A DNA stretch of 64,000 nucleotides from Terramyces sp. JEL0728 (Eukaryota; Chytridiomycota; Chytridiomycetes; Rhizophydiales; Terramycetaceae). A program made the translations under genes and the position numbers. The notes beneath the pieces were generated by a model that saw only the letters and a list, made by a program, of their open reading frames with translations, was not told where the DNA came from and made no database searches. This document shows, in pieces, positions 1-64,000 of the stretch; position 1 is the first letter of the stretch; the number at the start of each line of letters is the position of its first letter. Where the stretch lies: the NCBI GenBank assembly GCA_027603945.1, contig JADIIU010000022.1, positions 1 through 64,000 of the forward strand. The letters are read 5' to 3'.

Positions 1-50
1 GCATGGGACTGCAAATCCTGGGGTCGCGAGTTCAATCCTCGTTCGCTCCT
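1..50 (+). tRNA. tRNA-Cys (GCA), 3' portion
   Basis: The window opens inside a tRNA gene. The anticodon arm (4-20) has a seven-base loop CTGCAAA with anticodon GCA at 11-13. A five-base variable region, a T arm with loop TTCAATC (31-37) and the 3' acceptor strand (43-49) follow. The discriminator is T at 50, as expected for tRNA-Cys. The run of T from 50 is a Pol III terminator. The D arm and 5' acceptor lie outside the window. No intron can be seen in the part present. Confidence 0.9.
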
Positions 51-57
51 TTTTTTT
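50..57 (+). terminator. Pol III T-run terminator of tRNA-Cys
   Basis: An uninterrupted T run directly follows the acceptor strand of the tRNA, the usual RNA polymerase III termination signal. Its first T also serves as the discriminator base. Confidence 0.75.
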
Positions 58-60
58 CTT

Positions 61-398
61 GTCTAAATGACAGCCTGGATCACTCCTAGATCGCTGTGAA
101 ATTAATTTGAATTATGAAATCTTGGCCGCATATGATATAACGCAACAGATTTTAAAACACCAAAATTAGATATTTTCACATGCATGTCTTTTTCACCGTG
201 TAAAAGTGAAACAGCTTCCCATGATTAGCCCAGGTTGGGATATTGAGACGAAAAGCAGCTCGACACTAATAATCCCACCGACTTGGCTATATAATTTCTT
301 GCACTTTTGGATGTTTGTATTCATGCTTTGAAACGTTTAATTTCAGTTCACGGTCAAATTGATAAGATATAAATATCACCGCCAAAACCTTCTCATTT
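61..398. other. Intergenic spacer, tRNA-Cys to four-TM gene
   Basis: No open frame or RNA signature was recognised here. The only feature seen is a TATA-like TATAAATA at 368-375, just ahead of the next start codon. Confidence 0.5.
368..375 (+). promoter_or_regulatory. TATA-like box before the four-TM gene
   Basis: TATAAATA lies about 24 nt before the ATG at 399. If it is used, the 5' UTR must be very short. Similar short TATA-to-ATG distances occur before the two phosphoglycerate-mutase-like genes. Seen by motif only. Confidence 0.35.
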
Positions 399-1073
399 AT
401 GACAAGATCTAGCAATATTCCAAGATTAATATTCTACTTTTTGTTGATATCTATCCCTACAGTGATTTCCACCAGCTTGTATCTGTCCCCGTTCATCCTC
501 GAAGCAAATAGTATAACGGCTGTTCAATATAATGGTGCTGCATTTGATTACAACCTATCTTATTGGTACTTCAAGTACAGGATGGCCGCTACGAGTGATC
601 CTGTAAACAACGTTTATCCTATCGATTGGCAAACAGTTACTTACCACACAGCGTGTCAAACAGTGCAATTTGGTACAGATACATCCCCTGGCGATATTAT
701 TGATTCAAAATTTTTCTGCAAGCATTCCGTTTGGCAAATGTTAGCCATTCTGTATGGAATAGGCTTGGGATTTGCATGGATTGGAGTGACGTTGGTTATC
801 ATTAATATCGCACGATGGAACAGCCTTCCACTTCGAATCAAAGGCGCAATCTGGCTGATGGTAGCAATCCACTTGGCTTTTCAAAATGCATCTCTTTGGA
901 CAATTTTCCACATAGTTACTTCCAGCCAAATCCAATGGCCGCATCATGTCTCTTTCGGTGTCGGATATTTGGTTTCTGGCGGCATATTAATTCCAGAATT
1001 CTTTTTCCTGATTATATTTGCAGTATTCGAAACCAAGCAAGTCTCTCAAAATTTGGAAAAGCTACCAGTGTAA
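399..1073 (+). CDS. Four-transmembrane protein of unknown function
   Basis: Intronless, 224 aa. I do not recognise a family. Hydrophobic segments lie near residues 10-30, 110-137, 147-172 and 185-213. A long extracytoplasmic-type loop between TM1 and TM2 carries two Cys (in TACQ and FFCKH). This tetraspan/claudin-like layout is typical of Sur7/PalI or tetraspan proteins, but no diagnostic motif is visible. The ATG at 399 directly precedes TM1, and the tail after TM4 is short and charged. It converges on the chitinase gene with 16 nt between stops. Function is unknown; the membrane topology is a reading of hydrophobicity only. Confidence 0.65.
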   Translation: MTRSSNIPRLIFYFLLISIPTVISTSLYLSPFILEANSITAVQYNGAAFDYNLSYWYFKYRMAATSDPVNNVYPIDWQTVTYHTACQTVQFGTDTSPGDIIDSKFFCKHSVWQMLAILYGIGLGFAWIGVTLVIINIARWNSLPLRIKGAIWLMVAIHLAFQNASLWTIFHIVTSSQIQWPHHVSFGVGYLVSGGILIPEFFFLIIFAVFETKQVSQNLEKLPV

Positions 1074-1089
1074 ATAAAACAGGTTTATA

Positions 1090-2298
1090 TTAAAAAAATG
1101 CAAACCAGGACAAGAATGGCAGTAGGGAAAAATATAATCCTTTTGCTGCGGAAATGTTTAGCGTTTGATGTAAAACCAAATCTCTAGTGTCGGAATCCAT
1201 CCCCCACACACTGATTCCTCCAAGCCCTTTTTGATAGGCAAACTTGATCTTTGTGGTCAAAGTAGACGCGTCTTCATATGCAATCAGCTGGCTGGTATTG
1301 TACACAAAGTACTCACAATAGCCGGTAGTATCCTGGGTCACAGGAAAGTTTAAAGGCCCTTTGACAATGTTCATAGTTTCAAAATACGCCATATAGCCTG
1401 GCTGTTTAGAGCATACCCCTCCAGCTGCTGCCTGGACATTTGATGTATACGTATCTGTCACACCCAACTTGTATGTGGATGGAGTACCCTCTACAACATA
1501 TCCAATACCCCAAAATGAAATACCCAAGTTGAATTTTGAAGCCTGATTCCCAGATTGAGCAACAAAAAAGTCGATTGCGTTTTCAATAGAGTTGTTTGTC
1601 TGCCCCTTTCCAAGGTAAGGGTCGTGTAATGGCGCAGAGCATTGTGCAACCGGTTCCCAAGTCCCGTGTATATTGTATGCCATAATATTGAACCAATCAA
1701 CGTAATTGACTGTCTCTCCAACATTATAGTTTTGTCCCCAATAAGATCCTCCAGGTAATGCAACTGAGAACCACAGCTTCTTTGAATTGCTTGTATCCGC
1801 ATCAATGGCGTTCCTTATTGCTTTCATACAAGGAGGAAAGTTGGCAACATCGGTCAATGCACCGCCTCTATCGGTTCTGGCTGGATATTCCCAATCAATA
1901 TCGATGCCATCAAAGCCATATTTCCTTGCAAACTGGACGGCTGAAGATGCAAATGCAGCCCTTGACGAATCAGTGCTACAAGCATCTGACATTGGCCTAA
2001 CTGATTCCAAATCCCCTCCAATTGATATCCCAACACTTAGGCCGGCGTTGCTCTGCTTCAATGCAACCAGCTGCTGATAATTTTGCACTTCGTCTGAAGA
2101 AGGGTCTGAAATAGTGTATTGACTGGTGATTGCTGGTGCAAACCCATAATTCAAATGAGTGTAGTATTTGGCAAATGCTGGTGAGCTTGGTGTCCATTTG
2201 GGATCATTTGGGCATGTTCCGCTGCCGGTTGCCGAGAGCAGCCAATACCCAATCTTCCTTGTTGCTAATGCACTCTGAATAAATACAATTAAAAGCAT
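1090..2298 (-). CDS. Secreted GH18 chitinase
   Basis: Intronless, 402 aa. A glycoside hydrolase family 18 enzyme that cleaves beta-1,4-GlcNAc links in chitin. A short signal peptide (MLLIVFIQSALA) precedes the beta-1 strand IGYWLL. The catalytic motif DGIDIDWE lies at residues 130-137, with Glu137 the expected proton donor. The strand motif SVGISIGG (about 88-95) and YVDWFNIMAYNIHG with the substrate-binding MAY are present, and a late WGMDSD segment completes the barrel. No chitin-binding module is seen. The C-terminus ends in a hydrophobic stretch (GLYFSLLPFLSWFAFF) that could be a GPI-anchor signal, which would put the enzyme on the cell surface. A remodelling role in the cell wall is inferred. 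Confidence 0.9.
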   Translation of the reverse strand: MLLIVFIQSALATRKIGYWLLSATGSGTCPNDPKWTPSSPAFAKYYTHLNYGFAPAITSQYTISDPSSDEVQNYQQLVALKQSNAGLSVGISIGGDLESVRPMSDACSTDSSRAAFASSAVQFARKYGFDGIDIDWEYPARTDRGGALTDVANFPPCMKAIRNAIDADTSNSKKLWFSVALPGGSYWGQNYNVGETVNYVDWFNIMAYNIHGTWEPVAQCSAPLHDPYLGKGQTNNSIENAIDFFVAQSGNQASKFNLGISFWGIGYVVEGTPSTYKLGVTDTYTSNVQAAAGGVCSKQPGYMAYFETMNIVKGPLNFPVTQDTTGYCEYFVYNTSQLIAYEDASTLTTKIKFAYQKGLGGISVWGMDSDTRDLVLHQTLNISAAKGLYFSLLPFLSWFAFF

Positions 2299-2380
2299 AA
2301 TTATTCCACAAGCTTTTTGTAAATAAGGAAAAATATTTGGGGGTTACACAAAAACATTAAGGAAATTATTTACTGAATTA

Positions 2381-4525
2381 TTAATTTGGTCTATAGCACC
2401 ACTCGCCTCCTTTAGGATTTACAAATATTTGAACAGGAGATACGCCTAACACACACGGATCACAAATGTTTTTGCTGGATTCTTTTGAAGCGCAGCCAGC
2501 ACATACTATTCGATCACACGATTTGCAGTGAATCTACCTTAATAACCAGTTACTTCTTTGTGAAAGAAATTAAACTTTTCTTTGCATAATGAGCAGCAAT
2601 CAGTATGTGATTTTGGCGACTATATTAGTGGTTATTTACCCCTACTATACTGGAATAAAGTGACTGGGCTGTGAGAGATTTTGCAATCCGCTTTGGTCTG
2701 GACACCAAAAGTGTAGACACAACTGACGAGCCAGAAGGCAACATTGATGATCTGCGCTCCGAAATATTTACAGGACTGGTAGAATAGAGCGAGGCTCTGT
2801 CAGCTTCAGATAGATCCTCTGGAGTGGTCGATCTTGGCGCGTTTATACTGAATTTCCTCTCTTGAATCAATGATGGCAAACAAGTATCGCACACTCGGGC
2901 TTTCTTTTCACCATTTCTTGATGGAATATAAAACGAGTTTTGAGAACAACCGCCGCATACTAGTATCCCGCATGATCGGCAATGATGCTAAGGTTAATTG
3001 ACAACTACTTTTCGGTTAAAGAAGGTGAATTTGTCGAAACAAACCAAGCACGACTGTGCACTTTCATCTGGCATCTATATCAAGTCAAATTTACCCATAT
3101 TGGAGCATCAAAATCAGCTACAGGAGAGTTGGAAGGCAGACGATCATGAATTGCGTCATTCTCAACATGCCATTCAGTTATTGCTTTTCTAATACTCTCA
3201 ATCCACTGTATTTTTTCAGATTCGAATTCTACTATAAATCAACACTTACGAACATATACCGCGAATGATTTTTCCCTGCTTACAATTTGAAAAATGAATT
3301 GTCCATCTTCACAAACATCTTCAACCCGACAAAATTCCAGCGGAATCATTCTGTGGAAATGATAATGGTCCTCAAGGATGCTTGGACTGCAATAGATTAG
3401 AATGTCTGAAAATAGAATTAGCTCGCGAGGTTGATGTGCTCGCCGACTAATCTTTTGAACTCGTCCCCTTTTGATGAATTTTCGTCCAGGAATGAGCAAA
3501 TTCTACTTTAACATGATTTACGTCTTTAAACCCAATAAGGGATTTTTGGATATCAACCATTTGCAGCATGGCTTCATGGTTTCTAATAGTTTCGTTTACA
3601 AATGTCGCAACTAGATTAGCTGCAGCTACCTTGTGATACAGATTCAATTGCCTTTTTTATGTTCTCGTAATCTGGGTGGTCCTCAGGTGTATGCTTGAAC
3701 AGATCTTCCAACAATAGCTTGTATCTTGGGATTCTTTGCACAGGTAAAACGAGAAAAGCCTGAAGCACCAAACCGTGGCTATCCGGGTGAGCAGCTTTGC
3801 TCTACGATTAATGAATATTACTCTGGCGAATGCCGCGAATTTGGCATTTTTAGTTGTTAGATCAGCAACCAGATTGATGGAATCGTTGAATTTTGTGAGA
3901 AATATCGAGTACACTCGAAGAAACGGGATCTGATTAATAAGTAAATACCAAGCTAACAAATATATCGCCAATCAGATCATTCCCTCTATTCCATAGCTCT
4001 ATTCTCTTCTGCAATTGATTACTGAGTTCGCGATTGACAGCTAGTATACTTTCATGATGGCCGAATATATCCATTATCGACCTGGCATTAATTACTTTTC
4101 TACTTTTTTGGTATGATTTCTTCTGCAGTTCCTGCAAGTGCCAGCAAGGGTTCGAAATATTGCTATCGATTAAAAACAATAAATACTGTTTTCAGAAATT
4201 GTAAATCTGAGACATATCTGATTTCAGTATCCAATATTTCATTCATAATCCTCCTTCGCTTTGACTGGCCAGACTTTGTTGGTTCTGGAATAATTTCAAG
4301 TATAGCGTCTGAAGATGCTGAGGAAATAAACGAAGGCTGTTCAGAAAGTGTGCTGAGCATTGACATTCTATTTGTAGGTAAACTTTTAAAACTTGGTTTA
4401 ATAGAATTTGGTGATAACGGTGGGAGCTGATCTGTACGAGGCTCTTCATGGATAGTTTCCTCCGAGTTGAAGGCGACCCCGGTGGTGAGACTATTCGTTG
4501 TGTTTGGATCTAAAGGTTCCTCCAT
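2381..4525 (-). CDS. RhoGEF with DH, PH and two FYVE domains (FGD-like)
   Basis: After removal of nine introns (19-24 nt) the gene encodes about 653 aa. A Ser/Pro-rich N-terminus leads into a DH domain (about 90-300) with FLKTQYFEPLLALAG, GDIFVSLIPFLRVYS and the hallmark FLVLPVQRIPRYKLLLEDL. A PH domain follows (RELILFSDILIYC, FQIVSREKSF, QWIESIRKAI). FYVE 1 shows CLVC, NRKHHCRSCG, VCGGC and VCDTC. FYVE 2 shows CSLC, HKEIHCKSC, VCAGC and ICDPC, close to the C-terminus. Family knowledge: DH-PH pairs activate Rho/Cdc42 GTPases and FYVE fingers bind PI3P on endosomes. Animal FGD proteins have DH-PH-FYVE-PH; here a second FYVE replaces the last PH. The second finger lacks the full basic R+HHCR patch, so its lipid binding is doubtful. 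The start chosen (MEEPLDPN) is the first in-frame ATG; an upstream exon is possible. Confidence 0.85.
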
Positions 4526-4855
4526 TTGCTGGATTAACTTTTTGAAAAAAGTTTGTTGCACATGTTGGTGATGTCAATTTCATCAGATAATCGACGAAAA
4601 AGGAGTCTACCTCAAGAGGGCAAGTCGAATGTTGTGCAATTGTCACTTTTGAAATTTATTCTCGACTGAATGCACAACGTGCATCCACTTGAGACTCAGA
4701 CACTAAATTAATGATTGGACAGAGGTAGACCGAATGGGCTACACTGTCTCCTGAGAGTGAGTATCCATAACTGTGAAATGCAGCCATTGTATAGTCAACT
4801 ACCTCCACTGAATGCAGCCATTGTATAGTCAACAAAAAAATTTTGTCAATCAAAA
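4526..4855. other. Divergent promoter region, RhoGEF / mL43
   Basis: This spacer separates two divergent starts. Apart from a 23-bp direct repeat (4777-4833, annotated separately) I see no gene or RNA in it. An upstream exon of the RhoGEF gene could begin here. Confidence 0.45.
4777..4833. repeat. Direct repeat, 23-bp unit, period 34
   Basis: The unit AATGCAGCCATTGTATAGTC plus AAC occurs at 4777-4799 and again, identical, at 4811-4833. It lies just upstream of the mL43 start codon (4856) in a divergent promoter, so it could be a duplicated regulatory site. Confidence 0.75.
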
Positions 4856-5372
4856 ATGTCTTTAAAAAAACAATTAATTCAAAGACTGCAAGATGCAGGA
4901 TTGGGCTGGAAGCTGTTGCCAGAGCCAGTAATCAAAACTAATCTAGAATTTGTCTTCAGCTTTTATCAACGGCTCAAAGACGTTCATCCCACCAATATGT
5001 AAACTGGAAATATTTTATAATCCGCCAAGAGATGGAGCTGGAGGAGATTCACAAGGAATGGTCAATTATTTAAATAACAGCATAAAGCAATTCGCTAAAC
5101 AGCGTCCATACCTTGAAGTTGCAGTCACCAAACGCTCAGGACCGCCAGAAGTTGTTGCACATTATAATAATGGAGCTGTAGACGCAATGAGGACACCAAG
5201 ATGGAAGCCGCATCAAATCGGAAAGCTGATTAATGATATGTGTGATATTTCTTCACCACAAAACAAAGAGAGGCAATTTCCTCGTAACGTGAAAAGAGGT
5301 GCTGGATCACACATGGCTAAAGCATTACCCGAATGGAGTCCATTTACTGCAGAAAAGATTTTCAAACCTTAA
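4856..5372 (+). CDS. Mitochondrial ribosomal protein mL43 (MRPL51/L51 family)
   Basis: One 19-nt intron (4928-4946, GTAATCAAAACTAATCTAG) is removed to give 165 aa. The protein matches the mL43 family, a thioredoxin-like component of the large mitoribosomal subunit. Key segments are LEIFYNPPRDGAGGDSQGM with the Ser/Gly-rich turn, MVNYLNNSIKQFAKQRPYLE, and VAVTKRSGPPEVVAHYNNGA, matching the family signature of a basic-helix segment followed by P-x-V-x-A-x-Y-x-NG. The C-terminus WSPFTAEKIF corresponds to the WHPFT end of the human protein. Without the intron the first 24 residues are out of frame with the rest. It converges tightly (15 nt) with alanine aminotransferase. Confidence 0.85.
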
Positions 5373-5387
5373 TAAAAATGCTGTTTA

Positions 5388-7036
5388 TTAACGGTATTTG
5401 CTCATGAATGATTCATGGAACACTTTAATGTTTTGGATAAATTCATCCATCTGATTTTCAGGAGGTAAGAATGTGGATCTAAAGTGCCATGTTCCATCTT
5501 CTTGTCCAAACCCTGAACCTGGGACGACACATACACCTGTTGCATTTAATAATTCCATCGAGTACATGCTATCTGGTTCTTGATCGTTAGCTTTTGCTGC
5601 AGCAACAGCTTTCGATGGGAGCTTAACTTGTGGGAACAGGTACATTGCACCTTGGGCATCATTGCAACTCACTCCTTCAAGACTGTTGAAAGCTGCGGCC
5701 AATTTCTGGGCTCTTCTCCGTAACGAATCTTGTTAGCGCAATCTTACCATAAATAGAATTTTGTTCCTTTTCGTACACTGGATACGACGGATCGCCTTTC
5801 TTTGGAGGGTTCATCATCAACTCAACCATGACTTGGCCTTGAACAGGGGGACACAGGGAAACAGAGGCAATTTTGTAGAACAGTTCCATTACTTCTGGTG
5901 CAACATTGACACATTCAAAGTAGCCACCTAAATTAGCGAGAGTAACCTCTTCTACCGCATTCACCGATCATTCCTTTGGAGATAGAGTGGAATGAAATTA
6001 GCTCAACAGAATCATATTTAGAGCCCATGCTTTTTAGAACCTTTTTGAATGAGTGGAACGGCAGCTCCTTTGTGTAGACGTTTGCTTGATAAACTTCATC
6101 AGCCATCAACACTAGCTTTTCTTGACGGCAAAACTCAATAATATCTTTCATTGCTTGCAGAGCGAGAGTTTGTCCAGTTGGATTTCCAGGGTTAATGACA
6201 CACAACGCGCGTACTTCAATACCTTGAACGTCCTTCTTGATCTTTTTCAAAGATTTTGTCAGTTCTTCAGCCTAAATATCAAAAAGAGTTACAGTCAAAG
6301 ACCAATCCTTGGATTCGTCCAAATAGTAAGGAGCTGGTTTCCCGCCAAGTAACGAAATTGAAGCAGTATACAAAGGATACTGCGGAATTGGAATCATAAT
6401 ACCAACATTCTCATGAGCAATGATCGTTTGGAGCACCGTTTGTACACCAGGAGACGCGCCAGCAGTCAAAAAGATTGAATTTGGGTCAGCGGGATACCCA
6501 TCCCTCCTTCCAATGGCCTCAGCAATGCGCTTTCTAACCAACGGGATTCCTATATTAAATATCCAGCACCTTGCGAATGGGAATATGCACCAATACTTCC
6601 TCCCATCGACTTTAATAGTCTAGATTAGTAAAAATCTACTCTTTTGCTCTTTGAATTGTATCTGCTGGGAAAATCCCTTTTACTAGCTCAGCATTCTTGT
6701 CGTTCAACAAGTCTGGATACTCTAATAAAGCTGACACTTGTCTAAAGAATGTAATTGGCTTTTGCCCTAACTGTTGCGGGTTTCCGATATTACAAGAGAC
6801 GACGTTTTTGAATGGCAAATTGTGAGAAGATGTTGCCAATTCCTAAGAGTTACTGATATTTACATTTCTCAATTCTTCTGCCCGGATTGCTTGTTCTCCA
6901 CGAACTGCGTATTCAAAATCTACTACTTTTGAGTTGACAGAATGTGTATTTAGAATCCCTGATATTACATAACGAATCTACCCATACTACGAGCGTTGCG
7001 AATGCATCTTTTTGGGAGCGTTTTCAATTTGAACAT
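5388..7036 (-). CDS. Alanine aminotransferase
   Basis: Removing seven introns (19-23 nt) gives 501 aa of a class I/II PLP aminotransferase, alanine-glutamate transaminase type (alanine + 2-oxoglutarate = pyruvate + glutamate). The N-terminus [19 protein letters not shown] is basic and amphipathic, suggesting mitochondrial import. Motifs in order: [82 protein letters not shown], and the PLP-lysine motif [18 protein letters not shown]. The C-terminal half has EGAMYLFP-type (QGAMYLFPQ) and GSGFGQ. Several introns interrupt these motifs directly, for example between RRG and GYF (19 nt, GTTACTCTCGCTAATTTAG). The family role is to link nitrogen and pyruvate metabolism. Confidence 0.92.
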
Positions 7037-7487
7037 TTTGAGTTGTAAAATTAAATGAAAAAAATGAGGGGTAAATTGCAATAGATAATGGCAAGACGGC
7101 CAACTCGCCCCAGTATATCGAAAGCACAGGAAGGAGCAGGATATCTGCAACCAAGAGCAGTTACTACCCGCTAATAAGCAGACTTTGTTTTCATCTCATT
7201 GCAAAACAGATTGATTCCGACAAGATTTGAGTAAATATGTCCTTCCGCATTCAGCTAATCCAAACGCCCATGACGTTTTGCATAATTTTATTATCACACG
7301 ATATTGGTGAGTTTACAATCCAGAGACGGCAGAAAGGCAGAAAGCAGGATAGTAAAGAGAAGGATGCTGTCTCCTATTTCGATATCCCAGTTTCGTACCA
7401 CGCCGTGTCTGCTTTTATTATACCATCTTACAGAATGACCTCAGCAGTGGCAAATATAAAAAGGTCGCATAATTATTCAAATTCATA
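7037..7487. other. Divergent intergenic region without recognised gene
   Basis: It lies between the alanine aminotransferase start and the next membrane-protein gene. An 83-codon open frame (7237-7488, plus strand) has no recognisable features and abuts the next ATG, so I treat it as chance. No RNA gene seen. Confidence 0.4.
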
Positions 7488-8450
7488 ATGTTTCTCCAGT
7501 CATTTACTTCCACGCAAGTTGTCCAGATTGTCACGTTGGTGTTTGCAATTACCATTCATCTGATTGCTTTTTCAACTACCATATAGAAATGGCAGAGACT
7601 TCCAGCTCGATTCCGATTATTTACTTTATCTAGCACTGCTGTTCTCTCTACTGCTAAAATAGAATCTTGTACTTTGCAGTATCATTCAACACCATGTATT
7701 TCTGTATAGTGTCCCGCAAGATTCTCTATTCCTTGGTATATACTGGGTTTTTTATCTTTGACATGTATCAAATGTCGAAAATTAGAGCTATTTCTGGACC
7801 CATCGCGCATTTTGTTTGGCTCACTATTTGCAATGCGGCTATTATCGTATAGTTACAACCTATATTGGGTTACCGCTACACAGGTAGGAATAGTAAATGG
7901 CGTAGGCGCTTGCAAGACCATTTTCCCCAACGACTGGCAAATCTATCAGGAGCATATCATTTCTGTTGTTTTTGAATTGGGGTTGGCACTTCAATTTGCA
8001 AACTTTATCTATAGGACCAGAGTGCCCAATGTTCCGCTTCAAGACTTTTTTGCCAAAGTAGTTGATAACGAGACGTGCTCCTTTGTAATATACCTAATTG
8101 TGGAAATCCTGTACCTGATTGTATTCCAATTCAATATCGTCAAGCAGTGGGTGCTCAATTCATTCTACTTTTTGATCCCCTCTGTTTTGTACTTGTCCAA
8201 TATCGTTATTCTAACAGGCAAAAAAGGACTGTCAACCAAGAAAGCCAGTGGATCCAAGGTTCTGTCGGTTGTGCGAAAAGCTGAGATGAAGGACGAATTA
8301 AACAAAACACTGCCAAAATCCGACACTGTAAAACCTGAATCTAGCAGGGATCTTGCTACCATCCGCAAGAACTCTGTCAAGGACGAATCATATCTACGAA
8401 CGATCCGAAAGCCGTCGGTTGACAATTCTGCTCCAATTCGTAAAGAATAA
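7488..8450 (+). CDS. Polytopic membrane protein, possibly receptor-like (5' structure uncertain)
   Basis: The 3' two thirds are secure: hydrophobic helices around LFGSLFAMRLLSYSYNLYW, IISVVFELGLALQFANFIY, FVIYLIVEILYLIVFQFNIV and YFLIPSVLYLSNIVIL, then a long charged cytoplasmic-type tail rich in Ser/Lys. The 5' part has three frame changes. One intron (22 nt, ending GCTAAAATAG) is typical. One model that closes in frame also needs introns of about 46 and 31 nt, unusually long here, and gives about 287 aa with six or seven membrane segments. The topology resembles seven-helix receptors, but I see no family signature. The tail contains two short repeats of a SVKDES/SVRKAEMKDE type. Function unknown. 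Confidence 0.55.
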
Positions 8451-8591
8451 ACTTTGATTTTTTTATTCAGAGCCAAATAGACTGATCATACAATAAATTT
8501 CATCCAATTCTGAATTTAGAACATCCAAAGGAAAAACCGGCTCTAAAATTTCCTTTTTAACTCTAGTTGAAAAAAATTTTCTTCACTTCTA

Positions 8592-9657
8592 ATGACTAAC
8601 GGAATTAAAATCTTTTCTGGAAATTCCCACAAGGAATTTGCAATCTTGGTAGCAAAGTAGCGCACTATCTTACTGTAGACGTTTAGGATTGAAATTGGCC
8701 AACTGCGTTGTCAACAAATACTCGAACCAAGAAACTTCAGTCACAATCGGAGAGTCTGGTTTATATTTTCTAATATTCAGTGCGTGATGAAGACGTATTT
8801 ATCATTCAATCTGGCTGTGGTGAGATTAATGGTACTTGGAAACTAAATCTAGATAATTTAATGGAGTTATTGATCATGATCAACGCCTGCAAGACAGCTT
8901 CGGCAAAAAGAATCACTGCAGTTATGCCATGCTTTCCATACGCAAGACAAGATAAAAAAGATAAATCCCGTGCGCCTATTACTGCCAAACTGGTTGCTAA
9001 TATGCTGACTGTTGCTGGAGCCGACCATGTTATCACAATGGATCTTCACGCCAGTCAAATTCAAGGGTTCTTCAACATTCCAGTCGACAATTTATATGCG
9101 GAGCCTAGCACTCTTAAGCATATCAGAGATTGCATTCCGGATTTTGGAAATGGTGTGATTGTTTCTCCCGATGCTGGCGGTGCAAAAAGGTAGTTACAAA
9201 ATAATATCAGAGCAACTGCAATTGCCGATAAACTTGATGTGGAATTCGCTTTAATCCACAAAGAACGTAAAAAGGCGAACGAAGTATCAAGAATGGTGCT
9301 CGTCGGTGATGTTAAGGGAAGAGCATGTATTTTGGTGGATGATATGGCTGACACTTGTGGTACCTTGGGACTAGCCGCCAAAGTATTGATGGAAAACGGA
9401 GCAACCAAGGTCTATGCCATGGTGACCCACGCTGTTTTATCTGGAAAAGCATTGGAAGTAATCAACAACTCTGCTTTGGAGCAGATTATTGTCGTAATCA
9501 ATTTCTAATTTAGACAAATACTATCCCACAAGACCGTATTGCACCGTTGTGCCCGAAATTACACTTTATTGATGTATCTTCAACTTTCGCCGAGGCAATT
9601 AGACGTACTCACAATGGGGAAAGCATCAGTTATCTCTTCAACTATGTCCCAAACTAA
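8592..9657 (+). CDS. Ribose-phosphate pyrophosphokinase (PRPP synthetase)
   Basis: Five introns (8657-8678, 8759-8780, 8832-8852, 9190-9210, 9494-9513; 20-22 nt) are removed to give 319 aa, the usual length of class I PRPP synthetase. The enzyme makes PRPP from ribose-5-phosphate and ATP for purine, pyrimidine and His/Trp synthesis. Visible motifs: [106 protein letters not shown], and the PRPP loop [12 protein letters not shown]. The end [20 protein letters not shown] through [13 protein letters not shown] is canonical. The third intron (21 nt) lacks an in-frame stop, so retention would insert seven residues (see findings). With IMPDH further on, it represents purine supply. Confidence 0.96.
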
Positions 9658-9708
9658 CTTAATAAATACAATGAGCATATTATGGATATTAGTCTATTAA
9701 ATATGAAT

Positions 9709-11766
9709 TTAATGTTTGCCTCTCGCCCTTCCTCGGAATGAACCTCTTCCCCTCTTACCGTTTGCGCTTTTCCTTTCTTTGCCATCAAAATCTCTCTTTT
9801 TGTTTGGATTAAAAGTGATAGATAAATTTCCAGAACCGCCAAATTTAGCATCCTCCCTTGTCCCAACTTTCTCTTTTTCGAGTCTTTTACCAAACATGAC
9901 CTCTTGTGCACTTTCCCTTTGTATGGTTTCTTGGTCATTTGCAGTTGCATTAAAGCCATCCTGAAATTAAAGAATATTACCTTGAGCTCGTAGAGCTGAG
10001 GACCTCTCTTCTTGTACTTTGCAAATCGGATTTCATCTTGATCTTCAGAATCATCGTCTTCTTGCACCGGCTCATATTTAGCTTTGGTGATTTTTGTTTG
10101 TGATTCTGAAGGGTGGTGGAGTTTATATTCGTGTGAAGTTGTGTCGACTTGGAATGCAGGGTCAGAGAACATGTTCTTGAAACGGTCATCTTCCATGATG
10201 CTGGAAGTATCCTTCTTTTTCTTCTTCTTTTGATCATCATCCGAATCAGACATTTCAAGTAAATCTGCAGCAATCGCAGAGTTAACTTTGGGCAATTTGC
10301 TTTTGGCGGAAATTCTGGAAGCTCTCTTTTCTTCAATTTTCTTTTGAACCAAATTCTTTTTGTATTCGTCAAATTCAAACGGATTGGCAATCGCCTTTGC
10401 CTTTTCGTAGAGACGCAAATCTACAAAGAAACCGTGCATGTATGCCTTCAAGACATTTGTGCCAATTAAATGGTCCAATCCAAGACTAATGTTAATCGGT
10501 AATTACTTGGACAGCTCTTTTCTAGTTACAAACTTGTAGTCGTCATAGAGAGTAGTATTTGGATTTTCTTCCAATTCTTCGGTAATATTATCCAAAAACG
10601 AACACCATTTCGGCGCAGTTCCTAATGCTGGAATATAGTATGTTTGAATTTGAGTGGCTATCGTTAATTTAGTAAAACCTTCTCCAGCCAACATTATCAA
10701 TCCAGAATCATCAAAGACACAAGTATGATTAATGTCATTTGGAGCTTCAATGTTTGTAAAGATCGATCCGTCATTCTTGTTCCACAATTTTACAATTTTT
10801 GTATCTGAAGAGATAACATTCCCAGAAGCGTGGAATTGTAAAGAATGGATTGGATATCCGTACTGGTGATCTTTTACCAGCAATGGGGTAGGTCTTCGTA
10901 AATCGTATAAAACAACCTGGCCTGTTGAAGTCCCAGCCATAAAAGACAGTCCATCAAGGCCAAAGTGCATACTGGTAACTTCTGGCAGTGTGTCAAGAAG
11001 TGAAGAGTCGATTTTGCTGACTACAGCCTCCGCAATATCTAAAATACCAATTCGCTTCTTTTCAGTTGGATGCCAAAATTCAACCTTGCCATTTGAACCG
11101 CCAAACCCAAATAGTTGATGGGCAGGACTTATTTGACAGACATTGATTTCCGGCAGCGAGGTTTCCAAAGGTGCCATGAACCTTCCTTGCTCCAGATTCA
11201 ATCTCCATACTTCGTTGCTAGCTCCTCCAATTAATACATCGCACGAAGGATAATGATAGGTAAGGTCACGGCCAAACTAAATAAAGGAAAACAAACCTTT
11301 GGCACTCTGGTCTGATAATGCATTCCGTAATGAGAGTGGAATTCAACTGTCCTATCACTTTGTAAATGCACACTCTTTGTCCAATCTTCAGATAATATCT
11401 TGTTAGTATGTTAATACCTCAAAAGTAACATTTTCACTGTTTGTGTGCCGTTCAAATTTCATTGACATTTGATCCAAATCCCATACTCTGATTTGTGGTT
11501 TATAGACACCTTGATTAATCCAAAACAAACCAGTTGCCATCAAATGCTTTCCGTCTCTAGTCTGTCGTAGTTTCATACTTGCCTCTGGGAATTGAAAATC
11601 CTGAATCAGCTCAATGCGGTTTCTCCATGCTACAAATTGGATAACATTTACCTTGGTCGTATTTCAACTTTTTCTTGTTCCTCTGTACTTGCCAATCTGG
11701 AATAGCAGACTTGGAAGCACTCGTAATGGAGTATATTTTGATATTGTTTGCATTTGAGACTTCCAT
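9709..11766 (-). CDS. Enp2/NOL10-type nucleolar WD-repeat protein
   Basis: Six introns (19-22 nt) are removed to give 644 aa. It matches yeast Enp2 and human NOL10, nucleolar proteins needed for 40S ribosome assembly. The start MEVSNANNIKIYSIT and SAIPDWQVQRNKKKLKYD fits the family opening. The WD-type region includes MATGVYKPQIRVWD, ILSEDWTKSVHLQSDRTVEF, RLNLEQGRFMAPLETSLPEI, GGSNGKVEFWHPTEKKR and MAGTSTGQVVLYDLRRPTP. The diagnostic block is AYMHGFFVDLRLYEKAKAIANPF, then the NUC153 motif MEDDRFKNMFSDPAFQVD. The C-terminus is basic and ends with an RG-rich tail (GKRGRGSFRGRARGKH), reached only by splicing a 20-nt intron (GTAATATTCTTTAATTTCAG). It converges with PRPP synthetase, 51 nt apart. 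Confidence 0.9.
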
Positions 11767-12040
11767 TTTTGTCAAAAAAAAGAAAAAACAAGCTTTGAAA
11801 ATGTTTTCAAATTCGATAACACCGAGAGCCATTGATGCTACCATCGATTATGAGACCTGTAAAGCTTCGGCAGGACAATCGGGGTGATGCCATTGGTAGT
11901 TTTCGTGGAAAGGTCTACAACACAGCTCCAGAACCTGAGTGCAGACGATGCTTTTCCACATTATATGGAGAGAGCCTCCAAATTGCAATAATTATGGTGA
12001 ATTTTATCGGTCAATTTCAATTATAAATTTCTTTCCAAAA

Positions 12041-13306
12041 ATGGTGGGAAACTTAGTCGCCATTATAGTTGTTGCCGTCGTTGTTTCCCTAATCCTAATT
12101 CTATGGTTATTTTACAAAACAGCCGATAGACAAGCGAAACGTACAGATCCCGTCGCACCTAAATACCAGAATATAATCAAACCGCACATGAAAATAGAAG
12201 GCTACTCGATTGCTATACCGCCAATATCAACGGCAACATTCTACCACGGCTTGTCTATTCCTTTTATTTATGACCGAACAAAACTGATCATGGAAGCTAA
12301 TCCCTGGTTGGCTTCCCGAATCATAAGCTCAGATGACGGATATGAACTACATTACAACACAAATAACAATTACAGGGACTACATTTCAGAACACTTGTCA
12401 GATTTAGACATCTCCATCAACCCAGTCCAGTTTCTTCAGTTTAATAGAATCAAAGTAGGAGTAGAGTGTCAAGATCGCGATCTGCCGCTGTTTGATGTAA
12501 ACATAGTAAGGTTGGCGGATAAGATAGCGCTCGTTATTTCAATGAGCCATACATTGGGTGATGCGGATACTTATTACAAAATTTACCGGATGTATGACAG
12601 CGCAAATCCTATTTTGAAAATGAATTTGAAAAGGGTTGAAGGAGTTCCTGAACAAGTTGACAAAGTATTTGGAGATGCAAAGAAAAGTCCTGAAGCGTGG
12701 ATAAGCTATCGATTTTGGTGGAGGGAATTGCATCCTCTAAATCATCAGGTAAAGATACTTCAAGTATCATCGGAAGAGATTAATCGACAAAAACAAAACC
12801 AACAATGTAAAGCAGGCGAAAAGTTTATTTCTACCAATGATGTCCTTACTAGTTGGATCTTTAAAGCTGCACATACGTGTTTTGGAATATTAATGTTCAG
12901 CTTGCGCGGTAAACTAGAAATCGATATTCCTGAGGACGCAGCGGGAAATTACTATACCTCCATGAATTACACATGCGGAGATTACATGTACCCTGGACAA
13001 ATCCGCCGCTCAGTCTCCAAACGTAACGGAATGTATCTAAAAGATGCACATACACCATTCCCATCTATTTGGAGAGTTTTATTGCCAAAATCTATTCTTA
13101 CAGACATTACAAGCTGGGTTTCGTTTTATCACTGCCTCGTAATTGGGGGCAACGCACCAATTTATCATTGCCCTCTTAGTGTTTCGCGATCTCCAGATGC
13201 TCGAGTTATTATCTTCAAGCCAAACAAAGACGACATCTACTTGCATGCCATTGGGTTATCGGACAAAGAAATCCAAGCAACCCCACTAGTAAAAGAGCTA
13301 TACTGA
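12041..13306 (+). CDS. Membrane-anchored acyltransferase-like protein, copy 1
   Basis: Intronless, 421 aa. An N-terminal membrane helix (residues 3-25) is followed by a domain with the layout of the CoA-dependent acyltransferase/condensation superfamily. The opening IPPISTATFYHGLSIPFIYD and NPWLASRI, then MSHTLGDADTYYKIY, where HTLGDAD fits the HxxxD active-site pattern. Near the C-terminus, FYHCLVIGGNAPIYHCPLS and VIIFKPNKDDIYLHAIG resemble the closing strands of the fold. It is followed by a paralog in the same direction (13470-14711). I cannot assign substrates; a lipid or secondary-metabolite acyl transfer at a membrane is an inference. The ATG at 12041 was chosen because the anchor helix follows it; upstream in-frame ATGs exist. 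Confidence 0.65.
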   Translation: MVGNLVAIIVVAVVVSLILILWLFYKTADRQAKRTDPVAPKYQNIIKPHMKIEGYSIAIPPISTATFYHGLSIPFIYDRTKLIMEANPWLASRIISSDDGYELHYNTNNNYRDYISEHLSDLDISINPVQFLQFNRIKVGVECQDRDLPLFDVNIVRLADKIALVISMSHTLGDADTYYKIYRMYDSANPILKMNLKRVEGVPEQVDKVFGDAKKSPEAWISYRFWWRELHPLNHQVKILQVSSEEINRQKQNQQCKAGEKFISTNDVLTSWIFKAAHTCFGILMFSLRGKLEIDIPEDAAGNYYTSMNYTCGDYMYPGQIRRSVSKRNGMYLKDAHTPFPSIWRVLLPKSILTDITSWVSFYHCLVIGGNAPIYHCPLSVSRSPDARVIIFKPNKDDIYLHAIGLSDKEIQATPLVKELY

Positions 13307-13469
13307 TGCTCTTAATAAATTTGCTTTCGAATATCTTGGAGATTGGTTTCCACCCTTTGCAACTACTCAAAAAGTATTGATTTTTTGGTTGTTGATTGTT
13401 TGAAATGCAAAAAAAATTCCTATTTTTGATTTTTACACAGGGATCATTAATGACTCGATTTCTTTCCCA

Positions 13470-14711
13470 ATGAGCAAGATAATGCGGATCCTAGCAGTCG
13501 CATTGACCGTACCAGCAGCATATGCAGTGTATAAGCACTTTATGGAAAGAAAGATAAAACAGAGCGCTTCTAAATATGGCAACAGCTTTAAAATTTCTGA
13601 TTTGGAAGAATTCACTGTAGTCATTGGGCCAATTTCAATGATTACCTTTTACAAAGACTTGCCAGTCCAATCTATTTTGGATAGATTTGAGTTGATTCTG
13701 CAGTACAATCCATGGTTGGCTTCCAGAATGTTTAAAATCAATGGCGAGATAGAATATCGATTCAATACAATCAACAAAGCCTCTGATTATATTTCGGTTT
13801 TCGAATCTGATCTGGAAATGTCATTAAACCCGATCGAATTCCTCAGATACTGCAAGTTGAAACGAGGAATAGATTCAATTAATAACAATGTTCCATTATT
13901 TCAGGTTGATATCATCAAATTAAAAGACGGGTTTGCTTTGATGCAATCCATGTGCCATTCCTTGGGCGATGGCGATACTCATTACAAAATCTGCAAGCTA
14001 TTTGACAGCAATGAGCCTATTCGAAGCTATGTCCCAAACAGAGTGCAAGGAATGGACCAATTAATCCCAGTATTTGGTGTTGCAAAGGGACCTTTTGCCA
14101 AATGGCTAGGTGATAGATTCGTATTCAGGGCACTAAATCCACTTTCTCATCCTACCAGAATCCTCAAAGTCAATTTGCAAGAAATTGAAAGACTAAAACA
14201 ATCAAAAGAGCATTTAGATGGACAGCCATTTATTTCCACTCACGACATTCTTACAAGCTGGGCATACAGCGCAACGCAAGCTTATATTGGAGCCAGCATG
14301 GTTAATTTACGAGGTAAACTTGACAAAGTTCACCATCATTTAGCAGGAAACTACTTTACTGAAATGTGCTACACCAACGATTCCTACATCACTCCTGGAC
14401 AAATCCGCAGATCCATAACAAAACGAGAATCCCAGCCGTACTATGTCAAAGCTACAGATACAGCGTTCCCAGAGTATCCTACTGTTTCTGATAAAGAAAA
14501 GAGCCTTACCTCATTAACCAATTGGACATCGTTCTACCACCATGTTACTATTGACGGGAATGAGCCAGTGTATCACTGCCCTTTGCTTGCACCTATTACA
14601 CCCGATGCCCATGTCGTAATATTCAAGCCAAACAAGCAAGATATCTATATTCACTCTTACGGAATAGACCTCCAAGAAATTGAAAAATCTAGTCTGGTCA
14701 AACTGTTGTGA
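13470..14711 (+). CDS. Membrane-anchored acyltransferase-like protein, copy 2
   Basis: Intronless, 413 aa, paralog of the preceding gene. It shares the N-terminal hydrophobic anchor (IMRILAVALTVPAAYAVYKHF), IGPISMITFYKDLPVQSILD, NPWLASRM, the active-site-like MCHSLGDGDTHYKIC (HSLGD fits HxxxD), QPFISTHDILTSWAYSA, AGNYFTEMCYTND, TPGQIRRSITKR and the end VVIFKPNKQDIYIHSYG. The pair clearly arose by tandem duplication; the two proteins have diverged considerably while keeping the presumed active site, so both are probably functional. Its 3' end overlaps the tail of the convergent TFIIB-like gene by 14 nt (14698-14711). Substrate unknown. Confidence 0.65.
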   Translation: MSKIMRILAVALTVPAAYAVYKHFMERKIKQSASKYGNSFKISDLEEFTVVIGPISMITFYKDLPVQSILDRFELILQYNPWLASRMFKINGEIEYRFNTINKASDYISVFESDLEMSLNPIEFLRYCKLKRGIDSINNNVPLFQVDIIKLKDGFALMQSMCHSLGDGDTHYKICKLFDSNEPIRSYVPNRVQGMDQLIPVFGVAKGPFAKWLGDRFVFRALNPLSHPTRILKVNLQEIERLKQSKEHLDGQPFISTHDILTSWAYSATQAYIGASMVNLRGKLDKVHHHLAGNYFTEMCYTNDSYITPGQIRRSITKRESQPYYVKATDTAFPEYPTVSDKEKSLTSLTNWTSFYHHVTIDGNEPVYHCPLLAPITPDAHVVIFKPNKQDIYIHSYGIDLQEIEKSSLVKLL

Positions 14712-15531
14712 TTCGATAATCTTCAATAATAGCGTCTAAAATATGATCCAATAAAACAAAGTATCCTTTCTTTGTTAATTTTTCCAGCCCTTTTTCTCTT
14801 CTATACTCCTTGATCATCTTGTGGATATCTTTGTATCTGCTTTTAACGGCGTATTGCCCAACTTCAACTATCGAACAAAATTGAATCATTTGTAGTTTGG
14901 AAATCTCTTTGCCTGTCAAGCATTCTATTGCAACACAAACGCAAGCAACACTGATTGACGATGGTGATTTACCACTCTCTAGAGTTTCGTGATTTACAAT
15001 TTTGAGGATTGCTATTGCTCGAGCGTATACTTTATCGTCTGATATTGATTCGCATAATCGTTCCAAGTACTTGTATGGATGCATGGGGTCAATGACAAGA
15101 TTCAATTCTATCTGAACGGCATTGTACAGCTTGTAAAGATCCTGGGTAGATACTCCAAACTGAGCCACTTCGTTTATTGTAATTGGTATAGACTGTTCTT
15201 TAATGGTCAAATAAGTCAATGCTAATAATAGTTTGTAATTTGGATGCAGGTGATGAATGATTTTGAATCGGTCCCAGATTATTTGTATCAACGAGTTAAT
15301 TTTCAGCTGATGACAGATTTCATTTAATTTCACCCACATTTTGCTGGTTGTTGGATTGTAATCGGAGTTTAGGATCATAAAGTTATTTGATTTGTTGGGA
15401 CGGCTGTAATTTCTCCCTGTTGGGTTGCTGTCTGTGCCGAGCTGTAGCTGCAGAGTATCTTTAACAAGACCGCAGTTTGTACAGACATGCTGCCCGTCAA
15501 TAATTTCTAGATTCTGACACTCACATTCCAT
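14698..15531 (-). CDS. TFIIB-family transcription factor, divergent
   Basis: Intronless, 277 aa. The N-terminus holds a compact zinc ribbon, Cys3-x-Cys5 and Cys17-x2-Cys20 (CTNCGLV). Two cyclin-like repeats follow. The second contains SGKSPSSISVACVCVAIE, matching the TFIIB/Brf pattern of a Gly-Arg/Lys-x-Pro-x-Ser-Ile turn, and QYAVKSR YKDI resembles the closing helix of TFIIB repeats. TFIIB-family proteins bridge TBP and RNA polymerase at promoters. The linker after the ribbon is long and Asn/Ser-rich and lacks an obvious B-reader motif, and the protein is shorter than typical TFIIB, so it could be a diverged TFIIB, a Brf or an Rrn7-like factor. It overlaps tail to tail with the acyltransferase gene. 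Confidence 0.7.
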   Translation of the reverse strand: MECECQNLEIIDGQHVCTNCGLVKDTLQLQLGTDSNPTGRNYSRPNKSNNFMILNSDYNPTTSKMWVKLNEICHQLKINSLIQIIWDRFKIIHHLHPNYKLLLALTYLTIKEQSIPITINEVAQFGVSTQDLYKLYNAVQIELNLVIDPMHPYKYLERLCESISDDKVYARAIAILKIVNHETLESGKSPSSISVACVCVAIECLTGKEISKLQMIQFCSIVEVGQYAVKSRYKDIHKMIKEYRREKGLEKLTKKGYFVLLDHILDAIIEDYRITTV

Positions 15532-15698
15532 TTTGTGAAAAAATATTTCATGCTAGATTTACTGCAATGACAGAGTGGTAACCACCTTAAGTGGTTATTT
15601 ACAGAAACTCAGAGTATCTAATTTCAAATCATCAAGCGAATAGCTAACGAATGGTTATAATATTATATCTTGGCTGTATTTTTTGGAAAAAAACTTTT

Positions 15699-16560
15699 AT
15701 GCATACCACTGAAACAATTACAACACTATTTTGCTCTTCATTGGCATCACTGATATCCAGGACAACCACATATCCATTGGATACAATAAAAACTCTTGTC
15801 CAAAACAATAGAACTAATCATGGGATAGTACCAATAGTAAAAACTGCACTTTCAACTAGAAAATTCAACTCGTTTTTCCAAGGATTAGGAGTTACACTGG
15901 CACTGTCAGTTCCGGCTTCCACTGTATACTTTACCACTTATGACCGTGTAAAAGTTACCGGAGCAGAGCATGGATATAATCCGGATTCATTCCTCGTCCA
16001 TACCATATCAGCAGTATGTGCTGAAGGATTTTCCGGACTGCTGTTCACTCCAATGGAGGTAATGAAACAAAAATTGCAGGTCGGTACAAAAGGAACCACC
16101 ACATTGAATATGGCTAAAAGTATATACAAAGACTTTGGCATTAGAGGCTTCTTTCGTGGATATTTTCTTTCACAAGTAGTATTCGTTCCGTATACAGTAA
16201 ATGATACTAACGCAGATTTCTTATTTTGTCGTTTATGAAAAACTAAAGACAATGTGGGGCAGCTATACCAGGATAAGCACTGAATCGATTACAACTTCAA
16301 ACTTATCCGGAACTGCATATTTCCTAACTTCATCTATATCTGCGTGTATAGCTGGCGCAATTACAAATCCACCAGAAGTAATCAAGACAAGAGCGCAGAT
16401 AGCATCAAACGTCAATACAGTGAAAATCATCAAAGAACTTTGGCGCGAAGGCGGACCAAGAGCATTTGCAAAAGGAATGGGAGCGAGAATGGCCTGGATT
16501 GTTCCTTCCATGTCAATCACTGTTACCATGTTTGAATTATTAAAAGATGCTTTATTGTAA
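15699..16560 (+). CDS. Mitochondrial carrier family protein
   Basis: A 19-nt intron (GTAAATGATACTAACGCAG) after VPYT is removed to give 280 aa, the normal carrier length. Three carrier repeats show the signature PxDxxK-type motifs: YPLDTIKTLVQ, TPMEVMKQKLQ and NPPEVIKTRAQ. The second repeat ends with GFFRGYFLSQVVFVPYT, the third with FAKGMGARMAWIVPSMSIT. Carriers of this family exchange metabolites across the inner mitochondrial membrane. The substrate cannot be read from the motifs. The ATG at 15699 starts just ahead of the first helix; an in-frame ATG at 15651 would add 16 mostly hydrophobic residues. Confidence 0.85.
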
Positions 16561-16957
16561 TTGAATGGGCTCATGTGAATCGCTTTATACATAACTTGTA
16601 TAATTCAATTAGCAAGTAATCGCGATTTGTCTCTGCAAGAAACTCATAGCTAGCCAGTCAAATTTGAGAGTTTAATTTTGTCTTTGATGGGTGTGTATGA
16701 TGATCAGCAACCACTGTTGAAACAAGCATTCGGGGGTTGGCAAAGTCTGGATGAAATTTGTTCCGCCGAGCACTGCCAATCGAATCTTGATAGATTAGTA
16801 ACCCAGAGCCCAAAAGTCCGAATTCAAGAAGCTGTGTTATTCTTTTGCCTGCACCTCGTCGAATAATGCTTCTCGGGCAATGGTGATTTTTCGGTGTTTT
16901 GCTGGTGGATAAAAGAGCGGCTGAAAGATTTGTGTCAACTCAAAAAAACTCTTAAAA
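16561..16957. other. Intergenic spacer, carrier to Zn2Cys6 factor 1
   Basis: Nothing convincing is seen. A 59-codon open frame from 16687 lacks recognisable features. Confidence 0.4.
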
Positions 16958-18872
16958 ATGTCCTTCAACTACTCGTCCAGCATCCAGGATGAGACTTTTT
17001 CAGTGTCCAAAATTCAAAAGAAATCTACTCCAGTACCAGGAAAGAAAAAAAGAACTTGCGGTACTGAATCCCTAATTTAGATTTATGTCGACAGCGTAAA
17101 GTAAAGTGTGATGGGGAATTGCCTTGTTCGTCTTGCAAGAATTACAAGAAATTAATTCAAAAAAAAGACTGTTGTTATTCCAAAAGTGCACTGGAAGACA
17201 ATGGCTCCAAAGTAAAACAAGCTCTGGAACAAGGAACATTGAATCCAGAGAGCTTGGACACACCCAATTCACCTTACGGCGCAGGATTATATGATTACAG
17301 TAGAAACAGAAGCAGTTTTATTGAAAATTCAGAAATTACAAACCATTTAACCAGTCTCTCTTTTTTGTATGATTGCGGATACAGTGTAATGAGCAACTAC
17401 CAATTAGCAATTCCTATCCAAAGGCAACCGCTTGCTAATTTAGACAAACTGTGCTTTCAAAGAACTTGGCAAGAGCAATGTGTTTCAACTCTGTATTTTA
17501 TTCTACTTATTATGAATTGTTTTCTGATAATGCTGGCCAATTCCCTGATCGCCAGCGGTTGGCAGAATCATTCATGATTGATATTCGCAACATCAAAGCA
17601 CTTCCAGATTACGATTCAAACCAAGAGCTGTGCGATGATTTTAGAGCATTGTTACTTCAATCAGCTGGCCATTACAATTTGGGTAATCCTGAACAAGCTA
17701 GAGAATTACTAGGTAGCTGATTGTTAATAGTAGATAAAACGTACCGACTTGGTAAATTATATGGCATATTTAGTATTGAAGAACTCAATTTCAGCCAGCA
17801 TATTCAACTAAACAGAGATACACCAATGAAAGGGAGTGTACAAGAATTAGAACTCATTGAAAGAATATGCATTTGGCACTACTATCTCAAATTGGATACC
17901 GAATTTGCTATGGTTACTGGATATAAATTTATAATTGAAGATCAGCTGCCTGATATATTGCTGCCCAGCTACCCAGACATCCAAAAAAGAAATATCAGCC
18001 CTTCTTTTGATTTGGGAAGGAATACAATGTGGCAAAGGTGTTCTTGGTCACCGGCGTTTGACAGCTGCAAAGAATCTTGCATGTTGGTTCTGAAAGACTA
18101 TGACAATCCAGGCTTCCAGGCTCAAAATGATATAAAAACTTTCAGCTACTTTAGACAAATCATCAAGTTTTCACGAAGGAAATTGTACGAAAATCCTCAA
18201 TCAATCGACTCGGTAATCAGGAGAGATTTCCACAATTACATGTTGAATACTCTTTTGCGCTTTCCATCTGACTACACTTTGATTGCTAGTCTTGCGGATT
18301 TCGCATATGGCACTCCTGACACAAAGCCATACGCCGGAGTAATGAAGAGTAGAGCTGGCTATGAGTTCTACACAACTTGCTTATCCATGTTTTGCTATAT
18401 TCATTTATCCGGTGCTCAATTGAACGACTCTACGTATTTTGCCATGGAAAGCAATGGTGGTGAAATATACTCTTCAAAAGATATTCTGTTTGCAACATTA
18501 CGAGCATTGGCGTCGTTGCTTGATTCAGTCAAAGTGCATACTGCAGCCGAATCACAATTTGCAGCAGCAAAATATCCATCAGAGGTGCTCCAGCAATGTA
18601 TAAATTCCAATCCCAACCCAGCGCTCCAATCGCCATACTTGGCCAACCTACAAGTTGCGTTCAATATCTACTATATTTCCGCTTCCACTCTAATCACATT
18701 CCAATCCGCATATTCCAAAGAATCTGAACTTTGCAGAGTGGTAGATTTGGTCAAGATGAGTGTAATTCCTCATCTGCAAAATATTGGGGTCGTTTGGCCA
18801 ACCTCTAATCAATACAGCACAGAATTGGTTAGATTAGTATCTTCTATAAAACAAAATAGCCTGTTTTCCTAA
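16958..18872 (+). CDS. Zn2Cys6 fungal-type transcription factor, copy 1
   Basis: Three introns (20, 20 and 21 nt) are removed to give 617 aa. The zinc cluster reads CDLCRQRKVKCDGELPCSSC followed by a sixth Cys in CCY, a binuclear Zn2Cys6 DNA-binding domain at about residues 35-65. The first intron splits the cluster right after its first Cys. The second intron (17424-17443, GCAACCGCTTGCTAATTTAG) starts with GC instead of GT. The rest is the helical fungal-TF middle-homology type region, with LCDDFRALLLQSAGHYNLG, RLGKLYGIF, HYYLKLDTEFAMVTGYKF and SPYLANLQVAFNIYYISAST. A tandem paralog follows (19450-21341) with all three introns in the same positions. Target genes unknown. Confidence 0.9.
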
Positions 18873-19449
18873 TAAAACCGGTTGGGTTATGAATAGAAAT
18901 TTTACACCAAATCGTTAAATGGCTCGGATATTAAATTATAGGGATTCCAGAGTCATTGCTGTCGCTTTTCTCACGGCACAATGTTTGATAGCTCGTTATG
19001 CATCCCATTGAGTGTTCCACTTTGGGTGGGTATCGTTTCCACCCAAGCAGGACTAAAAAGAATTCGCCAATTGACTGGCAAAGTCGCAAACTACCTTCCG
19101 GGCATGACAAATAATATCCGCAGCTGCAATGTGCAGGGTTTGCGCTGACGAGTTGTAGGCTTTGGTTGTGCTCGGCGATTGTGTTTCATTCGGATATCCC
19201 CTCGCACCACCAGATCGAAAAAGGAAAACGAATGGTTCCACAGAGAATAAGGGCAAAGCGCTAATGGAAATGGCATAGAATAAAGTCGATTATTTACTGC
19301 CATATGGCTTGCATGAACAAACAATGAGCACCGGGTTAACAAGCCATGTTAGCTTGTTCGGCTTTAGCAAAAGCAACCCCGCCATTTTTCTTCCTTATTC
19401 AGCTGTTTGAAAAATTCCTTTTCCTAAAACAAGTGTCAATAATACAGAA
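18873..19449. other. Spacer between the two Zn2Cys6 genes
   Basis: 577 nt without a supported gene. Two overlapping minus-strand open frames (19053-19256 and 19091-19342) look random. Presumably it holds the promoter of the downstream factor. No repeat or RNA signature seen. Confidence 0.4.
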
Positions 19450-21341
19450 ATGCTGGGAGATGATTCAATGAACGATGACGGAATTGGGAAAAAGAAACTC
19501 ACTTGTGGTAAATGATTTGATTTATTCCTTAGAACTGTGCAAGCAGCGAAAAGTAAAGTGCAACGGAGAAACACCTTGCAACAGCTGTTTACAATACAAA
19601 AAGCTCAAGGACAAGACGCAATGTACCTACAACAACGGTCCGCCTACCAAAAGAAAGCGTAGACCAAAGGAACAAGCAGTGGAAGGCATGTTGCAGTTTG
19701 AGAAAATCTCGGCACCGAAAAGCATTCAACTTGCAAAACCAGAACCCCTCGAAACATTGGTTCAGACTTTAGAGGAATATGAATATTTGCCGGACAGGAG
19801 CTACGGAACCAATATTGAAACCCACCTGTTGTCCCTTTCTTTTTGCGCCAACGCTGGCTTTACCGTCGAGGATTCCATGCAAGGTGTGATCCCTATTCAA
19901 AGGTACATTAAATTAATACCAGACGGCACAAACTTTCCACTTCCTTAAAGAAAGCACTATGCTTCCATTCGGTGTTTATTTCCTCCTCAAAACAGCTATT
20001 TTCTTCTTCGAATCCAAGTTTCCAAGAAAGACTGGAGGTCGCAAGGGGATATGAAGTAGATCACAGTGTTCTTAAATCTCCATCTCACTACTCCTCAATT
20101 AGAGACTTCTTTGATGATTTTAGAGCGCTTTTAATCCAGTGCGCTGCATTTGCGAATTTAGGAGATGAAGGTCAAGGAAGACAGTTGCTCAGTATGTATT
20201 GTTAATATTAGATAATACTGTTCATCTGGGCAGAACTTATGGTTTCTTTCAGAGTAACTTTACGGAAATGTTTACGGATCATCAGCGATATGGATTTTCA
20301 TATGAACAAGAGCAGAATGAAAAGCTCTCACTATGGATACAGCTGTTGAAATTGGATACGCAGTTCGCAAGAGTTACTGGATATGATTACCTGTTCCAAG
20401 AATTTCCAGAAGTGCAGCCAACACAATCATCGCCGTTTTATCAGTCCCCATCTTCGAGATTGTGCCATCCTGACTTGGGTGCCAATTCTATATGGCAAGA
20501 ATCCTTCTGGGCTCCGATTTTTGATGATTTTAAGGAATCTGCTTATATCATGGCATTTTTGTCTCGCAATGCTGAATATCGTGTGCATTCTGAACTGATG
20601 CAAATTATCTCACATCGCAAGATTATTGACTTTTCTCGTACAAAATTGGTTGATCCATTACAGACAGGAGATGATTACGTTCGATTGCACCACCACAACT
20701 ATTTGCTGGATTCTTTCACTTTGATGTCTTCCAAATTTGCATTGATAAGCAGTTTAAACCCATTTGCTTTCAACAATTCAGGAACCTTGACCCAGACACA
20801 CCACGGACTTCGTAATCATGAAATATTTGCAAATACATTTACTGTATTGGCAATGTTCTCACACATCCATCTATCTGGGGCCCAAACCAACGATCCAAAA
20901 TTATATCCCCTTGAAGTTAATGGCCCAGAAGAGTACAGTCCAAAGGATGTGTTTTTAGCGGCATTGAACGCTATTTCATACCTGATTGATGTGGCAAACG
21001 GACCTGCGAAGCCATCCGATAGTATATCAGGTCCATACAATTACCCTCCGCAGCAGCTAAGCAGCTGTATCAACAATTCTATTGCACCAAATGTTCCCAG
21101 CCCATACCTTTGCAGTTTAGGAATAGCATTCGACATTTACTATATCACTTCGTGCTGCCTTATAGCGCTTCAAACTTCTTATGAAGTGTCCAATCCCGAG
21201 ATGATTCACTGTATCAGCGTTGTACAAACTAAAATCATTCCGGCACTTGGTGGTATTGCAAGAGTGTGGCCAGATGCGAACCAGTATATCAACGAATTGA
21301 TGAGGCTGCTTACTTCTGTTTCTCATTTGCAGTTTTTCTAA
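19450..21341 (+). CDS. Zn2Cys6 fungal-type transcription factor, copy 2
   Basis: Introns of 25 nt (19508-19532), 20 nt (19903-19922) and 20 nt (after RQLL) are removed to give 608 aa. The start MLGDDSMNDDGIGKKKLTC runs into the cluster CELCKQRKVKCNGETPCNSC with a further Cys in QCTYNN. It then shows the same middle region as copy 1: HLLSLSFCANAGF, GVIPIQRRHKLSTS, FFDDFRALLIQCAAFANLG, HLGRTYGFFQ, LKLDTQFARVTGYDYLF, FSHIHLSGAQTNDPK and SPYLCSLGIAFDIYYITSCC. A basic TKRKRRPK segment after the cluster is a likely nuclear localisation signal, absent from copy 1. Its stop is followed 16 nt later by a MITE-like element. Confidence 0.9.
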
Positions 21342-21357
21342 TAGATCTTTCTAATAC

Positions 21358-21669
21358 TTGGGGGTTTCAAAGTTGAAAAAATAAAAAATTGTACAACCAA
21401 AAAAATCAATTGGGGGTTTCAAAGTTTCACAAATATTAAATTGTACAACCAAAAAAATCAACGCCACCAACTTGGTTGTTGCAAAAGGGGTGTTCAAAGT
21501 TCTCCAATAATTTTTTGTTTATTTTTTGCTCTTACATCACACATGTTTGTTTATATTTTTGCTTGCTTGGTTGCAAAAACCAACAATGTGTTTGTCTGTA
21601 ATTGTTTGTTTTTACTGTACATTTTTTTTACAGTACAATTTAATATTTGTGAAACTTTGAAACCCCCAA
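21358..21669. mobile_element. MITE-like element, copy 1
   Basis: A non-coding element of about 312 bp with TTGGGGG...CCCCCAA ends. The inner left terminus (21408-21446) and the right terminus (21633-21671) form a perfect 39-bp inverted repeat. The left end is partly duplicated: a second, shorter terminus begins at 21358 and both are followed by GTACAACCAAAAAAATCAA. The core (about 21493-21560) reappears in opposite orientation in copy 2 (30713-31081). No transposase is encoded. It fills nearly the whole space between the second Zn2Cys6 gene and the HN1-like gene. No target-site duplication is obvious. Confidence 0.8.
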
Positions 21670-21677
21670 TTTTGGAC

Positions 21678-22126
21678 ATGAAAAAGTTGGCCAAAATACG
21701 AATGGAAAGCACACCACCAACTTCTCCGAGGACTCCTAGCAGTAATATTTGCTAAACCAGGGAGAATTCCTCCTGGCGGCCGCAGCCAAATCGCATTCGG
21801 CGACAACAATTTGCCAGTAACTCCAAAGCCTTCAATTAAACTGTACAATAACAACAACGAGTCGCCTTCTCATGCATCAATTTCATCACTCCGTAATAAA
21901 TACTTGATTTAGACTTGGATCACCAAGAACACCAGTCTTCCCAAAGTCCAGAATCGCTCAACAAAATCCAAAAGAAATTACCTAGAGAACAACAGAGTTC
22001 TATTGTATTTGGAGATGATGGCGACGGCGAAGAGAAAAAGAGGTTGTATGGAAAGAAACGAGTAGCCAATCCGCCTGTAATGAATTTTAATATTAGGGAG
22101 GCCATTCATCCGTCTTTTTTGGCTAA
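21678..22126 (+). CDS. HN1/Jupiter-like microtubule-associated small protein
   Basis: Three introns (19, 20, 20 nt) are removed to give 129 aa. The protein is low-complexity and disordered but carries the spaced signature of the HN1/Jupiter family: RIPPGGRSQIAFGD near the N-terminus and NPPGGHSSVFFG at the extreme C-terminus, with SSIVFGDD between. Animal Jupiter/HN1 proteins bind microtubules and show the same PPGG-x-S repeats. The last PPGG is rebuilt only when the final intron (GTAATGAATTTTAATATTAG) is removed, which supports the model. Its first ATG lies 9 nt after the MITE-like element; an ATG at 21702 (MESTPPTSP) is an alternative start. Family assignment rests on short motifs. Confidence 0.65.
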
Positions 22127-22182
22127 TAAACAAGAGTTGCATTTGCGTGCCTTTATAATTTGACAAGTGTATTTTCAATCTC

Positions 22183-23175
22183 ATGAATCCCAATCCTGCT
22201 CCTGCCACCAATATATTCTCCCTAGTGAAATCGATTCCGTTAGGAACTAGCGCACTCCTCTCAATCTCCACCTTCTTTTTCATAATCAACATATTCTCAG
22301 GATGGCAGTTTACAGAATATCTCTGTTTAGCGTCAACAAACACGACAAACGGGATCCTCACACATATATTTCCAATCCTATTTAATCCGCTCGTTCATAA
22401 AGGATTTTATCATCAAATAATCGCAACGATTTTGTTTCCATTTGTTGCAGCTAACGTTGAATCGCACCTCGGCACTTTCCAGTTCTTATACTTGTTTTTA
22501 CTCGGAACTACTCTCGTTTCTATCGTTTATGTTGCGTATGTGTGGATCTGGAGTTGGATATTCACAAGTTGGGGCTACGCTTGTATTGAAGGACTGGATA
22601 TTCCATTTTTTATCTTTTTGTCGATAGAATCACTGAATAGTAGGGGGATTTATGAAATTACAAGGTACTGCATTGTTAATTAGTAAAATGGGACTGGCGA
22701 TTCCAAGGGATATTTATCCATTTCCATTCTTGATTATCCTGTTTATCCTGATGCCTTTCACCACGATTTTGGGACATTTGTTTGCATGCGCTGTCGGATA
22801 TCTATGTAATTGTTGCTAATCCAGACTACTTTAAAGCTCTAGACGATTTGATGCTTACCACACGCGCAGTAAATTCGCTGGAAACATCTGGACTGTTTGC
22901 CTGGTTTGTCAATCTAAGCTCATTTGTACCTAAACCGGGCGATGTTCAATTGCCGGATCCAGTTCAAACGAATGCCCCAGGCTCTTTCCCCAACCAAAGA
23001 CTACTGTAATTATAACTGATCTAGCGACCCTAGAAACGCAACTGGTGAACCGTCGTTTATGACTCAAGTATCCAATGCATTCAGTAGGAACAAGTATATT
23101 CCCATCAACGAAAACCAGCAAGAACCATTGCTCTGGGATGAAACCGATGGTAGCCAACCCTCGCCTACAAAATAA
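22183..23175 (+). CDS. Rhomboid-superfamily membrane protein, probably inactive
   Basis: Three 19-nt introns are removed to give 311 aa. Hydrophobic helices and spacing match Rbd2/RHBDD2-type rhomboids: ILFNPLVHKGFYHQIIATIL (loop 1 and TM2 region), VESHLGTFQFLYLFLLG, and the late GHLFACAVGYLYYF that corresponds to the TM6 GH motif. The catalytic GxSG serine position reads YACIEGLD with no Ser, so I expect a pseudoprotease. The C-terminal tail after the membrane part is soluble and polar, with a PxxP-rich segment. Inactive rhomboids act in membrane-protein quality control and trafficking. It is separated by 56 nt from the HN1-like gene. Confidence 0.7.
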
Positions 23176-23240
23176 AGTTGCTTAAAGAATATTTAATTTC
23201 CCAATCGGGTTTCAAGTTTCCACAAAAATTATTAGAGCAA

Positions 23241-24255
23241 ATGTCTGTGCAATACTTTATATCCAAATCCACAAACCCATTCTTGAATTTGGCATTTGAA
23301 GACTGGCTATTCAGACACAACCCAGCTCGCCATATACTATTTTTCTACAGGAATTCGCAGAGTATTATAATTGGAAGGAACCAGAATCCCTGGAAGGAAA
23401 TCAATTTCAGTGCGCTCAGGTCTCATAAAGTGCCTCTAGTAAGAAGAAATAGCGGCGGAGGGACGGTATATCATGTATTTGTTTTTAAAACAGGATTTGG
23501 GAAATACAAATTATTGCCATATCATGCCAAGAAATATCTTTGAAAGGGATTTAACGGTAAAAATAATCAGAAATGCGCTGCACCAATTGGATATACCAGC
23601 AGAGGTGAATGCACGATACGACTTGGTAATCAACAGCGAAAAGATTTCAGGGAGTGCTTACAAACTGGTCAACAGCAGAGCGTATCACCATGGAACAATG
23701 TTGATTGACACTGATTTGAAGATTTTGAATACGTTTTTGAATCCTAAAAAGAAGCAACTGGTAGGAAATGGAATCGAGAGTGTGCGATCCATCGTAACAA
23801 AATTAAGGGAGTTCTCTTACACTGTCGGCCATTTGGACTTTTGTACCAGCTCAATTAATGAATTTCACAAGACGTATGGAGATGAATTCGCGCCAAAAGT
23901 AGAGTACTTGGACGAAACAAACATGAATGAAATTGTCAAAGCAAATTTAGAAAAGTTGAAGGTGCTTGATTCTTATACTAGACTAGAGAATGGATATACC
24001 ACCAAACACCGCCATTTACGCTGAAGATACACGAAAAGTTTGATTGGGGACCAACTGTAATTTTTACTGACTTAGGATATTAACCTTAAAGTAAGGAATG
24101 GAGAAATACAAGAAATCGAGATTGCAAGTCCTGATAAGAGAGTGAATGCTGAGGTTCAAGATGCGCTCCAGGGCAAGTATTTCGACACCCTGCATTCCCT
24201 CAAATTCGACAAGGAATCGGAAATCATCAAAGACAGCATAATAAAAAGCTTGTAG
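23241..24255 (+). CDS. Lipoate-protein ligase A-like protein
   Basis: Introns of 19, 20 and 19 nt are removed to give 318 aa. The catalytic domain carries NLAFEDWLF, FYRNSQSIIIGRNQNPW, RRNSGGGTVYHDLGNTNY and the substrate lysine motif ISGSAYK followed by AYHHGTMLIDTDL, all hallmarks of LplA-type ligases. The intron GTATTTGTTTTTAAAACAG interrupts the motif exactly between TVYH and DLGN. After EWIYHQTPPFTLKIHEKFDWG the C-terminal accessory domain follows. The enzyme attaches lipoic acid to E2 subunits of mitochondrial dehydrogenases, or transfers it as in yeast Lip3. No clear mitochondrial presequence is seen after the chosen ATG. Confidence 0.9.
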
Positions 24256-24294
24256 TCCCAGATAAATACTTTTTTGTATTTTCCAAATCTCGAA

Positions 24295-26085
24295 ATGCTT
24301 TGGAGAAAAATCAAACGAGAATTAACAGCATTTAGATTGCTCATCCTATTATTAATCTCAATATTCATTTTCGGAACGGTTTTTAAATCAGACGGTAATA
24401 TTAGCGTTGTTGGACGGAAACGAAATATATGGGATGATCGCAGAGACGAAGTGGTACAATCCTTCAGGCATGCTTGGAACGGCTACAAAGCTAGTGCATG
24501 GGGTTTCGATGAGCTGCTGCCAATATCAAAAATAGGAACAAATTGGTTTTCAATGGGATGTACAATCATCGATGCGCTTGACACAGCACTGATAATGGAA
24601 CAGGAGGATATTTACTTTGATGCCAAGCACTGGATTGAAACCGATTTGAAATTCGACGGAACTGGCGAATCCAATGTGTTTGAAATTACAATCCGTGTAT
24701 TGGGAGGGTTGCTCTCTACTTATACGTTTACCGAAGAGCAGCTCTTTCTGGATAAGGCTGTTGCTCTAGCAGATTTATTGCTAATTGCGTTTGATTCACC
24801 AAGTAAAATACCATTCAGCTCCATTGATTTTTCACGACGGGTTGCAGTTCCGAGTCCAGGTATTTAGTGCTGATGTAGATGTTGGAGCTAGCACGTCTGA
24901 AGCAACTACTCTGCAAATGGAATTCAAATACCTCACGTATCTGACAAAGAATCCAAAGTATTGGAATAAAGCGCAGGAAATTATGCAGGTTGTGTTCAAT
25001 TTGGAACGGCCTCATGGATTAGTTCCTGTATATATCAGTGCTAGTATTGGAAAGTTTGTATCCAACGAAGTCCGACTTGGTTCGAGGGGCGACTCTTATT
25101 ATGGTATCCATCGTTAATGTAGAATATCTGGGGAAGCAGTGGTTGCTTGTTAATGAAACTGAATCAAAGTATATCGAAGAATACAGAAAATCAATCTTGG
25201 GAATCCGCGAAAAGCTGTTGTATGTGTCTTACCCTCACCATTTGTTCTTTGTTGGGGAAACTACCTTGGGCACCACTAATCTTTCGCCAAAAATGGATCA
25301 TTTAGTCTGCTTCTTGCCTGGTACTATGGCGTGGGTGGCATCTAAAGGAAAGAGAATAACAATGGAGGGTAGAAAGGCAATGAATCCAGTAGACTTGCGT
25401 GATTTGGAACTGGCTGAGGAACTGGCTAGGTCATGCTATGAAATGAATGCACAAACACTAACGGGATTATCCCCGGAAATTGTGCACTGGAGAACAAAAG
25501 CGGATAGTGTAGTGCCGCAAAAACCAGTGGATTATGATTTAGCAACAAGACTGCTCTACTATCATGAAAAACCATATATTAACTCAACCATCGTCAGCGA
25601 CAAAGAGAAACACGCAGTGCCATATGATGGAGAAACAGACTCAGATACCAGATTCAAAGACGGTTTCGCAAACAGGGTGAACGAGGAAGACTTTGAAATT
25701 CACGATTTAGATACCCATAACCTACTAAGACCAGAAACTGTCGAGTCATTATTTATCCTCTATCGAGTGACTGGTAAATCCATATATAGAGAATGGGGCT
25801 ACAGTATTTACAAGTCATTTGAAAAGTATTGCAAAGTTACCGATGGCGGGTATTCAGATATAGTAGCTATTGTTAATTTAGAATGATGTAAGGATAGAGA
25901 CGCCGCTATTCAGAGATAAGATGCAGACATTCTTCCTGGGAGAAACACTAAAGTATATCTACTTGTTGTTTAGCCCTGACGAATATTTGCCGCTGGACAA
26001 ATTTATATTTAATACTGAAGCCCATCCACTCCCTGTCTTTGACTTGAGTGGGGATCCAATATATAAAGACTTGCTCCAAGTATGA
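24295..26085 (+). CDS. GH47 alpha-1,2-mannosidase, type II membrane (ER type)
   Basis: Three 19-nt introns are removed to give 577 aa. A membrane anchor (about residues 14-31, [19 protein letters not shown]) precedes the catalytic domain of glycoside hydrolase family 47. Motifs: [119 protein letters not shown] and the C-terminal [15 protein letters not shown] plus [11 protein letters not shown]. The family trims mannose from N-glycans in ER/Golgi. GDSYYEYL and the final NDVRIETP segment become continuous only after splicing. The single-domain, anchored form fits ER mannosidase I better than EDEM. Confidence 0.9.
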
Positions 26086-26433
26086 GCAACAATTAATAAA
26101 CCTTGCCATGGATTTCGATTAGTGTTCCGAATGCGATCCGCAGTGGGATTTGGACATAGGTGCCGTGAATGATCTGCCTCCCACATGTACAGAAACATGT
26201 CTTTTTCTCACTGATGATAGTCTGTTTCCGTGTATTCATTGGCAGTCCTAGGTGGTCGATCTGGGAATAAATACTTGGTTCTCGCATGCTTGAGCGTTGG
26301 GTCTCAGTCGTAGTACCCAAAGCCCAAAGAACCGCCTTGTTTTTATGTGTAATGCCGCAGGTTGTTTGCACGTTCGTTAATCATGTGACATTTAATCATT
26401 TTAAAGAAAAACCAGTTTGCCTTTTAAAATTTA
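26086..26433. other. Spacer containing a possible small minus-strand gene
   Basis: It lies between the mannosidase and the coiled-coil gene. Only the small open frame described separately (26093-26287, minus) is worth noting. Confidence 0.4.
26093..26287 (-). CDS. Possible small protein with CxCG motif
   Basis: An open frame of 64 codons from the ATG at 26287, continuing upstream without a stop for another 28 codons to about 26371. The C-terminal part, TCFCTCGRQIIHGTYVQIP and IAFGTLIEIHGKVY, looks protein-like rather than random and ends in a clean stop. I do not recognise a family; a C-x-C-G turn suggests a small metal-binding or beta-rich domain. It converges on the mannosidase (8 nt gap) and diverges from the coiled-coil gene, so the space would fit a real gene. 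An upstream exon would be needed for a longer product. Weakly supported. Confidence 0.35.
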   Translation of the reverse strand: MREPSIYSQIDHLGLPMNTRKQTIISEKKTCFCTCGRQIIHGTYVQIPLRIAFGTLIEIHGKVY

Positions 26434-27547
26434 ATGGAAGATCCAACACCAGCGGAAAAGAGTCTTGCTGCAATCTTGGCGCAACGAGAGCAAGGTAGAA
26501 GAGTGATTTAATATAGAACTTGAAGCTGCGTGTGAAATCGCACATTTATTTTTGCAGCAGCAACAAGAAGCAGAACTACAAATAAATAAACTACTGGACA
26601 CCAAAAGAAAGCAACAGGAAACGATTAAAAGCCTAGAAATATTGAACGAGGAATTTAGCCATCAAGAAAATTTCAACCAGAACCAACTTCGAAAGAAACA
26701 ACAGATTATTGATAGACAAGCAAAGGAAATGATTCAGTTGAAACAGGAGCTGATTTCTATTAACGAGCAATTGCTGGAAATGGATTCGCTCTGTGCAGAT
26801 GTGGAGCGAATTAGACTTGAAAATAGAAAATTACGCGCAAAGAATAACCAAATGTCGCTGGACAAAAAAAATCATCTGGATCAATTAAATCAATGTAACG
26901 ACAAAGCCTATACTTTGACTCGGGAAATTCAGCAACTTGCCAGCGATTATCGCGCTTTACAGTCAGAGTCTACCACTGGGATGAACGAATTACAAATTTT
27001 GAGCGACCGACAAGTTCAAGAACTCAAATTGAATTATGAAATGGAAATTCAAAGACTTAAAGAATCATACGAGTCCGAAATCCGAGATATCAACCAAGTC
27101 TACAACTGTTCGCCAATTGAACACCCATTAGAAACTTTGGAGATGTTTGATGCGCTGAATATCGTCCGTACCAATACCATGGATACTCTTGCCGAAAAAG
27201 AGTGTCAACCTCATGATCCTCCTGCCAGCACTTTACCTATCGAGTTACTGCAATGCTGTCTGTATGAAGACATAGAGCACTTGTCTCTCTGTAAGGAGAC
27301 TGACCAACAGTCTGATGGCACCGTGCAACCAGGAAATTGCCAAATCAATGATGGCCAGCAACCAGAACCGCAAGCCAACAATCATCCTCACAAACTCACT
27401 GCTTATGAATACCTATTCCTGCAAAGGCTCCTCTTACTATCAAAACAACCTCATAATGTAACATTGATTTTCGGGAAAAGGCTCTTCATGAGAGAAAAGT
27501 TTAAATTACTATATAATATCCTCAGTCTATTGATGTGTGGCAACTAA
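26434..27547 (+). CDS. Coiled-coil protein, BICDR/CDR2-like N-terminus
   Basis: A 22-nt intron (26495-26516) joins MEDPTPAEKSLAAILAQREQ to ELEAACEIAHLFLQQ; the product is 363 aa. Residues about 25-190 form a continuous heptad coiled coil rich in Gln, Glu, Lys. The segment ELEAACEIAHLFLQQ near its start resembles the CC1 box (D-x2-x2-AAELG-x2-LL) of dynein adaptors such as BICD, BICDR and CDR2, though the glycine is replaced. The C-terminal half is less ordered and ends with a hydrophobic stretch (LLYNILSLLMCGN). A cargo-adaptor role is speculative. The stop lies only 10 nt before the ATG of the Ugo1-like gene. Confidence 0.6.
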
Positions 27548-27557
27548 ATATAATTTT

Positions 27558-28781
27558 ATGTTTAAATTTGACTTGAAGGTTGGAGTTTCATTTCTAATGT
27601 TTGGCATCGCGGAAGAAAAACTAGAAGGATACGAACTTGAATCAAAACCGACATTTAATTTCAAATTTGAAGAGGATACAGACTGGCCGACATTCTTCAT
27701 CGAGCAATTACTCCAAAGTATCTTGTCAACGCCATTAATAGTGCTTGAAACCCTTTCAACCGTTCAAATTCAAAAGCGAAATGACGAGCAAGTATTTTCT
27801 ACTAATGTAGCATGATTTTGAATCGATCGATGGAAACAATCCTGTCCCGTTATATTTCAAGCGATTGGAAGGATGGAATGTCGCTGATTCTGCTAAAACA
27901 ATTATTGATTCGGAGCAAGAGGGATGGGCCTCATTGTTCAAGGGCAACTTGACTCAAGGCTTATTCCAATCGCTTTATAAAATCATCCAGCCAACCATTG
28001 AAGAATCGGTAAACGATTTTTTTGATGTTTACGAAGACGTTAATCCATACACAATGGTTTGTTCACATATTATAACTGGGTCATTATTGTCACCGCTAGA
28101 ACTAGTCCGCACTAGGTTTTATTTTGTTAATGTAGAATTATTGTGCAATCCAACAGTCATAAAAGAAAAAAGTATTACGGACCATTCCATGCTTTATTCC
28201 TCATTGCCCAGGAAGAAAGGCCATATCCGAATTCATCTATTCTTTCTACTTTGTACACTGCAAAGTCGCTCATTCCCACTGCGTTGGTGTATACCATCTC
28301 TCCATTAATTCGATACGGGTCGGTTTGCTTTATTGAGCAGGAATTAGGATTGGATACAACATTTTCACCAGTATTGTACAAATTGGCTCAAGCTTGCTGT
28401 TTAGGCGTGGAATCACTGGTAATGGCGCCGATAGAATTGGCAAGAAAGAGACTGCAGGCGCAAAGAATAGATGCACAAACCTCTCAACAGGGATTGGATT
28501 CGTGCATCGAAACAAGTGACAAACCATATACTGGTATCTTGGATGTCTTGATTAGCGTGGTAAAGGAAGAAGGACCAAGGAAACCGCAAAAGAACAAAAA
28601 TATTTCTCAACAGGATTGGCAAAGTGTATACGGAAATGTAGAACAAGAAAAGGAAGGTACTTGGAAGACTCTCGTTGGTCTAGGACAAGGATTGACCTCA
28701 CTGTACCGCGGTTTCTGGCCAAGGTACTTTTCATCTCTGATACTCTTTGTTTCTGAAGAAATTACTAAAGAAGAGTGGTAA
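27558..28781 (+). CDS. Ugo1/SLC25A46-like outer-membrane carrier homolog
   Basis: Introns of 19 nt (GTATTTTCTACTAATGTAG) and 20 nt (GTTTTATTTTGTTAATGTAG) are removed to give 394 aa. It is a degenerate mitochondrial-carrier protein. Carrier-like boxes are SPLELVRTRIIVQS and APIELARKRLQAQ, with ISPLIRYGSVCFIEQELGLD and FWPRYFSSLILFVSEE nearby; the first repeat is too degraded for a clear motif. This layout, with a long acidic N-terminal part (WPTFFIEQLLQSILSTPLIV), fits Ugo1, the yeast outer-membrane protein that links Fzo1 and Mgm1 in mitochondrial fusion. The second intron splits VRTR. Together with Misato (62579-63843) it hints at mitochondrial dynamics genes in the region. Confidence 0.75.
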
Positions 28782-28798
28782 AATAAAAAAGTTTGAAT

Positions 28799-29210
28799 TT
28801 ACAAGAAAACTTGATTTGCATCACCTTCAATCACAAACTCCTTGCTTTCCAGCTCCTCCTTTAAGCATATGCCCAGTTTAGCTGCCAACTCGTTTTTCTT
28901 CTTTTCCATCTCTTGCAAGTGTACTTTTTGTCTATCAATCACAATAATGTTCTCTGCAATCGCCTAGGTCAACAATATTTACTTCGATAAAATCCGGATC
29001 GTTGGGATCATGTTCAAACATTTCCTTGTTTGAGTATTCCAGCTGATTAATAGCTCTTTCGGTTATGTGTATTTGGCCAGACAGGTATTCGTAATAAGCT
29101 TTCGGATCGGATTCTAGGAACTGTTTTTGCTCTTGCTGGGCTTTTTGCATTGGGTTTAGTTCTGATTTTCTCTTTGTTAGATATATTCCTGGGGCTATTT
29201 CAACTTCCAT
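28799..29210 (-). CDS. Small coiled-coil protein, unknown
   Basis: A 19-nt intron (GTAAATATTGTTGACCTAG) is removed to give 130 aa. The start MEVEIAPGIYLTKRKSELNP is followed by helical segments YYEYLSGQIHITERAINQLE and IDRQKVHLQEMEKKKNELAA with heptad-like spacing. I do not recognise the family. The two exons together form one continuous charged helix pattern, supporting the splice. It converges with the Ugo1-like gene, 17 nt between stops, and diverges from the small gene at 29253. Confidence 0.6.
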
Positions 29211-29252
29211 TTTCAGATCCACAACTGTTTTTGCAAACCCTTGTAAAAATCC

Positions 29253-29663
29253 ATGGCGACAGTCAGTGAATATATTACTATCTTGAATATAGTTGAAAGT
29301 GGTTGGCACTATTTCAAATCGATTCTAATTAGGCTGATTAACTTGCTCCTCGCATTGGTGTCTCCAGTAAATCAATACATCCGTGCACACACCTATACTA
29401 GGAGGATATTTCCTCGCAGCGATTTAAGTACCCAAATGCAAATAGGATTCGTCTCCGGAATTGCTAATAAATCTGGTCAAGGATCGTCTGACTTTCATAT
29501 GCGGGTGAAAATCGTGATTTTCCAAAATCTCCCGCCCTCAAAAGTTTCCTTTCTGAATCCACTAGACCCTCATGAATTCACACTCACTAACCCCCCTGGT
29601 TGTGACAACTTTAGTAATTATATCCGTCTCTATCCCCACATTTATTTCAATCAAAATATTTGA
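29253..29663 (+). CDS. Possible small membrane protein (3' end uncertain)
   Basis: An open frame of 136 codons starting with a well-placed ATG 42 nt from the divergent coiled-coil gene. One hydrophobic helix (SILIRLINLLLALVSPV) and QMQIGFVSGIANKSGQG are visible; the latter loosely recalls glycine-rich membrane segments. The last 92 nt overlap the start of the START-domain gene in another frame, so either the true end lies earlier through a short intron (a candidate donor sits at GTCTCCGG...) or the frame is fortuitous. Not recognised. Confidence 0.35.
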   Translation: MATVSEYITILNIVESGWHYFKSILIRLINLLLALVSPVNQYIRAHTYTRRIFPRSDLSTQMQIGFVSGIANKSGQGSSDFHMRVKIVIFQNLPPSKVSFLNPLDPHEFTLTNPPGCDNFSNYIRLYPHIYFNQNI

Positions 29664-30687
29664 TGTTAATCCAAACTTTATTACAGTGTTCCTTTTGGGA
29701 CTGGTTGGAATCACAGCCGTCCATCCATACCTTGGATTTCCCAACATTGCTCACTTTGCTGGGTTGGAAAAACCAAAGGCAGACCAACAAGCACCTAAAG
29801 AACAAAAGCCAGTCCAACAAACATTCGACAAACCAGATCCATTCATTAACGAATACCCAGCGTTAAGAGACCGCTTAGTTGATTTAGCAGATACAGAAAA
29901 ACATCCCATTGGTAAGCCAGATTCTATCTGGAAGCAGGTTTTGACTCAAGAAAAGGGAGAATACAGCATTTCTGTGCAGAAGCAGGACAGTGACAAGATG
30001 TTTTTCAGAATTGTTGTTGATTTTGAAGCGTCACCGGAACAGACTTTTGATCACATTGCTAATATTTCAACTAGAAATACTTGGGATGAAATTTGTCAAG
30101 CATCTGGAATCGTTGAAAGATTATCTGCGATGACTGCGGTTCAAGTAATTTAATCTTAATGGTAGTTTATGAGGACCAAAGGTATTTTCCCAACTGCACC
30201 GCGATCTGCTCTAGTAGTTGGATTTATTTCTAAACTGGATGATGGAAGATACATTAATGTAACTAAATCTGTTGATTCACATCCAGATTACAAGGTGCCA
30301 AGTGGGGATGTTTGTATGACTGCTGAAATAGCAGGATTAATTGTAGGGCCTCATCCATCTGGAAATCCTAAACGCTCAAGATGTGTACAAATTGTTACAG
30401 GTGACTTGGGTGGTTGGTTACCCGCATCTGTTGTTAATCTTGTCACTACTCAGGCGTTCCCGATTTCTATGCGCAGAGCCAATTCACAAATGAAAAAGAA
30501 TCTGTTAGATATAAAAACCAGTGCATTGGTTGAAGAATCCCTTGGTAACGTCGCAATCGCCGAACAAAAGAAGGAAACCCAAGTTGCTAACGATTCATTC
30601 ATCATCAAACTGCTCAAAGGTCTGCAAAAGAGCCAGCCTGTCATGGTGTTCATTATTTTGTTGATTGCGATTTTCAAAAGAAAATAA
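29572..30687 (+). CDS. Membrane-anchored START-domain lipid-transfer protein
   Basis: A 21-nt intron after AVQ is removed to give 364 aa. Two hydrophobic helices at the N-terminus (about 8-30 and 35-52) are followed by a START-type domain: IWKQVLTQEKGEYSISVQ, MFFRIVVDFEASPEQTFDHI, NTWDEICQASGIVERL, then FPTAPRSALVVGFISKLDDG and RCVQIVTGDLGGWLPASVVN, the final helix motif of START folds. A C-terminal hydrophobic segment (PVMVFIILLIAIFKRK) could be a tail anchor. START domains bind sterols, phospholipids or ceramides; being anchored at both ends suggests action at a membrane contact site, which is inference. A MITE-like element begins 25 nt after the stop. Confidence 0.8.
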
Positions 30688-30712
30688 ACCGGCTGCATCT
30701 ATTTATTTCGCA

Positions 30713-31081
30713 TTGGGGTTTCAAAGTTGAAACAACCAAAAATCTATTTTTAAGTAATGTTGCAAATGGTGTTCAATTTTTTGTTGTAAAAAGTATCATT
30801 TGATATGCATCGAAGAAGCGTAAGATAGAAGCACAGCAACCTGATAATACAAGCTGCCAGCAAAATAACGCTTCTTCCTTCGATGCATATCAACGATACT
30901 TTTTACAACAAAAATCTATTGTCGCCTTATTTATATCAAGACGCGTGGATTTTCACAAACAAACATACATAACGTGAGAGCAAAATATAAACAAACATGT
31001 GTGATGTAAGATCAAAAAATAAACAAAAAATTATTGGAGAACTTTGGACAATTTAATATTTGTGAAACTCTGAAACCCCAA
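30713..31081. mobile_element. MITE-like element, copy 2
   Basis: A non-coding 369-bp element with ends TTGGGGTTTCAAAGTT and AACTCTGAAACCCCAA, an imperfect terminal inverted repeat shared with copy 1 (21358-21669). The segment at about 30978-31046 is the reverse complement of the core of copy 1. It also holds a private internal inverted repeat (30782-30820 with 30869-30910) that would fold into a long hairpin with a 48-nt loop. No coding capacity. No clear target-site duplication. Confidence 0.8.
30782..30910. repeat. Internal inverted repeat (hairpin) in MITE-like copy 2
   Basis: The arms TGTTGTAAAAAGTATC...GATATGCATCGAAG and their complement flank a 48-nt loop. A few mismatches and a 3-nt insertion break the pairing. 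This segment is absent from copy 1, so copy 2 may itself carry a nested palindromic insertion. Confidence 0.7.
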
Positions 31082-31463
31082 GCCACACTGATATTTTCTT
31101 TTTTGAAAGTTTGAAAACTTTACATATTTACCACGATCGGCTTATACCATATCACTTAGCAATGCAATTATAGTGTTATAAATGGCGCTGTGCAAGACTA
31201 AATCCCACTTTATAATACCCTGAGAACGTACCTAGTTTTCAGTGTTTCGCTTAGTGGATACATCCCTTTACCAGTGAGATAATTAGTACCTCTTCACCGA
31301 GATAATTTACCGCAGCTGGATTGAGTCACCAACCTGCTGGTTTGAACGAGCCGCCAAACAACCTCACACCTGACTAATGCATATGACTTGAGGTTCAGAG
31401 AATTTAGGCTAATGATATGCACATAAATGACAAATTAAAGTTAATTTTTTTTGCTAATTGATA
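31082..31463. other. Intergenic spacer, MITE-like copy 2 to asparaginase
   Basis: No open frame or RNA signature recognised. Presumably the promoter of the asparaginase gene. Confidence 0.4.
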
Positions 31464-33648
31464 ATGGAGCCTCACTTGTACACCAACGACAGTGTAAACT
31501 CCCAACTGGACAATCTAATGGTTAACAACATGGTCCCAGTCGACACGACTAGGGTATTATTAATATACACTGGGGGAACTATTGGTATGAAAAATTCTGT
31601 TGGGGGATACAAGCCTGAAGAGGGATACATCACCCACAAACTAGCTCAAAATCCTCGTTTCCATGAAATGGAAGACGATAAATTAAGTTTGTTCAATTCA
31701 GTGAATGTTTCAGTCAAACCAGATGAGCAGGAATACACTCACATGATAAATGGAATCAATGTTCAAAAAAGAGAATTGCAAGCCTTGATCACTCCATATT
31801 CGTTGTTCAACAAACGCACTAGATATTCCGTGCTAGAATACAAGCCGCTGTTGGATTCCTCCAATATGACAATGTCGGACTGGATTAAAATTGCTACGGA
31901 TATTGAAATGAATTACGAGCTGTACGACGCATTTGTTGTTTTGCATGGAACAGATACAATGGCATACACTGCCAGTGCACTTAGTTTTTTATTGGAAAAC
32001 CTGGGGAAAACTGTTATTCTGACTGGATCACAAGTGCCGATATCAGAAGTGCGTACCGACGCAATAGATAATTTGCTGGGAGCATTAACTATTGCTGGCC
32101 ATTATATTATCCCTGAAGTTGGACTGTTCTTTGACAACAAGTTATTCAGGGGTAATCGATCGTCCAAAGTTAATGCGATTGAATTTAACGCATTCGAGTC
32201 TCCAAATTTAAGACCACTAGTGCACGTTGGGATAAATATTGGTAATTGCCTAGTTTATTATAGATGTTAGTTGGGAAAACATTTGGCAGCCCAAGCGAAT
32301 AGCGAGATTTAGGGTACAAAAGGTTTTGAATTCATCAGTTGCTTCTTTGCGACTATTCCCCGGTATTACTGAAGCAACTGTAAAAGCATTCTTTTCACCT
32401 GCTATTAAAGGCGTTGTCTTGGAAACTTATGGGTCTGGAAATGCTCCTACAAACCGAAAAGACATTTTAGCTATTTTGAAAGATGCTTGTGATAGAGGTG
32501 TTGTCATTGTGAATTGCTCTCAGGTACTTTTTAACTAACAAGTGCAAAAAAGCAACTGTTACTAGCCTGTATGAAACTGGAGTGGCATTGCTGAATATCG
32601 GCGTTGTTCCTGGATCAGATATGACCCCAGAATGTGCCTTGACAAAGCTCAGTTATTTATTAGGAAAATATGAAGAGGATCCTGCAAGAGTTCGTTCATT
32701 AATTAGAAAAAGCCTGCGTGGGGAATTGACTGTGGTTAGTCGCCGCCAAAGATTCACTTACCAAAACCCTAACGTGCTAGTTTCGTCACAAAATGCGCTG
32801 ATTAGTTCTGTAATGTCACTTTTAGGTGTCGCCACGCAAGATTCTATTCAACAGACTCCGATGGAAAGCAATTTCGATTTGAAAAGAAGGGATTCGACCC
32901 ATGATTTGGAATCTGGTACCGATGGCGAACATGATACAGTAGGACTGGAAAGACAGCTTGTCCCTCTTGCTTATTGCCATTCGGCAAGACAAGGAGATGT
33001 CAAGACTCTCTCACTTTTGATTCAAGAATTTGAATTTATGATTAATCAGCCTAGCAATGATGGAATTACAGCTCTCCACGCAGCTGCAATTGACAATCAG
33101 TTAGAGGTGGTTCAATTATTATTGCATCATGGTGCGAATGTACATCTGCGTGACAAATTTGGTAGATCCCCACTTTACAATTCTGTATTCTTTCACCACA
33201 AGGAAATTGCACAATTACTCCGACAAGCCGGTGCGCATTTTGCTCAAGAAGAAGCTTCAGAAATTGCAAACCAACTATTTGAATCTGTTACGAGAAATGA
33301 CTTGGACCACATCAAGCTATTAATTGAATGCGGTATTAATCCAAACATCGCCAACGAAGATGGGCGAACCATCTTGCATCAAGTACTTGCAACTAATGAT
33401 AGGCTGCAACTGCAAACAAGATTGAAATCGTCAACTATTTATTTACTTTGACCGGTGAGGAACCAACAGCAATGACAAGATCATTCTCGTCAGCCTCGAT
33501 TGACGACTCGAAATATCTCCCCCCACATATCGACGTTAATCTTGAACCAAAAGATAGATGGGGGAGAACACCATTGATGGATGCGAAAACATTTTATCGA
33601 TCTGAAGTAATTTATGTGCTTGAAAAAGCATTAAAACTTAGACTATAA
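31464..33648 (+). CDS. Type I L-asparaginase with C-terminal ankyrin repeats
   Basis: Introns of 22, 19 and 20 nt are removed to give 707 aa. The asparaginase domain shows the first catalytic threonine in IYTGGTIGMKN and the second in VVLHGTDTMAYTAS, with ILTGSQVPISEVRTDA, NLLGALTIAG, FRGNRSSKVNAIEFNAFESP and LETYGSGNAPTNRK, NIGVVPGSDMTPECALTKL. The C-terminal third holds ankyrin repeats (DGITALHAAAIDNQLEVVQL, HGANVHLRDKFGRSPLYNSV, DGRTILHQAATANKIEIVNY, DRWGRTPLMDAKTF). This order is that of the animal ASPG/lysophospholipase-type enzymes. It hydrolyses asparagine to aspartate and ammonia. The 19-nt intron ends AAG (GTACTTTTTAACTAACAAG). It converges with the deubiquitinase gene (27 nt gap). 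Confidence 0.92.
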
Positions 33649-33675
33649 TAAAATATTTCAATTATATTAAGTACA

Positions 33676-36600
33676 TTAAGGATTTCCTTTCCACCAATCT
33701 CTCATTTCTGTTACGTTCGCTCTAGCATAGTACAGTATATACGCTGCGTTACCCTAATATTAAGCCAAATTACTTTGATTTCTTCCTCGTCGATTCCACT
33801 TGTTCTCGAGTCATCCAAGTTGAACCATTTATTGTGATTGTGGTTTTTAATGTGGGCAGTGTAGTGGCCGCCATTCAGTCCACCATAGTGATTCTGGATT
33901 AATCATAAAGTACTGATATTGCGTAAAGATTGTACATGTATTGCTGCGGTTCACGGATGTGCTCCATGTATGGAGTCAGATCAGTATTGCTATGTCAGCG
34001 AAAGTTACTTGATGGGGAAGTCAACAGCGGTGTCTAGTTTGTCTCTGAATGGTCCGTTATACGAAAATCGCTTCAGATGGATAAGTAATACTGTAGGTAG
34101 CTTAACAATAGACAGTCTCTTTGTCGCCTTCCTTGGTTTCTTGCATCTTGGACAATGCCACATATCATCGCCGTCCAATGTTTCCTCCTCTAGAAATGTG
34201 CTAATACACTCGTAAAGGGACACTGGCCCACTTTTCATCCCTCTATTGTTCCTTGGGGGGATAGGTACAGTCAAGTACATGAATTGGTTATAGGTAGTTG
34301 ATGTCTAGAATTAAACCAAAGTACCTTTCCACACGCGGAACAGCGCAGCATGGACTTGAGTGTGCCTTGAAACATGTCTACAACAATACTCCAGTTCCTA
34401 GCACGATATTTCGACCATTCGAGCTGCATGAATTCAACAGGTGCATAATCTTCAGAGTCAAGATCAGGACCGTTTGGTGGGAATGGCCTTTTTGCGACAT
34501 TCAAATCTTCATGCAGTTGGTCCAACAAGAATGCCAAGAATTCTTGGGAATCCTGTTGTTCGTTGCCAGCAAAACTAGGGTGAAGCCCTCCTACGCACGA
34601 TTTAAACTCGGTAGGGATAACAACGGGATCTTCACAAGACCACAGGGACTGAATAAGCGCCGCATACGAATCTGCAACTTTGCCCTGGCTGCCTAAGGGG
34701 TTATTTCTTGCTAAATGTCTCTTGTAACTGCCATTCAAAAAGTAACGCGCCAAGGGTATAGTAGCACTGAGACACTGAATGGTGGAATTCATGAAACATG
34801 TGTTTCCCAAGTTGCGTAGTCCAGATAGACCAAATGCTCTTTCAATTGGATTTTGGTGATGAATAGTGGATTGTCTTTTTGTGATAAAATGTTTGGATGG
34901 TAATGGCGGTGGAACACCATTATTTGGAGAAGAGATTGGCGATAAAGTTCTACATTAGTAAATTTTACGTTGGTTTCTTTGCTATTGGAGGTGGCACCAT
35001 AGACACATCATTGCGAATATTACTCATTGGCGGTTTTACAGGCACTTGAGGTGGTTGAATCTTGTATTGCATGCTATTCGTATTTTGTTGCATTTGCATT
35101 TGCATTTGTTGCGGGGTCAACTGCATTTGCAGCTGGTGTTGCATTGGCACTGGGTAGTTTGATTGGAGAGGTTTAGTATTTGGCAAGTTACCGTGCATTA
35201 GGCTGTTTTGGTTTTGATAATTCATCATTTGAGCATTTCTTTCCAATTCATTGAAGGTAGATGTACTGCTCATTGCGATGCGTTCTCCAAAAGGCTTGAC
35301 AGGAACAGGTGGAGGGGTCAGGCCAGACGTCCTTTCGATTGGCTTAAAACCAGTAGGGCTTTTGATCTTTGTTGGTACTGGAGGCGGGGTTGCCTTTTCC
35401 ATCTCCTGCAAAGTTGGATATTTTGCGCTAAACTGATCAATTGTCGAGCTATTGTTAAACGACGGGCTATTTGATCGCGAATGTCTAACATTTGGATATG
35501 AAACTTGGATTTCAGGGTACTTTTGTGATGCAAGGATGTACGCACTGTCTGCAGGTGGAGCAACTGGTGTTGTTGGCAATGAAATCAATGGTTTTTGCAT
35601 CCCATCTCGGGTAAATTTAGGTTCAGGGATAGTTAGTTTGTAGCCTGGATCAAATCTAGAAATCATTTCATTGATAGGCAGGGGCGACTTTTGCACAAAT
35701 GACAAGAAAGGGTCTTCAAAACTCTCAGCACTCAGTGCAACTGTGGTATTGATATTGACGATTGGCTTGGTTTTGTTTGTGATGGAGGATGAACGTTCTG
35801 GAAGAGCAGTTTTGCTTTGATCTTTGGATTTTGTTGAATTTGATCTGCTGGCCGGTCTAGCTCTAAGATTTGCAAATCTGGCTTCTAGTTCTGACTGTGG
35901 CTCGGGAGATCTGGTACGAGCTTCTATTTCATAAGATTGTATAATATTTGAAACAGGATTAAGGCTATTCTTCTCTGATTTTGGCAATTCAAAAGTTTTG
36001 ATCGTGGTTGCAGCAACTGGTTCGTGAACGAGTTTTGTTGTAGCTGTCGAATAATTTACATTTGAAATAAACCCACTTTGATTTGGTATAGGGCTACTTG
36101 AATAGCTGCTAGTGTTTTGATAGTTCAGATTGGGCCCGTTTGTCAGCGGTACCTGCTTTAATTGACTCATTGGCGGTGCAAAGCTAGACTGTTTGTTCAA
36201 AGTAGGAGTAATGTTACTTCCAGGTAGTGGCGAGTTACTTTGAGAGTTGCTATTTTGTCTGCTGAGATCGGTTGGTCTGTTGATCTGTTGAGCAATAAAT
36301 GAATTAGGCTGCGGTTGAAACTGGGTTATATTTGCTTTTGAAGATCCCAACTGATTAATATTTGGTCCCATTTGATTATTCACCATTCCGCTTTGCTGGT
36401 TCATTAAAGGCTGACTATTCAGCATTCCGCTTTGTGATTTTGTTAATCCTATGTTCCCAGGACTTTGATTCGGAGGCACTCTTCCGTTCATCGGCTTTAT
36501 CCCAATACCATTTCCGATTTCTATCCAGTCGTTATAGTTGAATCCATTCGTAACAAAAAAATTCCATGCTTGAAACCCTCCTGCCAATACTTTGGGCACC

Positions 36601-37537
36601 TGTTTTGGCATGTTCTGGAAATCACTGTACAGCACATCATATAATTCATTAAACTTTTGTTTTGTAGTTGAATTGAAATCATAAAATACAATGGTGTCTG
36701 CATGGTTGACATTTTCAAAGAGATTCACAGAATCTTTGGAATTGAATGTTTTTAAATGACTAGACAATTGGCCCATAGTTACACTAGGTTAGCAAAAGCT
36801 ACTTTGGAGTAAACCAAGTTGGTTCCATATAAACTACACCTCCTCTCCCCCTAAATGCAATATGTCCTTGGATATACTCTTCAATCTCCCGTACATCAAA
36901 TAAAACAATGAATAGATTCTTTTGCAGTAAATCTATTAATTCAGGACAAGTAATTGCTTCCATGATCCTGTTATTCTCTTTCGGTGGAGTCTGCGGTTTA
37001 AACGGTAAGACTACATCCTTAGGAGGTATGCCTGGTTTAACATTAGTGCGAATAGCATTTGGTGATTGAGGTCTAAATTGATTCTGGATATCAATCTGCG
37101 GAGACTGTGGTCTGTAAGTCATATTTGGCGACTGGGGTCTAAAGTCAGTCTTTGGAGGAGTCTGCGGTTTATTCTGGCTACTTTGAAACTGATAATCATT
37201 CCTTGAATTGTTTTTTTTCACTAGCTCCTTAATTGAGTCTAATATCTGAAACGGCTGGTTAATTTTGCTTCTAATTTGCTGGTATTGAATATCTGAATTA
37301 TCAAACTTTTTATGTTTAGGAATGACCTCCATTACTATCGACACTCCTCGTAATAGCAAGATATACGCTTCTTCGTATTGACCCTCGCTATGCTTTGCCG
37401 TTCCCTATATTAGCAAAAAGAACCTCTTCCAACAGCTGCTTGGCTTTCTTTATCCATCCTCTAGGATCAATATCTGGAAAATCTCTTAATAAATTACTGG
37501 TATCTGCTGATTTGTTTAATTCAGAGATGCTTTTCAT
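33676..37537 (-). CDS. USP8/Doa4-type ubiquitin hydrolase with dimerisation and rhodanese domains
   Basis: Seven introns (19-20 nt) are removed to give 1241 aa. The N-terminus (about 1-75) resembles the USP8 dimerisation/MIT-like helix bundle (SISELNKSADTSNLL, GWIKKAKQLLEEGTAKHSEG, YEEAYILLLRGVSIVMEVI). A linker holds repeats of the form RPQSP and PQTPPK. A rhodanese domain follows (ELIDLLQKNLFIVLFDVREI ... VLAGGFQAWNFF) with an Asp/Val-type insertion in its loop and no clear catalytic Cys. A long Pro/Ser/Gln-rich region with PPPVP motifs leads to the catalytic domain: Cys box GLRNLGNTCFMNS, zinc-finger Cys in LRCSACGK and WHCPRCKK, and the His box YGGLNGGHYTAHIKNHNHNKW. Family role: ubiquitin removal at endosomes and the ESCRT pathway. 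Start uncertain: M at 37537 avoids overlap with the divergent gene. Confidence 0.88.
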
Positions 37538-37590
37538 TAAATTTTGAATTTGGAAAATCTCGTTCAAACAATAGTGTTTTAAAACCCCCA

Positions 37591-38211
37591 ATGGTGCCCG
37601 AAGCATACGCAATTGTGGAAAGGAATGTTTATAGATCAGCAGCTATTCAACAAAGCTCGTTTAGCTTTTACAAGAATCTGAAAACTATACTTTTACTGTC
37701 TCCCGAACTGCCAAGTAAATCTCTCTTGCAGTACACCCAAGGTAGGTGGTTTTCAGATTCTTATCCTGCATGGAATTATAATTGGAATATTTAATCACAC
37801 GGGAATTAGATATTCTTCAATGGATTGTGCTAATGGTAGAGAACAAGATCGCATTGATTCATTTACAGCAGCCTTTCAAGTCCAATAGTTGGAGACCAGT
37901 GAGTGAAGAATTGGTAAAGGAAGGACTGGAAATCACACTCAATGCAGATATGCATCCGTTATTAGTGATGTGTACGACTGGCATTCTAGAAACCGGATGT
38001 CTAATCGGATGCTTGCGTAAACTGCAAGGTTGGAATTTCAATTCTATCGTTTATGAAGTATTCCATGTTAATTTAGTACCGCTCTTTCGCAGGGAATAAA
38101 GCCAGGTATTTGGTTGAGCAGTTTATAGAATTGTTTGACACTGAATTGGTTGTGTTGCCAAATAATCTCCCCTCTTGGTTCACCGTAAACATGCAGCTAC
38201 TCGAAAAATAA
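37591..38211 (+). CDS. OCA/Siw14-family phosphatase-like protein with degenerate P-loop
   Basis: About 177 aa. The order EAYAIVERNVYRSA, LKTILLLSPELPSKSL, NKIALIHLQQPF, SWRPVSEELVKEGLEITLN, HPLLVMCTTGILETGCLIGC, LRKLQGWN and YRSFAGNKARYLVEQFIELF matches the fungal OCA (oxidant-induced cell-cycle arrest) family. The PTP loop reads C-T-T-G-I-L-E-T-G: the invariant Arg of C-x5-R is Glu and the preceding His is Met, so catalysis is unlikely. The last intron (GTATTCCATGTTAATTTAG, 19 nt) is standard. The first would be 68 nt (37742-37809), unique here; it may in fact be two short introns around a micro-exon. It is divergent from the deubiquitinase (53 nt). Confidence 0.75.
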
Positions 38212-38349
38212 AGTGTACATTTTCAAACTTTCATGTCCCAACAATAAGCTGCAAACCGCTTGAGAGAGATTCTACTATTTCACAAGATTAATCTAAACAA
38301 GCCGAAAATATCACCACTGCTATACTTTTTTTTTTCAAAACAAAAAAAA

Positions 38350-41300
38350 ATGAATATCAAGGAAGCTATAGAATCGCAGAATGCCAGTGTGATTGAAGTG
38401 CAGCTGCGACAATTCCTACAACACAAACAGCCGGAACACTTGACTGATGAATTATTATTGAATCTTTGGCAATGGCAGATTGAAAATAATCTAACTCAAT
38501 TGGAATGCCTTGTCCTGGAATCACTAGCCCTTTACATGCACACCAGCAAAACACTTGCAAAAACAATCACAAGAACTTGTTTATCTCAAATATACACAAA
38601 TCTAAGCGGAAAGCATTCTACAATTTCTTCAACTTTAAAATTAATGATTGCGATTGCTACATATTCAACTAGAGAATTTGCGCATAACTTTAATTTTAAT
38701 CTAAAGCAATTTGATTCCATTTTGAAAATCAGGAGAAAGACGCAGGATGACAAGATGCCCAGCGATATTAGGAGTTTGTATATTCAATTGGTTTGTACTC
38801 TTTTGAAAAGGACAGATACTTCTACCAGACAATACTTGTTGGAAATCAAGAATTTTGTTGGAGCAATGCTGAAGGATCTGAAAAATGATAATGTAAAGAC
38901 CGTCGAATATGTCCTGAATACGATGCAAGTTATTGTGAATGATGACAAGATATCAAGAACATCAAAGTCTCTGCTGTTTAGCAATTATATCCTGGAGCAG
39001 CTTATCCAACTGTACGACAAGGAATCATTGGCAGCTGCTGGGCATTCGTTCCTTCTCAAGCTGTGTACTACAGTTGGATCTGGTGTGTGCTTTCAGGATT
39101 CTGGCTGGTATGGAAAATTACACAATTTCAACTTGTCCAAATTAATACTGCACCTGAAGACCAGTGATTTAAAACAGCGCGAACTACTCATTTCGATTCT
39201 AAAAAAGTGTCCGGAATTGGTTCAACAGTACTTGTTTTTAATAGTAGTTTCTTTGATCAAGTCAAATTTTCAATTGAACCTAGATCAAGTGTATCTTACT
39301 TTGCCAATGTTTCTTTGATTATGGAAATTGTCAATTTAGATATTCCGAACCATTTTGGTTACAAAGCAAGACAATTGGAAAAGGAAGACAAAAGTCTCCA
39401 TCTTCAAGATGGAAATCCGTTACCAGACATCCACTCTGCACTACAAAACATTTATCCAACAATATTGAACAAATCCATCGCTTCAAAATCACTACAATCC
39501 AATGATGTTGAAATCAGATTCGCCATTTCGCAGCTATTGGTAAATTGCTTTAAAAAACTTGAACGTGTAATTTCAATATCAACGAATATAGAGTGGAATG
39601 ATTTAATACTTGAAAGTATAAGGAACCAAATACCAGATGTTCAAATCATCCTTGCATTGTTCCAAAAAGACAAATTAAGTGGTGGATCAATCGACGCAAA
39701 GGAATTAATCGTTTCACACCTGCATTTGCTGTACTTTTATCAAGTATTCAATACTGAGCAGTTGCGAAAGACAAGGTTTGACTTTACAAAGTTGCTTCAA
39801 TTTGATATTCAGTCAGAGATATTTACGAGGTTGATTGAAAAAATACCAGACTTTAAATGGAACCAGTCGTCCGATACCATAAAGAAACTTTTATCCTTGG
39901 GCATGATATTTGACAATTGGCTTACAAATACTATTCTATTTCCAAAGAATACCATCAAGACATTCAAAAGGAATTTGGGATTGTTTGACTTGGATTATAT
40001 CTCTCAAGTACTGTACAAGGATAGTAGAAATTACAAATTATTGGATATTGCAGAACCAGGAGTGCCAGTGATTTATTACTCTTTGGACAAGAGTGATATC
40101 AGCTGTATAAAATTCATTATTGACGATATAATTTATTCGGGAATGGATTTGGCGAAAATCGGATTTGAGGGTTCGCTTGAAAGTTGGATCAAACGCATGA
40201 ACGGGGAAACTGTCAAATTGAAGAAAGGAAATCTCGCCAAAGTCTTGGAAGTGAATGATTTGATTACAAGTGATCTGTCATCTATTCCCCAACGTGATTT
40301 GAACTTTAAGCAAGAATATATAGACACTGCTATGTTGATTCAGGGAAGTAAAATCAATAACTGGGATACAATGCATACGATTGAAGTATTGTTTGATCAA
40401 TTGTATATGCAAAATGATGCTCCAGAGATTCAAGAACAAATAGCCAAGTGGTGTGAAATAGACAAGGAGCTGGTAATCAAATGCGGATTGTTTTACATGA
40501 ATGCTAAACCTCATCCAGATTCTGATTCGATATTCTTGGATTTATTACTCTATATTGTCGACAAGGACTGTTCATTTATTTTGGAAAATATGGTTATAAA
40601 ACAAAGATTCCTCGAGCCTAAAGTTGCAAAAGTAGTGTTGAAATGTTTGGATGAACAACATTACACATTTTATAGGACGTTATTCTTGAACGATTTAGAG
40701 AATTACAAGCCAGTTCATTTGGATATCTTGGAATCTGGATTATTTGACGATGAAATCCCAAAATTGTTGCAGTTGAAATTGCACGATAAATTGTTTTTGT
40801 ACTGTGTGGAAAATTTAAAAACAAACGATTTGGATTTATTGTATGCGACAATGAAATTGTGCATTCAATCGAAAATTAAATTGCCTCCAATTTTCAAAAA
40901 CTCTTTGCTAGTTTCCAAACTTAAAGCTAAGCATATTACCAAGTTGCTGAAGGCTGGTGATTATGAATATGTTGGATGGATAGTAAGATCGTTTGTATTC
41001 CATTGGCCCTGTGTGTTAGATTGGCTTCAAGAACATCAGTTTGAGGGAAAAGAGTTTGTGGAGAATTTCGGCACTTCAATAGTGGATTTTGAAAGTTGTG
41101 CAATAATTGACGCCGTTCCAGCCTTTGTTATGAAGCCTCTCAAAAAAATGTGTAAATTACTAGTGGAAATCAGTTTGTGGGAACTTGACGAGAAATTGCT
41201 TCAAATTCTCTATATTATACTTGAAGAAAAAGCAGAGAAATTGGTAAAGAAAGGATTCAAAGAACTGCATGCAGAAAAAAAGTATTTGGAAAATCTAACA

Positions 41301-43741
41301 CGGTTTTTCAATCTACTTCCTGCAATTGACCGGGTCTCAGTAGACAAAACAAGCATTGCTGCTGCTATTTTATTATTTATCAAGAGTATCCTTCTCTCTA
41401 GGAAAAAGAATTTGGCGGTTACCCAGGTTGAAGTCGAGCAGGAAGGAATTCTGCACGAACTGATTGATTATTTATTGAGAAAAAAAATCAGTCTGGAATC
41501 TATTAACCCAGACGATGTTGATTCCGTAATTATGCAGTGCATTAAATACCGTTTGACGGACCCTGCTATTCTCAAACTTGTTATTTATTTATTGCCGCAC
41601 ACAAAGGTAAAATTCAACTGAAATAGATTTCCAAGCTCGATGTTATGATTACCACACATTCAGCATACGACTCTATAGTCAAGGCGGACAATATTTTGAA
41701 CACCAAAGCAATCCCAGAGAATCATCCTGCAAAACCAATGCTCCTGACGCTTCTTTACGAAATTATGTTGCTCACTGGAAAGTTATCTATTGACCACTTG
41801 CCAAAGATAATGGCAAATTACCACGGTACACTTTCTGAATCAGATATATGTGCACTAAAGATCATTGTTGGCTACGAGCGGCTGCAAGACACTTCAATCA
41901 CCAACTACATTGGCCAATTTGCTAAAATCGAGCCAGTGCAGGAGTTTGTGCCTGTATTTGAAACTTTAAATGCTATTGACATACCTTGGATGGTACATTC
42001 TCTCAATTGGTTCCCTTCCGATAGAGATATACTTGAACTAGATTACAAGCAAAACAGTACATTTTCTAGCGGTATATCACCCACGTATGACCCAGCGTTC
42101 TTTCTGCTGTTGTTCTGGAACATTTTGCAACAGCCAGATTATGCAGATTTACACCTGTTGCTGGAATCAAACGTTGTTGGGATGGCTGTAATGGCATTGT
42201 CTAGCACCAGTCTAAATACCAAAAGTCTTGCTCACCATTTGATCTCCGACTTTTATGATTTGTTGTTAGAAAGCGATTTGAAAGAACGTAACCAAACATT
42301 ATTGGTATTATCAACCTTTAGAAATGCAATTGGGCCAACTGATGAAGAACCATACCCAAAAGTCCCTCAAATGATGGCATGTTTTGTTGCTCAATCGCTC
42401 GCAATCATGTTGAAACCAGATTCGGATCTGTACCCTCAAATCAACAGGTTCTGTTTACAACGCCCAGCTATGGATTTGACGGACGTTCCAATGTTTTACC
42501 AAATGTTTTACTCTCAATCATCAGACAACAGAAAAGACAGACATTGGATATTAAAATTAATATTGCACGGACTTGCCACCAAAGTAGATTTCCAGTTACT
42601 TAAACGTCGATTTGTACTTGATATTCTGCAAAGTTATTTTGTGTCGCCAATGGCTGACATGTTTGCGAAGCAGCTGGTATTCCAGGTTACCTCTTTTTAA
42701 TTTAGATCATTTTCAAATTGTGCGACATTCCATCTGCGGTGTCCACCTTGATTACTAGACAAGGAATACTAAGTTACCTGAAGGGGATTTCTGCAACCGT
42801 TTCTCTCAGCACTCCAAACAAAATACTCTTGGCTCTACCTGCACTTTTGTTGAGACTATTCAAGGCTTTTGTAAGCACACCTACGAAATGGGATGGGAAA
42901 GCAGACCGCACCTTCTATATGAATCAGTTTGTGGATGTAATTGAAGTTCTAGTGGCAAGGATAAACGAATTAGAGAACAGTAATACTTTATTTTCAAGTA
43001 CGGTTTATGCAAGAATTACCAATCTGTGCAACGATATTGCAGTTTACAATTCAGAAAACACGAATGGATTAAAATTCCATTCTGTATTATTGGTTAAAAT
43101 ATTGCACGGGATCCAGGCATTGCCAGATATGAATACAAAGCAGGTCGTTTATTTCGAAAATGATATTGATCAATTATTTACAGAAACAAACGATTCTAAA
43201 CGCAGCTTGCTTAACAAATTCAATCATCTCTTGATTAATGCTAAACCAATGCCATCAAGTAAGGATGGTGATTGTAATTTAGTAACTTTAATCAAGCGGT
43301 CCTTGACAAACAAAGTTACAGTTGAATTCCTGCGGTGGGTTTTGGAAGTGCAGCTAAACAGCCCATCTCTGCTCAAAAGCGCAGTGTTGCATCGACCAAT
43401 AGTCAAAGTTCTGTTGGAATCCTTGGATTCTACTTCTACAGCAGAGAAGCAGCTCGCCAGAACAATTTTGGTACTGATCGTCAAAGAAATGGATACTAAA
43501 ACCAAAAAGCGAAATATTGATGGTATGCAAGCAACTAATGTTAGATGAAATTGCTGAATCGGCTGATCCGGGTGTGGTTTCCAAGATAAAAGAATTGATC
43601 CAGTATACGCCTACTCCGCGGTATCTGTTGAGCGGAGGCATCATGAATGAAAGCTACCACAGTTTGGAGTTGGGCCACCTACTGAAAGTTTGCTGGGGCG
43701 AAAAGGCTAAAGTTGTCAACAACTGGCTCTCGAAGGGTTGA
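38350..43741 (+). CDS. Urb1/Npa1-type ribosome biogenesis protein
   Basis: Four introns (20, 20, 20, 22 nt) are removed to give 1769 aa, close to the length of yeast Urb1/Npa1. It is a large all-helical repeat protein. Recognisable segments are ALYMHTSKTLAKTITRTCLS-type helices near the N-terminus, SAGHSFLLKL-like AAAGHSFLLKLCTTVGSGVC, LNKSIASKSLQSNDVEIRFA, and the C-terminal ELIQYTPTPRYLLSGGIMNE with LLKVCWG. The family acts in early 60S pre-ribosome assembly in the nucleolus. The assignment rests on overall length and N- and C-terminal patterns rather than a catalytic motif. The ATG at 38350 follows an A-rich leader. Frame is kept across all four junctions, which supports the splicing. Confidence 0.85.
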
Positions 43742-43777
43742 TAGAAATTTCTTACAGTTTAAATTAAAATATACAAT

Positions 43778-44707
43778 TTATTTCAAACTCCTGAAACCAA
43801 AGTTTTGCATTTTCTTTGGTAATGGCTTTAAGCTCTGCCCTCTCTTTGGAATGGATAGCGCAGTGTCCATAAACGCAATATTTGAAAAGTTTTGGTTAGT
43901 CAGGCAGGACTTGGTAAGCTTGTTTACCCACCGCAGTATAACCACCATTGAATCTGAGTTAAAGTCCAGCATTGTTGGTTTAAAGTCATGGATCGATGGG
44001 TAGAATGACACTTTAAACCCGAATGACTTTTGGTTAATGCTTTTTGGTTCTTTGGGGAATATCTTGCATGTGTGGTCCAGTCGGATTGATAGAATAACGC
44101 TTCGGTCTTTGAATGAGCGGAACACTGTAAATTTGTTTTTGGTAATACTGCACCATCTCTTCTTTCCTACTGAATCTGGAGTGCTGGAAAAGTACAGTTC
44201 ACCCTCGTGGTCCGGAAACTGCACTTCTTTGATTGTATTTACATTTGGGGTATCTGGCAATTGGAGTTCGTCCAACATTGCGGTGAACAAGTCTGGGATA
44301 CCACCAACGGAAACACCAGAGTCTGACGAGTTTAATTTTTCTGGAGGAGAATAAGTTAGAGAAGCGTTCAAGTCTTTGGCAGAAGCACTATGATTAGACA
44401 AATAATACCTTCCGGTTGCTGGATCCGAGTGTCTTCTTGGTGGGATAGAGAGGTTTGCCAAATCTTCCAGCCCATACTCTTCAAATATCCAATCTCGTCC
44501 GGTATAAGTTTCTCCTACTTCTGCAGTAAGTTTAATTTCAGATATTTGTTGGTAAGCCAGCGATTTTTGCGAATCATCCCATGATGAACTGGAGTTTGGA
44601 TGCTGTTCGATATGAGCTGGTTTTCTAATTCGAAGTGAATTGGAATTCTTTCTTTGATGAAACGAAGAATTCTTTAAAGTTGGCATTGAATTTGTTACGT
44701 TTAACAT
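43778..44707 (-). CDS. PH-domain protein with disordered N-terminus
   Basis: Intronless, 309 aa. The first half is Ser/Asn-rich and disordered. Residues about 165-290 form a PH domain: EGELYFSSTPDSVGKKRWCS (beta1-beta2), FTVFRSFKDRSVILSIRLDH, KSFGFKVSFYPSIHDFKPTM and the C-terminal helix MVVILRWVNKLTKSC with the conserved Trp. Phosphoinositide binding is likely but not certain; the basic patch in the beta1-beta2 loop is weak (GKKRW). It converges with Urb1 (36 nt gap). No other domain is seen. Family unassigned. Confidence 0.75.
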   Translation of the reverse strand: MLNVTNSMPTLKNSSFHQRKNSNSLRIRKPAHIEQHPNSSSSWDDSQKSLAYQQISEIKLTAEVGETYTGRDWIFEEYGLEDLANLSIPPRRHSDPATGRYYLSNHSASAKDLNASLTYSPPEKLNSSDSGVSVGGIPDLFTAMLDELQLPDTPNVNTIKEVQFPDHEGELYFSSTPDSVGKKRWCSITKNKFTVFRSFKDRSVILSIRLDHTCKIFPKEPKSINQKSFGFKVSFYPSIHDFKPTMLDFNSDSMVVILRWVNKLTKSCLTNQNFSNIAFMDTALSIPKRGQSLKPLPKKMQNFGFRSLK

Positions 44708-45155
44708 TTATATGAGGAGTTGCACTTTTGGATTTTACTTTCTTAATTAAATATCAACACTGATGCGGGCTCAATCCTATGAATGAGGTTCTCAGAGATT
44801 TGATTGTGGCAAATTCTAGGGTGGGTCATTCCCAAGGGGTGAATGGAGGAGCCTGCAAAACCAAAGTCCCCCTAAGTAGGGTTAGTCCTGCTAGCATAGG
44901 GAGAAGGCGCAATCAGGATTCGTTATTCTGACGTTTTGCTACATGGGAAATTTGGCATGTGCGTCATAGTTTGATGGTTTCAAACTGATGTTATCGGAAA
45001 CTGCATTTTGCGGACTGCCGCATAATTCAATGACCATCTTCCATGTCCTTGATGCCAGCCAAGGCCGTAGAAATAGGCTTCCAATAGTACATTATTGAAT
45101 GAATCCGCCTGGGTTGATCATGATTATTCACCAGCCATATGGCATCTAGGAAGCC

Positions 45156-45214
45156 TGTTTGATTTGACATTGCCTCTAGATGCATGTTTGATTTTGACAT
45201 TGCCTCTAGATGCA
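45156..45214. repeat. Tandem repeat, 29/30-bp unit, two copies
   Basis: The unit TGTTTGATTT(T)GACATTGCC plus TCTAGATGCA occurs twice head to tail (45156-45184 and 45185-45214), differing by one T. It lies in the 1.1-kb gene-free region. Confidence 0.85.
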
Positions 45215-45748
45215 TTCGGCAAGGTATTCTCGCACAATTAAGCTACCAGATAAAGTAATGCAATACCACAGAGTTTCAATTGCCGATACCGCAAGCTGCC
45301 AAAGGAAGGCGAGTCCAACCTTTGAGGTGAGTCAATTCAAGCAGAATGACAGAAAGTAGCCGGTTTATAGCGCTTGTTCTAAAATCTCGGTTATCACCTC
45401 TGAGCAGGCGGACATATCACCAGTAGGTTCCTTATACCGTGCCAGTTAACTTCCCAAGGCACAGCCCAAGAACAAACCTCCAGCTGTTATCACGTCGAAT
45501 GGATAGCTTTCACGAACCAATCTGACTTATTAACCACAGACAGCTCAAAACTGCACATTGATGGTTTCAAGCACCGATATGCCTTATCAACGCCAATCAC
45601 GGAAGAATCACGCAGCACTACAAACCGCTAGAGAGCACTCGCTAATCCACATATACCTTACTCGAAAATAAAGAATTTTGGGTGAAATATTGAACTTACT
45701 GAGTAGGTCACAAGACTGTGACAAGCCGCCTGAGTTTTGGCTTCGCTC

Positions 45749-45758
45749 TATATTTAAA
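45749..45758 (+). promoter_or_regulatory. TATA-like box before arginase
   Basis: TATATTTAAA lies 28 nt before the arginase ATG. The short spacing matches that seen before several other genes here. Motif evidence only. Confidence 0.35.
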
Positions 45759-45785
45759 CACGAAGAATTTTTTATAAACTTGAAA

Positions 45786-46887
45786 ATGGAGGGTGAAGCA
45801 CAACATATCAAAAAAAGACAAAAGTACAGTCACTTGTACGAAAAGATTCAACGCTCTACTCCTCCTCCTGGAACTCCACCAGTTGAAGAACAGCGGTACT
45901 TGTCTCAACCTCACACTGTTGAAGTCATCGGTGTATCATTCTCTGCTGGACAGGTAAATTTGCGACTAATGGACAGCCTAAAGATGGATGTGAAGTCGGC
46001 CCACACTTGATGATCAAAGCCGGAGTTCTTGACCAAATGGAAGGATTGGGGTGGGTTGTTGAATGCCCAGATGCTTTGCCATCGTATGAACATCTCGAAC
46101 CTGAAGAGGAGGAAGAAGGCAAATACGGACTTTTGAAGAATGTCGAATATGTCTCTCGCGTTACTGAAAAAATCCACCATAAATTAAAGAAAGCTGCAAA
46201 GAAGGGCCACCTTGCTCTTACTTTGGGAGGTGATCATTCAATCGGCATGGCTACTGTTTCTGGAGCACTTGCTGCGTATCCTGACATTGGTGTAATTTGG
46301 GTGTAAGTATTCGCTAATGTAGTGATGCGCATGCGGATATCAACACTGCTGAAACTACTGAAAGCGGCAACTTGCACGGATGCCCAGTTTCCTTTTTGAT
46401 GGGAATCGGCCCAAAGATTAAGGCTTTCGACTGGCTGAAATCAACACTTAAACCAAACAGAATTGTGTATATTGGCCTTCGTGATGTTGATGCTGGAGAG
46501 AAAAAGATCTTGAAGGAACACAATATAAAGTGCTTCTCAATGCACGAAGTAGACAAATTAGGGATCGGAAAAGTTATGGAGCAAACCTATGAGCATCTTG
46601 GCCGCAAATCTCCAATCCACCTTTCCTTTGATGTAGATGCGTTGGATCCTTCTGTTGCCCCATCTACCGGCACTCCAGTTAGAGGCGGCCTCACTTTCAG
46701 AGAAGGCCATTATATCTGCGAATCCATCTTTGAAACTGGAAGATTAGTTTCTATGGACATGGTAGAAGTTAACCCTGAATTAGCAGATGATGAAAAGTCA
46801 CGTCAAGCAACTGTCAATGTAAATAGGTTTTAACCTTAGGTTGGATGTTCGTTAATCAGAGCTGCTATGGGAGAATCCCTTTTGTAA
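45786..46887 (+). CDS. Arginase
   Basis: Introns of 23, 20 and 21 nt are removed to give 345 aa. Arginase hydrolyses arginine to ornithine and urea with a binuclear manganese centre. Metal ligands are visible: [16 protein letters not shown] (His), [20 protein letters not shown] (Asp-His-Asp) and [20 protein letters not shown] (two Asp). [14 protein letters not shown] and [20 protein letters not shown] complete the fold. The second intron (46303-46322, GTAAGTATTCGCTAATGTAG) falls inside the first base of the DAHAD aspartate codon region; without its removal the active site is destroyed. The start [13 protein letters not shown] is preceded by a TATA-like box. Confidence 0.95.
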
Positions 46888-47049
46888 AAGAATAACTTTT
46901 TTAATAATCCAATAAATCAATTCTGATCTTCTATTGGCCGTCGCTTCACGTTGAGCATAATGGACACACGTCATTCTTTATTCTCCGATTATTGTCAGTC
47001 TTCAATTTTCATCATCATTAATTTAATTCAGTCATTAGACAATTTATAA

Positions 47050-48460
<1,411 letters not shown>

Positions 48461-48519
48461 ATTTTATTAAATAAATGTGAAGTCATCTTGAATGTGGCTT
48501 GGTAATTGATATCCGAGAA

Positions 48520-51500
48520 ATGAATGAAATAAGACTTTTACCAATGGAAGACGAGGAAAATATGGAGACTGAGTCATTCATAGAGAACCCAAATGCGGAA
48601 TCCCTGAATGAGGAATCAGAAATTGCTGATCAACCACGAGTAAAGGAAATGCAAGAAGTACGGCAGGTTTAACTTAGGCATTAAACAAATCACACCCTTT
48701 TGGCATTAAAATTTGGAAACCGGCATTATATCCCAAGCATCGAAGCATTGACACCAAATCGTACCAAGCGCTACACTCTATTCCCGGGCAGAGATCATCG
48801 CAGTTCACACCCGGGAATCTATGTTGGACGTTATTGTTTGGCTGGTGGATTGCGCTAGTGTATATTATAACCGGGATATCCTTCTTTCTCCCAGTATGGA
48901 TCGTTGGGCTAGCAGGATCAACACTTTTAAAATGTATCGGAATAGAGAGTGGAAAAACGCTAAAGGAAATGGAATCATTTGGGGAATACATGCATGTAAC
49001 GGAAAGATTAAGTTTAGGTCATGTTTAATCTGTCTGGTTATCTATTTTGGCCGTTCAACAAATTTGTAGCTCGTGTTATTGTGGGAGATAACATTCCAGA
49101 TATATATGCGGAAATGCCTCCTTCCCAAATCCCGCTACTGTCTGATAGCAATTACAACCAAGATGATATTCAAATAGAAGTAGATCAGCAAATTCCAAGT
49201 TCAAGCACTTTCACCGCGGCGCCTGGTAGGATTCGAAGGGATGACTATCTTCAAAGTCAGTCCAATTTGGATTCGGAAGAATCTTGGTCGGTAGATTCAA
49301 TTCGCAACGAAAAATCCTCAACTACTGCGAGAATTATCCACTCGCTGAAAACAAGCTATAACAGAGGCTTTGCCAGATTCTATTTTTCATTGGTTGCTTG
49401 GGGTTTACTGACTCCGCTGCACTTACTTGTTGGCGGTGCATGCTATTTCCTGATTGTACCAATTCCGATGGGTAAAACTAGCTACTACCTACTCAGACAC
49501 TTGTATCGACATCCTCTTAAATTGGTTGCAAAGCATTGCGATGGCTTTAGCGAATATTCAAATCTACATCTGAGCGAAGCTCAGTCACTGGACAACCGCC
49601 ATCCTAATCCTCAAGAAGACAATGTTGCTGGAAACACAAGGCCAAAGAGTTACTATTATTGGAGTCAAGAGACTGCGCTGCATACCAAACAACCTGCCAT
49701 ATCCCAATCTGATGAAAACAGTCAACTTAATATCCTCCCGCCAATCATAGCAACTCCGTCCTTGAGTTCTACCAGAAATTTTTCCAATCCTACTCACAAA
49801 GAGTATCAAATTGTATTATGTATTTATCATGCTATGGGGCTGGAATACTTCAAGTATACAATCGGTGGAATCAACATTATATTTATCAATCTTTTATCTA
49901 TGATTGTATTTACATTGGTTGATTTCTACATTATTGGTCCACAAAACGGGTACACTGGCATTGCAGACAAAATGGTGATCTTTTTCGCTGGATTATTGAG
50001 CACAATCCCATTGGCGTTCTTTATTGGAATGGCAGTTTCGAGTATCACAGCAGAAACCGGCTCAGTAGCTGTTGGTTCAGTGATCAATGCAACTTTTGGA
50101 AGTATCATCGAAATTATACTCTATGCGTTTGGACTAATGGAGGGCAGGGAAGAACTGGTACAGGGAGCAATGATTGGGTCTTTTTTGGTGGGTCTATTGG
50201 CGCTACCAGGAGTGTCCATGTTTTCTGGCGGCATCAAGAGAACAGAGCAGCGTTTCAACATCAAGAGTGCCAGTGTTACAAGCACGATGCTTCTAGTTGC
50301 GGTTGTGGGTGTATTTACCCCTACACTTTTCCAAAATATTCACGGCACTTATGAATTCATCTGCAAATCTTGCCCAGCGTCTGATAAGGGACATTCCTGT
50401 AAAGATTGCAGGATTTATCAACCGCATCCCACTGCAGATCCTATTTACAAATCATCTACGCGTCCTTTGATGTACATTTGCGCTGTCATTTTGCTCTTAA
50501 CGTATGCAATTGGGCTTTGGTTCACACTAAGAACGCATGCCGCTCACATTTATCCTGAAAAAAAGAAAAAGCACATCAGATTACCAACGGTGGAGTTGGA
50601 GGCAACTTTAGTTTCTCCTGAACCCTCCCATCCAGACAAAATTGTCAATCAGCTCAGATCAAAGAAACCCTCGAGAACAAAGTCGGTGGCTTCGAATTCA
50701 TCAACAAACCCATCAATTAGAAAGAGGAAAACCCACCTGTCAAAATTGAAAACTACCCCATTGAGTTCCGTCCAGCAAACGCCATCTACCCCAGTGGACA
50801 ATTCCTCTGACTCATCTTCTGAGGGTGACGGCCATGGCCATGGAAGCCCTGGGTGGGATTTAGCCAAAAGTGCCGGTATTCTATTGGGATGCACTGTTGC
50901 TTATAGTTTGATTGCAGAAGTTTTGATTGACTCTTTGGATGAAATTTTGGAAATATTGCCAATGTCTGAAAAAACTTTGGGATTAACCATTTTCGCGATC
51001 GTTCCAACTGTAACTGAATTCTGTAACACCATTCTAACGTAGATAACGCGATTGCCTTTGCCGCAGGTGGTAACATAGTCCTGTCTTTAGAAATTGGGTC
51101 AGCATATGCGATTCAAGTTGCACTACTTCAAATTCCTGCCTTGGTGGGATTTTCGGCTTTGTGGAACACTTATGGCAGAGCCTTGGCAGAAACAGATAAA
51201 CCTGGAAAGTATATCGCTGGCGCCTTACAACTAGCAGCACTTCCATTTACAACATCCGATGAAACAGCAGAGAGAGTCAAAAATCAATTCAATTCCGACT
51301 TTACCCTTGTATTTCCTAGATGGGAGTTTTACACGATTTTGTTTAGTGTTTTCTTGCGTAAGTAGTAATTAACATAGTTACATATGTCTATTTGGAGGGG
51401 AAAAGCAATTATTTCAAAGGAGCCTTGCTGCTACTTACGTATATCATACTCATTGTTGCGTTCTTTTTTGAGCCAGTTGTTTCTGGAGCTTCGATCCCAT

Positions 51501-51520
51501 ACGCAGCGATTTCATTGTGA
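48520..51520 (+). CDS. CAX/VNX1-type vacuolar cation/H+ exchanger
   Basis: Four introns (20, 22, 20, 20 nt) are removed to give 972 aa. An acidic N-terminus and FTPGNLCWTLLFGWWIALVY, typical of the YNL321W/Vnx1 group, precede the exchanger core. The first repeat shows ISTAETG-like SSITAETGSVAVGSVINATF and GSIIEIILYAFGLMEG. The second repeat is LGLTIFAIVPTVTEFYNAIA and NIVLSLEIGSAYAIQVALLQ. Between them lies a long Ser/Thr/Pro-rich loop with a His-rich HGHGSPGW motif and a CxxC-rich segment (CKSCPASDKGHSCKDC). The family exchanges Ca2+, Na+ or K+ against H+ at vacuoles. The third and fourth introns restore the second repeat and the final helices; the stop follows ASIPYAAISL. Eleven or more helices are expected. 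Confidence 0.88.
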
Positions 51521-51588
51521 TTAATAATTCAGTATTACTTTTTTATGTGTTTTACCATGATGTGAGTCACTCGATCTATTTTCACCAA

Positions 51589-52107
51589 ATGATTCACAGA
51601 GCAATATTTAAACACGCAAAGAACTATTCGACCATGAAAAAGAAAATCAATTTTTACAGCCAAATCAAACAGTATGGAGAATTCTCAAACTTTCATAGAG
51701 CTGAGGTGGAGATTAATGGCGCTCTTTGGCCAACAACAGAGCATTACTTCCAAGCTCAAAAATTCCCGGATAATCCAGAGATTATAAAGATGATTCAAGA
51801 AGCAGAAACGCCAAGTGTTGCTAAAAGACTAGGCGGAAGTAGACAGTTCCCTTTGCGACCTGACTGGGAGAGTGTAAAGGACGGTGTAATGATGGATGCT
51901 CTTAGGGCCAAATTCACACAGCATAGGAATTTGAAGGCCATGCTGCTACAAACTGGGGATGCGTATCTGAATGAACATACACGAAACGATTCCTACTGGG
52001 CTGATGGAGGAGATGGAACTGGAAAGAATAGGCTGGGAATGTTGTTGATGAAACTGCGGGCTGAACTGCAGGAAGATGATAAATCTGACTGGGACCTTTG
52101 CGAGTAA
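51589..52107 (+). CDS. NADAR-domain protein (YbiA-like N-glycosidase)
   Basis: Intronless, 172 aa. A single NADAR (DUF1768/YbiA) domain: INFYSQIKQYGEFSNFHRAE, WPTTEHYFQAQKF, AKRLGGSRQFPLRPDW, MMDALRAKFTQHRNLKAMLL, LNEHTRNDSYWADGGDGTGK and NRLGMLLMKLR. Bacterial YbiA acts as an N-glycosidase on riboflavin intermediates, and related domains remove ADP-ribose; which applies here is unknown. All motif positions, including the EH-Y-FQAQKF helix and the DSYWADGGDGTGKN active-site segment, are intact. The start may instead be the ATG at 51634 (MKKKINFYS), where bacterial homologs begin. Close to the preceding exchanger (68 nt). Confidence 0.9.
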   Translation: MIHRAIFKHAKNYSTMKKKINFYSQIKQYGEFSNFHRAEVEINGALWPTTEHYFQAQKFPDNPEIIKMIQEAETPSVAKRLGGSRQFPLRPDWESVKDGVMMDALRAKFTQHRNLKAMLLQTGDAYLNEHTRNDSYWADGGDGTGKNRLGMLLMKLRAELQEDDKSDWDLCE

Positions 52108-52315
52108 ATGTGCCTTAATATATAATATCAATTTGCTTTCTCCTTTAAAATAGACCACAGATGAACTTGACCGAGCTGTCCTTGTCCTATGATGATGTAG
52201 ATCCGCTCTTTGGAAAGGGTGAAACATCTAGTCAGTCATCCTGTGGAACTAAATTATATTTTGATACGCTCATTGCACTTTTTTGCAATCCAGTTTTTTA
52301 CCCAAAGTTAAAAAA

Positions 52316-53667
52316 ATGCAAGCTGACAAAGTGCCTTCGATAGTGGACGAATCAGACAGATTCTTGCAAACCTTGTCAGAAACTCTACTGGAAACGCAGT
52401 CAGAGTCGTTCAACCTTGATTCGTGGTTCAACAATTCGCTTAAAGTACATTTCGATAACCTAGCCTCTCCTGCTATTGAACAACCACAATTATTTAATGA
52501 CACAGCTGTTGATTAAGCAGCTGATAGCGAAACGGTCTGGAGAGAACCACAACATGTACTCTCTTGTCAGAGTGTTGGAAATGATCAACAGCTTGGCATT
52601 TGAAAAACAATCCGAAGAGTATTTTGATTCTAAACTAGTACAAAATATATTGCAGAGATAGTTAGATTTACAAGCACCGAAGACGGACTTGCAGCTGATT
52701 TGATCAATTCTATAATGAATATTGTAAAGAGTGGAAGTCCAACTGGGGGAGATATTATCAAATTGCATAGGATATATCAGGTACCTAATCCACCAGACAT
52801 TGGATATCTTCGTGCGGCGGATATTATGGAAGCGCTATTGAGGGATTCATTTGCTCCTGGGCATCCCACTTCACACATGAAAGAAAAGTACTCCAAACTA
52901 ACATAGATTATGGCTGCTGGCCTACGGTGCATTTGGTGGACCAACTTCAACCAAAGAATCGGTGGAACTAGGGCACAAGAAGCTGATTCAACTAGATCAT
53001 GTGTTGACAAGGATCACTTCAATGTCTCAAATACACGAGCAATTCGATTCGATATTGGAGTTATTACTGGAGCCTATCTGTTCTACCGCACTTGTAATGT
53101 GGCTCAAGAGAAAGTTGTTTGATGACGAGTTTTATGAATGGACTGCCTTTACAATGGGAGATACGCCAATGGCATTCCATATTCTGGATGAAGTAATTTT
53201 GTATTTACCTAGATTGCGATTAATCATCCAACCCACAGAGCAAAAGTATTTGACATTTGGTTATCGCTATTCGAAAGAAATTTTGACATGCTTGATGCAA
53301 AAATTGCAACTCTAGTTGTCGTACTTGATTGCTAATGTAGATTCAATTCCGAGAAAAGTTTCTTGACCATTTCGTACTGTTGTTCCACTTGAACTTTGGA
53401 AAGCAGATTTTGTCTTACTTGGCCCAGAAAGCCGAGGCAATAGATCCTTCCTTGATTGTCTATTTCTTGAACAAGATTATCCCAGATCTAGAGATGCCAT
53501 TGCCCGTCAAGATATATGGGATTATTTTGCGAATGTTGATACCTTGCCCAGCGAGCACAGTCAAATCTAGCCAAGCGATTTCTCGATTGCTGTCTACTGG
53601 AAATCATATGGATTTGCCACCCGAGGATGCAATTTTACATGAACAATTAGAAACCGCAGTTTTATAA
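52316..53667 (+). CDS. Probable NELF-C/D (TH1) subunit homolog
   Basis: Five introns (19, 20, 19, about 32 and 20 nt) are removed to give 413 aa. The joined protein follows the order of the TH1/NELF-C/D family: a helical N-terminal part, then NPPDIGYLRAADIMEALLRD with SFAPGHPTSHMKEKLWLLAY (the family block around FKPG...HKHKY-x2-LAYAAS), LALDEI-like AFHILDEVILYLPRLRLI, and the C-terminal REKFLDHFVLLFHLNFGKQI and IDPSLIVYFLNKIIPDLEMP. NELF-C/D is part of the negative elongation factor that pauses RNA polymerase II in animals; it is absent from yeast. The 32-nt intron and the 5' end are less certain, and an upstream open frame at 52161 could add an exon. Confidence 0.65.
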
Positions 53668-53694
53668 AAAGTATTAAATAGTGCCAAGCAAACA

Positions 53695-55012
53695 TTAACC
53701 AATTATTTTAATTAATTTTTCAATTACTAATGGGTTTGCCAAAACAGTGGCAGTGAGTACGATGGAAGCCAGGCCAATAAGCTACATTAGCAATATTTTA
53801 CCATGTAAGCAATGATATTATTTTGCTTTACTGGCGACTGCTCAACATTTCTCAATTTTTCAATAGATTTCTCTTGATCTTGGACTGTCTTTGTAAGTGC
53901 TTGAATCTGAATGGTGAGTTTATCATTCTTGCTTTTCTCTGAATTGAAATTAGATGTTAGCGAAGCCAGTTCCGTTTTCAGAGCATCAACTGCCACTTTA
54001 AGCTTTAGATTTTCTTGGTCTTTGCTTTCTGACTTGCTTTGGAGGGCAGATAATTGTGATTTTAGTTCGGCATTGATGTGTGCTAATTTATCTTCAAAAT
54101 CTTTGGTCAATTTTGCAAGCTCAGTTTGCAATTTCTACAATGAGGAGCAATTACTTTAATATCAGTGCCAGTTTCAGTTTTCAAGTCAGAGATACTTTTC
54201 TTTACATCTTCAGTGTAAGAGCGTATTTCGGTCTTGGTATCAACAGGCTCTTGCGGTCTGTATTCTTGATATGATTTCAAATCAATGTTGTGCTGATCAA
54301 CAACGTCCTTTAATGCCTCTAGTCTTTCGTTCATCTCTGTAATGGTTTTGGAGAAATCTGTAGGTGCATCCTCCTTTTTCTTTCCGACAGATAAAGCGGA
54401 TTTCTCGATATAGTCGAACGAAGATTGAATTTTCTTTAGCGTCTCTGCAGCTTCCAATGACATTGCTTTATCGTCCGCTATTATGGACAGCAATGCTTCA
54501 GGATCTGCTTTTGCTTTAAGGGTTGCTGTTGGGTTGACTGCGGAAGTAACCGGTGATACAGGAGCACCAAGTACAATCTCAACAGTGACATTTGCGGAAA
54601 CTTTGTTGTACAGCACAGAAATAAGTCAAGAAATACCTTTTCCCTCGTCGTCTTTAATATCAACTCCAAATTCCAGTAAATCTCCAGATCTAAGCGGTTT
54701 GAGTGCGCTCAACATTCCTTCTTCACTTAAGCGCTCTCCATTGACAAAAGTTCCATTGCTGGATTTTAAATCCTGAATCCACACAGAGTTTTTACTGAAA
54801 CTTAATTCCGCATGAACTCTAGAAAGTACTTTGGCATCAAAGTACCCATTTCCTGGCTCTGGTGATGTTTTTGCTGATAATTTCCGTCCGATTTTTTGTG
54901 GTGCGTTTTGCTTTACTACTATTCTTTTTTCAACAAACGAATCATTTATTGGCGATAATATCACTCTACTATTAAAAGATCTCTACATCGCTTGTCGGTT
55001 GTCTGCGCTCAT
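53695..55012 (-). CDS. Tail-anchored FHA coiled-coil protein (SLMAP/Far9-Far10-like)
   Basis: Introns of 21, 36, 20 and 20 nt are removed to give 406 aa. The first exon is only eight codons (MSADNRQA). The FHA domain carries QKIGRKLSAKTSPEPGNGYF, DAKVLSRVHAELSF, WIQDLKSSNGTFVNGERLSE and LLEFGVDIKDDEGKVSANVT, a pattern typical of SLMAP and yeast Far9/Far10/Vps64. A long coiled coil follows (residues about 180-370). The last exon adds AYMLIGLASIVLTATVLANP, a hydrophobic tail anchor, which only the final 20-nt intron joins in frame. SLMAP-type proteins belong to STRIPAK complexes and recruit Hippo-type kinases via phospho-threonine; MOB1 further on fits that network. Confidence 0.85.
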
Positions 55013-55141
55013 TTGTTGCTGCTTTCAAGTTTTCCAAGTTTTGTGATCGTTGCCAAGATCTTGCTTTGACTAGAAAAAATAATGATATTAATAAACTAAG
55101 ATTGAAAGTGTAAATGATTGGGCTAGGATTTTCTTGGATAT

Positions 55142-55228
55142 GCTGGACACCATCAGAACAGCTGTAGAGAGCTAGATACCATCAGAACAACTGTAGAGAG
55201 CTAGATACTATCAGAACAGCTGTAGTAT
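55142..55228. repeat. Tandem repeat, 29-bp period, three copies
   Basis: The unit containing ATCAGAACA(G/A)CTGTAGAGAG occurs three times with a period of 29 (ATCAGAAC begins at 55152, 55181, 55210), with single-base differences. It lies in the divergent spacer between the FHA gene and the LAMTOR3 gene. Confidence 0.85.
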
Positions 55229-55305
55229 AGCCTAGTAATTTAAACAACTGTGAGCCAATTCATCAAGCACTGTCAAGCAATTTCAAAAAGTTGGAAAATC
55301 TGGAA

Positions 55306-55671
55306 ATGCAAAATGAGACGCTGGAATTTGTTTTGAACAGGATTGAAAATCTGCTTTCTATATACATTACAGATAAGGATGGAGTAATGGTAATGAAAGC
55401 ATGCTCAACTGATATGCCAGCAAAGCTATTGGAACCATCGTTCACAGCTTCATTTTTGTTGTCGAGCGAGCAGCTAAGCAAGGTGAATTTGGGTGAAAAC
55501 AAATCTATTATATGCAGATTCGATGATTACGATATCGTTCAGTTCAAATATGATCAGCTTGTTTTGAATTTAATTGCGAAAAATGCAGCCAATATCGGAA
55601 TGATGCTTGCAGTTGGAAAAGAGTTGGAGGAATTTATGAATGTATTATCTAGAGAGCTAATAAACATATAA
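55306..55671 (+). CDS. Ragulator subunit LAMTOR3 (MP1)
   Basis: Intronless, 121 aa. A roadblock/LC7-type fold that matches LAMTOR3 along its whole length: YITDKDGVMVMKA, PSFTASFLLSSEQLSKVNLG, ENKSIICRFDDYDIVQFKYD and AKNAANIGMMLAVGKELEEF. In animals and fission yeast this protein pairs with LAMTOR2 on the lysosome or vacuole and supports Rag GTPases and TORC1. The ATG at 55306 gives the same N-terminal length as the human protein. The stop is only 8 nt from the stop of the convergent phosphoglycerate-mutase-like gene. Confidence 0.88.
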   Translation: MQNETLEFVLNRIENLLSIYITDKDGVMVMKACSTDMPAKLLEPSFTASFLLSSEQLSKVNLGENKSIICRFDDYDIVQFKYDQLVLNLIAKNAANIGMMLAVGKELEEFMNVLSRELINI

Positions 55672-55679
55672 CCGTATAT

Positions 55680-56202
55680 TTATTGGAAAGTGCAAATTTC
55701 ATGCTTGGTTTTGTAGGTTTGTTTTTTGTAATCTACAGCCCAGATCAAATCGTAGCGACTGTCTGGATAAACTGGTGCTGCACCACTGACAAAGTTAGCA
55801 GCAATACTGCCCAACTGGCCGTGCTCCCAAGCAACGAGGACTCTCTGGGCACCATTTTGAATGTTTGTTCTGATCAAGTCGGCAGCGCAGCTAATGTCAT
55901 CTCTATCACACTGGTCTTGAATGGTCAACCCCAGTGTCTGGGAAAGAGGGGTGATGGTTTCTTCTGCTCTGTGAGAGTGATTAATTGGGTTCTGGGCAAT
56001 CAAAGCGTCAGGGGAAGGATATTCAGGGCTATTACCGGCAAATACAGAAGTAGCAATACATTGCGCTCTTTGGTAACCTATTATTAGCTCATTTATCACC
56101 CTGTGCGCTCAAGTCTTCCCCACTGTTGGCATCTTGTTCCCCGTGGCGAATAAAGTAGATAGTTTGAGCGGCGACAGCAGACAGGAGAATAGAATACTTC
56201 AT
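55680..56202 (-). CDS. Secreted phosphoglycerate-mutase-like (histidine phosphatase) protein, copy 1
   Basis: A 22-nt intron is removed after LSAQ to give 166 aa. A hydrophobic N-terminus (MKYSILLSAVAAQTIYF) acts as signal peptide or anchor; IYFIRHGEQD holds the RHG catalytic motif of the histidine phosphatase superfamily. AEETITPLSQTLGL and VLVAWEHGQLGSIAANFV provide the second catalytic His (WEH). The family comprises mutases and many acid or sugar phosphatases; substrate unknown. Its paralog (56525-57022) lies just upstream in the same direction. This copy has an intron where the paralog is continuous (AQGYKRAD). Confidence 0.8.
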
Positions 56203-56524
56203 TGATGGGCGATAGATATCTGCCTGCTTTATAGTGCGAGGTCAGTGAAAGGCTGTATCGGCCTTTGGCCCTATGACACGCTTTGTGGTCCGGGACAGCT
56301 ATTTCCAAATGTGCGCAGAATAGGCAAAAGATATCGTGGGATATTCAGCTAACTGGATTTAGGATATTTCCCAACAGTTTACTTAAGCGAGCAGTTTCTA
56401 CCTCCAGCTTACAAAATTTTACGATAACCGTATGGCATATTACCATAACCGTATGGCTGGCTTTGGTATGCTTTTTTCGTAACTCAACGACATTTAGCCA
56501 CGCACACTTTATTCTATCAATCAT
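56203..56524. other. Spacer between the two histidine-phosphatase paralogs
   Basis: It holds the TATA box of copy 1 (56227-56233) and a small direct repeat: ATAACCGTATGGC occurs at 56424-56436 and 56445-56457. No gene seen. Confidence 0.5.
56227..56233 (-). promoter_or_regulatory. TATA box, histidine-phosphatase copy 1
   Basis: TATAAAG on the minus strand lies about 25-31 nt before the ATG at 56202, the same arrangement as in the paralog. Implies a 5' UTR of only a few nucleotides. Confidence 0.5.
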
Positions 56525-57022
56525 TTAGAACCCACAGTTTTCATATCGAGTCGTAAAAGTTTTGCTAGGCACGTCAACAACCCATACAATGTCAAAGTGG
56601 CTACCTGGGTATGTTGGGGAATCACCGTCGATAAAGCTGGCAGCAATATCGCCTAAAACCTGGTGTTCCCACGCCAACAAGATGACTTGGGATCCGTTTG
56701 AGATATCATTGTTGATCAAGTCAACTGCCCCTTGAACATCGTCTCTGTCTACTGAATCTTGAATGGAGAGTCCCAATGCTTGTGCCAAAGGAGTAACAGT
56801 TTCCTCTGATCTGCTAGAGTGCTGTGCGGGATCTTGGGCAATAATAGTATCAGGAGATTTGAATGCTGGGTGAGAACCGGCAAATACAGCCGATGCTAGA
56901 CAATCAGCTCTTTTATAGCCTTGTGCGTTCAAGTCACCACCGCTGCTCTTGTCCTTTTCGCCATGACGGATAAAGTAGATGGTTTGTGCAGCTACAGCAG
57001 ATAACAGGACTGAGAATTTCAT
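56525..57022 (-). CDS. Secreted phosphoglycerate-mutase-like (histidine phosphatase) protein, copy 2
   Basis: Intronless, 165 aa, paralog of the downstream gene. The signal-like N-terminus MKFSVLLSAVAAQ is nearly the same; IYFIRHGEKD is the catalytic RHG motif, SRSEETVTPLAQALGLSIQD and ILLAWEHQVLGDIAASF contain the other active-site residues. Conserved over the whole length but with many substitutions, so the duplication is not recent. Absence of the intron present in the neighbour suggests intron gain there or loss here. Probably exported; substrate unknown. Confidence 0.8.
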   Translation of the reverse strand: MKFSVLLSAVAAQTIYFIRHGEKDKSSGGDLNAQGYKRADCLASAVFAGSHPAFKSPDTIIAQDPAQHSSRSEETVTPLAQALGLSIQDSVDRDDVQGAVDLINNDISNGSQVILLAWEHQVLGDIAASFIDGDSPTYPGSHFDIVWVVDVPSKTFTTRYENCGF

Positions 57023-57823
57023 TGTATCTTACATTCCCCTTTGGAATTTATACCCACCAAGGTCAACAACGTTCTGAATGAGCCTCATGTATTGGTCTTT
57101 TTCTCCACGTTGTGCGAGGTGCCTGGGATTTTGACAATCACCTCGACACAGATATTATCTGTTGCATGAAAAGAAACTTGAAGATTCCGCTGCTAATTCG
57201 ATCTCCAATGAATTTTGTTGGTCCTAATATTTGATCGAGCAAGATTATTAACAAGCTGTACTGAATCCGGTGGTAAAACGTTTTCCCTTGAGTTGCACGG
57301 ATAGTTGCAGGAGCAAATCCTAGCTACTCATACACAAACACCTCATACCTTGAAACCAAAGCAAAGGCCAGCGAGCAGATTAACCCGCCTTGTTCCTGTA
57401 ATTTATATCAAAAATTGGATTTTTTATACTTATTCCATAAATGGATTGATCGTAGATTTACCAAGGAAAGAACCCCAAACGAGAAATTAACGATGCAAGC
57501 ATGCTCTTGAAGAACAGCGAACAGGTAATAATGCAGGTTTGGAATTAGAACAACTGGAAAGCATTTGAGAAATTTGAATTGGAAATGGAAAGCACCGAAA
57601 ACGTGCTTCCTATTTCAGAAAACGAATATACATTCAACTCATTGAGCTAGTGAAGTATATCAACTAGACGACAAAGGTTGAAATTGCGCTATAGTGTAAC
57701 GACAATAACTCTACTTTCTAAACATTTAATTATCAATATATAGGGATTATATTCCATAACAGCAATTTCCCGATACTTGTGAAAGCGCCTTCTTGCGGTT
57801 AATCGAATTTGTTTGCGCAAAAA
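57023..57823. other. Intergenic region, histidine phosphatase to PLC-X gene
   Basis: 801 nt. It holds the TATA box of copy 2 at its left end. One plus-strand open frame (57305-57490) has no recognisable features. Nothing else seen. Confidence 0.45.
57045..57052 (-). promoter_or_regulatory. TATA box, histidine-phosphatase copy 2
   Basis: TATAAATT on the minus strand lies about 23-30 nt before the ATG at 57022. The paralog has an equivalent box. Confidence 0.5.
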
Positions 57824-58744
57824 ATGCAAAGTCAACACCACTGGATGGCTCAATATCAACCCTCTTCAATTTTCAACCTGATATTACCAGGAACTCATAA
57901 TTCAGGAGCGTATACAGTTGACTCGCAATCATTTGCTCCCCTAACGCACACTTGGTGGTTGGGGTTTTTAGGGAGGCGTTTTGTTATTACTCAGACAAGG
58001 TCTATATATCAACAATTGCTGGATGGAATACGCTCGTTAGATTTAAGGATATCTCTTTTCAAAAACACGCCGTGGGTATCCCACACAGCTAAACTGCTGC
58101 CGCTAGAAACCGTTTTGCAAGACGTATGTCGTTTCGTGCTACATTATCCCACAGAGATTGTTGTAATCAGATTAAAAGGCGATTGGGGATATGAACCGTC
58201 TACATGGGACACTACAGTATCGTTATTTCAGGAGCTCTGTTCGGAATATTTACTCCCGGTTTCAGAGCGCGGACTAACAATAGCAGAAATGGTGTGCAAA
58301 CATTACAAAGTAATCTTATTTTCCGACGAGCTGTATAATTGCGGACTGCAAAATTGTTGGCCTATGGATACATGGTTGGTGGAAAAATGGCACGATACTC
58401 TGAATTTGTCGATATTAAAAGGAAAACTATTGAACGATATGACGACTGAAAATACTACAGGAAAGTTTGTAATGATAGGACCAATTCTAACACCGACAAC
58501 CACATTTATAAAGCACGTTTACTTTCGAATGCTGTGTTCTTGTGTGGTTGTTGCAAATGATGATGGTCCTGTTGAATGGACCGACCTTAAAGATATGGCG
58601 AATGATGCAAATGCGATTGCTCTAGAGTATATACAAAATTACAGAGCTCAAATCAATGTAAAAAATTTCAACATTTTCCATATGGATTTCCCGTCTGATG
58701 AATTAATAGCGTCAATTATATCTTTAAATACAACTTCTGTTTGA
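57824..58744 (+). CDS. PI-PLC X-domain protein (PLCXD-like)
   Basis: Intronless, 306 aa. The whole protein is a phosphatidylinositol-phospholipase C X domain without PH, EF, Y or C2 parts. ILPGTHNSGAY carries the first catalytic His, GIRSLDLRIS the Asp/Arg pair, and WVSHTAKLLPLETVLQDV the second His. YPTEIVVIRLKGDWG and VILFSDELY continue the barrel. PLCXD proteins hydrolyse phosphoinositides poorly or act as bacterial-type PI-PLCs. No signal peptide is seen, so it may be cytosolic. It converges with Rtt106 (55 nt gap). Confidence 0.88.
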   Translation: MQSQHHWMAQYQPSSIFNLILPGTHNSGAYTVDSQSFAPLTHTWWLGFLGRRFVITQTRSIYQQLLDGIRSLDLRISLFKNTPWVSHTAKLLPLETVLQDVCRFVLHYPTEIVVIRLKGDWGYEPSTWDTTVSLFQELCSEYLLPVSERGLTIAEMVCKHYKVILFSDELYNCGLQNCWPMDTWLVEKWHDTLNLSILKGKLLNDMTTENTTGKFVMIGPILTPTTTFIKHVYFRMLCSCVVVANDDGPVEWTDLKDMANDANAIALEYIQNYRAQINVKNFNIFHMDFPSDELIASIISLNTTSV

Positions 58745-58799
58745 TTATATTCAAGATTACTATATATTATCATTATGAGTATTCTTATATGGAAAGAAA

Positions 58800-59998
58800 T
58801 TACTCATCGAGCAATTCATCTTCTTCGTCGTCAACCTTTGCTTCAGACCGTTGGACCGTTGCAAACGGCATTCTATTCTTGCGCTGCTGCTCAATTGCGT
58901 CTAATTGTGCTTGCATACCCTTTGACACTTTCGGTTCATCTTCTTCAGTCTCTTGCTCCTGTTCTGAAGCTTCCCCTTCTACTTCAGAGTCAGAATTGAT
59001 ACTGATTGACCCATCCACCGACTCTTCCTATCATTAAATTCATTTACATCATTCTCTGACTCCTCCGACTCTCCTGATTCAGCATAATCTTCATCCTCTG
59101 ATTCCTCATGTTCCATAGGAGCTTTGTTTTCTCCAGGTACCTTTTCAGCCTCCCCTGCTTTGTGGTTAATCAAATTTATGAATTTAGCTACACCTAGCGA
59201 TTACAATCGGGCTACCATCATAAATTTCATAATCAATCATTGAAAATTCGGTTTGAGATTCGTCGGCACCAACGACAAGAATGTTGAATGTTCGACCTGT
59301 CACAGAAACAATTTCAATCGCGGAAATCTCATTGAATTCGAAAAACATTATTGGTTTCTTGATCCCAAAGAATAACCCTTGTGCAAAGAATACTAACATT
59401 CTAAATTAATCCAGATTTACCCTTCCTTTGCCTTCAAGAAACATTTTACCGCAACTTCAGTCTCAGGAAATAACTTTGGCAAAGGCTCAATGAATTCCAA
59501 CTTGTAAAATCTTTGAACCAGTTCCTGGACGATTTGCTTTGGCTTCAGTTTACCAAACTTTTGATCTCCAACTACTTTAAATTTGGTATCGACGTCTTCA
59601 AATCCAAACAAAATTGAATCTCCACCATCCTTGTGAACGAATACAACTGTCCAGTGCAATTTCGCTTTGTTTGGAGTTACAAAGCAAGCGACATGTTTCA
59701 AATCCTCCACTCTAATTGCAAAGTCTGTGCTTGATCCTATCGACAAGCAAATATTTTGATTGTAAAAAACAACTGAAGCCTTCTTTCTAATTGGCAATGT
59801 TACAGAAATATCAGAAATGGTTGCAAGAGGAGTTCCAAAGTTTTCGACTAATTTTGGCTTTTTGTGAACTTGATCCTGCGAAAAATGGCCTAATAATGCA
59901 CTGACTGTTGATAGAGTATCTGGGTATCGATCAATCATATCTTGCACCTGTCTTTTTAGGGTTGGTGGCAGACTTGTAAGTTGTGGATCTCCAGTCAT
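58800..59998 (-). CDS. Rtt106-type histone chaperone
   Basis: Introns of 20, 22 and 20 nt are removed to give 378 aa. N-terminal helical part (MTGDPQLTSLPPTLKRQVQD) is followed by a double-PH module: ISDISVTLPIRKKASVVFYN, KHVACFVTPNKAKLHWTVVF, then after the first intron GMLVFFAQGLFFGIKKPIMF and VTGRTFNILVVGAD with TEFSMIDYEIY. The C-terminus is long and acidic (EEESEDEDYAESGESEESE-like), ending DDEEDELLDE. This order is that of Rtt106, which binds H3-H4 (H3K56ac) for replication-coupled and silencing chromatin assembly. Pob3/SSRP1 would be longer. The second PH half is joined only by splicing GTAAATCTGGATTAATTTAG. Confidence 0.85.
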
Positions 59999-60127
59999 TT
60001 CAAGATTCCAAAAAATAAATTTCTCACATGTATTCCTTTCGATAAACGAATGTGATTGGTGCTTGTATATTCCTTAAATAGCGTAGTGATGTAATTCAGT
60101 CGCGTCCAAAAGTTCAACTTTACTCTG

Positions 60128-60793
60128 ATGTTGAACTTTTTTGGCTTTTACAATGTAAGATATCCTAATGTAGTCTGTGAAATTGCACCGGTCTAGTGTA
60201 GACGACCATAGGCTGCAGAATTTGGCAAAATCAACGTTGGGTTCAGCATCGCTTTCAAAGCTCGCAAAGTTGCCAAAGGGAGAAGATTTGAATGAATGGA
60301 TAGCAGTACATCTGGTTGATTTTTATAACCACTTGAACTTGCTTTTCGCAACCTGTCAAGAATGTACCAGAGAAAAGTGTCCGATAATGAATGCAGGGAA
60401 AAAATACGAATTCTACTGGTGCGACGGTGTAGAGTTCAAGCGACCAAGTACGAATAGTTAATTCTAGTCAAATTATCAGCTCCGGAATATATTGCGAATT
60501 TGCTGAATTGGGTTAAAGCTTATATAGATGACGAACAAGTATTTCCAACAGGTACAAGCCAGTTCCACAAAAAATTCATTCAGACTGCCAAGCAGATATC
60601 CAAGCGGCTGTGCAGAGTGTATGGGCATTTGTATTTATCGCACTTTGAAGAATTTGAAAAATACAGAGTTGAATCGGTGCTGAATACCAGCTTCAAACAC
60701 TTTTACTTTTTTGTTACAGAGTTTGAATTGGTTGCGGAAAAGGATTTAGAGTTCCTCAGGCCGTTGATTGCCAAGATAGAAAAAGTAGTGTAA
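60128..60793 (+). CDS. MOB1-type kinase activator
   Basis: Two introns (60155-60173, 19 nt; and 20 nt GTACGAATAGTTAATTCTAG) are removed to give 208 aa. The first exon is nine codons (MLNFFGFYN). The protein is a classic MOB: LGSASLSKLAKLPKGEDLNE, WIAVHLVDFYNHLNLLFATC, zinc ligands in CTREKCPIMNAG, YEFYWCDGVEFKRPIKLSAP, ISKRLCRVYGHLYLSHF (two His ligands) and LNTSFKHFYFFVTEFELV. MOB1 activates NDR/LATS kinases in mitotic exit and Hippo-type signalling. The second intron lies inside the conserved K-x-PIK-x-SAP block, which it makes continuous. Confidence 0.92.
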
Positions 60794-60826
60794 CCAATAC
60801 AATTGTTGACTATCCAAGTTTATTCT

Positions 60827-62475
60827 TTATTTGAACAACCTCTTTTCATAGTTGTATAATCCATGGACACCACCTTCGGCTTGCGCACTTGGTGTTCTCT
60901 TTTCAAATCTAACTTTGCCTTCAGCAACACCGCCTTGGAGCTCTGGGACATCTTTAACACCGATATCTTGGAAACCATGCTGGACACCAGTAACCAAGTA
61001 TCCCATGAATTTCTTCACGGTGCCTTTGTCAACAACGGATCCTGAGACACCCTGTGCGACTTTAACGCGGCCATCTTCAGAAAAGTAACGTTTGCCAGCA
61101 GCATCGCCAGTATCCATAGCTTCCAAAGAGCCCATACCACGATATCTCTTTAATCTTTGCCCTTCATGGTAAAAGTAGTCACCAGGAGACTCGGTTGTGC
61201 CTGCCAATAAACTACCCATCATAACAGCAGAAGCACCAAGAGCGACAGCTTTAATGATATGTCCAACATTGGAAATACCACCATCTGCAATGACCGGCAC
61301 ACCAAATTGTCTAGCATATTGAGCAACTCTAAATACAGCAGAGCCCTGTGGTCTACCACAAGCCATAACTTCTTGAGTAACTAGATTAGAAAAACCTTAC
61401 TGCATATGCTTCCAGATCCCATACCAACTTTGATGGCATCAGCGCCAGCCAGAATCAGAGACCTAGCTTGTTCTTCGGTGACTACATTTCCAGCAATTAC
61501 ATCAATTTGTGAATAAGTTTTCTTGATGTATTTGATCATGTTGATTTGGAAAAGCGAGTTTCCTTGACTGGAATCTAGTACAACAATATCCAATCCAGCT
61601 TCGACTAAGGCAGCCAATCTGATTTTGTCTTCTTCGTGAGTTGAAATGGCGGCAGCACACAATAATTGCTTGGAGGTTTTAGTTTTAGATGCTAGAGGAT
61701 AATCTCTAGCCTTGATTAAATCTGAACGAGCTAAAAGTGCTGTCAGGTTTCCATTTTCATCAACAATTGGCAACTTGCCTTGAATTACACAAAAAATACC
61801 TTTGCGAGAAGAAGACAAAATCTTGTTGGCTTCAGCGAGAGAGATTCCCTTCTTAGCAGTGACCAATTCTGTTACCATGATATCCTTGAGTTTGATATTG
61901 GCATCAGCATCGCTCTGCAAAAAGTCGATATCTCTGGAAGTAACCAATCCTAATAATTTGGATCCTAGTTTGCCATTTTCGGTAACGGGAATACCAGAAT
62001 ATCCAAACTTTTCTTTAATCTTCAACAAATCTAAAACAGTGTTGGTTGGACCCAAGCAAACTGGATCACTGATGAACCCATTTTCGAATTTCTAAATCAG
62101 AAAAGGATGTACCTTTACTTTGCGAACCATTTCCGCTTGGTCTGTGACTGGGCAATTGTGGTGAATTACACCCAATCCACCGTTTAATGCCATGTGAATA
62201 GCCATTTCAGATTCGGTGACAGTGTCCATAGGAGATGACAATAACGGGGTTTTAATCCTGAATCTTTTTGTAATTTGGGTTTCCAAGTTGACAATTGAAG
62301 CTGGAAAATCAATGTAGCCAGGGAGGATTAGGAAATCGTTATATGTCAATCCACCAGATATTTGCGCATCAAATAGTTGAGCACCGGTGAGGCCGTCACT
62401 GGTTGGTTTCTGGAGCAGCGCCAACAGCTCCTTGTTCTTTTGAGGGTCGCTAGATAAAATCAATTCAGCAGACAT
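60827..62475 (-). CDS. Inosine-5'-monophosphate dehydrogenase
   Basis: Introns of 21 and 20 nt are removed to give 535 aa. IMPDH oxidises IMP to XMP, the committed step to GTP. Visible: [46 protein letters not shown], two CBS motifs (about 120-245), [57 protein letters not shown] with the catalytic Cys, [40 protein letters not shown] including the flap Arg-Tyr, and [20 protein letters not shown]. The second intron (GTAAGGTTTTTCTAATCTAG) cuts the codon right after the active-site Cys. It converges with MOB1 (33 nt gap). Confidence 0.96.
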
Positions 62476-62578
62476 TGCAATAATTTAAACCAAAAAAAAT
62501 TTTCACTATTTTTCCCCTGTCCGCATGTGGCGCAGGAACGAGAACCTTAATAAGGGAATTTTCAGACAAAACCCCAAT

Positions 62579-63843
62579 TTATTCTTCAAAGTCATCACCA
62601 ATAAATTCACCCAATCGCTCGTGAATGTCAATCCACTCGCTCTTGTCAACCCCATGTTGCCCTTGCTCAAAATCTCGTCTCAATGCAGGATCAAAGTACA
62701 GCACATTGAAATCATGGATTTGCCGGGCATAATCCAAGCAACTGCCCAGCCCCGCATGCACTTCTTTGATTCCAAATTTCGGAAACCCTTTAAAATCTTG
62801 GAAGGGGTCAAACAATATCGATTTGGTCTTTGGCTGTGTCCCGCGATAAAGCGCGTAGCTATCATACTCCCCTTTCTTATCCAATGCCAAATCCCAGTTA
62901 TTAAATTCCATTCCCAATAGCTTTCCGATTCCCCCATAATAATTCAAGTCGATGCGTCTTGAATCGTTGAGCCTAGTTGGAAGACTAAGAGATTCGATTC
63001 CTAAAGCTACAATAGCGCTTTGTTGGTACAAGAAAGAAAAGTCTGCTTCTATTTCCCAATGATTAACTGTCGGTAGCTGTATAGGAATATATGTAGCTTG
63101 CTCTAATAGATTATCTAAAGCTAAAATCTTGTTCATATCTGTAATTGACTTTTGTTTCAGTGAATTATTCTTGTTTTGCTGCGATAAATTCATTATTACC
63201 GAAACGCCATAAACAAGGATACTCTTGCCGTACTCTTCTGCCAAAAGCGTTACTGTGCGGGACATTAAGCCGGAAAAGCCGTCATCCAAATCACTAAAAA
63301 TTTGAAACCCTTGAGAGGCATCACACTCTTCCATTTGTTTTCTAATGCAATCTTCTATTTCCAATTCCTACAGTCAACATGATTTACATGCTCTTGATCC
63401 ACCTCCTGATTAAAGTACTGAAATTTGTTTAATTCATCGCCAAGTGTAAATTGATGCAGTTGGTAAACGCTGTCTCTATCATAATACACCGTATTGAAAT
63501 CTGAAGCATATTCCGCACCATTTAACGATTTTGTATAATCTTTTTGTTCAGTTTCTTCTGAATCCAAATCACGAATGAATTCCGAAGTTGGATTCTCTTC
63601 TTGTTTAATTACTTGAACTTTTCCATCCCAGTTCACTTGTTGATCGCCAGATGGAGCATTGCCCACGGATTTGTTGTAGTCAATCATTAGTAATCGAGGA
63701 TAAAATTGATCTTTGAATTGCCTGTACAAAACCGAATCGTTGAATAAAGTCTGCTGCGTATAGTAATTCCCAATAATATTAAAGTAGTGAGTTGTAGCGA
63801 ATGAACTTTTATGTCCAAATGATAATGTAACAATTTCCCTCAT
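62579..63843 (-). CDS. Misato/Dml1-type tubulin-like protein
   Basis: A 20-nt intron (GTAAATCATGTTGACTGTAG) is removed to give 414 aa. The opening MREIVTLSFGHKSSFATTHY resembles the tubulin/FtsZ-like start of Misato and yeast Dml1, where GHxSNFVGTHFWN is typical; YPRLLMIDYNKSVG fits the next segment. DDGFSGLMSRTVTLLAEEYG and YIPIQLPTVNHWEIEADFSF, YQQSAIVALGIESLSLPTRL follow the DML1 tubulin part. The family acts in mitochondrial distribution and chromosome segregation. It is a full-length, though diverged, copy; GTP-binding glycines are not intact. Divergent spacing to the next gene is short. Confidence 0.85.
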
Positions 63844-63871
63844 TTTCAGAGATCAGAAAAATGTTTATTCT

Positions 63872-64000
63872 TCACAATTTGGAATAGGTAGCCTTGGATT
63901 TGGATAGAGCAGCAGCACCAGCAGTCAGTGTATCAGGTGAATTCAACATGACACTGTTCCATATTGCTACATATTTCAATCCATCTTCAACAGAGTGATC
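63872..64000 (-). CDS. Delta3,5-delta2,4-dienoyl-CoA isomerase, C-terminal part
   Basis: The last 42 codons of a gene running off the window. VEDGLKYVAIWNSVMLNSPD and ALSKSKATYSKL match the C-terminus of the ECH1 subgroup of the enoyl-CoA hydratase/isomerase family. It ends with Ser-Lys-Leu, the canonical PTS1 signal, so the enzyme is peroxisomal and the organism keeps peroxisomal fatty-acid oxidation. No intron in this part. Confidence 0.75.
   Translation of the reverse strand, partial: DHSVEDGLKYVAIWNSVMLNSPDTLTAGAAALSKSKATYSKL

What the first reader, a model, noticed from the sequence alone, without database searches (positions are those of the whole stretch)
4856..63843. Genome-wide ultra-short spliceosomal introns of 19-22 nt
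Nearly 100 introns placed by restoring conserved protein frames are almost all 19-25 nt, with 19-21 nt by far the commonest. Examples: 4928-4946 (19 nt), 46303-46322 (20 nt, GTAAGTATTCGCTAATGTAG), 60155-60173 (19 nt). Removing them closes about 30 spliced gene models in frame and makes catalytic motifs continuous (arginase DAHAD, LplA TVYHDLGN, IMPDH SICIT, MOB PIKLSAP). Typical fungal introns are several times longer. Comparable sizes are known mainly from Bigelowiella nucleomorphs (18-21 nt) and some ciliates. For a fungal nucleus this is at the extreme.
Basis: partly seen in the sequence, partly recalled or inferred. Interest (0 to 1): 0.9.

Follow-up and report, generated by a model that had tools for sequence, protein, structure and literature searches.

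The report
Chytrid fungus with twenty-nucleotide introns
The genes of this chytrid fungus appear to be interrupted by introns only about 20 letters long, among the shortest known in any nucleus, and the splicing parts we could find in its genome look ordinary.

Summary
Confirmed. The window matches deposited proteins of the chytrid Terramyces sp. JEL0728 (Rhizophydiales): IMPDH is 528/528 identical. A gene finder blind to intron length and motif recovers GT..AG introns peaking at 19-22 nt; decoy ends do not. After training, 320 of 363 predicted introns in 264 kb are 19-23 nt, mode 20.

Support: in six genes, 23 of 23 junctions covered by PDB alignments are gap-free (3 of 26 not covered). Deposited models agree at 16 of 21 junctions in three genes. 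Two haplotypes differ by 1 nt inside two predicted introns.

Branch A is followed by 5-6 nt; the donor is GUAAUU, +5 G only 18%. U2, U5, Slu7, Prp18 and a U2AF2-like protein were found; U1 and U6 were not.

This is a new fungal member of a known kind: tiny-intron genomes such as Bigelowiella nucleomorphs, Stentor and mikrocytids. Unlike the Stentor inventory, Slu7 and Prp18 are kept. None of the listed papers reports it, though the deposited annotation already contains many of these introns. No RNA data were available.

The parts
4928..4946 (+). 19-nt intron in a gene (4856-5372) resembling mitochondrial ribosomal L51/S25/CI-B8 proteins
   Evidence: Pfam hit just under the cut-off, 25.9 against 26.6 bits
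2381..4525 (-). RhoGEF-PH-FYVE gene with 11 predicted introns of 19-24 nt (4163-4186, 4082-4103, 3930-3948, 3802-3821, 3611-3629, 3503-3521, 3229-3249, 3075-3094, 2988-3008, 2620-2639, 2534-2553)
   Evidence: deposited Terramyces protein agrees at 7 of 11 junctions; Pfam RhoGEF, PH and FYVE hits on the spliced model
5388..6985 (-). Alanine aminotransferase gene; tiny introns 6843-6863, 6620-6639, 6550-6569, 6272-6292, 5928-5946, 5729-5747; the first intron (6959-6981 in my model) is probably 32 nt with an upstream start
   Evidence: 6 of 6 covered junctions gap-free against PDB 3tcm; deposited Terramyces protein agrees at 6 of 7
8592..9657 (+). PRPP synthetase gene; introns 8657-8678, 8759-8780, 8832-8852, 9190-9210, 9494-9513 (20-22 nt)
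   Evidence: 5 of 5 junctions gap-free against PDB 4lyg
23475..23493 (+). 19-nt intron splitting the LplA-type motif GTVYH|DLGN
45786..46887 (+). Arginase gene; introns 45954-45976 (23), 46303-46322 (20), 46819-46839 (21)
   Evidence: 3 of 3 junctions gap-free within five residues against PDB 5ynl (a 1-residue gap lies 7 residues from the third)
47053..48460 (+). CDK-like (CDKL) kinase gene; introns 47221-47241, 47540-47559, 47671-47690, 47781-47800, 47941-47960, 48135-48154 (20-21 nt)
   Evidence: 5 of 5 covered junctions gap-free against PDB 4aaa; the sixth lies outside the alignment
60128..60793 (+). MOB gene; introns 60155-60173 (19), 60448-60467 (20)
   Evidence: 1 of 1 covered junction gap-free against PDB 5b5v; the first lies outside the alignment
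60827..62475 (-). IMP dehydrogenase gene; introns 62092-62112 (21), 61779-61799 (21), 61381-61400 (20)
   Evidence: 528/528 identical to the deposited Terramyces protein; 3 of 3 junctions gap-free against PDB 6rpu
4856..63843 (.). Window-wide set: 100 introns of 19-23 nt among 114 predicted in models scoring >20 (both strands, some at 2534-4186 too)
   Evidence: controls

Best explanation
These are U2-type spliceosomal introns shrunk to a near-minimal form across the nuclear genome of a chytrid fungus, Terramyces sp. JEL0728 or a very near relative. (The confidence given is for this sentence; I put the mechanistic steps below at about 0.6.) A typical intron packs donor GUA(A)UU, branch motif UAAY with its A at nucleotide 14-15, and an AG five to six nucleotides later, with no room for a polypyrimidine tract. 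Shown here: the sequence architecture, its spread over the 21 sequences examined, continuity of conserved proteins when the segments are removed, and 1-nt length changes between haplotypes. Inferred mechanism: the intron is defined as one unit. U1 contributes mainly pairing to GUA(A) and is handed over to U6. U2, whose GUAGUA branch-binding sequence is intact, pairs with UAAY. The AG is already in place for step two without scanning. The pathway uses a protein set that still includes a U2AF2-like protein, Slu7 and Prp18. The narrow 19-22 nt range marks a lower length limit reached by deletion in ancestors of Terramycetaceae (inferred).
For: Length-blind finder: 22 of 37 introns at 18-22 nt against 2-7 of 33-39 for each of seven decoys; 55 of 107 at 19-22 nt on 20 other stretches against 3 of 91 and 4 of 86. 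Trained finder: 320 of 363 at 19-23 nt; six decoys trained alike give 17-59 there, best 5-nt bin 39-98. Of the 320, 255 are not multiples of three. In six genes, 23 of 23 covered junctions are gap-free within five residues against the best PDB match; 3 of 26 lie outside the alignments. Deposited Terramyces proteins agree at 3 of 3 IMPDH, 6 of 7 AlaAT and 7 of 11 RhoGEF junctions (counted by me from the gaps). Haplotype pairs: 2 of 3 gene-body indels lie in introns, which are 180 of 4,227 gene-body bases. U2 with GTAGTA, U5, Slu7 and Prp18 and a U2AF2-like protein are in the genome. Branch-like A followed by 5 or 6 nt in 240 of 320.
Against: No RNA data were available, so splicing itself is inferred. 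U1 was not found and U6 gave only sub-threshold hits inside a predicted gene, so the snRNA pairing steps are untested. 39 of 320 tiny introns lack a TRA[CTA] motif after position 5. The training loop also builds 306-425 spurious introns per decoy, so perhaps 5-18% of the 320 could be false. The deposited RhoGEF model departs from mine at 4 of 11 junctions, and the deposited AlaAT start implies a longer first intron. The U2AF2 hit is under the curated cut-off and that model also rings in two bacterial control genomes.
Confidence: 0.93

Rival explanations
1. Frame-disrupting assembly errors or decayed genes: the segments are sequencing or assembly artefacts, or the genes are pseudogenes.
For: The assembly is fragmented (231 contigs) and holds diverged duplicate copies.
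Against: Errors would not carry GTA..TAAY..TAG at fixed spacing. 90 of 126 gene models carry them, among them IMPDH, PRPP synthetase and arginase. The deposited annotation splices many of the same segments. Both copies of each haplotype pair carry them.
Confidence: 0.01
2. Not spliced but tolerated: lineage-specific in-frame coding inserts (for 21-nt cases) or translational bypassing by the ribosome.
For: 13 of 65 21-nt segments have no in-frame stop. The deposited Boothiomyces IMPDH keeps seven extra residues where Terramyces has a 21-nt stop-free segment.
Against: 255 of 320 are not multiples of three. Of the five relatives' IMPDHs compared, only the Boothiomyces one has that insert, and the best PDB match has none. 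The segments carry donor and branch signals.
Confidence: 0.02
3. Real introns, but spliced by an altered spliceosome: a changed U1 5' end, changed U6 or lost factors read the GUAAUU donor and short spacing.
For: The donor lacks +5 G (18%; T 46-49%), with a finder blind to motif and length. U1 and U6 escaped the searches.
Against: The U2 branch-binding sequence and U5 loop look normal (loop recalled). Slu7, Prp18 and a U2AF2-like protein are present. In Stentor the commonest intron starts GUAAUU and U1 is reported as conventional (PMC9505925, passages). The model searches scored only part of their candidates (U1 41 of 233, U6 48 of 1328).
Confidence: 0.2
4. Only a minority of introns are tiny; the finder prefers short ones and misses a large class of normal-length fungal introns.
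For: 43 of 363 predicted introns lie outside 19-23 nt. The deposited AlaAT model implies one 32-nt intron.
Against: The length-blind finder allowed 12-120 nt and still peaked at 19-22. The 23 homology-anchored introns are 19-23 nt. At the middle setting, 11 of 49 length-blind introns of 24 nt or more hold the TRAY motif near the end, against 67 of 83 of 18-23 nt.
Confidence: 0.07

Closest known systems
Heterotrich ciliate introns (Stentor coeruleus, 15-16 nt; PMC9505925, passages seen)
   Same: Narrow minimal length; branch A at position 10 of 15, so followed by 5 nt; commonest intron GUAAUUUUUAUAUAG starts GUAAUU; U2 GUAGUA conserved; U2AF2 listed as present.
   Different: Four to five nt shorter. 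Its table lists no Slu7 or Prp18 in Stentor; both are present here. Unrelated lineage.
Chlorarachniophyte (Bigelowiella) nucleomorph introns, 18-21 nt (as cited in PMC10245619, passages seen)
   Same: Practically the same length range and narrowness.
   Different: Relict endosymbiont nucleus with over 800 introns in about 300 genes; here a 15-Mb fungal nuclear assembly.
Mikrocytid introns, 16-17 nt (PMC10245619, abstract and passages seen)
   Same: Narrow size near the lower limit.
   Different: 224 introns in 179 genes of a reduced parasite with 17-19 spliceosomal proteins; here about 1.5 predicted tiny introns per kb of coding sequence (320 in 206 kb).
Fungal short introns, e.g. Cryptococcus neoformans (mean 56 or 63 nt; PMC11913375, PMC8476143, passages seen)
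   Same: Intron-rich fungal genome with GT..AG introns; the 2025 paper also mentions a small population shorter than 40 nt in C. neoformans.
   Different: About three times longer on average; that paper calls under 60 nt ultra-short and gives C. neoformans the highest share among the fungi it compared.

Membership tests
U2-type (major) spliceosomal introns | GT..AG ends with a branch motif near the 3' end | tested here: met
   281 of 320 tiny introns hold TRA[CTA] after position 5; A followed by 5-6 nt in 240; ends TAG 225, CAG 53, AAG 41, GAG 1. GT..AG was required by the finder; decoy ends give no such length peak.
U2-type (major) spliceosomal introns | Major spliceosome components in the genome | tested here: inconclusive
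   U2, U5, Slu7, Prp18 found over their cut-offs; a U2AF2-like protein under its cut-off; U1 not found, U6 only sub-threshold. U4, SF1, U2AF1 and Prp8 were not searched.
U2-type (major) spliceosomal introns | Removed from mature mRNA | not testable with these tools
   No RNA data; indirect support from deposited protein models.
Genome-wide tiny-intron architecture (Stentor, nucleomorph, mikrocytid type) | Large majority of introns within a few nt of a minimum of about 15-21 nt | tested here: met
   320 of 363 predicted introns at 19-23 nt over 264 kb; each of the 21 sequences examined has some.
Stentor-type tiny-intron spliceosome | No Slu7 or Prp18, as tabulated for Stentor in PMC9505925 | tested here: not met
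   Both present; the spliced Slu7 model covers the Pfam profile 1-253/253 at 289 bits.
U12-type (minor) introns | RTATCCTTT donor and CCTTAAC branch (recalled) | tested here: not met
   Donor consensus GTAATT and branch TAAY; individual introns were not screened for U12 motifs.

The most novel reading that the evidence does not exclude
Terramycetaceae, and perhaps Globomyces as well, carry the first fungal nuclear genomes whose introns have converged on about 20 nt. Their spliceosome has re-tuned 5' splice-site recognition to a GUAAUU donor that largely lacks +5 G, possibly through changed U1 or U6, while keeping Slu7, Prp18 and a U2AF2-like protein. This would show that minimal introns do not need loss of second-step factors.
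Probability: 0.35. Interest if true: 0.85.

Novelty: new member of a known kind. Interest (0 to 1): 0.73.

Why it matters
How small an intron the spliceosome can handle is an open question, studied so far in ciliates, relict nuclei and reduced parasites. An intron-rich fungal genome at the same limit is an independent case. Because Slu7 and Prp18 are kept, it separates 'short branch-to-AG distance' from 'loss of step-two factors'. It also has practical weight. Surveys that leave out introns under 30 bp, as one pan-eukaryotic survey states it did (PMC10639083, passage), miss such introns, and deposited proteins of this family show gaps and inserts at tiny-intron junctions.

Tried and rejected
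Small-subunit rRNA placement: the request (RF01960) did not complete, so identity rests on three proteins.

U1 and U6: two Rfam searches and four patterns gave nothing convincing. The two sub-threshold U6 hits lie inside a predicted gene resembling VTT-domain proteins (under the Pfam cut-off) that itself carries tiny introns. Of 13 pattern hits (5, none, 4, 4) I looked at the sequence of ten, which looked like coding or ordinary sequence to me; three were not looked at.

Long predicted introns (27-117 nt) in my window models: at least three sit in the model 19475-24255, which appears to join a Zn2Cys6-type, a rhomboid-like and an LplA-like gene (names from motifs, recalled). I do not count them as evidence for long introns, nor can I exclude them.

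I did not claim selection against stop-free 3n introns: my finder misses stop-free 3n introns by design, so the figure of 52 of 65 21-nt introns with an in-frame stop is biased.

Searches of plasmid records with 8 kb of window DNA and of viral contigs with one window protein found nothing. Rfam (gathering threshold) and tRNA scans of the window were empty; ARAGORN ran with the bacterial code.
Full report
What it is. The window is G000:C22:1-64000 of a 15,016,339-base, 231-contig genome. The spliced IMP dehydrogenase model is identical over 528 of 528 residues to a deposited protein of Terramyces sp. JEL0728 on a 144,375-base contig. The next hits are Boothiomyces macroporosus (93%) and other chytrids. 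NCBI places Terramyces in Chytridiomycota, Rhizophydiales, Terramycetaceae. The RhoGEF-FYVE and alanine aminotransferase models hit the same strain and contig length best. So this is a fungal nuclear genome.

Check of the observation. To test chance I wrote a gene finder that scores codons only and lets any GT..AG stretch of 12-120 nt be an intron at a flat cost. In the window it used 37 introns, 22 of them 18-22 nt. Seven decoy end pairs gave 2, 2, 2, 3, 2, 5 and 7 of 33-39. On 20 other 10-kb stretches from 20 contigs it used 107, of which 55 were 19-22 nt, against 3 of 91 and 4 of 86 for two decoys. After four rounds of training on donor, acceptor and length, the 264 kb gave 363 introns in models scoring over 20: 19 nt 84, 20 nt 143, 21 nt 65, 22 nt 24, 23 nt 4, and 43 outside that range. 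Each of the 21 sequences holds some 19-23 nt introns. Training six decoy pairs alike also makes 306-425 'introns', but only 17-59 at 19-23 nt and at most 98 in any 5-nt bin, against 320. The decoy counts suggest that about 5-18% of the 320 could be false. A strict motif scan showed an excess at 19, 20 and 22 nt but none at 21 nt.

Independent evidence. First, homology. In six window genes with solved homologues there are 26 predicted introns. Three fall outside the alignments. The other 23, of 19-23 nt, are crossed without a gap within five residues on either side of the junction (read by eye against the junction list). Second, deposited gene models. Counting a junction as agreeing where the alignment has no gap or replaced stretch, the deposited Terramyces proteins match my splicing at 3 of 3 IMPDH, 6 of 7 AlaAT and 7 of 11 RhoGEF junctions, 16 of 21. 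The AlaAT exception is at the start, where the deposited protein implies a 32-nt intron and an upstream start codon (the 32 nt is my reading of the sequence). The RhoGEF exceptions are three places, one of them a 44-residue gap where the Boothiomyces macroporosus and Globomyces pollinis-pini proteins agree with my model. How the deposited models were made I do not know. Third, haplotypes. Two pairs of loci, 98.9% and 97.8% identical, lie on different contigs. In their four gene models introns are 180 of 4,227 gene-body bases. Of three gene-body indels, two are 1-nt changes inside predicted introns (21 versus 20 nt, twice), and one lies at a start codon that differs between the two copies' models. 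The other 11 indels are outside the models. SNPs: 35 exon, 1 intron, 20 other. The numbers are small. Fourth, 255 of 320 tiny introns are not multiples of three.

Relatives. The deposited Boothiomyces macroporosus IMPDH has exactly seven extra residues at the place of a Terramyces 21-nt intron. The stretch GIFVVIPG there resembles the in-frame reading of that Terramyces intron with its flanks, GIFCVIQG. The deposited Boothiomyces sp. JEL0838 RhoGEF lacks 36 and 114 residues that begin and end at Terramyces junctions 177/213 and 270/384. The simplest reading is that Boothiomyces has the same tiny introns and that annotation retained one and jumped over exons between others. A Globomyces sp. JEL0801 gap starting at AlaAT residue 33, also a junction, hints at the same but is weaker; a 14-residue gap in the Boothiomyces AlaAT and a 10-residue gap in the Globomyces IMPDH do not match junctions exactly. 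No relative's DNA was available.

Anatomy. Tiny introns average 20.1 nt and 70% A+T. Position +3 is A in 84-89%. With the length- and motif-blind finder, position +5 is G in 18% and T in 46-49%, and +6 is T in 56-62%. A TRA[CTA] motif is found in 281 of 320, its last A mostly at nucleotide 14 or 15 and followed by 5 nt (136) or 6 nt (104); 39 have none. Ends are TAG 225, CAG 53, AAG 41, GAG 1. Phases 0, 1 and 2 number 132, 119 and 69. Ninety of 126 models have at least one.

Machinery. Found in G000: U2 with GTAGTA and U5, Slu7 and Prp18 and a U2AF2-like protein. The U2AF2-like hit is 251.7 bits in six frames, under the curated 310.3, and that model also rings in two bacterial controls; its spliced model shows RRM domains. 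The predicted models of these three protein genes carry tiny introns themselves. U1 and U6 were not found. The model searches scored only a part of their candidates and the assembly may lack the genes, so this is not evidence of absence.

How it most likely works. The data fit a conventional U2-type pathway acting on introns at the lower length limit. U1 and U2 sites nearly touch, so the two snRNPs can hardly sit side by side as on long introns (inference). Pairing to GUA(A), quick hand-over to U6, and a branch A whose AG is already in reach would suffice. The published Stentor case has the same spacing after the branch A (5 nt), and its commonest intron starts GUAAUU, with a U1 and U2 reported as conserved (PMC9505925, passages). 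That paper's table has no Slu7 or Prp18; here both are present. So, if splicing is as inferred, short branch-to-AG spacing does not require their loss.

Known or new. Tiny-intron genomes are known: nucleomorph 18-21 nt, heterotrich ciliates 15-16 nt, mikrocytids 16-17 nt (PMC10245619, abstract and passages); a 2025 Trichomonas paper counts 23 nt among the shortest known (PMC12316389, passages). For fungi, the passages I saw give Cryptococcus a mean of 63 bp, called relatively short, and of 56 nt (PMC8476143, PMC11913375), with a small population under 40 nt in the latter. Ten library searches listed no paper that, by title or abstract start, reports such introns in Terramyces or its order. Several of these lists were capped (for example 25 of 77, 12 of 64, 8 of 589, 15 of 235), and the library lacks most subscription journals. 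The deposited annotation already contains many of these introns, so the raw fact is in public data. Scaling 320 per 264 kb to 15 Mb gives some 18,000, a rough figure, since the assembly holds duplicate haplotype copies and some predictions are false.

Verdict. On DNA and protein evidence real, widespread and unusual for a fungus; a new member of a known kind, with an open and testable question about the 5' splice site.

Noticed in passing
L027/L028 (C199, C111) and L031/L032 (C30, C33): Pairs of loci 98.9% and 97.8% identical on different contigs: the assembly holds diverged haplotype (or duplicate) copies.
   Followed up: partly
2381-4525 against deposited proteins P0121, P0122, P0123; IMPDH P0002: Deposited proteins of Terramyces and Boothiomyces lack exons or carry an insert at tiny-intron junctions: database proteins of this family are partly garbled.
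   Followed up: partly
G000 whole genome: U1 and U6 snRNA genes were not found by covariance model or by pattern, although U2 and U5 were.
   Followed up: partly
donors of the length-blind introns of 18-23 nt, window and L003-L022: Donor +5 G, usually a strong position (recalled), is only 18%; T prevails, as in the commonest Stentor intron.
   Followed up: partly
4777-4799 and 4811-4833: A 23-bp direct repeat (aatgcagccattgtatagtcaac) occurs twice just upstream of the gene at 4856.
   Followed up: no
47053-48460: A CDKL-type kinase; PMC12075339 (passage) links this family to flagella and finds it only in zoosporic fungi, among them Boothiomyces.
   Followed up: no
1090-2298 (-), 31464-33648 (+): A glycosyl hydrolase family 18 gene, and an asparaginase with C-terminal ankyrin repeats.
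   Followed up: no
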